From: Candidatus Zhuqueibacterota bacterium
GTDB taxonomy: Bacteria > Zhuqueibacterota > Zhuqueibacteria > Residuimicrobiales > Residuimicrobiaceae
Length of the DNA: 54,560 nt
Assembly (NCBI GenBank): GCA_963169875.1
Contig: CAUJEL010000043.1
Location: 1 to 54,560 of the forward strand
Reading direction: 5' to 3'
Part shown: positions 1 through 54,560 of the stretch, in pieces
Numbering within the stretch: position 1 is the stretch's first letter
Layout of the letters: every line of letters starts with the position of its first letter
The notes under the pieces: generated by a model
The model's database searches: none
The model's input: only the letters and a program-made list of their open reading frames with translations
Told to the model about the DNA's origin: nothing
Translations under genes and position numbers: made by a program

Positions 1-1248
1 GATGTGATCCGGATATTCGCTCCAGCGGACTTTCATCGCCGGGAAAACGTTGAGACTGAACGCCTTTTGTGCGCCTTGAATGGAGCGCGTCAGTCTGGCT
101 TCGTCCGCTGAGAGCGCCGCGCGCATTTTTGCTTCGATCTCTTTCATGGCTTCTTCCGGGGTTTCGTACTCAGCCATGCAGGCTTCGATCGCGGCGCGTT
201 TGATGCCCGGGATCGCGGGATCCATGTCGCCCGAAGCAAGGGCGGTATTGATGAAACGGTTGGGATCGCGATAGATATGACTCGGGCGATTGTGGCAATC
301 GATGCAATCCATCACGCGTGTCGGACTGGCCTGGATGGCGGAATCGCCGGCAGCGGACAATGTGCTGTTGTAGGTGACTGTTTTATGGGTGGTCAGATCC
401 GTGAGCGTAATGCGCGGGATATCCAGACGTTTCTGATCCACCGCCACATATTCAATTTTGATGTTCGAATTGATATGCCAATGGATGCCGGATTCCTGTC
501 CAAGGGCGGGGTTGCCGCCGCCGGTATTCATCAGCAAATCAACTTCCCAGCGCGAATTGTTGTCATCGGTGAGATGGTAAATTTCGCGGCGTTGCTGTTT
601 GCCATAGACTTTTTGCGGCCAATGGCACTCTTCACAGGTTTCGCGCGCCGGGCGCAAATTTTCTACCGGTGTCGGGATGGGGCGCGGATATTTATTCATG
701 ATGGCTGCATAAACCTGGTAAAGACCGCTGAGCTTGCTTTTCACATACCAGTTTGCGCCAGCGCCCACATGGCATTCGACACAGGTGACCCGGGCGTGAG
801 GGGAAACCTGATACGCCGTGAATTCGGGCTCCATGATGGTATGGCACAACTCGCCGCAAAAAGTGACCGATTCGGTGAAATGAAACTCCTCATAGCTTCC
901 CAACGCCGATAAAAATAGAAATAGTACGGTGCCAATGGCGAAAATAAAAAAGCCGGTGCGATGTTGCGGCAGGTTGAGGTCTAAAATGGGAAACTTTTTG
1001 TCCGTGGCGATGCCTTGTTTTTGCTCCCGCCGGTGGCGGCGCCACATGCCAATTGGAATCAGCAGCAAGCCCAAAATGATGAAAGCTGGAATAACGATGA
1101 AGAGAACAATTCCCACATAAGCGCGGTCCATGCTGGACAGGGAGGCAATGACATACAGGAACACAAACATGAAAACCGCAATGAGTGCAATAGCGGCGCC
1201 GCTGTAAGAAATGGGATTGTGAACTGAACCGGGTAGTCTCATTTTCAT
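1..1248 (-). CDS. NapC/NirT-family multihaem cytochrome c, C-terminus beyond window
   Basis: Probable inner-membrane quinol-oxidising cytochrome that passes electrons to periplasmic cytochromes. The 416 visible codons stay open to base 1, so the gene is partial. Three hydrophobic segments are visible (about residues 16-38, 43-67 and 98-117). A haem site CGELCH (131-136, CX3CH spacing, as I recall typical of this NapC/NirT branch) follows, then CVECH (156-160), CEECH (205-209) and CIDCH (315-319). The start at 1248 is preceded by AGGAAG; an in-frame ATG two codons later (1242) is the alternative. It follows the T9SS cytochrome gene by 81 bp on the same strand and is probably co-transcribed with it. 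The family is clear; the electron acceptor and total haem number cannot be seen. Confidence 0.85.
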   Translation of the reverse strand, partial: MKMRLPGSVHNPISYSGAAIALIAVFMFVFLYVIASLSSMDRAYVGIVLFIVIPAFIILGLLLIPIGMWRRHRREQKQGIATDKKFPILDLNLPQHRTGFFIFAIGTVLFLFLSALGSYEEFHFTESVTFCGELCHTIMEPEFTAYQVSPHARVTCVECHVGAGANWYVKSKLSGLYQVYAAIMNKYPRPIPTPVENLRPARETCEECHWPQKVYGKQQRREIYHLTDDNNSRWEVDLLMNTGGGNPALGQESGIHWHINSNIKIEYVAVDQKRLDIPRITLTDLTTHKTVTYNSTLSAAGDSAIQASPTRVMDCIDCHNRPSHIYRDPNRFINTALASGDMDPAIPGIKRAAIEACMAEYETPEEAMKEIEAKMRAALSADEARLTRSIQGAQKAFSLNVFPAMKVRWSEYPDHI

Positions 1249-1272
1249 GGGGACTTCCTTTTTGAGACGATA

Positions 1273-1299
1273 ACGCCGGGGCGTTTGGCGCCCCGGCGT
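1273..1299 (-). terminator. Strong G+C hairpin between the two cytochrome genes
   Basis: An 11-bp perfect stem (core CGCCGGGGCG pairing with CGCCCCGGCG) with a 5-nt loop lies in the 81-bp gap between the T9SS cytochrome stop and the NapC-type start. No long U-run follows on the minus strand, so it is more likely an attenuator, partial terminator or RNA-stability element than a full intrinsic terminator. Confidence 0.5.
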
Positions 1300-1329
1300 A
1301 TATCGTGGTATAGTATAGAAGTGAGCGAG

Positions 1330-4110
1330 TTACTTCAAGAAGATCATCTTCCTGGTGAATGTCGCGCCATCGCTTTCAAGACGGTAGAGATAGGTGCCTG
1401 CACTGACGATGGAGCCACTGTCGTCGCGGCCATCCCAGATCACATGATGGGTGCCGGCGGAGAAAGCGCCGCTGGCGAGCGTGCGCACCAGGGCGCCGCG
1501 CAGATCATAGATCTTGATATGAACGGTCTGCTGCTTCGGCACACCAAAGTCAATGTGCGTGCTCGGGTTGAACGGGTTGGGATAGTTCTGATTCAACACG
1601 AACTCTTTCGGAATGCCCTGATCGTCGCGCGTTCCCACGCCGGTCACTGTGAGCGTGACACTGGAGAATTCGCTGCGATTGCCGGAGAAATCATAGGCAG
1701 CTACTTTGTAGGTGTAGGACTTGCCGCCCTGAATCTCGGCATCGACAAACTGGTTGTCGGTCGATTTGGCCAGCGCAGCAACCGCATCGGGATCAAAGGT
1801 GGCGGTTTCGCCGCGATAGATCTCGAAATACTTAAAGTCGGCATCGATGGGCGCGGCCCATTCCAGATTGACGCCCTGCGCGCCCTGCGCAGCTTTCAGG
1901 CTCATGGGCGCCATCGGTGCGAGATTGTCAACGGAATAACCGCTGTCCGGAGCCGACTCGGTCCACCAGTAGCTCAAATCGGTATGACCGGAGACCACAA
2001 ACACGGACCAGTGCATGCCGTCGACAGTGGAAGAATCGAACAGGGTTTCGACGACGCGGCTGTAAGTTTCCATGGCGGCTGCGGGCACGGAATCGACATA
2101 ATCCCAGAGAGCATCTTCCACCATGACGCGCGTACCGGCGCCGACCTGGGCGGGCACTTTTTCCATGGCGTTGTAAACCGTGCCGCTGGCGGAGAGCTGG
2201 GCGATCATTTCGGGATCATCCACGCGACGCCAGATGCGGTAGTCCTTGATCGGCATGGCGCTGGGGCCGTCGGCCGCAAAACGCGACCAGACGAGGCGCA
2301 CTTTCTTGCCCTGGTCTTTGGGGATGTCGGTGATGGATTCAATCACGCCGGAACCGATGTCGCCGAATTTCAGCGAGGCAATGGAACGGCGCAGCAGCGT
2401 CACCGCATAGGCGGTGTTGTGGATGCCGCCGCTGAGATCTTCTTCGACAAAATAGTAATTAAAAGCCGCTTTCAGATACAGTTTGCGCTTTTCGACTTCA
2501 TACGGATTGGTCAAACCCGTCCAATCGTAATCAGCCTTGGTCAGAAGCACCGTAGGACCGGCGGGCGGGAGCAGCATGGCCAGCTCTTCCATCAGGCCTT
2601 CCACTTCATGCGTGGCGCCTTCGATGGTGCCGTCCTCGTCATAGTCGAAAGCTGCAGGAATTTCTTCGAAGGATTCGATTTCCCCATGGCAGGGGGCGCA
2701 GACCCAGGTTTTTTCTTCATCATCGGCAGTGTCTTCGGTTCCCTTGTCGTCAACCATGGAGAAGCCGTGATCATGATTTTCCGGATCGCCTTTGGTGGCC
2801 ATGTGACAGGTGACGCAGGCATCTTCGGTGGTGAAGATATGGCCGGATTTGCCGACGGGGATGCCGTAGTGAATGCCATTGCTGCCATCGATCATGTCGC
2901 CCTGGGCACTGCCGTGCGGCCCAAAATGCGTGGAGATGTTGGCCGGATTGCTGGCATACGATTCAGCATCACGGCGGCCGTGATGGCACTGCATGCAGAG
3001 TTTGCCGGTGCCGCCGTACTGAACGACGCTGCCGTCGCCCAGGGTGACATCGTCGAGGATGCGGATCTGGCCATCCAAACCGGCATCGTGCGGATCGTGG
3101 CACACCGCGCAGGTGATCTGGCCGACGCCGTTTGCCGGACGATTGTCAAAGGCAACCGGATCGACGCGTTTCACAAAGGCCCAGCCGGAATGGCAGGCAT
3201 CGCAACCCGAACGTGTGGCTTGCGAAGCCATATCATTGGCATGACCTGAATTTTTCCACTGCGTATTCTTGACGTGGTAATGGCCGTCTTCATGGCACTT
3301 GGCGCAAACGCCGGCACCCAGACTCATATCGATGCCGTCTCTGCGGCCGATGTGCAGGCTGCCGGGACCATGGCAGTTTTCGCACTGGATATTGGCCAGA
3401 TGCGCGAGGCGCGGTTGATTGGCCACCAGGTTGGCAAAATTGCCGGGCTGCAGCACCGCCGGGAAGACCCAGCCCACTTCAGCCGCGACATCATCCCAGC
3501 CGTCATTGACCGCGGTGGCCGCGGTGTTGTAGCCAACCACGTGGCAGGAGATGCAGTTTTGGCCGTAATGATCACCGGCATTGCCATCGATGGCCCAGGC
3601 GAACATCTCCGCATGGCCCGTTTCAGCCCATTGATTGGTATTGACAAAGTGGCAATAGCCGCACTGGCCTTTGCCGACATCGATGGGCAGACCCCATTGA
3701 TTGCCCACACCCACCCACTTGGCGGCCACGATTTTAATGGTGGTCTCGCCGGTGCCGCTGGAGGTGGTGATGTTGAGTTTCACTTCATACTGACCCGCCA
3801 CATCCGGAATTAGGCGCAGCGTGTCCATGGTGGTGTTGGTCAACGCGGCGCTGGATCCCGCTGGTTTGGTCAAAGTCCACACAAAAGCGGTGATCGCCTG
3901 GTTGGCGTTTTCTGTGCCTTTCAGGTATACGGTCTCACCAACGCCAACTACTTTCAAGCCGGTTGATGATGGATTGGAGGTGCCGGCGACCTCATACGGA
4001 CTGTAGGGCACGACTTTGATGACAGTGACGGGCGCAGCCGCCCAGAGGTAACTGGCAGCCAGTAGCGTGATGATTACGGAAAACAGGATGCTGCTTACTT
4101 TTCGATTCAT
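1330..4110 (-). CDS. T9SS-exported nine-haem cytochrome c with fibronectin-like and sorting domains
   Basis: Secreted electron-transfer protein, probably displayed on the cell surface. The 926-residue product starts at ATG 4110 behind GGAGG; a longer frame to 4242 lacks a better start. A signal peptide (about 1-26) is followed by an Ig/PKD-like beta domain. Nine CXXCH haem sites lie between about residues 150 and 475: CGYCH, CISCH, CENCH, CAKCH, CDACH, CAVCH, CMQCH, CVTCH and CAPCH. The CENCHGPG and C..CHVVGY surroundings recall cytochrome c554-type domains. Fibronectin type III-like sequence follows, then a C-terminal domain containing NYPNPFNPST and ending in KMIFLK, the hallmark of T9SS type A sorting. 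The NapC-type cytochrome lies directly downstream. Its redox partner or enzymatic activity, if any, cannot be told. Confidence 0.88.
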   Translation of the reverse strand: MNRKVSSILFSVIITLLAASYLWAAAPVTVIKVVPYSPYEVAGTSNPSSTGLKVVGVGETVYLKGTENANQAITAFVWTLTKPAGSSAALTNTTMDTLRLIPDVAGQYEVKLNITTSSGTGETTIKIVAAKWVGVGNQWGLPIDVGKGQCGYCHFVNTNQWAETGHAEMFAWAIDGNAGDHYGQNCISCHVVGYNTAATAVNDGWDDVAAEVGWVFPAVLQPGNFANLVANQPRLAHLANIQCENCHGPGSLHIGRRDGIDMSLGAGVCAKCHEDGHYHVKNTQWKNSGHANDMASQATRSGCDACHSGWAFVKRVDPVAFDNRPANGVGQITCAVCHDPHDAGLDGQIRILDDVTLGDGSVVQYGGTGKLCMQCHHGRRDAESYASNPANISTHFGPHGSAQGDMIDGSNGIHYGIPVGKSGHIFTTEDACVTCHMATKGDPENHDHGFSMVDDKGTEDTADDEEKTWVCAPCHGEIESFEEIPAAFDYDEDGTIEGATHEVEGLMEELAMLLPPAGPTVLLTKADYDWTGLTNPYEVEKRKLYLKAAFNYYFVEEDLSGGIHNTAYAVTLLRRSIASLKFGDIGSGVIESITDIPKDQGKKVRLVWSRFAADGPSAMPIKDYRIWRRVDDPEMIAQLSASGTVYNAMEKVPAQVGAGTRVMVEDALWDYVDSVPAAAMETYSRVVETLFDSSTVDGMHWSVFVVSGHTDLSYWWTESAPDSGYSVDNLAPMAPMSLKAAQGAQGVNLEWAAPIDADFKYFEIYRGETATFDPDAVAALAKSTDNQFVDAEIQGGKSYTYKVAAYDFSGNRSEFSSVTLTVTGVGTRDDQGIPKEFVLNQNYPNPFNPSTHIDFGVPKQQTVHIKIYDLRGALVRTLASGAFSAGTHHVIWDGRDDSGSIVSAGTYLYRLESDGATFTRKMIFLK

Positions 4111-4274
4111 GTGAGCCTCCGTTATAAAATTGTGGTTGATTAAAAATTCGCGGTAAGCTTTGAACGGGCCATGCACCTCCTGTACGCTTATTCCAGCTTT
4201 TGACCATTTGGAAATTAGTTCAAGAATACGAAAAAAAAGCACCTAAAAGAATGAAAATATGTTAGTTGCAATTT

Positions 4275-4303
4275 AATATATTCGCTGCGCAGATTCCATG
4301 CAA
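4275..4303 (-). promoter_or_regulatory. Sigma-70-like promoter for the T9SS cytochrome gene
   Basis: Read on the minus strand: TTGCAT, a 17-nt spacer, then TATATT. It lies about 165 bp upstream of the start at 4110 and points towards it. Hexamer match and spacing are good, but FCB bacteria can use divergent promoter consensuses. Confidence 0.45.
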
Positions 4304-4331
4304 GCTGCAATTTTTCAATTTTATGTTTTTT

Positions 4332-4360
4332 TTGTCAAGTGCCGTATTTTGTGGTAATAT
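4332..4360 (+). promoter_or_regulatory. Sigma-70-like promoter for the protease lipoprotein gene
   Basis: TTGTCA (4332-4337), a 17-nt spacer and TAATAT (4355-4360). It points to the ATG at 4578 and leaves a leader of about 210 nt. Confidence 0.5.
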
Positions 4361-4577
4361 GCTGACAGTGATATTTCGCGTCTACGATGTAAAAAAATGA
4401 AAAAATACTTGCTTTTACCATGCCATGTGCGTATTATCATATCGTGAGGATTGATAAAATTTCTGTTCCTGGATATACTCTTCCCTGCAAATGGATCAAG
4501 CGAAATACCATGCATTCAATACTGTCTGGAATGGCTGATTCATTTGCGCAGTGATCCATTTAATCACGGAGGCCGTC

Positions 4578-5693
4578 ATGAATCGTCGCTTACGAAGTGC
4601 CGGGATATTTGGGCTGGTTCTTTTGTTGCTGGTTGCCCTTATCATCGGTTGCAGTGAAAAACAATCGGCGCCCACCTCACCGCAGCCATCCGCCAGGGCG
4701 GATGAATGGACGCTTGACAATCCCCTGTTCAAGACCGCCATCGCGGTGCAGGAACAAAATACACCCGCTTTGATGAAGAATTCCGAAGTGGTGGGCACCG
4801 CTGTTACGCTCACGGAGGACGGTCAACCCGCCATTATGGTGCTGGTCAAATCAGCGGCCTTGCAGAGAGGACCTGGCGGCATTCCCCTGACGCTTGAAAA
4901 TCTGCCGGTGGTCGTCGAAGTGACCGGTGTCATCCGGCCGATGAAGACAACCACGCCAACAGCGGACCATAAAGCCAAGCAGACACCTCCGATTCAGCTC
5001 GGAACCTCGGGCGGATGGCGCTATGACTCGGCCAATGGCTATTGCTGCGGCGGTACCCTGGGATCTTTGATCAACATAGGCGGCAAACAGTTCATCCTCA
5101 GCAACTATCATGTTCTGGAAGCGGACATCGTCGCCGGCGGCAACAGCCGCGTTGCGACCACCGGTGATCCTGTGGTACAGCCCGGCTTGATCGATATCGG
5201 CTGCGTTGCCAGCAATGGCCAGGATGTCGCCAAGCTGCTGGTCAAACACAGCCTGCCCAACAACAATGTCGATGCGGCGGTTGCCGAAGTCATCCCCGGC
5301 ATGGTTGCGACCAACGGCGCCATCCTGGAAATCGGCGCGCTGAGCACATCAACAGTTACGGCTAAAGTGGGCCAACTCGTTAAAAAGAGCGGTCGCACCA
5401 CCGGACTGACGCGCAGCAAAGTCAGCGCCCTGAATGCCACCATCTCGGTTGCTTATGACAATGAGTGCGCCGGCGGTGCGGCATTCACCAAGACCTTCAC
5501 CGGCCAGATCGTCATCGCCAACAAATCGAGCAAATTCCTCAATTCGGGCGATTCCGGTTCCCTGTTGGTAGAAGATATCTCCACCAACCCGAAAGCTGTC
5601 GGCCTGTTATTCGCAGGAGGCAGCAGCACGGCCATCGCCAATCCCATCGGCCAGGTGCTCACCTTCTTCGGCGCGACCATGGTCGGCAATTAA
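4578..5693 (+). CDS. Trypsin-like serine protease lipoprotein
   Basis: Chymotrypsin/trypsin-fold peptidase on a lipid anchor. The 371-residue product starts at ATG 4578, five bases after GGAGG. A hydrophobic leader ends in a lipobox-like IIGC with Cys25. The triad is readable: His178 in SNYHVLEAD, Asp232 in NVDAAVAEV and Ser326 in GDSGSLL. The N-terminal 100 residues look like a pro- or regulatory region. It stands alone between two promoter-like elements and an intrinsic terminator. The substrate is unknown; a role in processing exported proteins is only a guess from position. Confidence 0.8.
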   Translation: MNRRLRSAGIFGLVLLLLVALIIGCSEKQSAPTSPQPSARADEWTLDNPLFKTAIAVQEQNTPALMKNSEVVGTAVTLTEDGQPAIMVLVKSAALQRGPGGIPLTLENLPVVVEVTGVIRPMKTTTPTADHKAKQTPPIQLGTSGGWRYDSANGYCCGGTLGSLINIGGKQFILSNYHVLEADIVAGGNSRVATTGDPVVQPGLIDIGCVASNGQDVAKLLVKHSLPNNNVDAAVAEVIPGMVATNGAILEIGALSTSTVTAKVGQLVKKSGRTTGLTRSKVSALNATISVAYDNECAGGAAFTKTFTGQIVIANKSSKFLNSGDSGSLLVEDISTNPKAVGLLFAGGSSTAIANPIGQVLTFFGATMVGN

Positions 5694-5721
5694 CAACTGA
5701 TCAATCAGGCACCATCACTGC

Positions 5722-5757
5722 GCCCGGCAATCAATCTTTGTTTGCCGGGCTTTTTTT
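5722..5757 (+). terminator. Intrinsic terminator of the protease gene
   Basis: GCCCGGCAA (5722-5730) pairs perfectly with TTGCCGGGC (5742-5750), followed directly by seven T. It lies 29 bp after the protease stop. Confidence 0.85.
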
Positions 5758-5947
5758 ATCTTCCCGGGGTTTTCTTTTTTTTCTGTAAAAAGAGGGAGAG
5801 GGAGGCGCCGGTGGCGACGCCGGTGAAGAACAGGGTGAGGAGGGGGGCGGCCGTGGCCACCTTTCCCAACAGGGCGTATCCGCCAATCGCACCAGCCACT
5901 CCGGTCAGAAGCACGCTGGCCAGCGCAAATTTTTCATTTATGGACAA
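5756..5947 (-). CDS. Small two-segment membrane protein, hypothetical
   Basis: A possible 63-residue product with TTG start at 5947 preceded by GGAAGG. It has two hydrophobic helices (about 8-28 and 34-54) separated by a short polar turn and ends in a basic KKKK tail. The composition is that of a real small membrane protein, but there is no recognisable family and the stop abuts the protease terminator. It could be spurious. Confidence 0.4.
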   Translation of the reverse strand: MSINEKFALASVLLTGVAGAIGGYALLGKVATAAPLLTLFFTGVATGASLSLFLQKKKKTPGR

Positions 5948-6341
5948 TCAAACCTTCCTATTGATCTTTAGCCTGCATTATTCATAAACAATAGAAACAG
6001 AAGTTTTAATAACAAGTTATATCATTCAGACAACAAAACTATATTCTACCACAAAGTGCACGAAGGGTATTTTACTAACCTGAATTATTCACCGCCGAGG
6101 ACGCAGAGGTACGCAAAGAAAATAAAAACATAAAGATGGCATTGACAAAAACATTGATGACTGAGATCAAAATAAAATCGAAAAAAATTTGATAATTGTA
6201 TTAAAAATCGCTCGGCGGCCTCGGCGCACTCGGCGGTTTATGAATAGAACAGGCTAAATGTATATACTTGAATGAAATGTCAAGTCGTTTTGCTTCGTGT
6301 TCTTCGTGAACATCGTGGTTAGGAACATTTCGGGTTAGTAG
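5948..6341. repeat. Intergenic tract of degenerate repeats in inverted order
   Basis: No gene is seen in this 394-bp gap. Forward-facing tracts (ACCACAAAGTGCACGAAGG near 6050; TTCACCGCCGAGGACGCAGA near 6090) are answered by reverse-facing versions (CTCGGCGG tracts 6210-6237; CTTCGTGTTCTTCGTG near 6292). Related tracts occur at 11533-11560, 13186-13230, 13403-13445 and 13535-13570. These are short degenerate 9-11-bp units of the CGCAGAG/CACGAAG kind seen between genes in many environmental bacteria. Confidence 0.55.
6211..6253 (-). repeat. 43-bp dispersed repeat, copy 1
   Basis: Read on the minus strand it begins CCTGTTCTATTCATAAACCG and runs into CGCCGAG/GCGCCGAGGCCGCC. The same 43 bases occur on the plus strand at 13403-13445 with about two differences, so the two copies are inverted and about 7.2 kb apart. 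Confidence 0.75.
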
Positions 6342-7850
6342 CTAAAATATTTCCAATAATTTCTTGCGCGCTTCCAGATTGATCTCTTCCGCCCAGAGAT
6401 CCGCGGGATTCAGATCATCACTGAGAAGCGGCGCGCCGCTGACGTCCGGGACATAGCGGTTATCCCAGGCATGGGTACGTTGCACCACGGCCCAGTGGGC
6501 ATAGTCATCCATGATGACATCGAGTGGATTTCCCAGCCACTCATCCGGAAAGGACAGCGGCCGGTCCGCGGCGAGAATGATGACATTCCCGAGGGCATTG
6601 GGTGGCTCGCTGCACGGCAGCACAATGGTCTCCGTAAAGACCGATTGCAGCGTCAGGCACAGACTTTTCACCAGGGCGTGGTCCCAGCCCACGCATTCCA
6701 CATTCATGGCGAAGACGCCGTTGCCCGTCATCTTTTTTTTGCACAGCTGAAAAACTTCCCGTGTGGTCAGATGAAAGGGGATGGAGCTGCTGCCAAAGGC
6801 ATCGAGGATGATGACGGGATATTGTTTGTCAACCTGGTCGAGAAACTGGCGGCCATCGAGGATATGAATGGCTGCCTCTTCAGGGGCCAGTCCGAAATAG
6901 TTCTGCGCCATCTCCACCACCACCGGATCGATCTCCACGGCGTCCACCCGCCACGCTTCCGCGGACCAGATTTTCGCCACACTGCCGCCGCCCAGACCGA
7001 TGAGCAGCAGGTCGCCGGTTTCATCGAAAAAAAATCGCACCAGATCCAGCACCACGGCATAGCGCATCTGTGTTTTATAATCCGGCAACGTGGATGCCGT
7101 GTGGATGGCACCGTCAATGAGGAGATAACGGCTATCCGGCGTGTCAAATATGGATATCTCGCCGTACGGGCTCTGCTGCAGATGGATGATGCCTTTTGGG
7201 GCTGGCGCATCGGGAAGCAGAGCGCCCAGGGGCAGCAGCAGGAATAACACGATAAGAAATTTCCATCTCTTCAGCCGGCCGCTGCAAAAGGTCACCAGTG
7301 CGGTGAGGAGGAGCAGCAGCCCGATGCTCCAGGTGAGGCGCTGGACGCCCACCAGGGGGATGAGCCAGAACCCGGTCAGCAGCGCCGCAGCGACGCTGGC
7401 CAGTGTCGAAACAGCAGACAACGCGCCCGCGGTGCGCCCCAAACGCGCCATCTCCTGCGCCTGCAGTTTGAGCGCATAGGGGCTCACCATGCCCAACCAT
7501 ATCAGGGCTGGAGCGAATAACACAAAGGCGCCGGACAGCAGGGCAGCGCGCAAGCCGAGCGGCTGCAGCAGATTCACCAGGGGGATTTTGATCAAGGGGA
7601 TGAAGAGCAGCCAGGCGCCCGCGCCTGCCAGCAGCAGGGCAAGGCGATCGAGCGTGGCATTTTTATCGGCCCATCTGCCACCCCAAAAATAGCCCAGGCT
7701 GAGAGAGAGCAGGGTGACGACAATGAGCGCGGACCAGAGATAGAGTGTTACCCCGTAGTGAGGGCCAAGGATGCGTGTACCGAGGATTTCGATGGCGAGC
7801 ACGCTTGCGCCCGCCATCGCTACGACAAAATAGACGACCGCCCGGTTCAT
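6342..7850 (-). CDS. Membrane protein with spermidine synthase-like domain
   Basis: The 502-residue product has a membrane half (about 1-220, several hydrophobic helices, opening with AGASVLAIEILGTRILGP) and a C-terminal polyamine aminopropyltransferase-like Rossmann domain. That domain carries YGEISIFD, the nucleotide loop GLGGGS, the acidic VEIDP strand end and ILDAFGS. This is the fused transporter/spermidine synthase architecture. The start at 7850 is chosen because GGGAG lies 6 nt upstream; an ATG at 7880 would overlap the upstream gene. It ends the cytochrome operon, 13 bp after the 15-haem gene. Whether it makes a polyamine or has another role with the cytochromes is unknown. Confidence 0.8.
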   Translation of the reverse strand: MNRAVVYFVVAMAGASVLAIEILGTRILGPHYGVTLYLWSALIVVTLLSLSLGYFWGGRWADKNATLDRLALLLAGAGAWLLFIPLIKIPLVNLLQPLGLRAALLSGAFVLFAPALIWLGMVSPYALKLQAQEMARLGRTAGALSAVSTLASVAAALLTGFWLIPLVGVQRLTWSIGLLLLLTALVTFCSGRLKRWKFLIVLFLLLPLGALLPDAPAPKGIIHLQQSPYGEISIFDTPDSRYLLIDGAIHTASTLPDYKTQMRYAVVLDLVRFFFDETGDLLLIGLGGGSVAKIWSAEAWRVDAVEIDPVVVEMAQNYFGLAPEEAAIHILDGRQFLDQVDKQYPVIILDAFGSSSIPFHLTTREVFQLCKKKMTGNGVFAMNVECVGWDHALVKSLCLTLQSVFTETIVLPCSEPPNALGNVIILAADRPLSFPDEWLGNPLDVIMDDYAHWAVVQRTHAWDNRYVPDVSGAPLLSDDLNPADLWAEEINLEARKKLLEIF

Positions 7851-7863
7851 TCGGGCTCCCGGA

Positions 7864-9225
7864 TTAATGGTTCCAGACAAAGTTTTTCGCCGGATTGTTT
7901 TCGTGGCAGCCGGTCACGCAGGTCGCGGTCGCGCTGTTCCACTGCCATAAACTGCTGACTTCGGCATGACCGGGCGTAGTATCCTGGTACACGTGGCCCG
8001 GAGCCGCAAAAGAAGCTGGCACGGCGTGGCAGAGCAGACAGGTGTATTTTTTATCGGCCACATGGAACTGATGGCGGCCGACGCCCAGAGCGGTCTCGCT
8101 GGTGTTGCCTTGTGTGTCTCTCGGAGGCGCCATATTGTCAGAGCTGCCATGACACAGTGTGCAGTTTTCCGGGCCCTGGGCGCTGTTATGACAGACATAG
8201 CAGGAGGCGCCGGAAGTGCCCCCCTGGTAATTATCGCCATGGCAAGCCTGGCAATCCTGAAGATCATGGCGATGGCCGCGCAGATAGCCGATGTGCGATC
8301 TGGCATCCTCTTTATTGAGCCAGGTCGGCGAGTGGGGATAGGAACCGTGGCACTTGAAGCAGGTTTTGCCACTGCTGCCGCCCTGATAATCGCTGCCGTG
8401 ACAGGGCGAACAGGCCGCCACTTCATAGTCATTTGCCTTCAGATAGGGGCCATGAAATTGAGCACTGTTTTTATCCGCTTTGAAGGAAGCGCTGTGGGGA
8501 TAGGCTTCGTGACAGGAGGTACAAGACACGCCACTGCTGCCCCCTTGTAAATCAGCGCCGTGACAGGAAGTGCAGGCGTTGGTCTTATAATCAACGGCTT
8601 TGAGAAAAGCACCATGAAATTCAGGGCTGTTGCCGTTGTTGGCGAAATCGTCACTGTGGGGATAGGTACCGTGGCAGGTGTAACAGGAGCTCTGTGAAGT
8701 ACCGCCCTTGAGGTCATCGCCATGGCATGTGCGGCACTTGTCCAGGTCCGCCATGCCGCTTTTGAGATAGGCACCATGAAAATTGTCGTCGCCCACGGCA
8801 TTCCACTGTGATTCGACGAAATGGGTGACGTGGCAGTCTTCGCAGATTTTGCCGCCTCTTTCGGCCTTGAGATTCTGGCCGTGACAGGCCTGGCATTCTT
8901 TCATGGAATAGGATGCCTGACGCAAGTAGTTGCCATGAAACTGCCCCGCGTTTAACTTTATCCAGCCATCCGGGTGCGGATAGGAGCCGTGGCATTTCAG
9001 ACACGATACTTTCGAATCCCCGCCGCGAAAATCCTGGCCATGACAGCTGGTGCAGGAGACCATGCCGGAGGCCACCACTTTTGCGGCATGTGAGTTGTCA
9101 CCGGATCCTCTGGCCCATCCTTCCGGGTGGGATTTGGAGGGTTGGGAAGTCTGATTCTTGGAGCAGCCGCCGAGCAAAATGATCATACTCCCAAGTATGG
9201 CTAAGCACATCATTCCTTTTTTCAT
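7864..9225 (-). CDS. Fifteen-haem lipoprotein cytochrome c
   Basis: The 453-residue product has a signal ending IILLGGC, which predicts a lipid-anchored, probably outer-membrane, cytochrome. Fourteen CXXCH sites plus one CX3CH near the C-terminus (CVTGCH) are visible. Much of the protein is a tandem of modules of roughly 50 residues: FHG.YLK, then C..CHG.D..GG.SG, then C..CH..YPHS. The start at 9225 follows AGGGA; longer readings to 9324 run into the upstream gene. It sits directly after the 12-haem gene and the barrel gene, so it is the likely outer member of a porin-cytochrome conduit. Terminal electron acceptors cannot be read from sequence. Confidence 0.87.
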   Translation of the reverse strand: MKKGMMCLAILGSMIILLGGCSKNQTSQPSKSHPEGWARGSGDNSHAAKVVASGMVSCTSCHGQDFRGGDSKVSCLKCHGSYPHPDGWIKLNAGQFHGNYLRQASYSMKECQACHGQNLKAERGGKICEDCHVTHFVESQWNAVGDDNFHGAYLKSGMADLDKCRTCHGDDLKGGTSQSSCYTCHGTYPHSDDFANNGNSPEFHGAFLKAVDYKTNACTSCHGADLQGGSSGVSCTSCHEAYPHSASFKADKNSAQFHGPYLKANDYEVAACSPCHGSDYQGGSSGKTCFKCHGSYPHSPTWLNKEDARSHIGYLRGHRHDLQDCQACHGDNYQGGTSGASCYVCHNSAQGPENCTLCHGSSDNMAPPRDTQGNTSETALGVGRHQFHVADKKYTCLLCHAVPASFAAPGHVYQDTTPGHAEVSSLWQWNSATATCVTGCHENNPAKNFVWNH

Positions 9226-9257
9226 GGAAATCCCTTTAGAATAAAAGTCCGAAAGAT

Positions 9258-10139
9258 TTATTTCGCTGGATGACATTGAGCGCAGATGGGCTCCGCCTGA
9301 TCCTGGCCGTGGCAGACCAGACAATCGTCCAGGTCCGCTCGGGCCGCTCTGGCATGGGTGCCCCCGGTGCGCGGATTGGACCAGCCCGCACTGTCATGGG
9401 TGCGCGGCATCACCATCTGTTCGCGGTGACAGCTGACGCAGTAATTCTCATCTTCGTGACAGGTGCGGCATTGTTCTTTGTTGCCGCGGGCGAGAATGCC
9501 ATGATTGTTGATGAAATTAAGCGGATGGGCTTTGCGATCGAGATTTCCCTTTTTGTGGCAGGTGATGCACGAGTTGTCGGTGTGGCACATCTTGCACGCC
9601 TGCTGGTGATTATGCTGCTGCACGCCGTGTGCTCTGGCCCAATCGAGGCGGTGGTCCGCGGGTGTCAGGGATTCACCCTTGTTGTGGCAGTCATAGCAAT
9701 AGGCGGGTTTTTCCAGGTCGGTATGACAATCCGAGCAGACCGGCATCTTGGGCAGATGGTCGCCCTGCACCGTCTCGCTCAGCGCAATGCCTTCATGGCA
9801 TTTTTCGCAGGTCATTTTATCCGATACGTGTTTCGCGTGCGGAAATTTGGCGATGTAGGTTTGCACGCGCTGCATGGCCACGGCGTTATCGACATCGCTA
9901 TGGCACAGGCTGCACTCGGCCTCGGAATCGTGGCAGTTGAAGCAGCTCTCCTTGGCGGGCAGCATGTCGTCAGCCGGGCTGGTGCTGCTGGCGGCCGCTT
10001 CATGACAATCGCTGCAGCCGGCGCCGACGCTTTCGCTGTGAAGCTTGTGCGAAAACTTTAATTCCATGGTCTGCGCCTGCGCCACGGGTAGCGACAGAAT
10101 GAATAAAGCTAAAATGGAAAGAAGCATATATTTTTTCAT
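9258..10139 (-). CDS. Twelve-haem periplasmic cytochrome c
   Basis: Soluble multihaem electron carrier of 293 residues with an N-terminal signal peptide ending near VAQAQ. Twelve CXXCH motifs are present: CSDCH, CFNCH, CSLCH, CEKCH, CSDCH, CYDCH, CKMCH, CITCH, CRTCH, CVSCH, CLVCH and CAQCH. FSHKLHSESV before the first haem supplies candidate distal His ligands, as in cytochrome c7/c3-type folds. I chose ATG 10139; ATG 10154 in the same frame adds five residues. It lies 18 bp after the barrel gene and 32 bp before the 15-haem gene. Its likely place is inside or at the periplasmic end of the outer-membrane conduit. Confidence 0.87.
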   Translation of the reverse strand: MKKYMLLSILALFILSLPVAQAQTMELKFSHKLHSESVGAGCSDCHEAAASSTSPADDMLPAKESCFNCHDSEAECSLCHSDVDNAVAMQRVQTYIAKFPHAKHVSDKMTCEKCHEGIALSETVQGDHLPKMPVCSDCHTDLEKPAYCYDCHNKGESLTPADHRLDWARAHGVQQHNHQQACKMCHTDNSCITCHKKGNLDRKAHPLNFINNHGILARGNKEQCRTCHEDENYCVSCHREQMVMPRTHDSAGWSNPRTGGTHARAARADLDDCLVCHGQDQAEPICAQCHPAK

Positions 10140-10157
10140 ATCTCGAGCCCTCATCGA

Positions 10158-11348
10158 TTACCAGCGGAAGGTGATGTGATTCAAGAAACGGGAATCCTGT
10201 TTCTTGGTGTCGTTGCTGAGCCATTGATACTCGGCGATCAGATTCAATTTGCGGCCGAGGTTATAACTGAGGCGCACCGCGTTGGCCAGCTGATCGTCGT
10301 ACTCATAGATGGTTTCAGTGCGGTATTTGGCGTAATCGACATAGAGCGAGGCGACCAGTTCAGGCAATATGGCATAGCCGTAATTGAAGAAGGCGCTGAT
10401 CTGATCTCCGCTGTAGCCGGTTTCATAAAGCATGCCGATGGCGCCGTCATCGTTGTGCAGCGAGAGGAGCATGCGGTCGGCACCTTCGCCATCGAACATG
10501 AGGTGCTGATACTGCGCTTCGAGGCCAAGCCGGGTGAATATCTGCCAGTCCGCGCCCGCGCGCAGCTGCTGGTACGGTTTGACCTCGAAAATGGTGAAAT
10601 AGGAATTCGCATACACCTGGGGATGCTGCTGTTTGTACTCCAGATAGGTCTTCAGATCCTTGTTCCAGGCGCGGTTCACATTGAAGAGCATGCGGTGCAG
10701 ACGTTCATTTTTCAGGTCATAGTGGCTCTGCAGGCGAACGGTCACCCAGGGGATGAGATGACTGGAGACGTTGGCGCCGGCCAGCTGCCAGTAGGCTGCC
10801 GCATCATCGGATTTTTGCAGGAAGAAGAGCTGCCAATTGCTCGAGGCCAGTTTTTTAGCTTGCACCATGCCGCCGAGGACCATATTGTCTTCCAGGTTAT
10901 GCATCTCAAAATTGCTGGAGGGCGTGCTCTCCGCACCGCCGTACACTTGCAGCGACCAATTGCGGCTCAGGGTCAGGTGCGCGTTCAGGCCATCCAGTCC
11001 GCCCAGCGGCGTGCCCGGATGAAAAAACTGTCTGCCCAACCGCAGATCGAGGCGGTTGTTGAAGAGATCGTTAACATCGAGGTTCAAACTAAAAGCTCTG
11101 AAGCGGAGATCGTCATCCAGATTTTGATTGACGTCCGAGAGCACACGAATATTGGCATTCAAGCCAATTTTTTTGCACGGGGAGAGGGCGTTGAACTGCA
11201 GGAACTGGTAAATTCGGGTGTGCGCTTTGTCGCTCTCAAAGGCGTAGATGGAATTGCGCAGCTGGCCGTGGAACGAGATTCCCTGGGACTGAAGGCCTGT
11301 CGCCCAGATCAGCAGCATCGGCAGCACAATTAGCGATCTTTTTCTCAT
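10158..11348 (-). CDS. Outer-membrane beta-barrel of a porin-cytochrome cluster
   Basis: The 396-residue protein has a signal peptide (about 1-22) and alternating amphipathic strands throughout, and it ends in the aromatic HITFRW expected of an outer-membrane barrel. The start follows GAGGAA by 4 nt. There is no clear homology by eye to MtrB or OmbB, but its position as first gene of an operon with a 12-haem and a 15-haem cytochrome suggests the sheath of a transmembrane electron conduit. Alternative: an unrelated porin (alginate export-like or phosphate-selective type). Confidence 0.75.
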   Translation of the reverse strand: MRKRSLIVLPMLLIWATGLQSQGISFHGQLRNSIYAFESDKAHTRIYQFLQFNALSPCKKIGLNANIRVLSDVNQNLDDDLRFRAFSLNLDVNDLFNNRLDLRLGRQFFHPGTPLGGLDGLNAHLTLSRNWSLQVYGGAESTPSSNFEMHNLEDNMVLGGMVQAKKLASSNWQLFFLQKSDDAAAYWQLAGANVSSHLIPWVTVRLQSHYDLKNERLHRMLFNVNRAWNKDLKTYLEYKQQHPQVYANSYFTIFEVKPYQQLRAGADWQIFTRLGLEAQYQHLMFDGEGADRMLLSLHNDDGAIGMLYETGYSGDQISAFFNYGYAILPELVASLYVDYAKYRTETIYEYDDQLANAVRLSYNLGRKLNLIAEYQWLSNDTKKQDSRFLNHITFRW

Positions 11349-11667
11349 GGTTCCTCGCCGGATTAGATTGTTTGAACAGGTATAAAAATTATTTCGATTT
11401 TACGAAATAACAATAGATTAGGGCTTGTTTTTATCCCTCGAAACATACTCACTCCGGGCAAAAAAAGCAAGCGATTTGTGGCAAAGTTTTGCAGAATGCC
11501 GAGGAATCTCATTGTTAACCGCACGAATTTGAACTATTCACCGCCAGAACGCGGAGAAGCGCAACCCCTTTTTTGTGGCACGGGAAATAAGCCCTTGCAT
11601 TTACACAGCGGGTTTTATAAATTGCAGCAGTTGCCAGCCAGGCTGTTCACCCGGAGAGGATGCCCTT
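11349..11667. other. Divergent region between cytochrome operon and symporter
   Basis: The 319-bp gap has no gene. It holds an inverted repeat ATTTCG-N6-CGAAAT (11391-11408), 43 bp upstream of the barrel gene start, a possible operator for the cytochrome operon. A degenerate repeat tract related to those at 6090 and 13403 lies at 11533-11560 (ACTATTCACCGCC...). Confidence 0.4.
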
Positions 11668-12984
11668 ATGACAGAAATCGCCGTCAAGAAAAAAGTAGCG
11701 CTGCACTATCAGATATTCATCGGTTTATCCATAGGCGTGGTGGCGGGACTGATCGCCAATGCCTTGTGGGGTCAATCCGCGGGTTTGGATTGGCTGATCC
11801 GCAATCTCATCGCCCCCATCGGCCAGATCTTTCTCCGCATCATATTCATGGCCGTCATCCCCCTGATCTTTTCGGCGCTGGCCCTCGGCGTCGCCGAACT
11901 CGGGGACATCCGCCAGTTGGGCCGCATCGGCGGCCGCACGCTGCTGTATACGGTCATTGTGACCATGATCTCGGTGTTCATCGGCCTGACGCTGGTCAAT
12001 CTGGTCAAGCCGGGCGTCGGGCTCTCCGAGGCGGAGCGGCAGCTGCTGGCCGGCTCGATCACCAGCACCACGGTGAACAAGGCGATAGAGAGCGCCGCCG
12101 AGGCCAAATCCATTGTGCAAACGCTGCTGGATTTGATCCCTAAAAATCCCCTGGCGGATGCCGTGGGCGCCTTTGATGAAAATTACCGCGGCGGCGGCGT
12201 TCTGGCGGTCATGGTATTTTCATTATTCGTCGGTTTGGCATTGGCTCTGTCGCGCTCGGAACGCACCGAGACTTTTGAAAAGTTTTTGCAGGGGCTTTAT
12301 GATGTGGTGATGAAGATCATCGGCATCGGCATGAAGCTGGCGCCGGTGGGCGTGGCGTGTCTGGTGTTCAGCGTGGTTTCGCGGCTGGGACTCAATGTCG
12401 TCTACATCCTCGGCAAATATGTGTTGCTGGTGCTGGTTGGATTGTCACTGCACATGTTCGGCGTCTATTCCCTGGTGTTGAAATATATCGTCAAAGTCAG
12501 TCCGTGGCGATTTTTTGCCGCCATCCGCGAGGTGATATTAACCGCTTTTTCCACCAGTTCCAGCAACGTGACGCTGCCGACGGCGCTGGCGGCTGCGGAA
12601 GAGAATCTCGGCATTCCGCGGCGCATCAGCAATTTTGTCCTCACCCTGGGGTCGACGGCCAACCAGAATGGCACGGCGCTGTACGAAGGCGTCACCGTGC
12701 TCTTTCTGGCGCAGTTCTTCGGCGTGGATTTGACGTTGACGCAGCAGTTCACCGTGGTGCTGGCTTCGGTGCTGGCCGGGATCGGCACGGCGGGCATCCC
12801 CGGCGGATCGCTGCCGGTGATCGTGCTGGTGCTGCAGTCGGTGGGTGTGCCGGGCGAGGGCATCGGCATCATCCTTGGGGTGGACCGGATACTCGACATG
12901 TCGCGCACAGTCATCAACGTCACCGGCGACATCACCGCGGCGATGTATGTCTCGAAGAAGGAGGGGTATAGTTTTGATTTATAG
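11668..12984 (+). CDS. Dicarboxylate/amino acid:cation symporter (DAACS/SLC1 family)
   Basis: Sodium- or proton-coupled importer of acidic amino acids or C4-dicarboxylates in the inner membrane. The 438-residue product starts at ATG 11668 with GGAGAGGA 7 nt upstream, which rules out longer in-frame readings. Family hallmarks are visible: the serine-rich FSTSSSNVTLPT, NQNGTALYEG, the glycine-rich GIGTAGIPGGS and DRILDMSRTVINVTGD. At least eight hydrophobic segments are present. Glutamate, aspartate and C4-dicarboxylate carriers share these motifs, so the substrate is not decided. It is divergent from the cytochrome operon and could feed it with an organic-acid electron donor (inference). Confidence 0.9.
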   Translation: MTEIAVKKKVALHYQIFIGLSIGVVAGLIANALWGQSAGLDWLIRNLIAPIGQIFLRIIFMAVIPLIFSALALGVAELGDIRQLGRIGGRTLLYTVIVTMISVFIGLTLVNLVKPGVGLSEAERQLLAGSITSTTVNKAIESAAEAKSIVQTLLDLIPKNPLADAVGAFDENYRGGGVLAVMVFSLFVGLALALSRSERTETFEKFLQGLYDVVMKIIGIGMKLAPVGVACLVFSVVSRLGLNVVYILGKYVLLVLVGLSLHMFGVYSLVLKYIVKVSPWRFFAAIREVILTAFSTSSSNVTLPTALAAAEENLGIPRRISNFVLTLGSTANQNGTALYEGVTVLFLAQFFGVDLTLTQQFTVVLASVLAGIGTAGIPGGSLPVIVLVLQSVGVPGEGIGIILGVDRILDMSRTVINVTGDITAAMYVSKKEGYSFDL

Positions 12985-12990
12985 GGGTCA

Positions 12991-13007
12991 GAGCAAATTA
13001 TTTGCTC
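12991..13007. repeat. Perfect 17-nt palindrome after the symporter
   Basis: GAGCAAAT-T-ATTTGCTC, eight-base arms, seven bases past the symporter stop and preceded by GGGGTCA. No T-run follows. The GGGGTCAGAG context recalls the ends of REP-type (Y1 transposase-mobilised) elements, but no transposase is present. Confidence 0.5.
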
Positions 13008-13402
13008 GATTATATTGAGGATAAGGAAGAATTTATATTAAAAACGGCCTTGGAATGCATTTTTTGCCATGGAGGCGTGGAGGCACCAATGGCCCGTCAA
13101 AATTTCACCGCTCGACCTAAAAGATGCTTGCAGCATGACAAAATGGGGAAGAATTTCAATTCCGTGCCCCCAAGGTTGAGTCTATTCACCACGAAGGGCA
13201 CGGAGCACACGAAGGACAACCCACAGATGACCCAGATATGGACAGATAAAAAAATGAGATATCAAGCATGATTTCTGGGAAGTGCCTTTTTTAAAAAGCC
13301 AATCTGCATCAGCCTCAGATATGCTCTTCCGCATCAATCTGTGAGATCTGTGGGATAGAAGCTTTGTCTAATCGAACAGGCTAAAAACTTCTCTCAATCT
13401 AA

Positions 13403-13445
13403 CCTGTTCTATTCATAAACCGCCGAGCGCGCCGAGGCCGCCAAG
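13403..13445 (+). repeat. 43-bp dispersed repeat, copy 2
   Basis: Plus-strand copy of the sequence found inverted at 6211-6253 (about two differences). Its first bases also pair with GAACAGG at 13374-13380 to form a hairpin with a 16-nt loop. Confidence 0.75.
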
Positions 13446-13621
13446 CTGTTTTTATTGGGATTATCAGACAAGTTTTGATTTAAATTACATCTCTGTCATG
13501 AGAGTTGCTATCGATGCTAATTTAATATATTACAATTCGTTGTGCGTCTCTGCGTTCGGCAGTGAATAATACATGCCAAAGTCTGTACAGATTTATTCGT
13601 TCGGATAAAAAGCGGTATTCT

Positions 13622-14479
13622 CTATTTCAGCGTCGCGTCGTGCTCCATGTTCATTTGGTCGTATAATTTGGCGCGGCCCGATTTGGTGCTCTTTGCCGTT
13701 TTCCAGGCCCTTTCCGCCACCTTGTCGGATAGCTCGCGAGGCACAATAACCACGCCATCTCCATCCGCGACCACAATATCACCCGGCCGGATCAGCACGC
13801 CTCCGACGCATACTGGTATGTTGACAGCTCCGCTTTCGATCCGGCCAGGCCGAGTCCCCCCCCCTGAATATTTTGCATAGACCGGGATGCGCTGCAGCAT
13901 GAGTTCATCGCTGTCCCGGCAGCAGCCATTGGTGATGACACCCGTCATCCCCAATGATTTCCATTGCAAGGCATTATTTGAACCGATAAATCCGGTATTT
14001 TCGATATCGTGGGCATCGATGACCACCACATGTCCGGGTTTGAGGATACGCTTGAAGAGCATCGGCGCATAGTTCTTGTACCAGTGACTGTGCCACGCGC
14101 GAAATTCCTCGTCCCCTTTGAGCCCCTCCTGGGCCCGGTTGGTGGGTAATAACTGGTAAGTGACTGCAACACCATAGACGCGGTGTTCGAGCGCCTCCGT
14201 CTGATCCTGCCACACAGGCCGTATGGTTTTATTCATCAGGGTGATGTCCTGAATGCCAAAGGCCTGCAATGCATCCACGACATCCGACACGCGCAAGCCC
14301 TGATATTTTTTGGTCTGTTCCATTGGATCCTCATCGCCATAGTCCGTGACGGGCATCAGGATAGCCCCTTTGCGCAGTTGCTCGTCCGTCAAACCGGGGA
14401 TATCATTGCTTTGGGCGTAAAGGCCTGCAGATACAAACAAACATGAAATCGAAACAATCCATGTCACAAGTTTTTTCAT
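13622..14479 (-). CDS. Exported RraA-like aldolase/decarboxylase family protein
   Basis: The 285-residue product has a signal peptide (about 1-23, ending LYAQS) followed by an RraA/4-hydroxy-4-methyl-2-oxoglutarate aldolase-like domain. The family's core is seen as GMTGVITNGCCRDSDEL (glycine-rich loop with the Arg-Asp pair) and GDIVVADGDGVVIVP. Members cleave or decarboxylate 2-oxo acids, including keto-deoxy sugar acids, using a divalent metal. The start at 14479 has AGGGA 8 nt upstream; ATG 14488 is an alternative. An export signal is unusual for this family. It lies downstream of the hydratase-like and aminotransferase genes on the same strand. Confidence 0.78.
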   Translation of the reverse strand: MKKLVTWIVSISCLFVSAGLYAQSNDIPGLTDEQLRKGAILMPVTDYGDEDPMEQTKKYQGLRVSDVVDALQAFGIQDITLMNKTIRPVWQDQTEALEHRVYGVAVTYQLLPTNRAQEGLKGDEEFRAWHSHWYKNYAPMLFKRILKPGHVVVIDAHDIENTGFIGSNNALQWKSLGMTGVITNGCCRDSDELMLQRIPVYAKYSGGGTRPGRIESGAVNIPVCVGGVLIRPGDIVVADGDGVVIVPRELSDKVAERAWKTAKSTKSGRAKLYDQMNMEHDATLK

Positions 14480-14727
14480 GGCGAACATCCCTGTTTATTG
14501 GTTTCGGCTAAAACATCGTTGGCAAACATGCCGCGATCTTTATTTCCGGGTGGGTATGAGCTTTTGTGTATGTTGTCTTAATCGGAAAGGCGGAGCAGCC
14601 GAGAGCCGGAGCGCTCGCTCGAGCGCAGCCCCGTCAGCTGCAACCGCTTGATGGACGGCGCATGGCGGCGGACAGAAAGCGGATAGTTACTGCCGGCCCG
14701 AAGAGGCGGTGCGAAGCGTCCGTGCCA
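14480..14727. other. Gap with G+C-rich hairpin
   Basis: The 248-bp interval upstream of the RraA-like gene holds GCGCTCG-CT-CGAGCGC (14611-14626), a perfect short palindrome, within GC-rich sequence. No convincing gene or promoter was recognised. Confidence 0.35.
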
Positions 14728-15609
14728 TCAATTGACAATAACCGTGATTTTTCCGAGCGGCCCGCAATCCGCCGTATAGGCGCCTTTGGCCGCGTCGCCC
14801 TGGGCGCGATAGTAGGGCGCGACCTTGCCCGTGAGAACCACGCATCCGGGCTGCAGCGGACTGCCGCGCTCGAGTTCATGATTCGCCAGCCAGATCAAGG
14901 CATTCCATGGACTGTCCATAACGGCTGAAGAGTGGCCTGCGTATACTATTTCACCGTCGCGATACAGGGTTAGCGTAATATTATTCAGATCCCATTGCTG
15001 GACGTTCACAGGTGGACCCAGCGCGTAGTGGCGGGAACCGCCGCTGTTGGCGATAAAATCCACTACTTTTACAGCGCCTTTTCCGGCATCATACCAGTTG
15101 TCGCTGATATCGAACGAGGCGTGCACGGATTCGACAAATTTGGCCGCTTCTTCCCGTGCGTTGACAGGGACTTCCACGACCCGGCCGATCCTGAATGCGA
15201 TCTCTGCTTCAATGATAAACGTGAAAAAATTCTTGGCGTGCAAGGTGTCGCCATTGCTGATCATTTGTTCATGAAAAATCAGACCATGCGCTGGTTCGTT
15301 GATGCCGAACTCTGCCCATTCACTCTTTGCTGTAAAACCGATTTTGTAACCCTGAACGCTTCCCCAGATTTTTGCTAAATGCTCTGCCAGTCTGGCTTGT
15401 ACAAGATAGGCCTGTGGAATGGTAAAATCGCCGTAGGTTGCGCTGAGAGTCGCGACGCGCTCGGGCAGTGATCTGGCCTTTAAGAGAACCATGGCCATTT
15501 CATCCGTCCTTGCATGCGGCCTGTCTCCGGAATCACGTTTTTCGGAGCAGGACAAACATACTGCAAGGCTCAGAATGAGACATATTCGCACGTACTTGAT
15601 AAATCGCAT
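14728..15609 (-). CDS. Lipoprotein of the 2-oxopent-4-enoate hydratase / FAH superfamily
   Basis: The 293-residue product resembles 2-keto-4-pentenoate hydratase (MhpD type) and related fumarylacetoacetate-hydrolase-fold enzymes. Typical stretches are GYKIGFTAK, an acidic metal site in EAEIAFRIGR and the late G..V.TGKV...Y region. The first 21 residues form a leader ending LSLAVCLSC, a lipobox that predicts a lipid-anchored exported enzyme, atypical for the family. The start at 15609 has only a weak AGAGA ribosome site. It follows the aminotransferase by 42 bp. A role in dehydrating or cleaving unsaturated keto-acids is likely; the substrate is unknown. Confidence 0.75.
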   Translation of the reverse strand: MRFIKYVRICLILSLAVCLSCSEKRDSGDRPHARTDEMAMVLLKARSLPERVATLSATYGDFTIPQAYLVQARLAEHLAKIWGSVQGYKIGFTAKSEWAEFGINEPAHGLIFHEQMISNGDTLHAKNFFTFIIEAEIAFRIGRVVEVPVNAREEAAKFVESVHASFDISDNWYDAGKGAVKVVDFIANSGGSRHYALGPPVNVQQWDLNNITLTLYRDGEIVYAGHSSAVMDSPWNALIWLANHELERGSPLQPGCVVLTGKVAPYYRAQGDAAKGAYTADCGPLGKITVIVN

Positions 15610-15651
15610 AGAATTATCTCTTGTTTATCTCGAAATGCCCGGTCCTTCGTG

Positions 15652-16812
15652 TCAACGGCAGCTGGCTTTTATCGCGGCTGCAATGCTGGCGCCATGGTTG
15701 AACTGGTACTTTTGTTGTATCAGGCAATTTTCCAGGGCGGCAAGGAAGAGCATGACATTACTGCGTGTGCTCGCCGAGCCCATGAGTCCGATGCGCCATA
15801 CTTTGCCTTTGTAGGTCCCCAGGCCGCCGCCTATTTCGATGCCATAATCCGTCAGCAATTGCTTTCTCACCACGGCATCATCAACGCCTTGGGGGACAGC
15901 GACTGCGTTCAGCATGGGCAGCTCATGTCCTTTTTGCGCCACATAGCTGATTCCGATCGCTTCCAGTCCTGCTTTGAGTATGGTATGGTTCTGCAGATGG
16001 CGTTGCCAACGTTTTTCCAGCCCTTCTTCCTTCACCATGGTCAACGCTTCCAGCAGGGCATAGGCCATATTGATGGGGGCGGTATGGTGGTAGAGTCTGT
16101 CTGTGCCCCAATACTGACGGATCATGCTGAGATCGAGGTACCAGCTCTGGACTTTGGTTTTTCTGTTTTCCAGGGCTTTGACAGCGTCTGCGCTGAAGGT
16201 TACCGGAGAGAGGCCCGGCGGACAGGAGAGGCATTTCTGGGTGCCGGAGTAGCAGGCGTCGATTTGCCAGCCATCCACATCTACATTCATGCCGCCCAGG
16301 CTCGTCACCGCGTCCACCAGCAGCAGGGCGCCATGGCGGTGAACGATATGCGATATTTCTTCGACGGGTTGACAGGCGCCCGTGGAAGTCTCGGCGTGGA
16401 CGAGGCCAACGACTTTATATTTTTTTTGTGCCAGGGCTTGTTCAATCTGTTGGGGATCGAATACCTTGCCCCACTCAATTTCCAGCGCTGTCACCTCGGC
16501 GCCGCAGCGGGAGGCGACATCGGCCATGCGTTTACCAAAGACACCGTTGACGCACACCAGGATGGAGTCGCCGGGTTCAAGCAGGTTAACGACACAGGTT
16601 TCCATGCCGGCGCTCCCGGTCCCGGACATGGCCAGGGTGATCTCGTTTTTGGTCTGAAAGGTAAACTGCAGCAGGGAACGGATCTCATTGAGAATGTCCA
16701 TAAAAAACGGATCGAGATGCCCGATGGTAGGGCGGGCGAGTGCGGCAAGGACGCGGGCATCCACATCAGACGGCCCCGGGCCCATTAAAACGCGTTTGTA
16801 ATTATGCATCAT
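15652..16812 (-). CDS. Class V aminotransferase, serine-glyoxylate/alanine-glyoxylate type
   Basis: Pyridoxal-phosphate enzyme of 386 residues without a signal peptide, so cytosolic. The opening [16 protein letters not shown] and TIGHLDP are the family's N-terminal signature. Asp167 in LVDAVTS and Lys193 in [12 protein letters not shown] are the cofactor-binding aspartate and Schiff-base lysine. AGXT-like enzymes transfer amino groups to glyoxylate; phosphonopyruvate and ureidoglycine aminotransferases share the fold. The start is ATG 16812 behind AAGGA, with ATG 16809 alternative. It is the first gene of the run aminotransferase, hydratase-like, RraA-like, which suggests disposal of a two- or three-carbon oxo-acid product. 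Confidence 0.85.
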
Positions 16813-16940
16813 CCTTTTTCCTTCGAAATACTTCGGGTGTAATCAGATAAAAGCTACAAAAAACTAAATTGATCGATTCGTGCTTATAAATGCCGAACCT
16901 GGTAGCAAGGGCCAACACAATCGCTCAGTTCAGATAAAAA

Positions 16941-17684
16941 TTAAAAACGATATCCCATGGTAATGATCATATTGGCAACCGGCCGTTTTTCTCCCAGGAT
17001 CAAATCCTTGCCAATAATCTTATCCGCATCCTTGAAATAGTCACGGGAGAGAAAACGGGTGCCATCGAGCAGGGGCTCGCCAAAATCATAATAGCGGATG
17101 CCCAGGTCGAAATGGTTCATGAGGATGAGACCAGCTCCTAAACCATAGCCGAATTGACGGGCGAAATCATATTCGCGACGGTCGACCACTTCTCCGCTGA
17201 CAAAGGCTTTGCGCGTGGCGGGTTTGATGAAATCGATGCCACCCTGAACGAGGCCGTAAAAGCGCATGTTTTTCAGGAGTGAAACATCATACTGAAAACC
17301 CGTCATGACCGGGATCTGCAGCCATGGGCTATACTCAAAGACCAGCTCGTCGCCTGCAGCCGTCAGGCTGCGGAAGGTCTGCTGCACCTGGGCCTGATCC
17401 GCCCCATTTTGCATGATGCTGATGCTCGTCAACCAGCTGAGATTCAGCACCAGGGTCGGCATGGCGATATCGATCCCGGCTGCATATCCGTTTACGGCAA
17501 AACCGGCTTTTTCGCCCACATCGAAGCCATTTTTTTGCGTGACCAGTGGATTCTCACCAAGGTTATTGGCGAAATCCCCGGAAGGGGACGAAAAAGCCGC
17601 ATATGCCGTTAAATTTTGTGCTTGCAGGGTGGCGGCAAAAAGCAGGATCGCCAGCAGCTGCGTCAGGAATCCGAGTCTTGTCAT
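16941..17684 (-). CDS. Outer-membrane beta-barrel protein, PorT-like
   Basis: The 247-residue product has a signal peptide ending LQAQN and a barrel-like alternation ending in IITMGYRF. It resembles the small outer-membrane barrel domain proteins common in FCB bacteria. The start at 17684 has GGAG about 7 nt upstream. It is separated from the upstream beta-helix gene by a strong terminator, so it needs its own promoter. Function unknown. Confidence 0.7.
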   Translation of the reverse strand: MTRLGFLTQLLAILLFAATLQAQNLTAYAAFSSPSGDFANNLGENPLVTQKNGFDVGEKAGFAVNGYAAGIDIAMPTLVLNLSWLTSISIMQNGADQAQVQQTFRSLTAAGDELVFEYSPWLQIPVMTGFQYDVSLLKNMRFYGLVQGGIDFIKPATRKAFVSGEVVDRREYDFARQFGYGLGAGLILMNHFDLGIRYYDFGEPLLDGTRFLSRDYFKDADKIIGKDLILGEKRPVANMIITMGYRF

Positions 17685-17720
17685 ATTAACTCCATATTTC
17701 TTGTAAAACAGCTGTAATGG

Positions 17721-17758
17721 CTATCAAAAAAGGTGGAGGATCCCACCTTTTTTGATAG
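17721..17758 (-). terminator. Perfect 16-bp terminator hairpin
   Basis: CTATCAAAAAAGGTGG pairs completely with CCACCTTTTTTGATAG around the 6-nt loop AGGATC. It begins 14 bp after the stop of the beta-helix gene and supplies T-runs on both strands, so it may work in both directions. Confidence 0.85.
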
Positions 17759-17772
17759 TGAAACAGAGAGCG

Positions 17773-19410
17773 TTACTTCACGTAGCTCATCAAACGCGAG
17801 GAGGTATGATCTCCTGCTTTGAGTTTATAGAGGTAAACACCATTGGCAACGGTCTTCATCTGATTGTCCTTGCCATCCCACTGCACCCGGTACGCGCCCG
17901 CGGATTTGGTCTCGCTGACGAGGGTGCGAATTTCTTGTCCACGCAGATTGTAGACGACCAGCGATACGTCGGCAGGCCGCGCGAGGCTGAATTCGATGAA
18001 GGTCGATGGATTGAACGGGTTGGGATAATTCTGACGCAAGGCGTACTCCACAGGCTTATGCCCCGGTTTCTGCTCCACGCCGGTCATCCAGATTTCCCAT
18101 TCGGCTTTTTTGCCCGGGAACCAATTCAGATCTCCCAACGGGAATCCACCAATGGCATGCGTATACGAAGCCTTGGAAACCGGATAGGTGAAGATGTACT
18201 CGGCGCCGGTCACGCTGTAAAACGGCGCGGTGACTCCATAGGTATTGGGAATATCTTCAGCGTCGTTCGGTACGGGATCGACGATCAAATCCGGTGTATT
18301 GGCTTCCGGAGCACCTGACAGCTCGTATTCACGATAGGTGCGCAACTTGGTAAAGTCCGGCGGATTGGTGAAGTCGGGGTATTCGTAGAGCCAGTTCTGG
18401 GAGACGATGTTGGGATTGGTGTCAATGAATGACTGGCTGACTTCATTGTGCAGCACCGGCAAGGCGAGGGTATCGACCGCATTGTCCCAATCAACCAAAA
18501 CTGGAGAGAAGGCGAGGCTGTTGTTGCTGATGTAAATTTCCCGCTCGGCTTCTGTAAAGAGTGGCGTGCGTAAAGAATCGATGGGCAGCACTTCGTCTCT
18601 CAGGGTGTCGCCGTCCGCAATATCATCCGCATCAAAGGCGATATCCTGTATTTCCCAGCCCACATCGATGAACAGGTTATTGGTGATGCGGCCCTTGACG
18701 ATGCGGTCAGAGTCCATATTGTCCGTAGCGACGAGGGTATTATGATCGAAGATCAAATTCTTGAACAACGCACCACCCTGATCATTGACGAGTTCGCCGG
18801 TGGCGAAAAAGAAGGTGGAGTTTTGCACGACAATGGAATCTGCCAGATTTTCGCGAACATCGATGCAGCGGCTGGTGTTTTGCGTGCCTTTTTGCGACAG
18901 ATTGCGCAGAATACAGTTTTTGACGTACAGTTTTTGTTCCTGCGCATTGCAGCGGATGGGTGCCTGCCGGTCATAGTCAAAGAAGCAGCGGTCGAGGGTG
19001 ACGCTGATGCCGTCCTGATCGAGCTGGACATTATTTCTGAGGTAATTGCCGGTGACATCGAGGCTGGAGAGATACAATCCTTTCAGCGAGCCATTGGCGA
19101 GGAAATTGAACGATTTGGCATTGCTGCCCGATTCATTGACGCCGGGGATGAGCACCGGCGGCATGCCGTTGGGATCTGCGGCCCAGACGTGGAGCGGAAA
19201 GCCGCTGTTGTCGACGGTGCCATTCAATACATAGATGCCCCCATTCTGCAAGCGATAAACGCGATCGGCGGGTCTGGAAACGTCGTTTTCAACAGCCAGA
19301 TTTAAGGTCTCATAACCCGGCTCTACATCGAGAAAACTTTGGGCGTGAAGGGGCGTCAACGACCCCAGCAACACGATACTGAGCAACAGCGTAAAAGTGT
19401 AGCGCTTCAT
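17773..19410 (-). CDS. T9SS-exported right-handed beta-helix protein
   Basis: The 545-residue protein has a signal peptide (about 1-24) and a middle region rich in short N-and-I repeats such as LDRCFFDYD, KNCILRNLS, VQNSTFFF and FDHNTLV, typical of parallel beta-helix (pectate-lyase-like) folds. The end contains NYPNPFNPST, the T9SS sorting signature, and finishes SRLMSYVK. The start at 19410 is behind AAGGAGG. It is the gene after the TonB receptor (86-bp gap) and is followed by a perfect terminator. Likely a surface polysaccharide-binding or -cleaving protein; no catalytic residues were identified. Confidence 0.8.
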   Translation of the reverse strand: MKRYTFTLLLSIVLLGSLTPLHAQSFLDVEPGYETLNLAVENDVSRPADRVYRLQNGGIYVLNGTVDNSGFPLHVWAADPNGMPPVLIPGVNESGSNAKSFNFLANGSLKGLYLSSLDVTGNYLRNNVQLDQDGISVTLDRCFFDYDRQAPIRCNAQEQKLYVKNCILRNLSQKGTQNTSRCIDVRENLADSIVVQNSTFFFATGELVNDQGGALFKNLIFDHNTLVATDNMDSDRIVKGRITNNLFIDVGWEIQDIAFDADDIADGDTLRDEVLPIDSLRTPLFTEAEREIYISNNSLAFSPVLVDWDNAVDTLALPVLHNEVSQSFIDTNPNIVSQNWLYEYPDFTNPPDFTKLRTYREYELSGAPEANTPDLIVDPVPNDAEDIPNTYGVTAPFYSVTGAEYIFTYPVSKASYTHAIGGFPLGDLNWFPGKKAEWEIWMTGVEQKPGHKPVEYALRQNYPNPFNPSTFIEFSLARPADVSLVVYNLRGQEIRTLVSETKSAGAYRVQWDGKDNQMKTVANGVYLYKLKAGDHTSSRLMSYVK

Positions 19411-19496
19411 TTTCGATCCTCCTTGGTTTGGTATAAATCAATTACACGTGATTGCGGTTTTGGAGAAAGTCACCTCCTTTCAGTGTGGATAGATAT

Positions 19497-22403
19497 TTAA
19501 AATTTGAACATCAATCCGATATCAGCGGTCCATCCGTAATATTCTCTTTCGTCTGCGTACTGCACGGCCTGGATGTAGGACAGATCCGCGGCGTTGGTGA
19601 TGTTGTTCCAGTTGCCGAATACACTCATCCACTGGTTGATGTTTTGTTTGATCATGAAATCCCAGCGCACCAGATCATCGGTATAGCCGTCGATCTCTTC
19701 GCGGTTGCCGAGGGAGCGCAGCGTCTTGCCCTGGTAGAGCATGGACAATCTCGCAGAAAAGCCCTTCAAGTCGTAGCCGATGGCCAGATTGGCGATGTCG
19801 CTGGCTTGATTGGGCATCGGACCCGTTCGGAATGTATCGATGCGTGAGCTGGTGAATGGGGGCACTTTGAGCGTACGATTGAGGGAAAACGGATATTTGG
19901 TCTCCGACCAGATATGGCTGTAATTGAGGTTGAGCACCAGGCCATTAAGAGGTTTGGGAAGCCAGGAAAAGTTGGTTTGCCATTCTGTTTCAAAGCCCCA
20001 CAACTCGGTGTCGTTGGGATTGTTTTCCGGCTGGGTGATGGCGAATCCCTTGTAATCAGCCGGGAATAGTCCGGCATCGATGTCTTTTTTGTAGATGCGC
20101 ATATCATTTCTGAGCCAGATCAAATCTTCAATTTTTTTATAGAATCCACCCAATGTCAATAATCCCAGGCGGAAACTGTGCAATGACAGGAAAAGATCAA
20201 AATTATTGGATAATTGAGGTTTGAGATCAATAATCCCGCGGTTCATATTCATGGAGGTCGCGCTCTTTTTTACGCGGGGATTGAGCCAATCCATGCGGGG
20301 ACGTGAATAGGTGCGCGTTCCCGCGAGCCTGATATCAAACCAATCAGTGAGTTTGTAATGCACATGCATCATGGGAAACCATCTGCCATATTGCGTCGTG
20401 GCCGAGGTATCGGAGACGGTTCCTTCCCGTTCAATCTCTTTTTCCGAGATATTTGAGGATTTGGAGGTGAATTTGATGTAGGTGTCTTCATAGCGCACGC
20501 CGGGGATGAGCATCAATCTCGGCCCGAGGTTGATTTCCGTCATGATATAGCCCGCTGATACGCGTTCGCGGGTATCGAAATCATCCAATCCCGACAATTC
20601 ATCGCGGTCAAATAAGGAATCCACGAGGAAGGATTTTGCCAGATGTATCAGCTCGTTACGATCCAGTCCGATGCCAAACTCATAGGCGCCATCCAGGAAA
20701 TTGCCAGCGTCATAGCCGGGATCGATATAATTGACCACACTCGGGCTGTTGGAGGTGGAGATGGATTTGTACACAAATCCGGGCGTCCCATAGCGCGTAT
20801 GATGCCTTTGAAATTTTATCCAACTGTCCCGTTCCTGATATAATCTCGCCATAAATTCGGCTTCTTCGGTGAGGCGGTTTTTATTGGCGACCTTGCCGCC
20901 CATTTTAATGGCGCCGGTGATGTTGTTGCCAAAGAGTTTGTAGGGGATCTCCATATTGAGCTGGGCTGTCAGGTCTCTTTCTTTGGATTTGGCATTGCTC
21001 AATTCGCCGCCATTAATGCCGGAATCGGTATAGTTATTTTTAGCCGCCAGCAGGATGGCATCCGGCCCCAGTTCTTCCTTGTTTTGATTGTAGACCACCT
21101 GGTCAAAGGCGCCGCCTTCGGTAAATTCGAAGAGATAGTCATAAGGCCGCACCTGGAGTCCCTGATTGACGGACATGCGGGCATCAATATTGACGAAGGG
21201 CAGGCGGTATTTTCCGGACACGGAGGAAGTGAATATTTCCTTGGAGATGTCATTGACTTCGAGATTGTAGCTGTTGTCGTTGTTGGTGCCTGGATCCATA
21301 TCCCTTTCGTTCACCATGCGATCCCGGTGCACGCGGCTGAGAAAATTGCTGAATACCAACTCGCCCTTATCGAAGCGGTAGTCGATCATGAGATTGGCAC
21401 CGTAGCGGTTCAATTGTTCTATACGATCTTCCAGCGTCAGTGAATTGATGCGGATGGGCGCATAGGTTTCTCCGGGCCGTCTTTCCCGTTCGACCGAATA
21501 GTTGGCATTGAAAATATCCGCACTGCGATTGGTGTTTTCCATATTGCCGGTTACCAATACGCCGAGCCTGTTTTCAAAAAACCGCTGACTCATTCGGATG
21601 CTGTTTTTATACTGACCATATTCGCTGGCGATTGAATTATAACCGCTTTGCAGGCGGACATTGCTTTTGAAACCGCCATCGGCCGCTTTGGCAACCTGAA
21701 AATCGACGATGCCGCCAAACGCGTCTGCATCGCGATCCGGCGTGATGGCCTTGATCAACTCGATACCGGCGAGCATGTCGGACGAAATCATGCTCATATC
21801 AATGCTGCGATCGGCCAGATCATTGGAGGGGATTTTTTCGCCACCGACTGTGATTGTATTGTATTGCGGGGCCAATCCACGGATGACAATTTTCTGTCCT
21901 TCGCCGCCTTCCCGGATGATGGAAATGCCGGGCAAACGGCCGACGGATTCAGAGGCGTTCACATCCGGGAGCTCCTGAATGCGCTCGGCGGAAACCACGT
22001 TGATTATCGATTTGGCGGTCAATTGCCGGTTGATGGCGGCAACCTGACCTTGCCGCTGTGCCGTGACTTTTACGGAAGGTCCGGACAGCACCGTGGCATT
22101 GAGATTGGCGTCCTGCAGGCTGGATTGGCCTTCACGCACGACGATACTCGTACGGAATTCGTCAAACCCGATGTATCTGAACACGAGCTGATAACTGCCC
22201 GGGGGTACATTGAGAATGACATATCGGCCATCGAGATTGGTGACGGCTCCGAACGAGGTTCCCTTAATCATGACGTTGGCGCCAGGCAAGGGCTTTCCGG
22301 ATAGAGCTTCCTTGACAACACCCTGAATTTCTTCACCTGTTGCAGCTGTGGCAATAATTAAGGCAAGAAGTATGGCGATTGCCAGATTTCCAAGTATACG
22401 CAT
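19497..22403 (-). CDS. TonB-dependent receptor with carboxypeptidase-like N-domain
   Basis: Outer-membrane importer of 968 residues. The start is ATG 22403, six bases after AGGAGG, rather than a longer frame to 22451. After the signal peptide comes a CarboxypepD-reg-like domain (GVVKEALSGKPLPGANVMIKG; DGRYVILNVPPGSY), then a plug domain (NVVSAERIQELPDVNASESV; IVIRGLAPQYN) and a long barrel ending GLMFKF. Such receptors in FCB bacteria usually import oligosaccharides or metal chelates. No SusD partner is adjacent; the secreted beta-helix gene follows. The upstream gap carries candidate operator site C (22482-22510). Confidence 0.92.
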   Translation of the reverse strand: MRILGNLAIAILLALIIATAATGEEIQGVVKEALSGKPLPGANVMIKGTSFGAVTNLDGRYVILNVPPGSYQLVFRYIGFDEFRTSIVVREGQSSLQDANLNATVLSGPSVKVTAQRQGQVAAINRQLTAKSIINVVSAERIQELPDVNASESVGRLPGISIIREGGEGQKIVIRGLAPQYNTITVGGEKIPSNDLADRSIDMSMISSDMLAGIELIKAITPDRDADAFGGIVDFQVAKAADGGFKSNVRLQSGYNSIASEYGQYKNSIRMSQRFFENRLGVLVTGNMENTNRSADIFNANYSVERERRPGETYAPIRINSLTLEDRIEQLNRYGANLMIDYRFDKGELVFSNFLSRVHRDRMVNERDMDPGTNNDNSYNLEVNDISKEIFTSSVSGKYRLPFVNIDARMSVNQGLQVRPYDYLFEFTEGGAFDQVVYNQNKEELGPDAILLAAKNNYTDSGINGGELSNAKSKERDLTAQLNMEIPYKLFGNNITGAIKMGGKVANKNRLTEEAEFMARLYQERDSWIKFQRHHTRYGTPGFVYKSISTSNSPSVVNYIDPGYDAGNFLDGAYEFGIGLDRNELIHLAKSFLVDSLFDRDELSGLDDFDTRERVSAGYIMTEINLGPRLMLIPGVRYEDTYIKFTSKSSNISEKEIEREGTVSDTSATTQYGRWFPMMHVHYKLTDWFDIRLAGTRTYSRPRMDWLNPRVKKSATSMNMNRGIIDLKPQLSNNFDLFLSLHSFRLGLLTLGGFYKKIEDLIWLRNDMRIYKKDIDAGLFPADYKGFAITQPENNPNDTELWGFETEWQTNFSWLPKPLNGLVLNLNYSHIWSETKYPFSLNRTLKVPPFTSSRIDTFRTGPMPNQASDIANLAIGYDLKGFSARLSMLYQGKTLRSLGNREEIDGYTDDLVRWDFMIKQNINQWMSVFGNWNNITNAADLSYIQAVQYADEREYYGWTADIGLMFKF

Positions 22404-22481
22404 TGCTGCCTCCTGACCTTTGACATTGACGCGAATTATTTTCATTCTCATGAATTTATGATTTCATAACATCAATCATAA

Positions 22482-22510
22482 GCAATTTGCAGAGAATTGC
22501 CGCAATTAAC
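22482..22510. promoter_or_regulatory. Candidate operator, site C, upstream of the TonB receptor
   Basis: Reads AGCAATTTGCAGAG followed by AATTGCCGCAATTAAC. With two one-base gaps it matches site A at 27653-27682 (23 of 29 aligned positions by hand) and also resembles site B. A minus-strand TATGAT hexamer lies next to it (22475-22480). Confidence 0.5.
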
Positions 22511-22533
22511 ACGTTAATAACATTCATGCCGCT

Positions 22534-23274
22534 TCAGGGCAGCGGTACATGCAAATATGTGCACCCTTTGGGCACATTCACAACACGGATGCCATCGACC
22601 TCCCGCTGCTCCAGGCTATCGGGATGTGTATGGCCGAACACGACCATCTTGCAGCCGAGTTCAACCGCCAGTCTGGCGGCTTCGGCAAAGACCTGATCTG
22701 TTGAACGGGCATATTTCATGTCTTCCGCACTGGCTTGCATCTTTCGCCCCGATTCCCAATACTTCGCCCGCGCTTCGTTATAGCGCAAGGTATGACCGTG
22801 CAACAACAGCACCGTGCCTTTGTAGATGGTATGGCGTTCCGTTCCGGCATCGCCAAAGGTATCCATTTCATGATTGCCGCGAACATAATTCCCCCCGGCG
22901 GCCTTTCTGATGACATCGATGAGCTGCCGCGCGCGTTCCGGGTCGGGTGCGTTCTTGAAATCCACGATGTCACCGAGATAAAAAGTGCGTTCTCTCAGGG
23001 ACGGCAAGGCAGGATAAAAATAGTCGATGTTTTCCTGGATGGATTCCTGCATGCCCCGGACCAGGCGATGCCCCCCGTATATATGCGTATCCGCATAGAT
23101 TTTGATGACGGACTCATCCCTGATGACCGTTTCATCCGTGGTGGCTTCCAGGACATCGCAATCGCAGGGCGCTGGCAGCGGCCGGGCGAGCTTTATGGTT
23201 TTGTAGCAGGAATTGGAGAGCGATGCAGCGAGTACCAGAACGAGTATGGGAAGGAATAGTTTTCTGTTTTTCAT
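22534..23274 (-). CDS. Calcineurin-like metallophosphoesterase lipoprotein
   Basis: The 246-residue product has a leader ending LSNSC (Cys23) that predicts a lipoprotein. The dinuclear-metal motifs of calcineurin-like phosphoesterases appear in order: ADTH (Asp62, His64), GDIVD (about 101-105), GNHE (133-136), HGH (159-161) and a late FGHTHPDS. It lies 15 bp after the stop of the first TIM-barrel gene and is the last gene of the GH88 operon. A phosphatase or phosphodiesterase on an exported substrate is likely; the substrate is unknown. Confidence 0.85.
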   Translation of the reverse strand: MKNRKLFLPILVLVLAASLSNSCYKTIKLARPLPAPCDCDVLEATTDETVIRDESVIKIYADTHIYGGHRLVRGMQESIQENIDYFYPALPSLRERTFYLGDIVDFKNAPDPERARQLIDVIRKAAGGNYVRGNHEMDTFGDAGTERHTIYKGTVLLLHGHTLRYNEARAKYWESGRKMQASAEDMKYARSTDQVFAEAARLAVELGCKMVVFGHTHPDSLEQREVDGIRVVNVPKGCTYLHVPLP

Positions 23275-23289
23275 GGTATTTCGTGATGG

Positions 23290-24750
23290 TTAGTTGTCCA
23301 ATTGCCGCAGCGCGTCGCCGGCGCCGCGGAGATGTTCCAGTTTCATTTCAGAATACATGCGCGACAGCACGACGCCGGGCGCGCCGGCCCTGAATGCTGC
23401 CAGCACGGCTTCCTTGACGCTTTCCCGCGATCGGGGTGGATCATTCCCCTGCTCCGGGGAGACATCGATATCGATGCCCGGCCAAATCTGCAGGCTGGTT
23501 CCCTGCGCTTCCTTGACCCAGGCTGAGGATTCCCTGAAGACATAATCCGGAGAAAATCCCCGCGCCGACAGGGAGGCAAAATTACCCTCCTGGTAGCCCA
23601 TGATGTGATAGAGAAATTCGAGCCTTTCATCGCGCGGAATATCGGCCAAGTAGGTGTTGAGAAGGCCGTCGACATAACCGGTGCCGCGGGGACCTGCATC
23701 TGTATGATAGGCGATGATTTTCAGGAAATCGTTATATTTAGCCAGTTCCTGCAGATCCACGACCGCCCGGTAAAAGGGATTGAAAGAGAGGCTGTGGGGA
23801 ATGGCGCTGCCAACGAGGAGTTCGGGCCGTATGTTTTTTGCGGTGTCGTAAACCAGCTTGTAGATTTCGCGCAAGCTGTCGTACCAGAACATATCCCAGG
23901 CCAGTATCTCGGGATAGCGCAAGAGAATCCGCCAGAACGCCGCGTAATAACCCTGCGGAGGCCTGATTTCTGACCGCGCCTGGCGGACGAATTGGCACAG
24001 CGCCTGATATCCGGCGCGCACCCGGTTGGTATCGATACCTGCATTCTTTCCCTTTTCCAGACAGTGGGGACAAAAACAGGGGATTTCTGTCTTCTTTTTA
24101 CCGTCCCAGCGCAGCGCATGCGTCAGAGCCCCCCATCTTTCGGAACGCCACAGCAGCCCGTCTATTTCATAGGAATGAACGCAATCGTTGATCATCGCCG
24201 TAAGGAATGAACGATAATGGGGGTTGTTGAAACAGACCTGATCGAGCACCGCTCCATTCAAATCGACTTCATACATGGATGCGAATGGTGCAATCGAATC
24301 ATCGATCTGATCGGCGACCCAGGCGATGGTTTTCATGCCGCGCTTTTTCGCGGCGGGCAGGACGTCTCCCAGGACATCAAAATCGCCATGATCGGGTGCG
24401 CGCAAAACCTGGGCGTCGTTTTCAAAGAGCGTGCCGCGATAGTACGCCGGATTGATCCTGGCATAATAACCGCCCTGAAATGCAGCTCCTTTTTGCTGCA
24501 GGCCATGGTCCACCGGTGGCCAGGGCCGTCCCGACAAGCCCTGTTTGTAGCTGAAAACCATGGCGAACAAGGTATTGACCGATGCCAGTTCCTGAAGATT
24601 ATCCAAACAGTTTTCAATACCTTCATCGACAAATGAAGGGGCGCCAATCTGCATGCCAACCATTCTTGCAGATTTGGCCCTGGTTCTGGAAGCCATGGTC
24701 ATGCTCATCGCCATGATGCCGGCTGATTTGATAAAGGTGCGTCTGTTCAT
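23290..24750 (-). CDS. Tat-exported TIM-barrel putative glycoside hydrolase, paralogue 1
   Basis: The 486-residue protein opens MNRRTFIKSAG, a twin-arginine signal. It then follows a plan shared with two other genes in the window (32508-34058 and 38022-39530): IGAPSFVDEG, DHGDFDVLGD, FNNPHYRSFL, a CFCPHC cysteine cluster, the RILLRYPEILAWDMF helix and GIDIDVSPEQ near the end. The cysteine cluster and layout recall uncharacterised GH10-like/GHL glycoside-hydrolase TIM barrels. ATG 24750 puts the Arg pair at residues 3-4. It is co-directional with the pectin-lyase-fold gene (43-bp gap) and the phosphoesterase gene. Activity is undemonstrated; it is the most diverged of the three. Confidence 0.7.
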   Translation of the reverse strand: MNRRTFIKSAGIMAMSMTMASRTRAKSARMVGMQIGAPSFVDEGIENCLDNLQELASVNTLFAMVFSYKQGLSGRPWPPVDHGLQQKGAAFQGGYYARINPAYYRGTLFENDAQVLRAPDHGDFDVLGDVLPAAKKRGMKTIAWVADQIDDSIAPFASMYEVDLNGAVLDQVCFNNPHYRSFLTAMINDCVHSYEIDGLLWRSERWGALTHALRWDGKKKTEIPCFCPHCLEKGKNAGIDTNRVRAGYQALCQFVRQARSEIRPPQGYYAAFWRILLRYPEILAWDMFWYDSLREIYKLVYDTAKNIRPELLVGSAIPHSLSFNPFYRAVVDLQELAKYNDFLKIIAYHTDAGPRGTGYVDGLLNTYLADIPRDERLEFLYHIMGYQEGNFASLSARGFSPDYVFRESSAWVKEAQGTSLQIWPGIDIDVSPEQGNDPPRSRESVKEAVLAAFRAGAPGVVLSRMYSEMKLEHLRGAGDALRQLDN

Positions 24751-24793
24751 AAATAGGTCTCTCACATAGTTTCGGAAGGAGCAGAAAATCAGA

Positions 24794-26374
24794 TCAATGA
24801 TTCAAGGCTTGTTGCAGTTGATCATAAACCGTTCCCTGACGCTGCGCCGCGGTCGTCACATTTTCCACCGCCTGCTCGCCGAGCCGGTCTTGCAGCTGCT
24901 GCAAATAGAGACTGCGCGGTGTGACATGCCGGCCATGGGATTCAACATATCCCGGTTCGCGGTCGGGGAAGCGGCCCCGGGTTAATTTGCCGGTGCAGCC
25001 GATGGCATAGTTCTGCCCGGTCGGCGGTTTTTGCACGCAGATGGAATCTGTCTCACAGTTCCAGAATATTTGTTGCGCCCCGGCCCAGCCATGTCCGGTG
25101 CCCCAGTTGCCGCGATCCTGTGCATGGAATCTGCCGCCTTTGAGGTTGTCGAACAGGATCCCTGCGGCCCAGCGCTGGTGCGGACCGGTATCGTTGTAGG
25201 GCTTTTCAGCCAGCATGTCCAGGAATACATTGGGGCCGCACGTGCATGCGCCGGTGGCTGCCATATGCCGGGCATGGTCGCTGTAACAGCGCTGCACCAG
25301 ACAATACTGTCCTTTGACGGGAAACGGATACCTGCGGCTGCCCCTGATTTGGGAAACGGGTTTGAGGAGGGCACAATCCTGTACGGTGATGAAAATGGCG
25401 CCGTCATAGAGATCCACGCCGCGGGCGAAATGGACGATACTGATGTTTCTGACCCAAGCGTTCGCGGCATCATCAACCGTCACGCCGGTCCAGGCGTGCT
25501 CTTCATCTTCGTCTTCTTTGCCTTTGACATAGCTCGAGACGAGGCGGAGATTTTCCAGGCCGCTTTGATTGATACGGCCCTCTTCTTCATAGCGGTAGAT
25601 GTAGCCACCGCCATATTTTTCTTCCATGGCATTGATGACCGGCGCATCCAGCTCCACCCGGTTGCCATGGACCGCCATGATCGTTCTCTCGTAGATGAGA
25701 TCCTTGCTGCCGGGCTGCCACTGTTTGGTGCCTTCGCGTTCGACGATACGGTCCATCTTGAGGTCACGAATCCATTCAATCGTACTTGGCCGGTAGATGA
25801 TAATTTTGTCGCCCTTGTGGAGCGCCGTGCCATTTTCAACCGCGAAACTCATGGTTCCCCAGGGCACATAGGCAGCGGCTATTTTCTGCCGGCTGCCGGC
25901 GATTTCCGTTATTTTTAAGACGCCGCCGAGATGGATCAGCGTTCTTTTCTCCGTTCCCGTCGCATTTATGATCGTGCCATCTGGTCCCTGGCCTTCGCCG
26001 CGGAGGACAACGCCCGAGGCGCCAAGACGCAGCGATCCGGAAACCGCATAGGTTCCTTTGCGCAGCAGCACGGCGCCGCGGAATCCCTGGGAAAGGCTGC
26101 GCCGTGAAACACTGTCGATGGCAGCCTGAATGCGGCCGGTGTCATCCTGAAGTGGATCTGCTGGCTGCAAGATGATGACATCGGGAACATGTGGCAGGGC
26201 TACGCCGCCGCCCATATACCCCGCCCGGGAGAAATCAGGAATGGTGTTGCCGAGGCTGTCGGCGTGCGCCACCAGCTTTCCGTCTTCACCGACGTGGATG
26301 AGGGCACTGCGATTTTCGTCCGCGCAGTGCACAAAGGCGAGAACCAGACCGAATAAACCATACCATATTTTCAT
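24794..26374 (-). CDS. Exported pectin-lyase-fold protein (GH28/pectate-lyase-like)
   Basis: The 526-residue product has a hydrophobic leader (about 1-17) and a Cys at residue 18 that could be lipidated, though FVHC is a poor lipobox. IQAAIDSVSRRSLSQGFRG...LLRKGTYAVSGSLRLGASGVVLRG is the usual opening of GH28/pectate-lyase superfamily beta-helices, given here in pieces. Later repeats include ENLRLVSS and VQDCALLKP. A lyase or hydrolase on uronic-acid-rich polysaccharide fits the neighbouring GH88. The start at 26374 follows GGAGG and overlaps the GH88 stop by 4 nt, so the two are translationally coupled. Confidence 0.8.
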   Translation of the reverse strand: MKIWYGLFGLVLAFVHCADENRSALIHVGEDGKLVAHADSLGNTIPDFSRAGYMGGGVALPHVPDVIILQPADPLQDDTGRIQAAIDSVSRRSLSQGFRGAVLLRKGTYAVSGSLRLGASGVVLRGEGQGPDGTIINATGTEKRTLIHLGGVLKITEIAGSRQKIAAAYVPWGTMSFAVENGTALHKGDKIIIYRPSTIEWIRDLKMDRIVEREGTKQWQPGSKDLIYERTIMAVHGNRVELDAPVINAMEEKYGGGYIYRYEEEGRINQSGLENLRLVSSYVKGKEDEDEEHAWTGVTVDDAANAWVRNISIVHFARGVDLYDGAIFITVQDCALLKPVSQIRGSRRYPFPVKGQYCLVQRCYSDHARHMAATGACTCGPNVFLDMLAEKPYNDTGPHQRWAAGILFDNLKGGRFHAQDRGNWGTGHGWAGAQQIFWNCETDSICVQKPPTGQNYAIGCTGKLTRGRFPDREPGYVESHGRHVTPRSLYLQQLQDRLGEQAVENVTTAAQRQGTVYDQLQQALNH

Positions 26375-27579
26375 TTGTCCTCCGCAGGCGCGGTTAGATT
26401 CACATCCGCTTTGTCCAGTCTCATTTTGCGCAGATTCATTTCCAGGAAATAGTAATCAGCATAGATGATGGGAACGTCCACTTCGCTGTCGCTGGGTTTG
26501 CTTCCTACTGAATGAGACAGAATAAAATAGTTGGCCTCTTTGGCAAGATAATGGTGCGACAGATTCTCGAGGATTTGATTGGCTTTCATTCTGTACAGGC
26601 TGCTGTTGTCAACCGGAAACTGGCACAGCTCAAAAAGAGCGGAACCGATGATGGCAGCGGCGGACACATCCCGGGGTTCCGTGGACTTGTCCGCAATGTC
26701 GAAATCCCAGTAGGGAACGAGGTCGTCAGGGAGGTTGGGGTGATTGAGAATGAACCCGGCGATCTTTTCCGCCTGTCGCAGAAAGAGGGTATCTCCGGTC
26801 TCCCGGTAGCACATGGTGTAGCCATACAGAGCCCAGGCCTGGCCCCGCGCCCAGCACGACTCGTCTGCGAGTCCCTGGTGTGTTTGTTTATTGATGACCG
26901 CGCCGGTTGTGCTGTCATAATTGACCACGTGCCAGGTGCTGTAATCTTTTCTGAAATGATGTTTCATTGTTTGCAGGGCGTGCGTGCGGGCGATGTCATG
27001 GTAAACCGGATCACCGCTGTGACGCGTCGCCCAGAATAACAACTCGAGATTCATCAGATTATCGATGATGACCGGGTATTGCCAAACCTCCTGGTGATGG
27101 TCCCAGGAGCGTATGCAGCCGACCTTCGGATTAAACCGGGTGATGAGTGTTTTGGCGCTTTGGAGAAGGACGGCCTTGTAGCTGCTGTCCCCGGTGAGGC
27201 GATAGCCATTGCCAAAACTGTACAGCATTTTGAATCCCATGTCATGGGTGGAGCCGTTATGCTGCTCCGCTTCGAGATTCAGAGTGAATTTGGCGGCCTG
27301 TTCTTTCCAGACTGATGCGCCGGTGGCTTCGTACATCAACCACAAGCACCCCGGGAAGAAACCGCTGGTCCAGTCCCTGGATTTTACCAGAACCAGTTCA
27401 TCCATTTTTAGCGAGCGCGGATTGTCCCTGGACCCATGAAGCTCGCGGGTCATTGCAGTGAGTCTTTTGCCCGCCAGGGATAGATTGTCTGTGGTGATGG
27501 TAGCGGCATCCTTGTCGCAAGCGCTGATCCAGACAAGCCCAATTAAAAGTGTCATCCATGCTATTGTCGATTTTTTCAT
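26371..27579 (-). CDS. GH88 unsaturated glucuronyl hydrolase lipoprotein
   Basis: Releases the 4,5-unsaturated uronic acid that polysaccharide lyases leave on oligosaccharide ends. The 402-residue protein has a lipobox ending WISAC (Cys21). GH88 landmarks are SGFFPGCLWLMYE (72-84), THDMGF with Asp113, IDNLMNLELLFW with Asp173 and WARGQAWALYG (243-253). Asp113 and Asp173 correspond by order and spacing to the catalytic pair of Bacillus unsaturated glucuronyl hydrolase. It is the first gene of a probable operon GH88, pectin-lyase-fold, TIM barrel, phosphoesterase. Operator-like site A lies 74 bp upstream, shared with the divergent regulator gene. Confidence 0.9.
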   Translation of the reverse strand: MKKSTIAWMTLLIGLVWISACDKDAATITTDNLSLAGKRLTAMTRELHGSRDNPRSLKMDELVLVKSRDWTSGFFPGCLWLMYEATGASVWKEQAAKFTLNLEAEQHNGSTHDMGFKMLYSFGNGYRLTGDSSYKAVLLQSAKTLITRFNPKVGCIRSWDHHQEVWQYPVIIDNLMNLELLFWATRHSGDPVYHDIARTHALQTMKHHFRKDYSTWHVVNYDSTTGAVINKQTHQGLADESCWARGQAWALYGYTMCYRETGDTLFLRQAEKIAGFILNHPNLPDDLVPYWDFDIADKSTEPRDVSAAAIIGSALFELCQFPVDNSSLYRMKANQILENLSHHYLAKEANYFILSHSVGSKPSDSEVDVPIIYADYYFLEMNLRKMRLDKADVNLTAPAEDK

Positions 27580-27652
27580 CCCGCCAACCTGTGAAAAGTG
27601 AATATCGATTCAATTTATACTTGCAAGATAAGGCCTAAAACCGTCGCAAAAT

Positions 27653-27682
27653 AGTAATTGCAGGCAAATAACCGCAATTAGC
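27653..27682. promoter_or_regulatory. Candidate operator, site A, between GH88 operon and regulator
   Basis: The 30-nt sequence reads AGTAATTGCAGGCAA then ATAACCGCAATTAGC. It matches site B at 39728-39757 in 25 of 30 positions without gaps and site C at 22482-22510 with two gaps. On the minus strand two TTGC half-elements lie 10 nt apart in all three. Position between a regulator and a divergent catabolic operon is typical for an operator. Confidence 0.55.
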
Positions 27683-27746
27683 TTTTTTTGGTTGACTTTT
27701 TTGCGAATACAATGTAAGTTACCTTATATCAATTTGAGGAGGTCCA

Positions 27747-28973
27747 TTGACGGAACACATCATAAATGACGAAACAAAACTGCGTATTTTGGAGGGAATA
27801 CTTGCAAGCAGCGAATTCAGCCAGGCGAAAAAGCATCAGGATTTATTGCGCTACCTGGTGGAAGCTTCCATCCGCAGCGAATTTGTCAAGGAATCCAGCA
27901 TCGCTCTGGAAATTTTTGGCAAGGATGCCGCGTTCTCTCCGGCCATAGATTCCAGTGTTCGCGCGTACGTCAGTAATCTGCGCAAAAAACTGGAGCACTA
28001 CTATCTGACGCAGGGCGTCAATGATAAAATAAAGCTGGTACTGCCCAAGGGGCATTACCATGTCGAATTCCGGGAGGCCGGAGAAACCAAACGCACGCAC
28101 GCCAAGAATAATGTCAAATTGCTGCATTCCGTCTATGGGGCGGTTATCGCCCTCCTGCTCATCACGTTGATATTTTCGCAACTGAAAAAAATGTTCGTTC
28201 AGGATACCAGCTATATCCCGAAAGAGGATGCCATCTGGAGCCATTTTTTATCTGATGACAAAAAAACAATGGTGATACTGGGCGATTATTATTTTTTTTC
28301 CATGCCGTTTGATTCCGGACGGCACAGTTACATCCGCGACACCGAAATCAATTCTCACGAAGATCTTGATAACTATTTATCCACCCGACCGGCCCTGGCC
28401 CGGAAAATCAATAAAACCTTTCATACCTATTTCGAAGAACATATCCCCTATTGCCTGTCCTATTTGCTGCCTTTATTTATCAAAAATGACCGCCCGTATG
28501 AACTGAAAATGGCCTCGGAAGTTCAGATGCAGGATCTGCAAAAGTACAATTTTATCTTCATAGGTCCTTATAAGAGTCTCGGCATTTTTAAAACAGTCAC
28601 CCGCAGTTTTGATTTCACCTATGAACAGAAGAAGAGTGCTGTGCTGACTTATGCGCCTCAGGATGGTTCCGAAAAAGTCAGTTATTCGTGGACGACTAAT
28701 CCCGAGACCATGGCCCGAAATGATTATGCCCTCGTAGCCAAGGTCTCCGGGCACAATAATAATTCTTTTCTCTTCTTTTTATCGCAGCACGATTTTGGCA
28801 ATATGGCCACGGTCAAATACTTTGTCAATCCTGCCAATCTGCAGAAGTTCGAAAAATCTCTGAGCAACGACTACTTTCAAGCGCTCTTTGAAGTTAAAGG
28901 CATCATGAGAACTGATTTTGAATTAAAATTACTGCATCTGGAACAAGTCCATTCCATTTTTGTCATCGAGTAA
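27747..28973 (+). CDS. Membrane-bound winged-helix regulator
   Basis: The 408-residue product starts at TTG 27747, four bases after AGGAGG. Residues about 10-112 match the OmpR/CadC-like winged-helix domain known from large regulators of Acidobacteria and related groups: ILASSEFSQAKKHQDLLRY, FGKDAAFSPAIDSSVRAYVS, LRKKLEHYY and VLPKGHYHVEF. One membrane helix follows (about 128-146), then a 260-residue outer domain with no recognised family, presumably the periplasmic sensor. It is divergent from the GH88 operon with site A between them, so control of that operon and of itself is the natural guess. It converges with the enolase-superfamily gene (6-bp gap). Confidence 0.75.
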   Translation: MTEHIINDETKLRILEGILASSEFSQAKKHQDLLRYLVEASIRSEFVKESSIALEIFGKDAAFSPAIDSSVRAYVSNLRKKLEHYYLTQGVNDKIKLVLPKGHYHVEFREAGETKRTHAKNNVKLLHSVYGAVIALLLITLIFSQLKKMFVQDTSYIPKEDAIWSHFLSDDKKTMVILGDYYFFSMPFDSGRHSYIRDTEINSHEDLDNYLSTRPALARKINKTFHTYFEEHIPYCLSYLLPLFIKNDRPYELKMASEVQMQDLQKYNFIFIGPYKSLGIFKTVTRSFDFTYEQKKSAVLTYAPQDGSEKVSYSWTTNPETMARNDYALVAKVSGHNNNSFLFFLSQHDFGNMATVKYFVNPANLQKFEKSLSNDYFQALFEVKGIMRTDFELKLLHLEQVHSIFVIE

Positions 28974-28979
28974 GGTCCA

Positions 28980-30230
28980 TCATTCGCTTTTTTCATAAGT
29001 GGCTGACTCAAGCCAATCCCGATTTATGGTGATACCCCAACCAGGCCCCTCGGGCATTTTTACGCTTCCATCTGTGACCTGCAGCTGTGGCGCATACATC
29101 GCCTTGCTTTCGCGGGCTGTTTCTGTGGGCGCCTCGATCGTGAATTCCATAAATTTTGAGTTGGGAATCGCCGCGAGCAGGTGCAGGGTGAAGACGCTCA
29201 CCAGCGAGATGCCTGAATTATGCGGAACACACAATTTACCGGCCTGATGCGCGAGGCGGGCGACGCGCAGCGCCCGGGTGAATCCTCCCAGGTAGCCGAT
29301 GTCGAATTGGGCGATATCCACCGCATTCATGCAGATCATGCGACGCCACTGCGCCATTTCATTGTCCTGTTCGCCGCCGCCCACAGGCATTTTTAATTGA
29401 TTGGCCACTTCCGCCGTCCACTCCAGTTCCCAGTAGGGGCAGGGCTCTTCAAAAAGAAAAAACTGGTTGTCTTCCAGCATGCGGCCGATTTCGATCGCTC
29501 TGGGTGGCGTATAGCAACTGTTGGCGTCCGCCAGCAGTTCGATCTGGTCCCCCAGCGCCTTGCGAACCGTTGGCACCAGCTTTTCCGTGCGGCCGGGCCA
29601 TTGATCCTGGTCGCGGCCGGCCGCCTTGCCGATTTTCATCTTGAACGCATTGAATCCCTTGCTGTCCCGCAGCGCCGTCATTCGCGCCGCCTCGTCCTCC
29701 GGCGTGATATCCCGGCTCATGCTGGACCCATAGGCGGGGATGGGACGAACACGGCCGCCCAGCAACTCCACGACTGGTTTGTTTTTTATTTTGCCGTACA
29801 AGTCCCAGATGGCTGTGTCGACGCCGGACAGGGCGCGATATATGAACGTGCAGGGGAATTTGCGGTTTGCGAGGATGCACTCGTCATTGAGGTCGTCGAT
29901 ATGCGCCGGATCTTTGCCGAGGAAATGTTTCGCGACTTTACGGTGCAGCATCATCGAAGAAATATCCGCGTCATGAGGTGATATCTGGCCGTAGCCGACA
30001 GAACCGTCATCCGTCTGGATTCTGATAACAGCCAGGCTCTTTTTGGTGAAGGATTCGATTTTTACAATTTTTAAACCCTCGCCGATGATCCTGAATGCTT
30101 CATATGCTTCATCCCTGCCGAAATAGGGATATTTCGATGCAGAAAACGTCTGAGCATGCAGTCTGGTTTGCGCCAGGACGGGCGCAGCCAGGGCCAGCCG
30201 GCAAAAATCGCGTCGATCAAGTTTTATCAT
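28980..30230 (-). CDS. Tat-exported enolase-superfamily (MR/MLE) enzyme
   Basis: Mandelate racemase/muconate-lactonising-type enzyme of 416 residues, probably a sugar-acid dehydratase or epimerase. It begins with a twin-arginine signal (DRRDFCRLALAAP), which is unusual for this family. The active site is intact: Lys197-x-Lys199 in FKMKIG, metal ligands Asp235 (LADAN), Glu261 (EEP) and Glu287 (GGGEQ), and His337 in PHNSG. The KxK plus late His pattern is that of the mandelate racemase subgroup. It is 37 bp downstream of the DUF1537 kinase gene and likely in its operon. The exact substrate cannot be read. Confidence 0.85.
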   Translation of the reverse strand: MIKLDRRDFCRLALAAPVLAQTRLHAQTFSASKYPYFGRDEAYEAFRIIGEGLKIVKIESFTKKSLAVIRIQTDDGSVGYGQISPHDADISSMMLHRKVAKHFLGKDPAHIDDLNDECILANRKFPCTFIYRALSGVDTAIWDLYGKIKNKPVVELLGGRVRPIPAYGSSMSRDITPEDEAARMTALRDSKGFNAFKMKIGKAAGRDQDQWPGRTEKLVPTVRKALGDQIELLADANSCYTPPRAIEIGRMLEDNQFFLFEEPCPYWELEWTAEVANQLKMPVGGGEQDNEMAQWRRMICMNAVDIAQFDIGYLGGFTRALRVARLAHQAGKLCVPHNSGISLVSVFTLHLLAAIPNSKFMEFTIEAPTETARESKAMYAPQLQVTDGSVKMPEGPGWGITINRDWLESATYEKSE

Positions 30231-30267
30231 GGTTACTCCCGATTCTGTTTATGACTCCTCAGCACCT

Positions 30268-31431
30268 TTAACGTGAACCGAATGCGAAAATATTTTCCGG
30301 CCACAGGTAGCTCCCGACTTTTAATGTGATGTAAAGGCCGGGATTCCCGGCGGCTTCGAGGCAAATGACGCCCTGGGCGATTTGTGCGATGGGCGAAAAC
30401 GCGGTGTACCCGGCCTCTCTGAGGATGGCAAAAGCTGTATCGCCGCCCTCGATATACAGATCACCGTCGTCAAGTTGAGGCAGAACCCGTGCGACCGTTT
30501 TTGCCATCGCTGCACAGATGTGTGTTGCAATGCCCGGGATGTGGCTGAGCGGCTGATTGATTTCGAGGATGACGCACCGCGCAGTCCTGAAAAGCTGCTG
30601 AATTTGTTCCGCCCAGTTGGCAATTGCGACCTCAAGTTTATCGTTCGCGTAAAAAACATCACCGGGCATCCCGCACACCTGCGCTCCGTTCGTCACCGCG
30701 GTTTGCAGGGCTGACCGGTCTTTTTTGAAGGCGCTGCCGCAGACTATGAGAACGTTTCCCCGGTTGCGGTCTATTGCAAGAGCAGGGGGGGCGTCTTTGC
30801 ATTTGATTTTCGCATCGATGATCGCGGTGAAGAAATTCGCCGCGCCCGCGGCCAGGACACCCGGCTTCAGCTGCCCGGCCCAGTGTGCCAGGTGTTCAGC
30901 TGTGCAGGCCTCCCCCAGGCTGATCCCTGAGGGGGGCAGCACCGATCCGGCTCGCAGATAGCGGGTGACGACGCCCGCCGCGCTTCCCAACAGCTCCATC
31001 ACAGCAGCCGTTTTTTTAGCATATCCCGGATCGTTGACAAAATCGGTCTCCGTCAGCGGTTTGTCATGGATGTAATAGATGCCGTCGCGAATTGTGCGCG
31101 CCAGCGCGGGATTGGCCGGGACGAGCAGGCAGTTGTCCGCGACGCCTGCCTCGATCATTGCCTGCAGTTCCGCGAGGACATGGCCGCGCAGCACCGAGTC
31201 GGTTTTTTTATAGAGCCATGCGTAATCAAGCGCTTTCAATTCTTGCGCCAGAGAGACGGAGACTGAGTACGCTTGCTGGCGGCTCAGGGACCTGGTGTTG
31301 GTGGCGATGACCACCATATCCGCTGTTGAGGGCATCACGCGCGTGGTGATTTCGACGCGGAGGCCGCAATTAAATCCCAGACCGGCGATTTCCGCGGCGC
31401 CGGTCAAATCATCCGCAACGACCGCGATCAT
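30268..31431 (-). CDS. DUF1537-family tetronate kinase (OtnK/DtnK type)
   Basis: Cytosolic ATP-dependent kinase of four-carbon sugar acids, 387 residues. The family opening VVADDLTGAAEIAG and KKTDSVLRG are visible; the C-terminal nucleotide-binding half carries IEGGDTAF and a late GNPGLYITLKVG. The start ATG 31431 overlaps the upstream PdxA-like stop by 4 nt (ATGA), which overrules a longer reading that begins inside that gene. Pairing with a PdxA2 dehydrogenase is the known arrangement for D-threonate/D-erythronate catabolism: phosphorylation, then oxidation and loss of CO2 to dihydroxyacetone phosphate. Which tetronate is used is not decided. Confidence 0.88.
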   Translation of the reverse strand: MIAVVADDLTGAAEIAGLGFNCGLRVEITTRVMPSTADMVVIATNTRSLSRQQAYSVSVSLAQELKALDYAWLYKKTDSVLRGHVLAELQAMIEAGVADNCLLVPANPALARTIRDGIYYIHDKPLTETDFVNDPGYAKKTAAVMELLGSAAGVVTRYLRAGSVLPPSGISLGEACTAEHLAHWAGQLKPGVLAAGAANFFTAIIDAKIKCKDAPPALAIDRNRGNVLIVCGSAFKKDRSALQTAVTNGAQVCGMPGDVFYANDKLEVAIANWAEQIQQLFRTARCVILEINQPLSHIPGIATHICAAMAKTVARVLPQLDDGDLYIEGGDTAFAILREAGYTAFSPIAQIAQGVICLEAAGNPGLYITLKVGSYLWPENIFAFGSR

Positions 31432-32468
31432 TTTTTTACCGCCTTTGCGTTGGCGAGTTGGGCTGCATATTTGATGGCCAGGTAAAGCGCATCCGCACTG
31501 GCGATGCCCTTTCCCGCAATCTCCAGGGCCGTGCCGTGATCCACGGAGGTGCGGATGATCGGCAATCCCAGCGTGATATTCACACCGCGCACATGCTTCA
31601 TCCTCTGGTTGCGGTGGTCCCACTCAAAACCGAATAACTTGAAGGGGATGTGTCCCTGATCATGATACATGGCCACGACGCCATCGTACATGCCGCCGCG
31701 TGCTTTCGAGAACACGGTGTCCGCGGGAATCGGGCCTTCAACGGCATAGCCCTGCTCCCGTGCTGCTTGCACCGCGGGCACGATTTCGCGGATCTCCTCA
31801 TCGCCAAAGAGGCCGCCATCACCGGCGTGGGGATTCAACCCCGCAACCGCGATGCGCGGATTCGCGATGCCAAACTGGCGGCAGGAGTCAGAAAGTAATC
31901 CGGTCACTTCCAGGATACGCTCTTTTTTCACGGCTTCACAGGCTTGACGCAGGGACACATGGGTGGAAACATGAATCACGCGCAGCCGGCCGTGCACCAG
32001 CAGCATCGCATATTTTCGCGTCTGGGTAAAATGGGCATAAATTTCCGTGTGTCCGGAAAAAACATGCCCGGCAAGATGGATGGCTTCTTTTTGAATGGGC
32101 CCCGTCACGGTCGCGTCGATCTCCCGAGCCAGCGCCAGTTCAATCACCTTCTTGACGGTGGTGAATGCCGCGTCGCCTGCCAGGGCTGAGATCCTGCCGA
32201 TCTCCAGCCTGGCCAGATCGACATGGTGCAAATCGTATACATCGATCGTACCGGGACTAAAGCCTGCGTCAGCTGTCCGGGTGATGGCATGGACGTCGAG
32301 CGCAAAGCCGCTCCGGGATGCTGCATCCCGGATCACCCGGGCGTCGCCGACCAGCAGCGGCCGGCAGAAGCGGTGCAGGTTGTTGTGATTGAAGACCTTG
32401 ACCGCGATTTCCGGGCCAATCCCGGCCGGATCGCCCATGGTGATTCCAATGATCGGCTTTTTTTTCAT
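31428..32468 (-). CDS. pdxA2: PdxA2-type 4-phospho-tetronate dehydrogenase
   Basis: NAD-dependent dehydrogenase of the PdxA family, 346 residues, cytosolic. It has GITMGDPAGIGPEI at the start, and metal-binding histidines in SGHTE, NPHAGDGG and YHDQGHIPFK, followed by SVDHGTA. The ATG at 32468 has GGATGA upstream; a TTG four codons earlier is possible. Coupling to a DUF1537 kinase marks it as the catabolic PdxA2 acting on 4-phospho-D-threonate or -erythronate rather than vitamin B6 biosynthesis. The TIM-barrel paralogue 2 gene lies 39 bp upstream on the same strand. Confidence 0.87.
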   Translation of the reverse strand: MKKKPIIGITMGDPAGIGPEIAVKVFNHNNLHRFCRPLLVGDARVIRDAASRSGFALDVHAITRTADAGFSPGTIDVYDLHHVDLARLEIGRISALAGDAAFTTVKKVIELALAREIDATVTGPIQKEAIHLAGHVFSGHTEIYAHFTQTRKYAMLLVHGRLRVIHVSTHVSLRQACEAVKKERILEVTGLLSDSCRQFGIANPRIAVAGLNPHAGDGGLFGDEEIREIVPAVQAAREQGYAVEGPIPADTVFSKARGGMYDGVVAMYHDQGHIPFKLFGFEWDHRNQRMKHVRGVNITLGLPIIRTSVDHGTALEIAGKGIASADALYLAIKYAAQLANAKAVKK

Positions 32469-32507
32469 CTTGTCATCCAAAATTTACCCGGATTAAATGC
32501 ATCGCGG

Positions 32508-34058
32508 CTATTGGTTGATCCCCAATTCCCGCAGCGCATCTCCAACCCCGCTCATGTTGTCCAGTTTCATCTCCGCATATTTGCGCGAAATGACCAACCC
32601 GTCTGCACCGGCGCGCAAGGCGGCGGCTGTGGCGGCACGAACGCTGGCCCGTGTCCACTGGACGGCTTGCTTGATATCAGCGCCATCTATGATGTCCGAC
32701 TCGACGACCGGTATGTCCACATCGATCCCGGCGAGAATTTTTGATCCAGCCTGACCGCGGCCCTCCACGGCCCGTTTTGATTCGCGATAGACGAAATCCG
32801 GGCTCAAACCGGTCTCGCCGACTTTATCATAGGGCGATTCATTCGGATAACCCAGCACATGATAATGAAACTGCATGAGTTCATCCGCGGGCACATCGCC
32901 GTAAATGGTTTCACTCACGCTCTGGACGTAGCTGGCGAGCCGGGGACCGGCGCAATGGTTGTACAGGGACAGCTTGATGAAATCCGTGTACTGCGCGAGT
33001 TGTGAAATATCCTGCTCGGCGCGGTAGATCGGACTCATGAAGGTGTTGGACCACAGGTGCACACCGAAAAGGCCATCCGCCCTGGCAGCCTTGGTGTGCT
33101 GATAGAGGAGCTTGTAAACCTCACGCTTGCTTTCGTGATAGAGGTGCTCCCATTGCAGCAGTTCCGGATATCTGAGGATCAACCGCCACAACGTGACATA
33201 ATAGCCGTCCACAGGGCGCCTGCGCGCACGCGCGTCTTCTCTGAATTTGCTCAGGGCTTCGAAAGCGGGAACGACCCGGTCCAGGCGGATGCCCATCTCT
33301 TCTGCTTTGGCCTGGCAATGTTCGCAGAAGCAGGTGCGAGTGCCGGGTTCTCCCATGGTGCGGCCGCGCTGACGCGCTCCGAGCATGTTGCTGAACGGTC
33401 CTTGCGTTTCATTGATATAAATGACGCCATCGAGGTCATAGGAATGGAACCAGTCGTCCACCAGACCCTTGAGGAAATTCCTGTAAAAAGGATTGTTGAG
33501 GCAGATCGAACGTCCGCTGCCAGCTGGCTTACCGTTAAAGTCCACTTCGCGCAGTTTATCGATGCCGGGCAGCCTGCTGGAAAAATTATGATGCAACATG
33601 GCAATGACCTTCATCCCGCGGGTACGCGCCTGGGGGATGAGGTCCCCGAGGACGTCAAAGTCCGGGTGATCGGGGGCCTGCGTGTCACGGGGATCGATTC
33701 CGGTGTCGTGATAGTATTGGGGATGGACACGGGCAAAGTTACCGCCATCGACATCCATGGTGCCGTCGGCATTTCCGTGTCCCGGATAGGGTCTGTGGCG
33801 TCCCGCTGTCGTGTTCGAATAGGAGAACACCACCGGGATGATGGCATTGACGCCGCCGCGTTCCTGCAGCAGATCCAGACAGGCAGCCACGCCCTCATCC
33901 ACAAAAGAGACAGCGCCGATCTGTATGCCGACCATTTTCGCCGTTTTGGGGGACGGCATTGCTGCGCCAGGGGCTGAGAGAAAACTTGCGCCCAATGGCA
34001 GGGCCGCCGCCAGTCGCGTACTCGCCTGGATAAAATCTCTACGACTCATCTTGTCCAC
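32508..34058 (-). CDS. Tat-exported TIM-barrel putative glycoside hydrolase, paralogue 2
   Basis: The 516-residue product is best started at GTG 34058, seven bases after AAGGAG, giving (M)DKMSRRDFIQAS, which parallels MDSMSRRDFMQ of paralogue 3; ATG 34049 is the alternative. A twin-arginine signal is followed by the shared plan: IGAVSFVDEG, DHPDFDVLGD, LNNPFYRNFL, YINETQGPFSNM, CFCEHC, LILRYPELLQWEH and AGIDVDIPV. The end (SRKYAEMKLDNMSGVGDALR) is nearly the same in all three copies. It lies upstream of pdxA2 and the kinase, which places it in the sugar-acid locus. Putative catalytic acids cannot be assigned by eye. Confidence 0.72.
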   Translation of the reverse strand: MDKMSRRDFIQASTRLAAALPLGASFLSAPGAAMPSPKTAKMVGIQIGAVSFVDEGVAACLDLLQERGGVNAIIPVVFSYSNTTAGRHRPYPGHGNADGTMDVDGGNFARVHPQYYHDTGIDPRDTQAPDHPDFDVLGDLIPQARTRGMKVIAMLHHNFSSRLPGIDKLREVDFNGKPAGSGRSICLNNPFYRNFLKGLVDDWFHSYDLDGVIYINETQGPFSNMLGARQRGRTMGEPGTRTCFCEHCQAKAEEMGIRLDRVVPAFEALSKFREDARARRRPVDGYYVTLWRLILRYPELLQWEHLYHESKREVYKLLYQHTKAARADGLFGVHLWSNTFMSPIYRAEQDISQLAQYTDFIKLSLYNHCAGPRLASYVQSVSETIYGDVPADELMQFHYHVLGYPNESPYDKVGETGLSPDFVYRESKRAVEGRGQAGSKILAGIDVDIPVVESDIIDGADIKQAVQWTRASVRAATAAALRAGADGLVISRKYAEMKLDNMSGVGDALRELGINQ

Positions 34059-34084
34059 AATAGTTCTCCTTAAAATTTGCACAA

Positions 34085-34113
34085 CCTTGCGAAGGTTTCA
34101 AACCTTCGCAAGG
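34085..34113. repeat. Perfect 29-nt palindrome in the divergent region
   Basis: CCTTGCGAAGGTTT (34085-34098), one central C, and its exact reverse complement (34100-34113). It lies between the start of TIM-barrel paralogue 2 and the divergent DUF6282 gene. It may be a REP-like repeat or an operator; no second copy was noticed in this window. Confidence 0.7.
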
Positions 34114-34203
34114 GTAAACCAAAAGGGTCTGTTGTTTTTCACTTGATATTCAGGGACGTTTCATTTACATTCTGCTCATCATGAAAATCATAAAGGAAAG
34201 TGA

Positions 34204-35079
34204 ATGATGAAACCTTCTACTGCTGCTGATTTTTTCGCTGGTGCTGTGGATCTCCACATCCACTCCGACCCGGACAGCATGGCGCGCGCCATGGACGGAT
34301 TCGAGGTCGCCTCCCTGGCGCAAAAACTGGGTATGAAAGCGATCGTGTTGAAAAACCATTTTGAACACACCGCTTCTCTGGCTTATCTGGCTCGCAAGTA
34401 TACTCCGGGCATCGAGGTGTTCGGCGGCATCGCCCTGAATCTCGCTGTTGGCGGCATCAATCCCGTCGCGGTGGATCGCATGGCCAGGGTGAAAGGCAAT
34501 TTCGGCCGCTTTGTGTGGATGCCGACGTTTGATTCCGAACACCATGTTGAGCACAGCGGCGGCGGCAGGCCTTTTGTTCCCGTGGCGCGGGATGGCCGTC
34601 TGCTGCCCGAGGTCGTCGAAGTGTTGCAGCTCATCGCCCGGCAGCAGTTGATTCTCGCCACCGGCCACTCTTCACCGGCGGAGGCGCTGCTCCTTGTACG
34701 CACGGCGCGTGAGCTCGACATTGACACCATTATTGCCACTCATCCGATTGCTGATCCAATCTACATGCCTGTGGCGCAATTAAAAGAGATCGCCGCATTG
34801 GGCGCCTTCATCGAATTCACCTGTCTGGAACTGAACGGCCCTCACCTGGCGACATCGGCCAAAGCGCACGCGGAAGCCATCCGTTCTGTTGGCGTTGAAC
34901 ACTGCTTTCTGGCCAGCGATCTCGGCCAGGCGGTGAATCCGCCGCCGCCTCTGGGTTTCGAAACCTTTGCCAGCCTGCTCGCCCGGGAAGGCTTTGACGA
35001 GGGCGAGATGGCCGTGCTAACGAGAGAAAATCCCGCGCGCATTCTCGGACTGGGGCGGCAGGACATGAACACGGTATGA
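34204..35079 (+). CDS. DUF6282-type amidohydrolase-like protein
   Basis: The 291-residue protein of the metal-dependent hydrolase (amidohydrolase-like) superfamily has an HxH metal motif in DLHIHSDPD (about 17-25), then VLKNHFEHT, FGGIALNLAVGGINP, WMPTFD, ATGHSSPAE, ATHPIADP and SDLGQ, the order expected for a TIM-barrel metal hydrolase. No signal peptide, so cytosolic. ATG 34204 follows AGGAAA; an ATG follows immediately. It is the only plus-strand gene among the sugar-acid genes. It may open a lactone or cleave a C-N or C-O bond of a sugar-acid derivative, an inference from neighbours. Confidence 0.75.
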   Translation: MMKPSTAADFFAGAVDLHIHSDPDSMARAMDGFEVASLAQKLGMKAIVLKNHFEHTASLAYLARKYTPGIEVFGGIALNLAVGGINPVAVDRMARVKGNFGRFVWMPTFDSEHHVEHSGGGRPFVPVARDGRLLPEVVEVLQLIARQQLILATGHSSPAEALLLVRTARELDIDTIIATHPIADPIYMPVAQLKEIAALGAFIEFTCLELNGPHLATSAKAHAEAIRSVGVEHCFLASDLGQAVNPPPPLGFETFASLLAREGFDEGEMAVLTRENPARILGLGRQDMNTV

Positions 35080-35093
35080 TCCTGGCACTGCGG

Positions 35094-35168
35094 GTCGATG
35101 TGACCCATCGACTGCCCGCCTGGTGATTTCTTGCATAAATCTCATGCAAGCACCCGCTTGCAAGGGTG
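35094..35168. terminator. Cluster of hairpins between convergent genes
   Basis: Three short stem-loops in a row: GTCGATG/CATCGAC (35094-35112, extendable by a GCGGG/CCCGC pair with a bulge), CTTGCAT/ATGCAAG (35130-35150) and CACCC/GGGTG (35151-35168). They fill the gap between convergent stops at 35079 and 35176, where a bidirectional termination zone would be expected, though no long T-runs are present. Confidence 0.45.
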
Positions 35169-35175
35169 CAAAGAA

Positions 35176-36483
35176 TTACCCGCTCACCATTCGCTTGGCC
35201 AGTTCCTCGAGGCGGGGCAGGTTCCCCGCTTCATCGTATGGCAGCTCCATCGGCTGCGACACTATCTTGATGGCGGGATTCTGTCGCAGCTCCGGGAGCA
35301 GATTTTCGCTCACCGCCATGAGCCGCAAATTCATGGTATTCGCAATCCATGCAACGGTCAGATCTTCCGGGTTGTTTCTGCCGACCGTGGGCGCCAGTTT
35401 TTCCAGGCATTCCCGGTCAGTCGGAAAATGGATGGGCATGCGCGTCGAAGCGGTGATGCTCGACGTCAGGCCATTGACGTAGGTGGCTTGCCAGTCCACT
35501 TTGTCGATGAGACGGTCAGCGGCCATGTCCGCGAGCCCCATGCCGAGTGCATTGCCGTCGCTCCATTTGGACAGGTCGCGGATGAATATCCGGTCCACCT
35601 GCGGCGCGTTGGTGTAGCAGTTATAATAGGCCATGGTGCTTCTGTTGACCACTTTGGTATCCATGCCCGTGCCGCTGATTTCCTTGCCGATTTCATCGAG
35701 GATGAGGATGTCGAGCGCGTTCACGGGGATGCGGCCGGCCCAGGATTTGGCCAGCGCCAAAAGTTGTTCCTCCTGCTCCTGCAAATTTTCGATGTGGACC
35801 GCGGTCACCTGCGCGGTACGGTGATTGCCGTCTTCGATGATGGCCAGTCCCCCGACGATGCGGCCCGATTGCGCGATCTGCTGGAACACACTGCGGATGA
35901 CGCGTTCCAGGCCGATGCGATGCCCGAATCCATGGTATTGGCGTGCGCCGGCGAGCTTGCCGAGGCCAATGGCCGTCATTTTGCACAAGCCGCTCTCAAT
36001 TTTGCCATCAAAGTCGGTGTGCCATTTCACCCGGCCGACCAGCATCACCCCCTCACTTTTGAACGCGCTGCGGTCCATGAAGGTTTCGATGCCTTCGGGT
36101 GTGCGGCCCATGGAGACGACCTCGAGCGAACTGATGATCGGACAATTCATGGTTTCCGGATTGATCCCGTAGTGTGCCAGCACGGCGGCCTGGCCTTCTC
36201 CGGTTGCGGCGCCATGACTTCCCATCGCCGGGAAAATAAAAGGTTTGCAGCCTGCGGCCTTCCAATACTCGACAACGGCTTTCACGATCGTCGCTATCCG
36301 GGCAATGCCGCGGCTTCCCACGCCGATGGCGATGCGGGCGCCGGGTTTCATTTTTGCCGCGAAATCAGCTTTTTCCAGTTGTCCGCGTACTTCTTTTGCC
36401 ACATTTTTGAGGCTGCGGTCCGGGAATTCCTGCCTGATCAAACCTATACGGGGTAATTTGATGGGTGCGCCTGAATTGGGCAT
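35176..36483 (-). CDS. LarA-like (DUF2088) nickel-pincer isomerase family protein
   Basis: The 435-residue product resembles the lactate racemase LarA family and its relatives that isomerise 2-hydroxy acids and sugar acids with a nickel-pincer nucleotide. Visible landmarks are GVGSRGIARI, FPAMGSHGAATGEGQ, GRVKWHTDFDGKIESG and an acidic ILDEIGKEISGTGMD. ATG 36483 is chosen because AGGAG lies 6 nt upstream; a longer frame to 36519 has a poor site. No larB/larC/larE cofactor genes are in the window. It lies downstream of the MFS transporter gene. A sugar-acid epimerase role fits the locus but is unproven. Confidence 0.75.
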   Translation of the reverse strand: MPNSGAPIKLPRIGLIRQEFPDRSLKNVAKEVRGQLEKADFAAKMKPGARIAIGVGSRGIARIATIVKAVVEYWKAAGCKPFIFPAMGSHGAATGEGQAAVLAHYGINPETMNCPIISSLEVVSMGRTPEGIETFMDRSAFKSEGVMLVGRVKWHTDFDGKIESGLCKMTAIGLGKLAGARQYHGFGHRIGLERVIRSVFQQIAQSGRIVGGLAIIEDGNHRTAQVTAVHIENLQEQEEQLLALAKSWAGRIPVNALDILILDEIGKEISGTGMDTKVVNRSTMAYYNCYTNAPQVDRIFIRDLSKWSDGNALGMGLADMAADRLIDKVDWQATYVNGLTSSITASTRMPIHFPTDRECLEKLAPTVGRNNPEDLTVAWIANTMNLRLMAVSENLLPELRQNPAIKIVSQPMELPYDEAGNLPRLEELAKRMVSG

Positions 36484-36673
36484 GCGCTGCTCCTGAAACT
36501 GGTTGAATGAACTGCTCATCTATCGCCATTTAAATGCGGGCTGAATCGCTGCGCTGAATTGCGAGGGCCTGTGCCATTGCTGCAATCACGTTGCCCAGGC
36601 ACATGAACGGATGCGCCCCTGTGCGCGGAGTTACAGTTCAGCGCCGCGATTCTTTTTTGTGTGTTCATTTTCA

Positions 36674-37960
36674 TCAACTCGCTGTACTGCTCTCCATAAC
36701 CGCGGCACTGTTTTGCGGCCGGCGAACAAAGAGCCAGACGATGGCCACGGCGATGATGTCGACAAAGGCCATGACTGTGAAGAGGCGGGCATAGTCAGCA
36801 TTCTTGGCATAGATGCCCACATAAATCGTGAAAAAGATCACGCCGAGAAAGCCTATCGATCCGGTCATGCCGTTGGCCGTTGCCACCGTGTGCTTGGGCA
36901 GCAGATCCGCCGGCAGGGTGAGCAGCGTGGCGCTCAGAGCCTGATGGGCGAAATAGCCGATGCAGAAAACGGCTGTGGCGACATAGATCGATGGCGAATT
37001 CAGGACGAAAATAACCGATGGCATCATCAGGCACGGCACGGTGAAAGCGATCTTGCGGGCGGTGAGCAGCGGGATGCCCAGTTTTCTGAAAAAGGGTGAG
37101 AGATAGCCACCGGCGAGGCTGCCGAGCATGGCGGCCACAAACGGCACCCATGCGAACCATCCGATCTGCTTCGGGCTCATGCCGTAGCGAAAAGCCAGGT
37201 AGGTCGGCACCCAGATGGTGAAAAACGACCATGGCATTTCGGTGAAAAATCGCGTGATGGCGATCGCCCAGACATTGCGATCGCGCAGCACAATGCCCCA
37301 GACCCGGCGTTTATCAGCGGATTCCACGCCCTGCAGTTCCTTCTGGCCTTCACGGATATAATCCAGTTCCCGCTGCGAAACATGTGGATGATCTTCGGGC
37401 GCGCGATAAAAACGCAGCCAGGCGACCACCCATACGGCGCCGACCAATCCGGTGAGCGCAAAAGGAAGCTGCCAGCGCCCCTGTTCGCCAATGAGGTATC
37501 CCGTCAGGATCATCGCCAGAGCCCCGCCGATGCCCGCGCCGATGTTGAAAATACCAAAGGCTATGGTGCGTTCGCGCGCCGGAAACCATTCCGAGATGGT
37601 CTTGACCCCGGCCGGGTAGAGCCCGGATTCGCCCACGCCGAGGAGGAAACGAAAAGAGGCGAATGATTTGACGCCGACGCCAAAGATATGCAGAATATTG
37701 GCGACGGACCACCAGGCGACGGCGAGCGCAAAGCCGGCGCGGGTTTTGAGATAATCGATGATCCGTCCGCTGGTCGATTGACCGATGGTATAGGCGAGCA
37801 TGAACGCCGCATAACACCAGGCGAACATCATCTCGTCCAGACCCACTTTTTGTTTCAGCGTCGGCGCCGCCATGGCCATGACATTGCGGTCCATGTGATT
37901 GAGAACCGTGGCGAACATCAACAAAAGCGCCATCTTCCAGCGCACGTCCATCTTTTTCAT
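36674..37960 (-). CDS. MFS transporter, hexuronate/sugar-acid (ACS) type
   Basis: Inner-membrane proton-coupled importer of 428 residues with about twelve hydrophobic segments. The first helix region FATVLNHMDRNVMAMAAP, the loop SGRIIDYLKTRAGF and FLLGVGESGLYPAGVKTISEWFP are typical of the anion:cation symporter branch (ExuT, GudP, DgoT). Likely substrates are hexuronates, aldonates or aldarates. The start at 37960 has GGAG 6 nt upstream. It lies 61 bp downstream of TIM-barrel paralogue 3 and 190 bp upstream of the LarA-like gene on the same strand. Confidence 0.88.
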   Translation of the reverse strand: MKKMDVRWKMALLLMFATVLNHMDRNVMAMAAPTLKQKVGLDEMMFAWCYAAFMLAYTIGQSTSGRIIDYLKTRAGFALAVAWWSVANILHIFGVGVKSFASFRFLLGVGESGLYPAGVKTISEWFPARERTIAFGIFNIGAGIGGALAMILTGYLIGEQGRWQLPFALTGLVGAVWVVAWLRFYRAPEDHPHVSQRELDYIREGQKELQGVESADKRRVWGIVLRDRNVWAIAITRFFTEMPWSFFTIWVPTYLAFRYGMSPKQIGWFAWVPFVAAMLGSLAGGYLSPFFRKLGIPLLTARKIAFTVPCLMMPSVIFVLNSPSIYVATAVFCIGYFAHQALSATLLTLPADLLPKHTVATANGMTGSIGFLGVIFFTIYVGIYAKNADYARLFTVMAFVDIIAVAIVWLFVRRPQNSAAVMESSTAS

Positions 37961-38021
37961 GACAGCTCCAGGTTTACAGCGAAATGGCATATAACGATGA
38001 CTTGTGTGAACACTCTGCGGA

Positions 38022-39530
38022 TTATTCCGCTCTCACCGCATCGCCGATTCCGCTCAGGTTCTCCAGCTTCATTTCCGAATATTTGCGGGAGATGACGATG
38101 CCATCCGCTCCCGCCCGCAATGCTTCTTTGGTGGCTTCGAAAACGCGCTGACGCGTTGTTTTGGCCGCGGCTTCTTCGGTCGCGCCTTCAACGATATCGA
38201 GATCGGAGAGGGGGATGTCCACATCGATGCCGGCGAGAATTTTGGCGCCATCAGCACCCCGGCCATCCAGAGCCCGCTTCACTTCGCGATAGACATAGTC
38301 GGCGCTGAGTCCCGCCTCCGAGACTTGTGGATAGGGCGCCTCGTTGAGATAATTCAACACACGATAGTGGAACTGCGCCATCTCTTCCGACGGCATATCG
38401 CCGTACACGATATCGCCAAAGCTCTGAATGTAACTGGCGAAGCGTGGCCCGCCGCAGTTGTTGTAGAGGGCGATTTTAAGAAAATCGGCGTATTGGGAGA
38501 GCTCGGCAAAATCCTGCTCAGCCCGAAACATGGGATTAAATGAAGCGTTGGTCCATATGTGCAGTCCAAACAGGGCTTCTTTTCGGGCGGCTTTGACATG
38601 GTCGTAGAAGAGTTTGTACACTTCCTTGTAGCTCTCGTGGTAAAAATGTTCCCATTGCAGCAGTTCCGGATAGCGCAGCAGCAGGCGCCAGAAGGAGACA
38701 TAAAAGCCGTCCACCGGACGCTGGCGTGTGCGGCCCGCGACAAATTTTTCCGCCTCTGTGAATGCGGTCTGCAGGCGTTCGATGCTGATGCCCTGCTTTT
38801 TCGCTTTTTCCTTGCAATACTGACAGAAACAGGTACGCGAACCCGGCAATCCGCGGCGGCGGCCGCGGAAACGCGCGCCGATCATGTTGGTCAATGCGCC
38901 CTGGGTTTCATTGACATAGATCAATCCATCGATGTCATAGGAATTGATGTAATCATCCACCAGACCCGTCATGAAATTGCGGTGATAGGGATTGTTGAAA
39001 CAGAGGGTGTCCGCCATTTTGCCGTTGAAATCGTATTCAAAGTATTTTTCGGCATTGGGAAGTTTTTCGTTGAATGCATTCTGGAACAGCCCAATGACTT
39101 TCATGCCGCGTTTGCGGGTGTGGGGGATGAGATCGCGGAGCACATCGAATCCGGGATGGTCGTGGGCTTGTATGATCATCGGGTCCATCAGGATATCCTT
39201 GTAGAAGGCGGGATGAACGGTTGCATAATTTCCGCCCTGGATGCTTGCATCCTCCACATTTTTGCCATGTCCGGGCCAGGGTTTATGGCGCCCCGCGGTG
39301 CCCGTGGAATAGGAAAAGACAGCCGGCATGATGGTGTTCACCGCCGCGCGTTCCTGAAGGATATCGAGGCATGCTTCTACCCCTTCATCCACCAATGAAA
39401 CCGCGCCAAGCTGGATGGCGATCATTTTCGAGGTTGCGGCCCGGGCCGAAAGGATGTTCACACCGAGCGGAATGGCGGCGGCCAATCCGGCGCTCACCTG
39501 CATAAAGTCTCTGCGACTCATCGAATCCAT
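38022..39530 (-). CDS. Tat-exported TIM-barrel putative glycoside hydrolase, paralogue 3
   Basis: The 502-residue product starts at ATG 39530, seven bases after GAGGAG, and opens MDSMSRRDFMQVSAGLAAA, a twin-arginine signal. It is close to paralogue 2 along its whole length: LGAVSLVDEG, DHPGFDVLRD, FNNPYHRNFM, YVNETQGALTNM, CFCQYC, LLRYPELLQWEHFYHES, AGIDVDIPL and the shared end. Upstream are a promoter (39700-39728) and operator-like site B abutting its -35 element. It is probably co-transcribed with the sugar-acid MFS transporter. No characterised homologue could be named with certainty. Confidence 0.72.
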   Translation of the reverse strand: MDSMSRRDFMQVSAGLAAAIPLGVNILSARAATSKMIAIQLGAVSLVDEGVEACLDILQERAAVNTIMPAVFSYSTGTAGRHKPWPGHGKNVEDASIQGGNYATVHPAFYKDILMDPMIIQAHDHPGFDVLRDLIPHTRKRGMKVIGLFQNAFNEKLPNAEKYFEYDFNGKMADTLCFNNPYHRNFMTGLVDDYINSYDIDGLIYVNETQGALTNMIGARFRGRRRGLPGSRTCFCQYCKEKAKKQGISIERLQTAFTEAEKFVAGRTRQRPVDGFYVSFWRLLLRYPELLQWEHFYHESYKEVYKLFYDHVKAARKEALFGLHIWTNASFNPMFRAEQDFAELSQYADFLKIALYNNCGGPRFASYIQSFGDIVYGDMPSEEMAQFHYRVLNYLNEAPYPQVSEAGLSADYVYREVKRALDGRGADGAKILAGIDVDIPLSDLDIVEGATEEAAAKTTRQRVFEATKEALRAGADGIVISRKYSEMKLENLSGIGDAVRAE

Positions 39531-39699
39531 GCATGATCTCCTCAAGTTTGCGAAAAAGGTTCTATCATGGCCTGCCAGGCGCCGGGTCTGCAAGCCGCCA
39601 TGATGCCGGGCGATCCGCAGACCGGCGGGTTGCTGCGGTCGTGTCACCACCGCAGCCCGCCTGGCTGGCGCAGGATATCATATTTTCAATATTGATAAC

Positions 39700-39728
39700 A
39701 GTATAAGATAACGGGGCGACTTTTTCCA
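39700..39728 (-). promoter_or_regulatory. Sigma-70-like promoter of the paralogue 3 / MFS unit
   Basis: On the minus strand: TGGAAA (4 of 6 match), 17-nt spacer, TATACT (5 of 6). It points to the ATG at 39530. Site B abuts the -35 element on its upstream side, the usual place for an activator. Confidence 0.45.
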
Positions 39729-39757
39729 GTAATTACAGGCAAATTGCGGCAAATAGC
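39728..39757. promoter_or_regulatory. Candidate operator, site B
   Basis: AGTAATTACAGGCAA followed by ATTGCGGCAAATAGC; 25 of 30 bases equal site A in the same orientation. It lies in the 262-bp gap between the alginate-lyase-family stop and TIM-barrel paralogue 3. Confidence 0.55.
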
Positions 39758-39792
39758 GTGTGAATAACAAAGATCAGGACGGAGGTTTTGCA

Positions 39793-41010
39793 TTAAAACC
39801 ACAGCAGCGGCTGCCGCAGCGGAAAATTGCGCATGCCTTCCTCGGTTTCGGGTTCGGCCTTTAATTTTTTCCAGAGTTCGATATAGTGGGGCTGGTTCAG
39901 CGCCAGGCCGGCGAAGAGCAGGCTGGGGTGGCGGACCGGCCATTCGTCAAAATACATCACATCCGGGGCGTGGGTCCAGCGCGATTTATCCGCGATGAAT
40001 GGATACATGAATTCCAGGGATTTTTGCATGCCGCGGCCATCGGCCAGTTGATAAGTCCATAAATTGTCTTCGGGTGTGGAGAGAATCTGACACACCGCAG
40101 CCAGCGCATCGAGATTGAACAGGGAATAGCCATAGGGCTTGGTTCTTCCCAGTTCGCGATTAAAACTGCCATCCGGGCTGAGTTGATTGGGCAGCAGGAC
40201 CGTTTTGAAGCGCTCGCGGCAATAGTCCAGCAGTTCCTGTTGGCCGGTGAGTCTGGCGAACTCGCTGACCTGCATGACCCAGCAGGTGCCATGATTGTTT
40301 TTTCGCTCTCGTTCATCCAGGCCGTTCACGGAGGTGGTCATCCAGGTCAGATAATCCGCAAACCATTTTTTGAGGACGGCGGTCTCTTCCGGAGTCATGA
40401 GCGCGGATTTTTCCAGATGCGTCACGGCCCGGGCCACTTCGACCAGATGGATGGTGTCGATGATGCCGACGCCGCGGCCGGTGGTGATGCCGCGCGTCGC
40501 CTGGGCGTAATTCAGGTGGGGATTCATCCGCGTGGAATCCGTGATGAACCAGCTGCGCAGATGCGCGATGGCGTGACGGGCGAAGGTCTGATCGGCGGTG
40601 ACGATGCAGGCTGCCGTCAAGGTCGCCACCTGAATGGACATCCGTCTCAGGGATTCGCGGTGTTCGTTAAAATTTCCCGGATTGCTCAAGCCGTCGCGGC
40701 GGATATAGGGACCGTCCGGGTCGTCCGGATTGGGCCACCAGTAATCGCTTTCCGAAAAATAATCATGTTTTCCGCCCGCGCTGCGGGAGCAGGGGTATGA
40801 GGTGATGGTGCGCGGTGGTTCGTTGAGAAAGGCCGAGGCTTTTTGCAGAATGCGGTCTTTATCCAGTTCAAGAAGAAGTTGTGCCGGAGTCGGGGTATTG
40901 GTGTTTGCTTGCTGCTGGCTGGTTTCAGCCGCATGGATCAAGTCAGAAAAGGCCGTCAGCCGGAGGAGGAGGATGAACAGCAGGAGATGGCCTGTGATCG
41001 CTTTGGACAT
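39793..41010 (-). CDS. Alginate-lyase-family (PF05426-type) exported protein
   Basis: The 405-residue all-helical polysaccharide lyase-like protein has a signal peptide (about 1-28). Family landmarks are DYWWPNPDDPDGPYIRRDG (89-107), the NNH in KNNHGTCW (238-240) and RTKPYGYSLFNLDAL with Tyr293/Tyr295, matching the Asn/His/Tyr active-site pattern of alginate-lyase superfamily enzymes. ATG 41010 follows AGAGG; a longer frame to 41106 has no good site. It would cut uronate polysaccharide by beta-elimination and give the unsaturated ends that GH88 removes. Substrate (alginate, pectin or other uronan) is open. Confidence 0.82.
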   Translation of the reverse strand: MSKAITGHLLLFILLLRLTAFSDLIHAAETSQQQANTNTPTPAQLLLELDKDRILQKASAFLNEPPRTITSYPCSRSAGGKHDYFSESDYWWPNPDDPDGPYIRRDGLSNPGNFNEHRESLRRMSIQVATLTAACIVTADQTFARHAIAHLRSWFITDSTRMNPHLNYAQATRGITTGRGVGIIDTIHLVEVARAVTHLEKSALMTPEETAVLKKWFADYLTWMTTSVNGLDERERKNNHGTCWVMQVSEFARLTGQQELLDYCRERFKTVLLPNQLSPDGSFNRELGRTKPYGYSLFNLDALAAVCQILSTPEDNLWTYQLADGRGMQKSLEFMYPFIADKSRWTHAPDVMYFDEWPVRHPSLLFAGLALNQPHYIELWKKLKAEPETEEGMRNFPLRQPLLWF

Positions 41011-41359
41011 AAGCACCTCTTGGTTGGAGTTGTTTTGTGCGCGGAAAGGGGCAGGTAAATATAATGTAAAAAAATGAATCAGATGAAACAATTTTTCATT
41101 TTGCACCTGATTCTCTTGATTTTAATGTATTTTTGCTTAAATTAATACAATTGATTTAAAAATTGTGTAGCAGCATGTCTTTTCTGGTTGATGGATAAAG
41201 TGCCACGAGGGGATTGGGGTAGCAGACCAAAAGAATTTTGCGCCAATTGCAAGTCAGAAATCTTGATTATTACCCTCCTCGCTTTTCCCGCCAAAGCACC
41301 TTGTTTGCCAGAAGGCCATTTTTGCTGAGTGCAGTTAAGTCCGACAATAGGGCCTTGCA
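41011..41359. other. Divergent region between carbohydrate locus and defence operon
   Basis: The 349-bp gap marks the boundary of two functional regions. Positions 41055-41170 are very A+T-rich and probably hold the minus-strand promoter of the lyase gene. I found no confident hexamer pair for the defence operon. A small GCC-AGAA-GGC hairpin lies at about 41308-41317. The helicase ATG at 41360 has only a weak TAGGG upstream. No gene is seen. Confidence 0.4.
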
Positions 41360-44300
41360 ATGAATCGTTTCGATATTCTCAACATTCATAAAGATGTGCT
41401 CCAGGATTACCAGGCATTCGTTGAAAGCTTTATCAACATCCAGGACGACGAGATTAAAAACGTTGTCGCACAGGAAATGCAGGACGGCAAATTCTGGCCG
41501 GAGCCATTACTGCAATTCAACCCCTCTTTTGAAAGCGGCCAACCCATCCAAACACTCTGCAATGAAGGCATTCTCCACCCCGATATTTTATCTGTCTTCA
41601 AGGGTTTTTCCCTGTATAAACATCAGGAGAAAGCAATCCGCTTGGGGTGCGCGGGATCGGATTTTATCGTCACCTCAGGCACCGGCTCAGGCAAGTCGCT
41701 TACATACATCGGCACCATCTTTAACGATTTGCTTGCCGATAAAAAGGCGCAGGGCATAAAAGCCATCATCGTCTATCCAATGAATGCGCTGATCAATTCA
41801 CAGACCGTCGAGCTGAACAAATATAAACAGAACTATGAAACCGCCACAGGCGCGACTTTTCCTGTCACCTTTGCCCAGTATACCGGACAGGAAAAACAGG
41901 ACGAACGCGAGCGGATCATTCGAGAACTCCCGCATATCATCTTGACCAACTATATGATGCTCGAGCTCATCCTCACCAGGCCGAAAGAAGATGCACTCCG
42001 GAAAGCAATCTATGAGAATTTGAAATATCTTGTATTTGATGAATTGCACACCTATCGCGGCCGGCAGGGCGCGGACGTGTCCATGCTCATCCGCAGAATC
42101 CGCGGCAGGTGCAAGAACAAGCTGGTCAGCATCGGCACTTCGGCCACCATGGTCTCGCAAGGCACCATCATTGAACAAAAACAGGCTGTGGCCGATGTCG
42201 CAGAAACCATTTTTGGCGCAAAATTCACCAACGATCAGATTGTCGTCGAGTTTTTGAAACCCTGTTTCTCGGCTTTCAATATACCAGAACAAAAAGTTTT
42301 GCAGGACGCACTCTATAAGCCCATCTCCCCGGACGATGCCAAAGCGGTATTACAGCAACATCCGCTCAGTCATTGGCTTGAAAATCGCGTCGCTCTATTG
42401 GATCTCGACGGCGTTCTGGTTCGCAATAAACCCATGAGCATCACAGAGATAGCCAATCTCCTGGTGGAGGACTCCGGCACGCCGTTGCAGACCTGTATCG
42501 AGCAATTGATCGTCTACCTGAAATGGCTGGCTAATGTCAACGGCCGGGAGTCATCACCGCACAACACCGTCCTTCCCTACAAAGTCCATCAATTTATTTC
42601 TCAAACCGGCGCCGTGTATGTCTCCCTGCCGGCTGACGATTCCCGGATAATCAGCCTTGATCCGGCAAACCACAAGATGGAGGACGGCCATCGTATCCCG
42701 CTCTATCCGGCTGTCTTCAGCCGGGCTTCCGGCCACGAATTCATCTGTGTGTTTCTGGACAAGGAGGAAATGCAGCTCCTGCCCAGAGAATTTCAGGATT
42801 TCACGGATGAGGAAGAGGACAATCGCAAAGGGTACCTGGTTGTTGGTGAGAATCTCTGGAATCCTGAAGAGGATTTTGATCTTTTACCGGAAGCGTGGGG
42901 CAAAATCGATAAAGAGGGACAATTCAAACCCGCCAAAAAATACAAGGACCGTCTGCCGCAAAAGATCTATTATGACAAGTTTGGCGCCTTTTCATTTGAT
43001 GAAGCAAAGGATCACTGGGGCTGGTATATGCCTGCCAAACTCTTGTTCGATCCTTCCAGCGGCACGGTTTATCACGGTACCACCAGTGAAGCGACAAAAC
43101 TGGCAAGGCTGGGCAGCGAAGGACGCAGTTCCTCGACAACCGTGCTTTCGCTCGCCATTATCAAACATCTTGAACTGCACGGCTATCCGCGTGAAGACCA
43201 AAAAATTCTCAGTTTTACCGATAACCGTCAGGATGCGGCGCTTCAGTCCGGCCATTTTAATGATTTTATTCACGTCATGGAATTCCGCTCCGCACTGTGC
43301 AGGGCGCTGGATCAACATCAGCAGCTTGATTACAAGAATATCGATCAGGCCATCTTTGATGCCTTTGCATTGGACATTAAGGAATACGCCACGATCGACA
43401 ATCCCTTTCCGGGCGTGCGCCGGGGCATCGAGAATGCCTTGAAAAAATATTTCATGTACCTGGCGTTATATGATCTGCGCTACGGCTGGCGGGTCAATCT
43501 GCCCAACCTCGAACAATGCGCCATCCTGAAAATCGACTATCGCTATCTGGATGAAAATTGTGAGGCCGCTGAATTTTGGGAAAATATCCCCCTTTTAAAT
43601 AAACTGGACGCCAGCGGACGCAAGGAGTTTATATTCCAGGTACTCGATTTTTTCCGCAAAAGTTATGCGATCGCGAATGAGGCGTATTTGACCGAGCGTT
43701 CAATAAGAGAAAACAGCCGTGAAATTCGCGAACATTTAAAAGCCCCCTGGAAGTTCGAGGAGAAGGAACGGATCACCGAACCATTTTTTATCCGCTATGA
43801 AACGCTTAAACCGTTTTCAGGCCGCCAATACACCACGAGCATCGGGCCGGGCAGCACATTAGGGCGTTTCATTAAAAGATATGCGAAGCAATTGGGCATG
43901 ATCTGGAAAAATACAGATTATCTGGAGTTCATTCCCCTGCTTTTGAGCACCCTGGAAAATGCCGGCTGGTTGTCGAGTGCCGACGCAAAGAACACCCAGG
44001 ACAAAAACACCAAATTATACCAACTCCGTCTCGACACGGTTGTGTGGCTGCAAGGCGATAAATTGCACATCTTGCCCGATCTGGTTAGAGACCGCTCCTA
44101 TAAAGAAGTGGAGAAACGTCCCAATCTCTTTTATCAAAAACTCTACCAAACTGATTTTGGCGCGCTCAAGCGGCTGATAAGCAAGGAACACACCGGCGCC
44201 TTGAACTCTGAGGACCGGCAGAAATTTGAAGAGCTGTTCCGCAACGGCGAGTATTCGGCCTTGTTCTGTTCACCGACCATGGAATTAGGCATCGACATCG

Positions 44301-46429
44301 CAAATCTGAATGTCGTGCACATGCGCAACGTTCCACCCAATCCATCCAATTATGCGCAGCGCAGCGGACGCGCCGGACGCAGCGGGCAAACCGCTCTTAT
44401 TATCACAGGCTGCTCCAATTTCTCGCCGCACGACCGCCATTATTTCAAATACAATCGCGAGATGGTTTCCGGCATTGTCAAACCGCCTAAAATTGATCTG
44501 ACCAATCAGGAGTTGATCGAAACGCACCTGAATGCGGTTTTCCTGGCTTATATCGGCCTGGCGGAGCTGAACAGTTCGATCATCGATTTATTGGATAAAG
44601 GCCAACCCGAGCTTCTTCCACTTTCAAGTACTGTTTTGGAAAAGCTTGAAATTTCAAAGGATAGTAAACAGGCCATAAAGCAGGAATTTTTAAAAATACT
44701 ATCCTTTCTTAACAGGATGCCCGATTGGTATACGCCGGAGTGGCTTGATGCCCATCTCTCCGGCATACCGCAAAAATTTGATGACTCATTAAATCGCTGG
44801 CGCCGTCTCTACAAATCCGCAAATCAGCAATTGACAGAAGCGCGAAATGTCATCGACAGCGGCCTGCACAAACCGGATTCACCGGAAATGTACAATGCCT
44901 TCAAGAGCGAAAAGCAGGCCATTCGTCAAAGAGAATTGCTTTGCAATCCGCTGCAATCCGGCAATCTCTCCGAGTTTTATCCCTATCGCTATCTGGCCTC
45001 GGAAGGATTTTTACCAGGCTATAATTTTACCCGATTGCCGCTGCGAACTTTTATCCCCATCGGCGATTCTGGGGAATACATCTCGCGCTCGCGATTTATT
45101 GCGCTCTCGGAATTTGGCCCGCGCAACATGATCTACCACAATGGCGGCAGATTCCAGGTCGAGCAGTTATTGTTTCCGGATTTGGAAAAACAGCTTGTAA
45201 AAGCAAAGATCAGCAAGAACTCGGGCTATATATTGATGGGTGATGAATACAATTGCAATGTATGTCCGCTGACCCAGGTACCCTTGACCTCGGATGCGGA
45301 AAGAGAAATGGTAACCGATCTGATGGAAATGGCCGAAACGCGAACCAGGGAAGAAGCGCGGATTTCCTGCGAAGAAGAGGAACGGTTGCGGCAAGGGTAC
45401 GATATCGGCACCTATTTTTCTGTTCCGGCGGGTGTGTCGACGATCAAAATGGCGCATGTGAAACACGATGGCGAACTTTATCTGCGCATTCGCTACATCC
45501 AGGCCGCGCGTCTGGTCAAGATCAATAAACGATGGAGAGCCTCCACGGAGCAAGGCTTTCAATTGGGCATGCACTCCGGCCGCTGGAAATCGATCACGCG
45601 CATGCAAGAACGGCAGCCCGAAGAACCTGTCCGGCCGGTGAAACTCTACACCTGGGACACGGCCGATGCCCTTTACATCGAACCCATCAAGGCCCTGGGA
45701 TTGCAGCCCGACGGCGTCATTACCCTGCAATACGCGCTTAAACGAGCAATAGAGGAACTCTTTCAAGTGGAGTCCGGAGAGATCGGCGCTGAATTGATGG
45801 GCGATTCAGGCACCCCCAATATTTTCATCTATGAAGCCGCGGAAGGCAGCCTCGGCGTGCTGTCGCAATTCATCAGCAATCCACTAGCCTTCACATCAGT
45901 CGTTCAGAAAGCTTATGAGATATGCCGATTCGATGACGCCGCCTATAAAGAGCTGGCCTCCTATGACGACCTGCTTAGTTATTACAACCAACGGGACCAC
46001 AACAAGATTAATCGCTTCCTCATCAAAGATGCGTTGCGGACCCTCACGCAATGTGAGATTGAATTGCTGACAACGGATCCGGAACGCACCTACGACGAGC
46101 AATATCAATCCTTGTTGAACAGCTATGACAAGACGTCGGTTACGGAGAAAAAATTTCTCCAATATCTCTATGCCAATAATCTGCGGCTGCCTGATGAGGC
46201 ACAAAAAAGAGTCAAAGAGTTATACTCTCAACCTGACTTTTATTATCATCCGGATATTTACATTTTTTGCGATGGCACTCCGCACGATAATCCCGAGGTC
46301 AAATTACGCGATCAACAGGTTCGCGATGAATTGCGCAGGCAAGGATCACAAGTTTTGACCTATTATTATAGAGACGATCTTGCGGAATGGGTTGCCAAAC
46401 GGCCTGACATTTTTATAAAGGTACGCTGA
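41360..46429 (+). CDS. Giant DEAD/DEAH-box helicase of a DISARM/Hma-like defence operon
   Basis: ATP-dependent nucleic-acid translocase of 1689 residues. The N-terminal helicase lobe has LYKHQEKAI, Walker A TSGTGSGKS (105-113), DELH (227-230) and SAT (261-263). After a roughly 700-residue insertion the second lobe shows SPTMELGIDIANLNVVHMR and QRSGRAGRSG (near 970-1010). About residues 1480-1500 (YEAAEGSLGVL) recall the MrfA/DUF1998 region but without its full Zn-cysteine set. The last 75 residues (DIYIFCDGTPHDNPEV then RDELRRQG) look like a Vsr/DUF559-type endonuclease fold. DrmA plus DrmB of DISARM, fused, or the helicase of Hma are the nearest types I know. The stop overlaps the next start by 1 nt. 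Confidence 0.8.
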   Translation: MNRFDILNIHKDVLQDYQAFVESFINIQDDEIKNVVAQEMQDGKFWPEPLLQFNPSFESGQPIQTLCNEGILHPDILSVFKGFSLYKHQEKAIRLGCAGSDFIVTSGTGSGKSLTYIGTIFNDLLADKKAQGIKAIIVYPMNALINSQTVELNKYKQNYETATGATFPVTFAQYTGQEKQDERERIIRELPHIILTNYMMLELILTRPKEDALRKAIYENLKYLVFDELHTYRGRQGADVSMLIRRIRGRCKNKLVSIGTSATMVSQGTIIEQKQAVADVAETIFGAKFTNDQIVVEFLKPCFSAFNIPEQKVLQDALYKPISPDDAKAVLQQHPLSHWLENRVALLDLDGVLVRNKPMSITEIANLLVEDSGTPLQTCIEQLIVYLKWLANVNGRESSPHNTVLPYKVHQFISQTGAVYVSLPADDSRIISLDPANHKMEDGHRIPLYPAVFSRASGHEFICVFLDKEEMQLLPREFQDFTDEEEDNRKGYLVVGENLWNPEEDFDLLPEAWGKIDKEGQFKPAKKYKDRLPQKIYYDKFGAFSFDEAKDHWGWYMPAKLLFDPSSGTVYHGTTSEATKLARLGSEGRSSSTTVLSLAIIKHLELHGYPREDQKILSFTDNRQDAALQSGHFNDFIHVMEFRSALCRALDQHQQLDYKNIDQAIFDAFALDIKEYATIDNPFPGVRRGIENALKKYFMYLALYDLRYGWRVNLPNLEQCAILKIDYRYLDENCEAAEFWENIPLLNKLDASGRKEFIFQVLDFFRKSYAIANEAYLTERSIRENSREIREHLKAPWKFEEKERITEPFFIRYETLKPFSGRQYTTSIGPGSTLGRFIKRYAKQLGMIWKNTDYLEFIPLLLSTLENAGWLSSADAKNTQDKNTKLYQLRLDTVVWLQGDKLHILPDLVRDRSYKEVEKRPNLFYQKLYQTDFGALKRLISKEHTGALNSEDRQKFEELFRNGEYSALFCSPTMELGIDIANLNVVHMRNVPPNPSNYAQRSGRAGRSGQTALIITGCSNFSPHDRHYFKYNREMVSGIVKPPKIDLTNQELIETHLNAVFLAYIGLAELNSSIIDLLDKGQPELLPLSSTVLEKLEISKDSKQAIKQEFLKILSFLNRMPDWYTPEWLDAHLSGIPQKFDDSLNRWRRLYKSANQQLTEARNVIDSGLHKPDSPEMYNAFKSEKQAIRQRELLCNPLQSGNLSEFYPYRYLASEGFLPGYNFTRLPLRTFIPIGDSGEYISRSRFIALSEFGPRNMIYHNGGRFQVEQLLFPDLEKQLVKAKISKNSGYILMGDEYNCNVCPLTQVPLTSDAEREMVTDLMEMAETRTREEARISCEEEERLRQGYDIGTYFSVPAGVSTIKMAHVKHDGELYLRIRYIQAARLVKINKRWRASTEQGFQLGMHSGRWKSITRMQERQPEEPVRPVKLYTWDTADALYIEPIKALGLQPDGVITLQYALKRAIEELFQVESGEIGAELMGDSGTPNIFIYEAAEGSLGVLSQFISNPLAFTSVVQKAYEICRFDDAAYKELASYDDLLSYYNQRDHNKINRFLIKDALRTLTQCEIELLTTDPERTYDEQYQSLLNSYDKTSVTEKKFLQYLYANNLRLPDEAQKRVKELYSQPDFYYHPDIYIFCDGTPHDNPEVKLRDQQVRDELRRQGSQVLTYYYRDDLAEWVAKRPDIFIKVR

Positions 46430-49269
46430 TGGATTTCCAAACGGGTTCGCTGGTTCATGTTCATGGCCGGGATTGGGTCGTACAACCGTCCGCCGACAAG
46501 GAACTTTTGCTGTTAAAACCCCTCGGCGGCACTGATCAGGAAATCAAGGGAATCTATCTTTCCCTTCATTTCCCTGAAGATGTGATTCAATCATCCAGTT
46601 TCCCCGATCCTTCCAGCACCGACATCGGCGATATCGCTTCCGCCCGCTTGCTCTTCAATGCAGCCCGTTTGGCCATCAGAAACGGCGCCGGCCCCTTTCG
46701 CTGTCTGGGCAAGCTGTCCTTCAGGCCCAGATCCTATCAGATGGTGCCGCTGATCATGGCGCTCAAGCAGGAAGAGGCTCCTGTTCGTCTCTTGATCGCC
46801 GATGACGTTGGCGTGGGTAAAACCATAGAGGGTTTGCTGATACTGAAAGAGTTGCTGGACCGGAAACACATTGAACGGTTCGCCGTCATCTGTCTGCCCC
46901 ACCTCTGCGACCAATGGCAAGCTGAATTGCAGGACAAATTTGGCATTCACAGCGTCGTCATCCGCTCAAACACTCAGGCGCGCCTGGACCGGGAAATCAT
47001 CGGCGATACCAGCGTATTTCGTTATTATCCGCATCAGGTGATATCCGTCGATTTTATCAAATCTGAACAGAGGCGGCAGGTCTTTGTCAACGATTGTCCG
47101 GAACTGATCATCGTCGATGAAGCGCACACCTGTTCCAGGCCGGGCGGCCCGGGCTCCTCCGTTCAACAGCAGCGCTATGCCTTGATCCGCGACATTGCCG
47201 CCAAGCCAAATCAGCATGTGATCCTGATGACGGCAACACCGCACAGCGGCAAGCAGGAGCAATTCCAGTCCCTGTTGGGACTTTTGCACCCCGACTTTTT
47301 GACCTTGGATGTGCCGTCGGCCTCCAAAGCGCAGCGGGAGCGCCTGGCCAAACATTTTATTCAGCGTCGGCGCAAGGATGTGCAAACCTGGCTTGGGGAG
47401 GACACACATTTCCCACATCGCGATTCCGGCGAATGCGCCTACGATCTTTCACCCCAATACGCCGATTTCTATGACCAGGTATTTGATTTTGCCTTGGGAT
47501 TGACCAAAGCCGATGAAATCCACGAGGGCAAAAAACGCATGCGCTATTGGTCGGCCCTGGCGCTGTTGCGCGGCGTGATGTCCAGTCCCGCGGCAGGCAT
47601 TGACATGCTGACCAACCGGTTGAATAATTTGAAACCGGAAGAGACGGAGATCGAGCCGGAGACCAATCCCATCCTGGATGAAGATTTTGATCTGGAAAAA
47701 GATTTTCCCTCTTCCGGCGTCATCACCAAAACCGATTGGAGCGGTACCGAGGTCCGCAAACTACAATTTCTTTCAAAGCAGTTGGAGGAACTGGCCAATC
47801 TCGATCAGGATCACAAAGCCCACACCGCTTTAAAAGTAATCAAAGATTGGCTTAAACAGGGATTCAATCCCATCGTCTTCTGCCGCTATATCGCCACGGC
47901 AAATTATCTCGGCGAAATGGCAAAGAAAGAATTCGCCGGGGGGGATGACATCGATGTGCAGGTGGTCACCAGCGAAGATCCGGATGAAGTGCGCAAAGCC
48001 CGCATCGATGAAATGAAAGATAGCCCGCGGCGGCTCCTGATCGCCACCGATTGTCTGTCCGAAGGCATCAACCTGCAGCATTTATTCACCGCGGTATTGC
48101 ACTATGACTTGCCCTGGAATCCCAACAGGCTCGAACAGCGCGAAGGCCGCATCGATCGCTTCGGGCAACGAGCGCTAACTGTAAAATGCTACCTGCTTTA
48201 TGGTAAAGACAACCCCATCGATGGCGTAGTGTTGAAAGTGCTTTTGGAAAAAGTCCGCCAGATTCGCCAGGAGATCGGCATCAGCATACCTTTTCCGGAG
48301 GACAGCCGTTCGCTGATGGATTCCGTCCTCCAGGCGGTCATTTTAAAAGGTCGTGCCCAATTACGCGACCAGCAGGTCAGTTTTGATTTTTTTGATAAAG
48401 CTTTTGAAGATTATAAAGGCCTGGAAATCACCAAAGAGTTTGAGAAAGCGGCCGAGCGGGAGAAACAATCGCGCAGCATTTTTGCCCAACATGGTATCAA
48501 GGCTGAAGAGATCGAGCAGGATTTGCACCAGTCCGACGATGCCATCGGCGATCCCGCGGCTGTGGAAAAATTTGTGACGGAAGCGCTGAGTACGATGCTG
48601 AATACCCAGATCACGCGCGATCAAAAAGGATATGTTCTGTATACCGCTCATTTGCCAGGCGCATTGCATTGCCTGTTGCCCGAGGTCGCCAAACTCAAGG
48701 TCAGTTTTTATTCGCCGGTGCCGGACGGCTATTACTATCTGGGCAGAAACCATCCACTGGTGGAACAGCTCTGCAGAAGCCTGATGTCGCATGCGATGCA
48801 GCGTAATAAAAAGCATGGCCCTGCGCGCGCGGCCGTGATCAAGTGCCGGGATGTCGGCGTCAAAACGACGCTATTGTTGTACCGGGTGCGAAATGTCATC
48901 GCAGAGAAAGAGAGCGGACGCCAGCTCGTCGCCGAAGAGGTGATGCCATTGGGCTATCAGGGCCTGGCCAAAGATTTTCATCTATTGGAAAACAAGGATG
49001 CGGTTGAGTTGATGTTCACGGCCATCCCGACGGACAACGTCACCGATCAAGCCGCCGAGGGCTATCTAAATTCTGAATTGGCTGATTTGCAGGAAATTAA
49101 AGCGAATCTGGATCTTGTGGCCTATACCCGCGCCGAATCACTGGTCGAATCCCACGAAAGATATCGAAAAATGCTGGGAGGCAGCCGCTTCAAAACTGTG
49201 GAGCCGGTCTTGCCGATGGATCTGCTGGGAATTTATATTTTGCTGCCTGACGGCGGGAGGCAAAATTGA
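46429..49269 (+). CDS. SNF2-like helicase, DrmD-like
   Basis: The 946-residue SF2/SNF2-family ATPase has an N-terminal segment GSLVHVHGRDWVVQPS and LLLLKPLGG, Walker A in ADDVGVGKT (Lys131), DEAH in IIVDEAHTC (about 229-232), LMTATPHSG, then a second lobe with ATDCLSEGINLQ (near 540) and QREGRIDRFGQ (near 570). The C-terminal 330 residues are unassigned. This is the pattern of DISARM DrmD and related defence helicases, presumably remodelling or translocating along invading DNA. Its ATG overlaps the first helicase's TGA, and its own TGA overlaps the methyltransferase TTG start by 4 nt. Confidence 0.82.
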   Translation: MDFQTGSLVHVHGRDWVVQPSADKELLLLKPLGGTDQEIKGIYLSLHFPEDVIQSSSFPDPSSTDIGDIASARLLFNAARLAIRNGAGPFRCLGKLSFRPRSYQMVPLIMALKQEEAPVRLLIADDVGVGKTIEGLLILKELLDRKHIERFAVICLPHLCDQWQAELQDKFGIHSVVIRSNTQARLDREIIGDTSVFRYYPHQVISVDFIKSEQRRQVFVNDCPELIIVDEAHTCSRPGGPGSSVQQQRYALIRDIAAKPNQHVILMTATPHSGKQEQFQSLLGLLHPDFLTLDVPSASKAQRERLAKHFIQRRRKDVQTWLGEDTHFPHRDSGECAYDLSPQYADFYDQVFDFALGLTKADEIHEGKKRMRYWSALALLRGVMSSPAAGIDMLTNRLNNLKPEETEIEPETNPILDEDFDLEKDFPSSGVITKTDWSGTEVRKLQFLSKQLEELANLDQDHKAHTALKVIKDWLKQGFNPIVFCRYIATANYLGEMAKKEFAGGDDIDVQVVTSEDPDEVRKARIDEMKDSPRRLLIATDCLSEGINLQHLFTAVLHYDLPWNPNRLEQREGRIDRFGQRALTVKCYLLYGKDNPIDGVVLKVLLEKVRQIRQEIGISIPFPEDSRSLMDSVLQAVILKGRAQLRDQQVSFDFFDKAFEDYKGLEITKEFEKAAEREKQSRSIFAQHGIKAEEIEQDLHQSDDAIGDPAAVEKFVTEALSTMLNTQITRDQKGYVLYTAHLPGALHCLLPEVAKLKVSFYSPVPDGYYYLGRNHPLVEQLCRSLMSHAMQRNKKHGPARAAVIKCRDVGVKTTLLLYRVRNVIAEKESGRQLVAEEVMPLGYQGLAKDFHLLENKDAVELMFTAIPTDNVTDQAAEGYLNSELADLQEIKANLDLVAYTRAESLVESHERYRKMLGGSRFKTVEPVLPMDLLGIYILLPDGGRQN

Positions 49270-52200
49270 AATTCCCGACCATCACCATTGAAGGTATGAT
49301 CATCTCGGCCGATATTCTCGATAAAATTGAAACCGGCGAGATCGACGGTCAATCCCCCAAACATTTCGGACTGGAAGGTTCGCAAAAAGTCAAAGATGAA
49401 ATCGCCCGCATCTGGGCGGATTGTCAGGACCTGTGGCAGGTTTACTCCCGGCAGATGAATAAAATCGGCGATACCGCGAGCGGCGCCGCAGAAACGCGCC
49501 GCTATTGGATGCTGCCGCTCCTGGGACTGCTCGGTTATGATGCCCAAAATGCCAAAGCAGAAATCATCAACGAGAAATCATACGCCATCAGCCACCGCGC
49601 GATGAATCTGGACGGCTTTCCAATCCATATCATGGGCTTTAACGACAAACTGGGCGAAAAGCGTCAGGATGGCGGGCCGCGCCTGTCGCCCCACTCGCTG
49701 GTTCAGGAATATATCAATATCACCGAGCATCTCTATGCTCTGGTCAGCAACGGCTTGCGCTTGCGGTTGCTGCGCGACAACAGCCGGTTGATAAAACAGT
49801 CCTACATCGAGTTCGATCTTCAGGCGATGATGGAAGAGAACCATTATGCCGATTTTGCGGTCATGGTGCGTTTGCTGCACGCCACGCGCATGCCGCAAAA
49901 GCTGGATACAGGCGATGCAAGCTGGATCGAAAAATATCATCAGGACAGCCTGGACTCCGGTTCGCGCATTCGCGAAAAATTGAGCGAGGCGGTGGAAAAA
50001 TCCATCCTCCTGCTTGGCAATGGCTTTTTGCAGCATCCGGATAACGAGGCGCTGCGCGACGCTATTGCAGAAAAGCATCTGACGGCTGAGCAGCTTTATC
50101 AAATGCAGTTGCGCCTGATTTACAGATTGCTGTTCCTGCTGGTCATCGAAGAGCGGCAGCTGATATTTCCCCGGAATTGCGACAGCCGTAAACGCGATAT
50201 TTATTCCAGATATTACAGTCTCTCCCGCCTGCGCGAGCTTGCTGAAAGCCGCAGCTTGGAAGAGGGCGATTATTGCGATTTGTGGATTTCGTTAAAGCAG
50301 ACATTCCGGCTGTTTGAGGACGCTGCTCATGGCGCCAGACTGGGCGTGCAACCGCTCAACGGCGAGCTTTTCGGGCCGGGCGGATTAAAAATTCTTGAAA
50401 CCTGCAGCCTGGGTAATAAACCACTGTTAGACTGTATCGCCCATCTCAGCCGCTACAGCGATGACCGCGGCAGACAGATGATCCGTGTTAATTATGCCGG
50501 ATTGAATGTCGAGGAGTTTGGCTCGGTCTATGAGGGTCTGCTGGAATATGCCCCACACGTGGAGCAACAAAATGGCCGGTGGACGTTCCGGTTTGTCAAA
50601 GGGACGGAACGTTCCTCTTCCGGCACTCATTACACGCCGGATGAACTGGTGCTGCCGTTGATCAAGCACTCACTGGATTATATTATCCAGGACAAACTCA
50701 AGTTGCCTTTGGAACAAGCAACCCGGAAGCCTTATGATGCAAAAAGGGGGAAATTGCCCCAGGATGGCACGGATGCCAACCTTGTTAAGAAAGAACAAGA
50801 AGAAGGACTTTTGTCCATCAAAGTCTGTGATGTGGCCTGCGGCAGTGGGCATATATTACTCAATGCAGCGCGCCGGATTGCCCAGACCCTTGCCACGGTG
50901 AGGTCCGGTGAGGAGCAGCCATCCCCTGAAGTTCTACGGCCGGCCATCCGGGATGTCATCTCTCGCTGCATATATGGCGTCGATAAAAATCCCTTGGCCG
51001 TGGAGTTGTGCAAAGTGGCGTTGTGGCTGGAGGCGCACAATCCCGGGGAGCCGCTCAGTTTTCTCGACCATCGCATCAAATGCGGCGATGCCATCGTCGG
51101 CCTGGCGCACATGCAGGAATTGCAGAATGGCATCAGTGATGAGGCGTTCAAGCCCTTGCCAGGCGATGATAAGACCGTTTGCCGTATCTTGCGCGATCGA
51201 AACAAAGCCGAACGGGCGGAACAAAAACAGCGCGAAGAGTACGCCAAAATTTTATTCAAAGGTGTTGGCAGCCTAGCCCAGGCTTTTTCACAACTGGATG
51301 CCATGCCCGACCACAATCCCAGGCATGTGTGCGATAAAAGTGAGGCCTATCTCGCACTCATATCCGGCCAAGAATATATGCGCCTGAAAACGCTGGCCGA
51401 TATCCAGACCGCCCAGTTCTTTCTTCCCAAAGATAAAGCCGGCGATTGCATCACAGACGGTACGTATCGTGAGTATCTGGCCGGCCGGGCCATGCAGGGC
51501 CAGGCTGTGGCCAAAGCCATGGCGCTTGCGGTTGAGAAAAGGTTTTTCCATTGGTTTATGGAATTCCCCGAAGTGATGGCGAATGGGGGATTTGACTGCA
51601 TACTTGGCAATCCGCCGTTTCTGGGCGGACAGAAAATATCCGGCATGTTTGGCAAAAATTATCTGGAATACTTGAAAATAGCCTACGCCCCGGCCGGAAG
51701 TTGTGATATTGTCACCTACTTTTATCGCCGCATTTTCACAATCATACGGAATAAGGGATTTCAATCCCTGCTGGCGACCAATACCATCGCCCAGGGAGGC
51801 GCGCGTGAAGGCGGCTTGGATGTGATTACACAATCGGGCGGGACAATCAATCATGCGGTCCGCTCCATGCGCTGGCCGGGAGCGGCTGCAGTTGAAGTTG
51901 CTCTTGTAACCATATACAAAGGTCAATGGCCAGGAACGCTGACCTTGAACCGGAAGCCTGTGAAACAGATTACCAGCTATCTGGACGACGCAGAAGATCT
52001 GGGGAATCCTTTCCCTCTCAAACAGAACGAAGGCAAGAGTTTTCAGGGCTCGATTGTGCTTGGTATGGGATTCATTCTAACCCCGGAAGAAGCGCAACGG
52101 CTCATCGAATTAGATCCCAGGAATAAAGACGTAGTATTTCCTTATCTCAACGGGGACGATCTCAACAGCCGTCCAGACCAGACTCCAAGTCGTTGGGTGA

Positions 52201-53177
52201 TCAACTTTCATGATTGGCCTTTAGAAAGAGCGCAAAAATACAAAAAGCCATTTAAAATTGTTGAAGAACAGGTAAAGCCGGAAAGGTTACAAAAAAAGGG
52301 GGATAGAGGAGCTGAATATTGGTGGCAGTTTTTGCGAATTCGTGGAGAACTATACCGCACCATCGCACCGTTGGATCGGGTGTTAGTCATTGCCAGAATC
52401 AGTAAAACTGTCGCATTCACATTTGTTCCAAAGGATATTGTTTATGCAGATGCGCTTGTTGTCCATGCTTTAAATGACTGGGCAAGCTTTGCGTTGCTTC
52501 AATCATCAATTAATTATAATTGGGCATGGAATTATTGCACAACTATGAAGACTGATCTGAATTATACGCCAACTGCTACTTTTGAAAAATTACCTTTTCC
52601 ACAACTACCTTCAAGCGCTTGTCATAAAAGGTTGAACGAAATAGGGAAGACTTACTATGAACATCGGTTAAAATTAATGTCCGCATGTCAATTGGGACTT
52701 ACAAAAATATACACCCAATTCCACAATTCTAACTTGTCACACATAATACAAGGGCAAATGGGAGATTTTCTAGATATTGAAGACAAATTAGAAAACTACG
52801 TAAAAGATACTTTAAATCTATGGAAGCATTTGCATAATTTTAACGATGTTTGTTCTTTTAATGAAGCGGTAGCTGGAATCCATGAGCTACGCCGCTTGCA
52901 TCTGGAAATGGACCAGGCTGTTCTTGCTGCCTACGGTTGGGACAAAGACGGTCCCGATGGCCCAGCCATCGATCTTCGTCATGATTTTTATGAGGTCGAT
53001 TATTTGCCCGAAAATGATCGCATCCGTTTCACCATTCACCCAGATGCACGAAGAGAAATACTCAAAAGACTATTGTTGCTCAATCATCGGATTCACGATG
53101 AAGAAATAAAAGCAGGCCTCTGGGCCACACCTGCCAAAAGAAATCTTGTCAAATCTCAAACTGAGCTAGAATTGTAG
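49266..53177 (+). CDS. Eco57I-type adenine DNA methyltransferase (DrmMI/PglX-like)
   Basis: The 1303-residue N6-adenine methyltransferase would mark host DNA as self. The TTG start at 49266 is five bases after GGGAGG and overlaps the helicase stop (TTGA). A 500-residue N-terminal region precedes the SAM motif DVACGSGHIL (near 519) and the catalytic NPPF (781-784). The region from about residue 990 to 1200 (52230-52870), with TFEKLPFPQLPSS, is the likely target-recognition domain. It is visibly more A+T-rich than the rest of the gene. The last 100 residues have a diverged second copy at 54305-54560. Whether it only protects or also cuts, as type IIG enzymes do, is unresolved; no N-terminal nuclease motif was noticed. 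Confidence 0.87.
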   Translation: MKFPTITIEGMIISADILDKIETGEIDGQSPKHFGLEGSQKVKDEIARIWADCQDLWQVYSRQMNKIGDTASGAAETRRYWMLPLLGLLGYDAQNAKAEIINEKSYAISHRAMNLDGFPIHIMGFNDKLGEKRQDGGPRLSPHSLVQEYINITEHLYALVSNGLRLRLLRDNSRLIKQSYIEFDLQAMMEENHYADFAVMVRLLHATRMPQKLDTGDASWIEKYHQDSLDSGSRIREKLSEAVEKSILLLGNGFLQHPDNEALRDAIAEKHLTAEQLYQMQLRLIYRLLFLLVIEERQLIFPRNCDSRKRDIYSRYYSLSRLRELAESRSLEEGDYCDLWISLKQTFRLFEDAAHGARLGVQPLNGELFGPGGLKILETCSLGNKPLLDCIAHLSRYSDDRGRQMIRVNYAGLNVEEFGSVYEGLLEYAPHVEQQNGRWTFRFVKGTERSSSGTHYTPDELVLPLIKHSLDYIIQDKLKLPLEQATRKPYDAKRGKLPQDGTDANLVKKEQEEGLLSIKVCDVACGSGHILLNAARRIAQTLATVRSGEEQPSPEVLRPAIRDVISRCIYGVDKNPLAVELCKVALWLEAHNPGEPLSFLDHRIKCGDAIVGLAHMQELQNGISDEAFKPLPGDDKTVCRILRDRNKAERAEQKQREEYAKILFKGVGSLAQAFSQLDAMPDHNPRHVCDKSEAYLALISGQEYMRLKTLADIQTAQFFLPKDKAGDCITDGTYREYLAGRAMQGQAVAKAMALAVEKRFFHWFMEFPEVMANGGFDCILGNPPFLGGQKISGMFGKNYLEYLKIAYAPAGSCDIVTYFYRRIFTIIRNKGFQSLLATNTIAQGGAREGGLDVITQSGGTINHAVRSMRWPGAAAVEVALVTIYKGQWPGTLTLNRKPVKQITSYLDDAEDLGNPFPLKQNEGKSFQGSIVLGMGFILTPEEAQRLIELDPRNKDVVFPYLNGDDLNSRPDQTPSRWVINFHDWPLERAQKYKKPFKIVEEQVKPERLQKKGDRGAEYWWQFLRIRGELYRTIAPLDRVLVIARISKTVAFTFVPKDIVYADALVVHALNDWASFALLQSSINYNWAWNYCTTMKTDLNYTPTATFEKLPFPQLPSSACHKRLNEIGKTYYEHRLKLMSACQLGLTKIYTQFHNSNLSHIIQGQMGDFLDIEDKLENYVKDTLNLWKHLHNFNDVCSFNEAVAGIHELRRLHLEMDQAVLAAYGWDKDGPDGPAIDLRHDFYEVDYLPENDRIRFTIHPDARREILKRLLLLNHRIHDEEIKAGLWATPAKRNLVKSQTELEL

Positions 53178-53179
53178 TG

Positions 53180-53194
53180 CGACCAGACTGGTCG
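53180..53194. promoter_or_regulatory. 15-nt palindrome after the methyltransferase stop
   Basis: CGACCAG-A-CTGGTCG, perfect seven-base arms, two bases after the methyltransferase TAG and 44 bp before the next ATG. It could be an operator or a recombination-associated site. The arms are short for a terminator and no T-run follows. Confidence 0.45.
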
Positions 53195-53238
53195 TTCAAA
53201 TTGTTACTTCGAAAGAATCAAACGTGGAGGTTTTGCCA

Positions 53239-54276
53239 ATGACCGTTACAGAAATACTTTGGCGGAATAGAGATGAATTATTTATTTCTTTTCATATCGC
53301 GATAATAATTGGAATTCAAAGAGCGTGGCAACGATGCAGACAGCTAGGTGCAAATCCGCAGGAACCGGATTTAGTCGCGGGGCTTGTACTTGAAAGTTCG
53401 CCTATTATATATTCGGCTTTAAAAAAGATTTTGACACCTTTACGTGTCTCAGTGTCCATGTCTTCGGTCTTTTGTCATCAAACTCCACAAGTAACATTTA
53501 ATAATTCAAGCGCGAGTTGTGAACTTGGCGATATACTATTCATTTATGTCAATACCAGAAGAAATGGTCAAATAAATAGAAATGCGATTCTATTTCAGGC
53601 AAAAGCATCATCAAAACAGCCCTATAAACTAGCACAGAGTGAGCAGGTTCAATTACGATTGTATATGGATTGGCCTGATTTCGTCTATACTCGTTCATCC
53701 AGGCTTAACGGTCAGAGCCGTTCAATATCGCCCAAATCGCCTCATGCCGGCGCTCAATATCTACTCATTGATGATCGTACGCCAAATGATCCAATGAGTG
53801 GCTTGATGGGATATCCAGGAACATATCCTATCGGATGCTGCATTCCTGATTTTTTCTTGCATGATCATAATAACTTGGCAATGGAATTGTTCAATCTATT
53901 CACTTTTCGAACAGGTCGTGCTTTTAATGATCAGCAAACATCGCAGAATCAAAAGGATTGGTCAACTGTAATTTGGGATTTGATTGAAACTGGAGTGTTG
54001 AAATCATTCAACCGAAAAAAATCCGGTATTTTTCATTCGCCAAGGGCAGGAGCGTTAAAAATATCAGAGCTGGACGCGGTTTCCTATTCTGACGCAACAT
54101 CATCATTATCTTGTACTACTGCATCTCAAATAATTGGACATGGTAATGCGCATTTCTTATATAATACTAATAATAATGTTCCTCCCCAAAATCGAGAACG
54201 CAATTACGAGTCCGATGAGTTTGGAGGAGGCGTTTCTGTTATACTAATTGAAACTTCGGAGCGTGAATCGGAATAA
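53239..54276 (+). CDS. Unrecognised defence-operon protein, possible PD-(D/E)xK nuclease
   Basis: The 345-residue product starts at ATG 53239, eight bases after GTGGAGG. I do not recognise a family. Residues about 94-122 give a beta-strand pattern CELGDILFIYV...AILFQAK with Asp98 and Gln120-x-Lys122, and Glu52 lies in a preceding helix. This spacing resembles a PD-(D/E)xK restriction-endonuclease core with Q in place of D/E. No signal peptide or membrane segment. Base composition is clearly A+T-richer than the helicase genes, matching the upstream target-recognition region. It lies 61 bp after the methyltransferase and directly before the methyltransferase remnant. It could be the effector nuclease or an embedded separate system. 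Confidence 0.6.
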   Translation: MTVTEILWRNRDELFISFHIAIIIGIQRAWQRCRQLGANPQEPDLVAGLVLESSPIIYSALKKILTPLRVSVSMSSVFCHQTPQVTFNNSSASCELGDILFIYVNTRRNGQINRNAILFQAKASSKQPYKLAQSEQVQLRLYMDWPDFVYTRSSRLNGQSRSISPKSPHAGAQYLLIDDRTPNDPMSGLMGYPGTYPIGCCIPDFFLHDHNNLAMELFNLFTFRTGRAFNDQQTSQNQKDWSTVIWDLIETGVLKSFNRKKSGIFHSPRAGALKISELDAVSYSDATSSLSCTTASQIIGHGNAHFLYNTNNNVPPQNRERNYESDEFGGGVSVILIETSERESE

Positions 54277-54304
54277 ATTTAATAAATACAAGGTAGTAAT
54301 CAAA

Positions 54305-54560
54305 ATACACGAGTTTCATATGTTGCATGTGCAAATTGCCTATGCCGTGCTTGACGCCTACGGCTGGGACAAAGCCGGCCACAACGGCCTCGCCATCGAC
54401 CTGCTTCATGACTTTTACGATGTCGATTATTTGCCCGTATATGATCGCATCCTGTTCACCATTCAACCTGATGCGAGAAGAGATATACTAATAAGATTGT
54501 TACTGCTCAATCATCGAATTCTTGAGGAGGAAGTGAGGGCAGGCCTGTGGGTTATCTTAA
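54305..54560 (+). pseudogene. 5'-truncated remnant of a methyltransferase C-terminus, open at window end
   Basis: Matches the methyltransferase end 52878-53133 at a constant offset of 1427 bases with no indels; 53 of 78 residues are identical by hand count (shared AYGWDK, AIDL.HDFY.VDYLP and RLLLLNHRI). Similarity begins with IHE, five codons before the only nearby ATG (54320), which has no convincing ribosome site. It therefore looks like a displaced 3' stub rather than a new small gene. The frame is still open at 54560, so its end and what follows are unseen. Confidence 0.75.

Follow-up and report, generated by a model that had tools for sequence, protein, structure and literature searches.

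Three intergenic sites (A, B and C) were found to share a tandem array of the hexamer GYAAWT with an exact 10-bp period. They lie in a 54,560-nucleotide stretch (called the window here) of a Candidatus Zhuqueibacterota genome. With good confidence, the arrays are assigned as binding sites of the membrane regulator encoded from position 27747, through which genes for glycan uptake and breakdown would be activated. The features are collected in Table 1.

Table 1. Features at the locus, in window coordinates; -10 elements and the promoter-like pair are putative.
Feature	Position	Strand	Remark
TonB-dependent receptor (CarboxypepD_reg + Plug + barrel)	19497-22403	-	Downstream of A
Putative -10 TAAATT	22453-22458	-	23 bp from array A, towards TonB gene; weak
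Site A: GCAATTTGCA / GAGAATTGCC / GCAATTAACAC / GTTAATAACA	22482-22522	+	Between metallophosphatase stop and TonB-receptor start
GH88 operon	22534-27579	-	Downstream of B
Metallophosphatase	22534-23274	-	GH88 operon member
TIM1	23290-24765	-	GH88 operon member
DUF4955-like	24794-26374	-	GH88 operon member
GH88	26371-27579	-	GH88 operon member
Putative -10 TATCTT	27625-27630	-	23 bp from array B, towards GH88 operon; weak
Site B: GTAATTGCAG / GCAAATAACC / GCAATTAGCT	27654-27683	+	Three units
Regulator promoter-like pair TTGACT-17-TAAGTT	27692-27720	+	Sequence reading
Regulator, 408 aa	27747-28973	+	Predicted winged helix ~8-110, membrane helix ~125-147, C-terminal alpha/beta domain 165-408
TIM3 + MFS transporter	36674-39536	-	Downstream of C; TIM3 start re-read to ~39536
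Putative -10 TATACT	39700-39705	-	23 bp from array C, towards TIM3; weak
Site C: GTAATTACAG / GCAAATTGCG / GCAAATAGCGT / GTGAATAACA	39729-39769	+	Four units, last step 11 bp

A sequence-only reading of this DNA had described a shared 30-bp sequence at three places. The sites are real and lie where they had been placed, all on the plus strand, but the repeated unit is the hexamer in tandem, not a 30-bp block. The agreement at 25 of 30 ungapped positions that had been given for A and B belongs to B and C; A agrees with B or C at 19 of 29. Array A has four units, of which the second is degenerate (GAGAAT), and both A and C carry a further unit after a step of 11 bp (GTTAATAAC at 22513-22521 and GTGAATAAC at 39760-39768), outside the coordinates first given. 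GTKAATAAC occurs only twice in the whole window on both strands (0.44 expected), as these two fourth units, which match a regulator-family consensus derived almost wholly from other genomes. Array A is the weakest of the three on its own strand, and its three-hexamer core is better read on the opposite strand because the junctions are near-palindromic. No similarity was found in the flanks of A, B and C beyond the extra units. A lookalike at 36556-36590 had rightly been left out of the earlier count (six mismatches), and no array turned up in the further intergenic gaps of the locus that were checked (best, 41127, with three mismatches).

Gene layout agrees with the earlier placement of the sites before the TonB receptor, before the GH88 operon and its divergent regulator, and before TIM-barrel gene 3 (TIM3) and the MFS transporter. 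The TonB-receptor start was re-read to 22403, after an AGGAGG site. Site B separates the GH88 operon (minus strand) from the divergent regulator gene (plus strand), and site C lies between the stop of a PF05426 lyase and TIM3.

The 27747 product is, by predicted topology, a single-pass membrane regulator of CadC/ToxR layout. Its AlphaFold model (pLDDT 91) contains a winged helix made of helices 28-42, 49-57 and 70-88 (alpha1-alpha2-alpha3) and strands 95-98 and 107-110 (a C-terminal beta-hairpin wing). The N-terminal beta sheet that precedes alpha1 in OmpR-type domains was absent from the model, in which residues 8-19 are helical and the first strand is 95-98. A hydrophobic stretch (~125-147) lies inside a modelled helix (113-150) and is followed by a folded domain (165-408). 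The nearest solved folds to residues 9-110 were PhoP, ArlR, RpaA and SaeR at Z ~7, where a Z below 8 alone is not decisive; for the C-terminal part, resemblance was to BcsB at Z 12 and to the N-terminal domain of GH67 alpha-glucuronidases at Z 10.6. The match to PF00486 was weak (E 0.0055, 17.2 bits against a gathering score of 26.2) and recurred, also weakly, in 11 of 13 family members. At usual thresholds no Pfam or NCBIfam match to the 408 residues was obtained, C-terminal domain included; none to histidine kinase or receiver domains was seen (E 0.001 / 0.01), and a PDB sequence search gave spurious matches only.

The direction of control was considered from the promoters. The good -35/-10 pair that had been reported to adjoin B is present 12 bp past the last GYAAWT hexamer of that array (27674-27679), and faces the regulator gene. 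On the side of the target genes, candidate -10 elements share a 23-bp offset from the arrays (p ~0.04, a weak result) and the -35 boxes are poor (TTATGA, TATTTT and TGGAAA), so that activation is favoured. Site B is best read as the regulator's own operator, with A placing the TonB receptor, and C the TIM3-MFS unit, under its control; A and C are most likely activator sites. An alternative, which we judge unlikely, is that the same regulator acts on the same arrays as a repressor, bound when substrate is missing and released or rearranged by the signal. Protein on B could block the nearby promoter of the regulator itself, and arrays at a regulator's own divergent promoter often indicate autoregulation. 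Against repression, the target arrays stand upstream of candidate -10 elements with poor -35 boxes, which is the usual layout for an activator, although the -10 calls are weak.

In the activator mechanism that we propose, the winged-helix domain would lie in the cytoplasm, anchored by the one membrane helix, with the C-terminal domain facing the periplasm. With one direct repeat per helical turn, several subunits would bind in a head-to-tail row, in the manner of PhoB, PhoP and ToxR. Site B would serve the regulator's divergent promoter together with the GH88 operon, A the TonB receptor and C the TIM3-MFS unit. The signal would be periplasmic, probably a product of the degradation of a uronate-containing glycan, and would promote assembly of the regulator on the arrays. 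RNA polymerase would then be recruited to the promoters whose -35 boxes are poor, and expression of the uptake and breakdown genes would rise in concert. A uronate-rich glycan is suggested by the neighbouring genes (GH88, PF05426 lyase, TonB receptor and, at locus L114, glucuronate isomerase).

Other genes of the window were also annotated. The three TIM-barrel paralogues (23290-24765, 32508-34082 and 38022-39536) are 39-59% identical, gave sub-threshold matches only to GHL6/GHL10, and possibly form a new glycosidase group. A nickel-pincer-cofactor isomerase of group 22 (35176-36519) adjoins the MFS transporter. Genes for a mandelate-racemase-type dehydratase, an SBD_N/NBD_C kinase and a PdxA-like protein stand in a row at 28980-32480, a set known from the breakdown of four-carbon acid sugars. 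Three large plus-strand genes at 41360-53177 form an anti-phage-like cluster, with a DruE/DrmA-like helicase carrying an MZB domain, a DrmD/DpdE-like SNF2 protein and a DrmMI-like methyltransferase.

Conservation was examined at orthologous loci. The closest homologues of the regulator (G061 of KSB1, 55% identical, and G017, 47%) are both divergent from a TonB receptor. In each, the best match in the 38-kb neighbourhood lies in the regulator/TonB gap on the regulator's strand (GCAATTGCCC GTAAATAACG GCAATCAACG in G061; GCAAATACAT GTAGTTAACC GCAATTTGCA in G017). One-mismatch matches are sparse in these genomes (8 in 10.3 Mb and 4 in 5.3 Mb, respectively), so that for gaps this large the expected numbers are ~5e-4 and 3e-4. 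Two Bacteroidetes orthologues (46-48%) have arrays of GTTAWTAAC type instead; at the locus of one of them (L114) one array occupies the regulator/TonB gap and a near-identical one precedes a gene for glucuronate isomerase. No array was found within 7 kb of the regulator at L115, a Neomarinimicrobiota orthologue that is the sixth member of the clade and has the same helix. The earlier expectation that related genomes would keep the site upstream of orthologous genes was borne out in part. It held at the regulator/TonB gap of the two closest orthologues, but for the A and C promoters no conserved counterpart was recovered: GH88 homologues in other genomes did not have the site, and no TIM3 orthologue was present in 193 relatives. 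The genome of the window (G000) encodes a second regulator of the family (L112, contig C72, ~4720-4760), which has a different array of its own (GTTTTTACCGTTAATTAACTGTTTTTAAC) and is divergent from a TonB receptor (45% identical).

Relatives of the regulator were found in KSB1, Calditrichota, Neomarinimicrobiota (Fidelibacterota), Ignavibacteria and Bacteroidota; no papers on this family were found in the literature searched. When 72 family upstream regions were scanned for periodicity without any preset pattern, a peak appeared at 10-11 bp with an echo at 22; this is the cleaner test because some sequences had been seen before the pair pattern was chosen. AAC(N1-2)GT pairs at 10-11 bp were present in 41 of 126 deduplicated upstream regions, compared with 0/130 in-gene and 1/118 far-upstream regions. 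The fitted family unit was G-T-N-A-A-W-A-A-C-N, and 42 of 126 members scored above the best shuffled score under this model, which was fitted on the same 126 sequences. Arrays were not clear in many members, cultured Bacteroidota ones (Reichenbachiella, Aquimarina, Flammeovirga) included, and a TonB receptor divergent from the regulator was common but not universal (44/124 in this search). Second array copies were rejected as a family rule, as they were clear only in the window, at L114 and at L082, where the copy is near a partial regulator copy.

Changes in the recognition helix tend to be accompanied by changes in the operator word. The regulator of the window has the helix SSVRAYVSN and the word GCAAWT, and the R-S-H-T-Y type goes with GTGAAAAAC. 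R-S-H and R-T-H helices accompany GTGAA arrays in 10/14 members vs 5/41, counts that ignore shared descent. A Val73Ala change as sole cause of the shift from GTTAA to GCAAWT was rejected: GTTAWTAAC arrays are indeed found with the two close Val73 orthologues, but the distant Ala73 member L190 has GTAAATAAC, and residue 73 alone is therefore not decisive.

Rarity was measured with the pattern GYWAWTN4GYAAWTN4GYAAWT. It was made from A-C, so that its fit to them is circular and the informative part is the scarcity of other matches. Four sites in the 5.0-Mb genome fitted it perfectly, namely B, C, one on contig C139 and, when read on the minus strand, A; one other site had a single mismatch. Spacing controls with periods of 9 and 13 gave no perfect and one one-mismatch match each. 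No perfect match was found in twelve other genomes (~65 Mb) or in 200 locally shuffled windows. A motif frequent across the genome, which would have counted against the sequence-only reading, was thus not what was found. Nor was enrichment seen at other carbohydrate genes of the genome, as that reading had anticipated, and the regulon therefore looks local to this locus. The fourth perfect match (G000:C139:34985-35010, equal to L111 9986-10011) has a rarA-like gene on one side and, on the other, the gene for a TetR-like regulator of an efflux operon, all names read from sequence. This position does not fit a sugar regulon, and the match may be due to chance or be a real extra target.

This match at an unrelated place would suit binding of the arrays by another, unlinked regulator. 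We regard that as improbable, as the word stands beside orthologous regulators elsewhere and its letters change with the recognition helix of the family. Chance likeness between AT-rich intergenic stretches, or a short repeat element scattered through the genome, would suit the composition and position of the sites and is very improbable, given the empty shuffled and spacing controls, dissimilar flanks, four genome copies only (against a dispersed repeat) and the contrary orthologue and family tests. The earlier proposal, that the operator serves the whole locus and that the 27747 product is its regulator, is supported by the genome-wide rarity and by the array beside the two closest orthologues, and this product is very probably the protein that reads A, B and C.

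A wider proposal is held tentatively, as plausible with the balance somewhat against it. A widespread family of single-pass membrane regulators would control TonB-receptor glycan loci through tandem 10-11 bp operators, with letters predictable from the recognition helix and paralogues in one cell keeping to their own locus, and the BcsB/GH67-like sensor domain would sense periplasmic glycan fragments. Little is known of how glycan use is regulated outside Bacteroides, and most members of these phyla have not been cultured. If an operator can be recognised from its spacing and its word tracks the helix, sequence alone would be enough to match regulators to loci; such a word also offers a direct test of site choice by membrane-anchored winged-helix proteins.

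Hybrid two-component and SusR-type regulators of Bacteroidota polysaccharide-utilisation loci span the membrane and are encoded beside a TonB/SusC-type receptor and glycan enzymes. The 27747 regulator resembles them in spanning the membrane beside such genes, and differs in having no histidine kinase or receiver match and an OmpR-like DNA-binding domain. Response regulators (OmpR/PhoB) have a receiver domain and answer to a kinase, whereas the 27747 product is a one-component membrane regulator. OmpR/PhoB-type operators are direct repeats of 10-11 bp, a period shared by A, B, C and the family arrays, where binding is predicted. Head-to-tail binding to direct repeats is known for OmpR-type domains (PMC4832192, PMC7496328). 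The direct repeats of PhoP of M. tuberculosis consist of a 7-bp motif and a 4-bp spacer (11 bp), a layout that resembles AACnGTT + 4 bp in the regulator-family arrays; PhoP binds them head to tail, also as trimers and tetramers (PMC4832192). For ToxR of Vibrio cholerae the direct repeats are AT-rich (TNAAA-N5-TNAAT) and recur every 10 bp (PMC7496328). The predicted cytoplasmic winged helix, single membrane helix and periplasmic C-terminal domain are shared with ToxR; the C-terminal domain of our regulator is unrelated, and its linkage to TonB and glycan genes is different. CadC of Escherichia coli, which has the same domain order, places an OmpR-like winged helix on AT-rich DNA at the promoter it activates (PMC5430869). 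A four-stranded sheet has been described for CadC (PMC5430869), whereas in the DNA-binding domain modelled here an alpha helix comes first. The sites of CadC are head-to-head T-T-A-x4-T pairs, unlike the tandem direct repeats found here, and the sensor domain also differs. What is new here is the tandem architecture, its spread through a regulator family without a name, and the relation between helix and operator.
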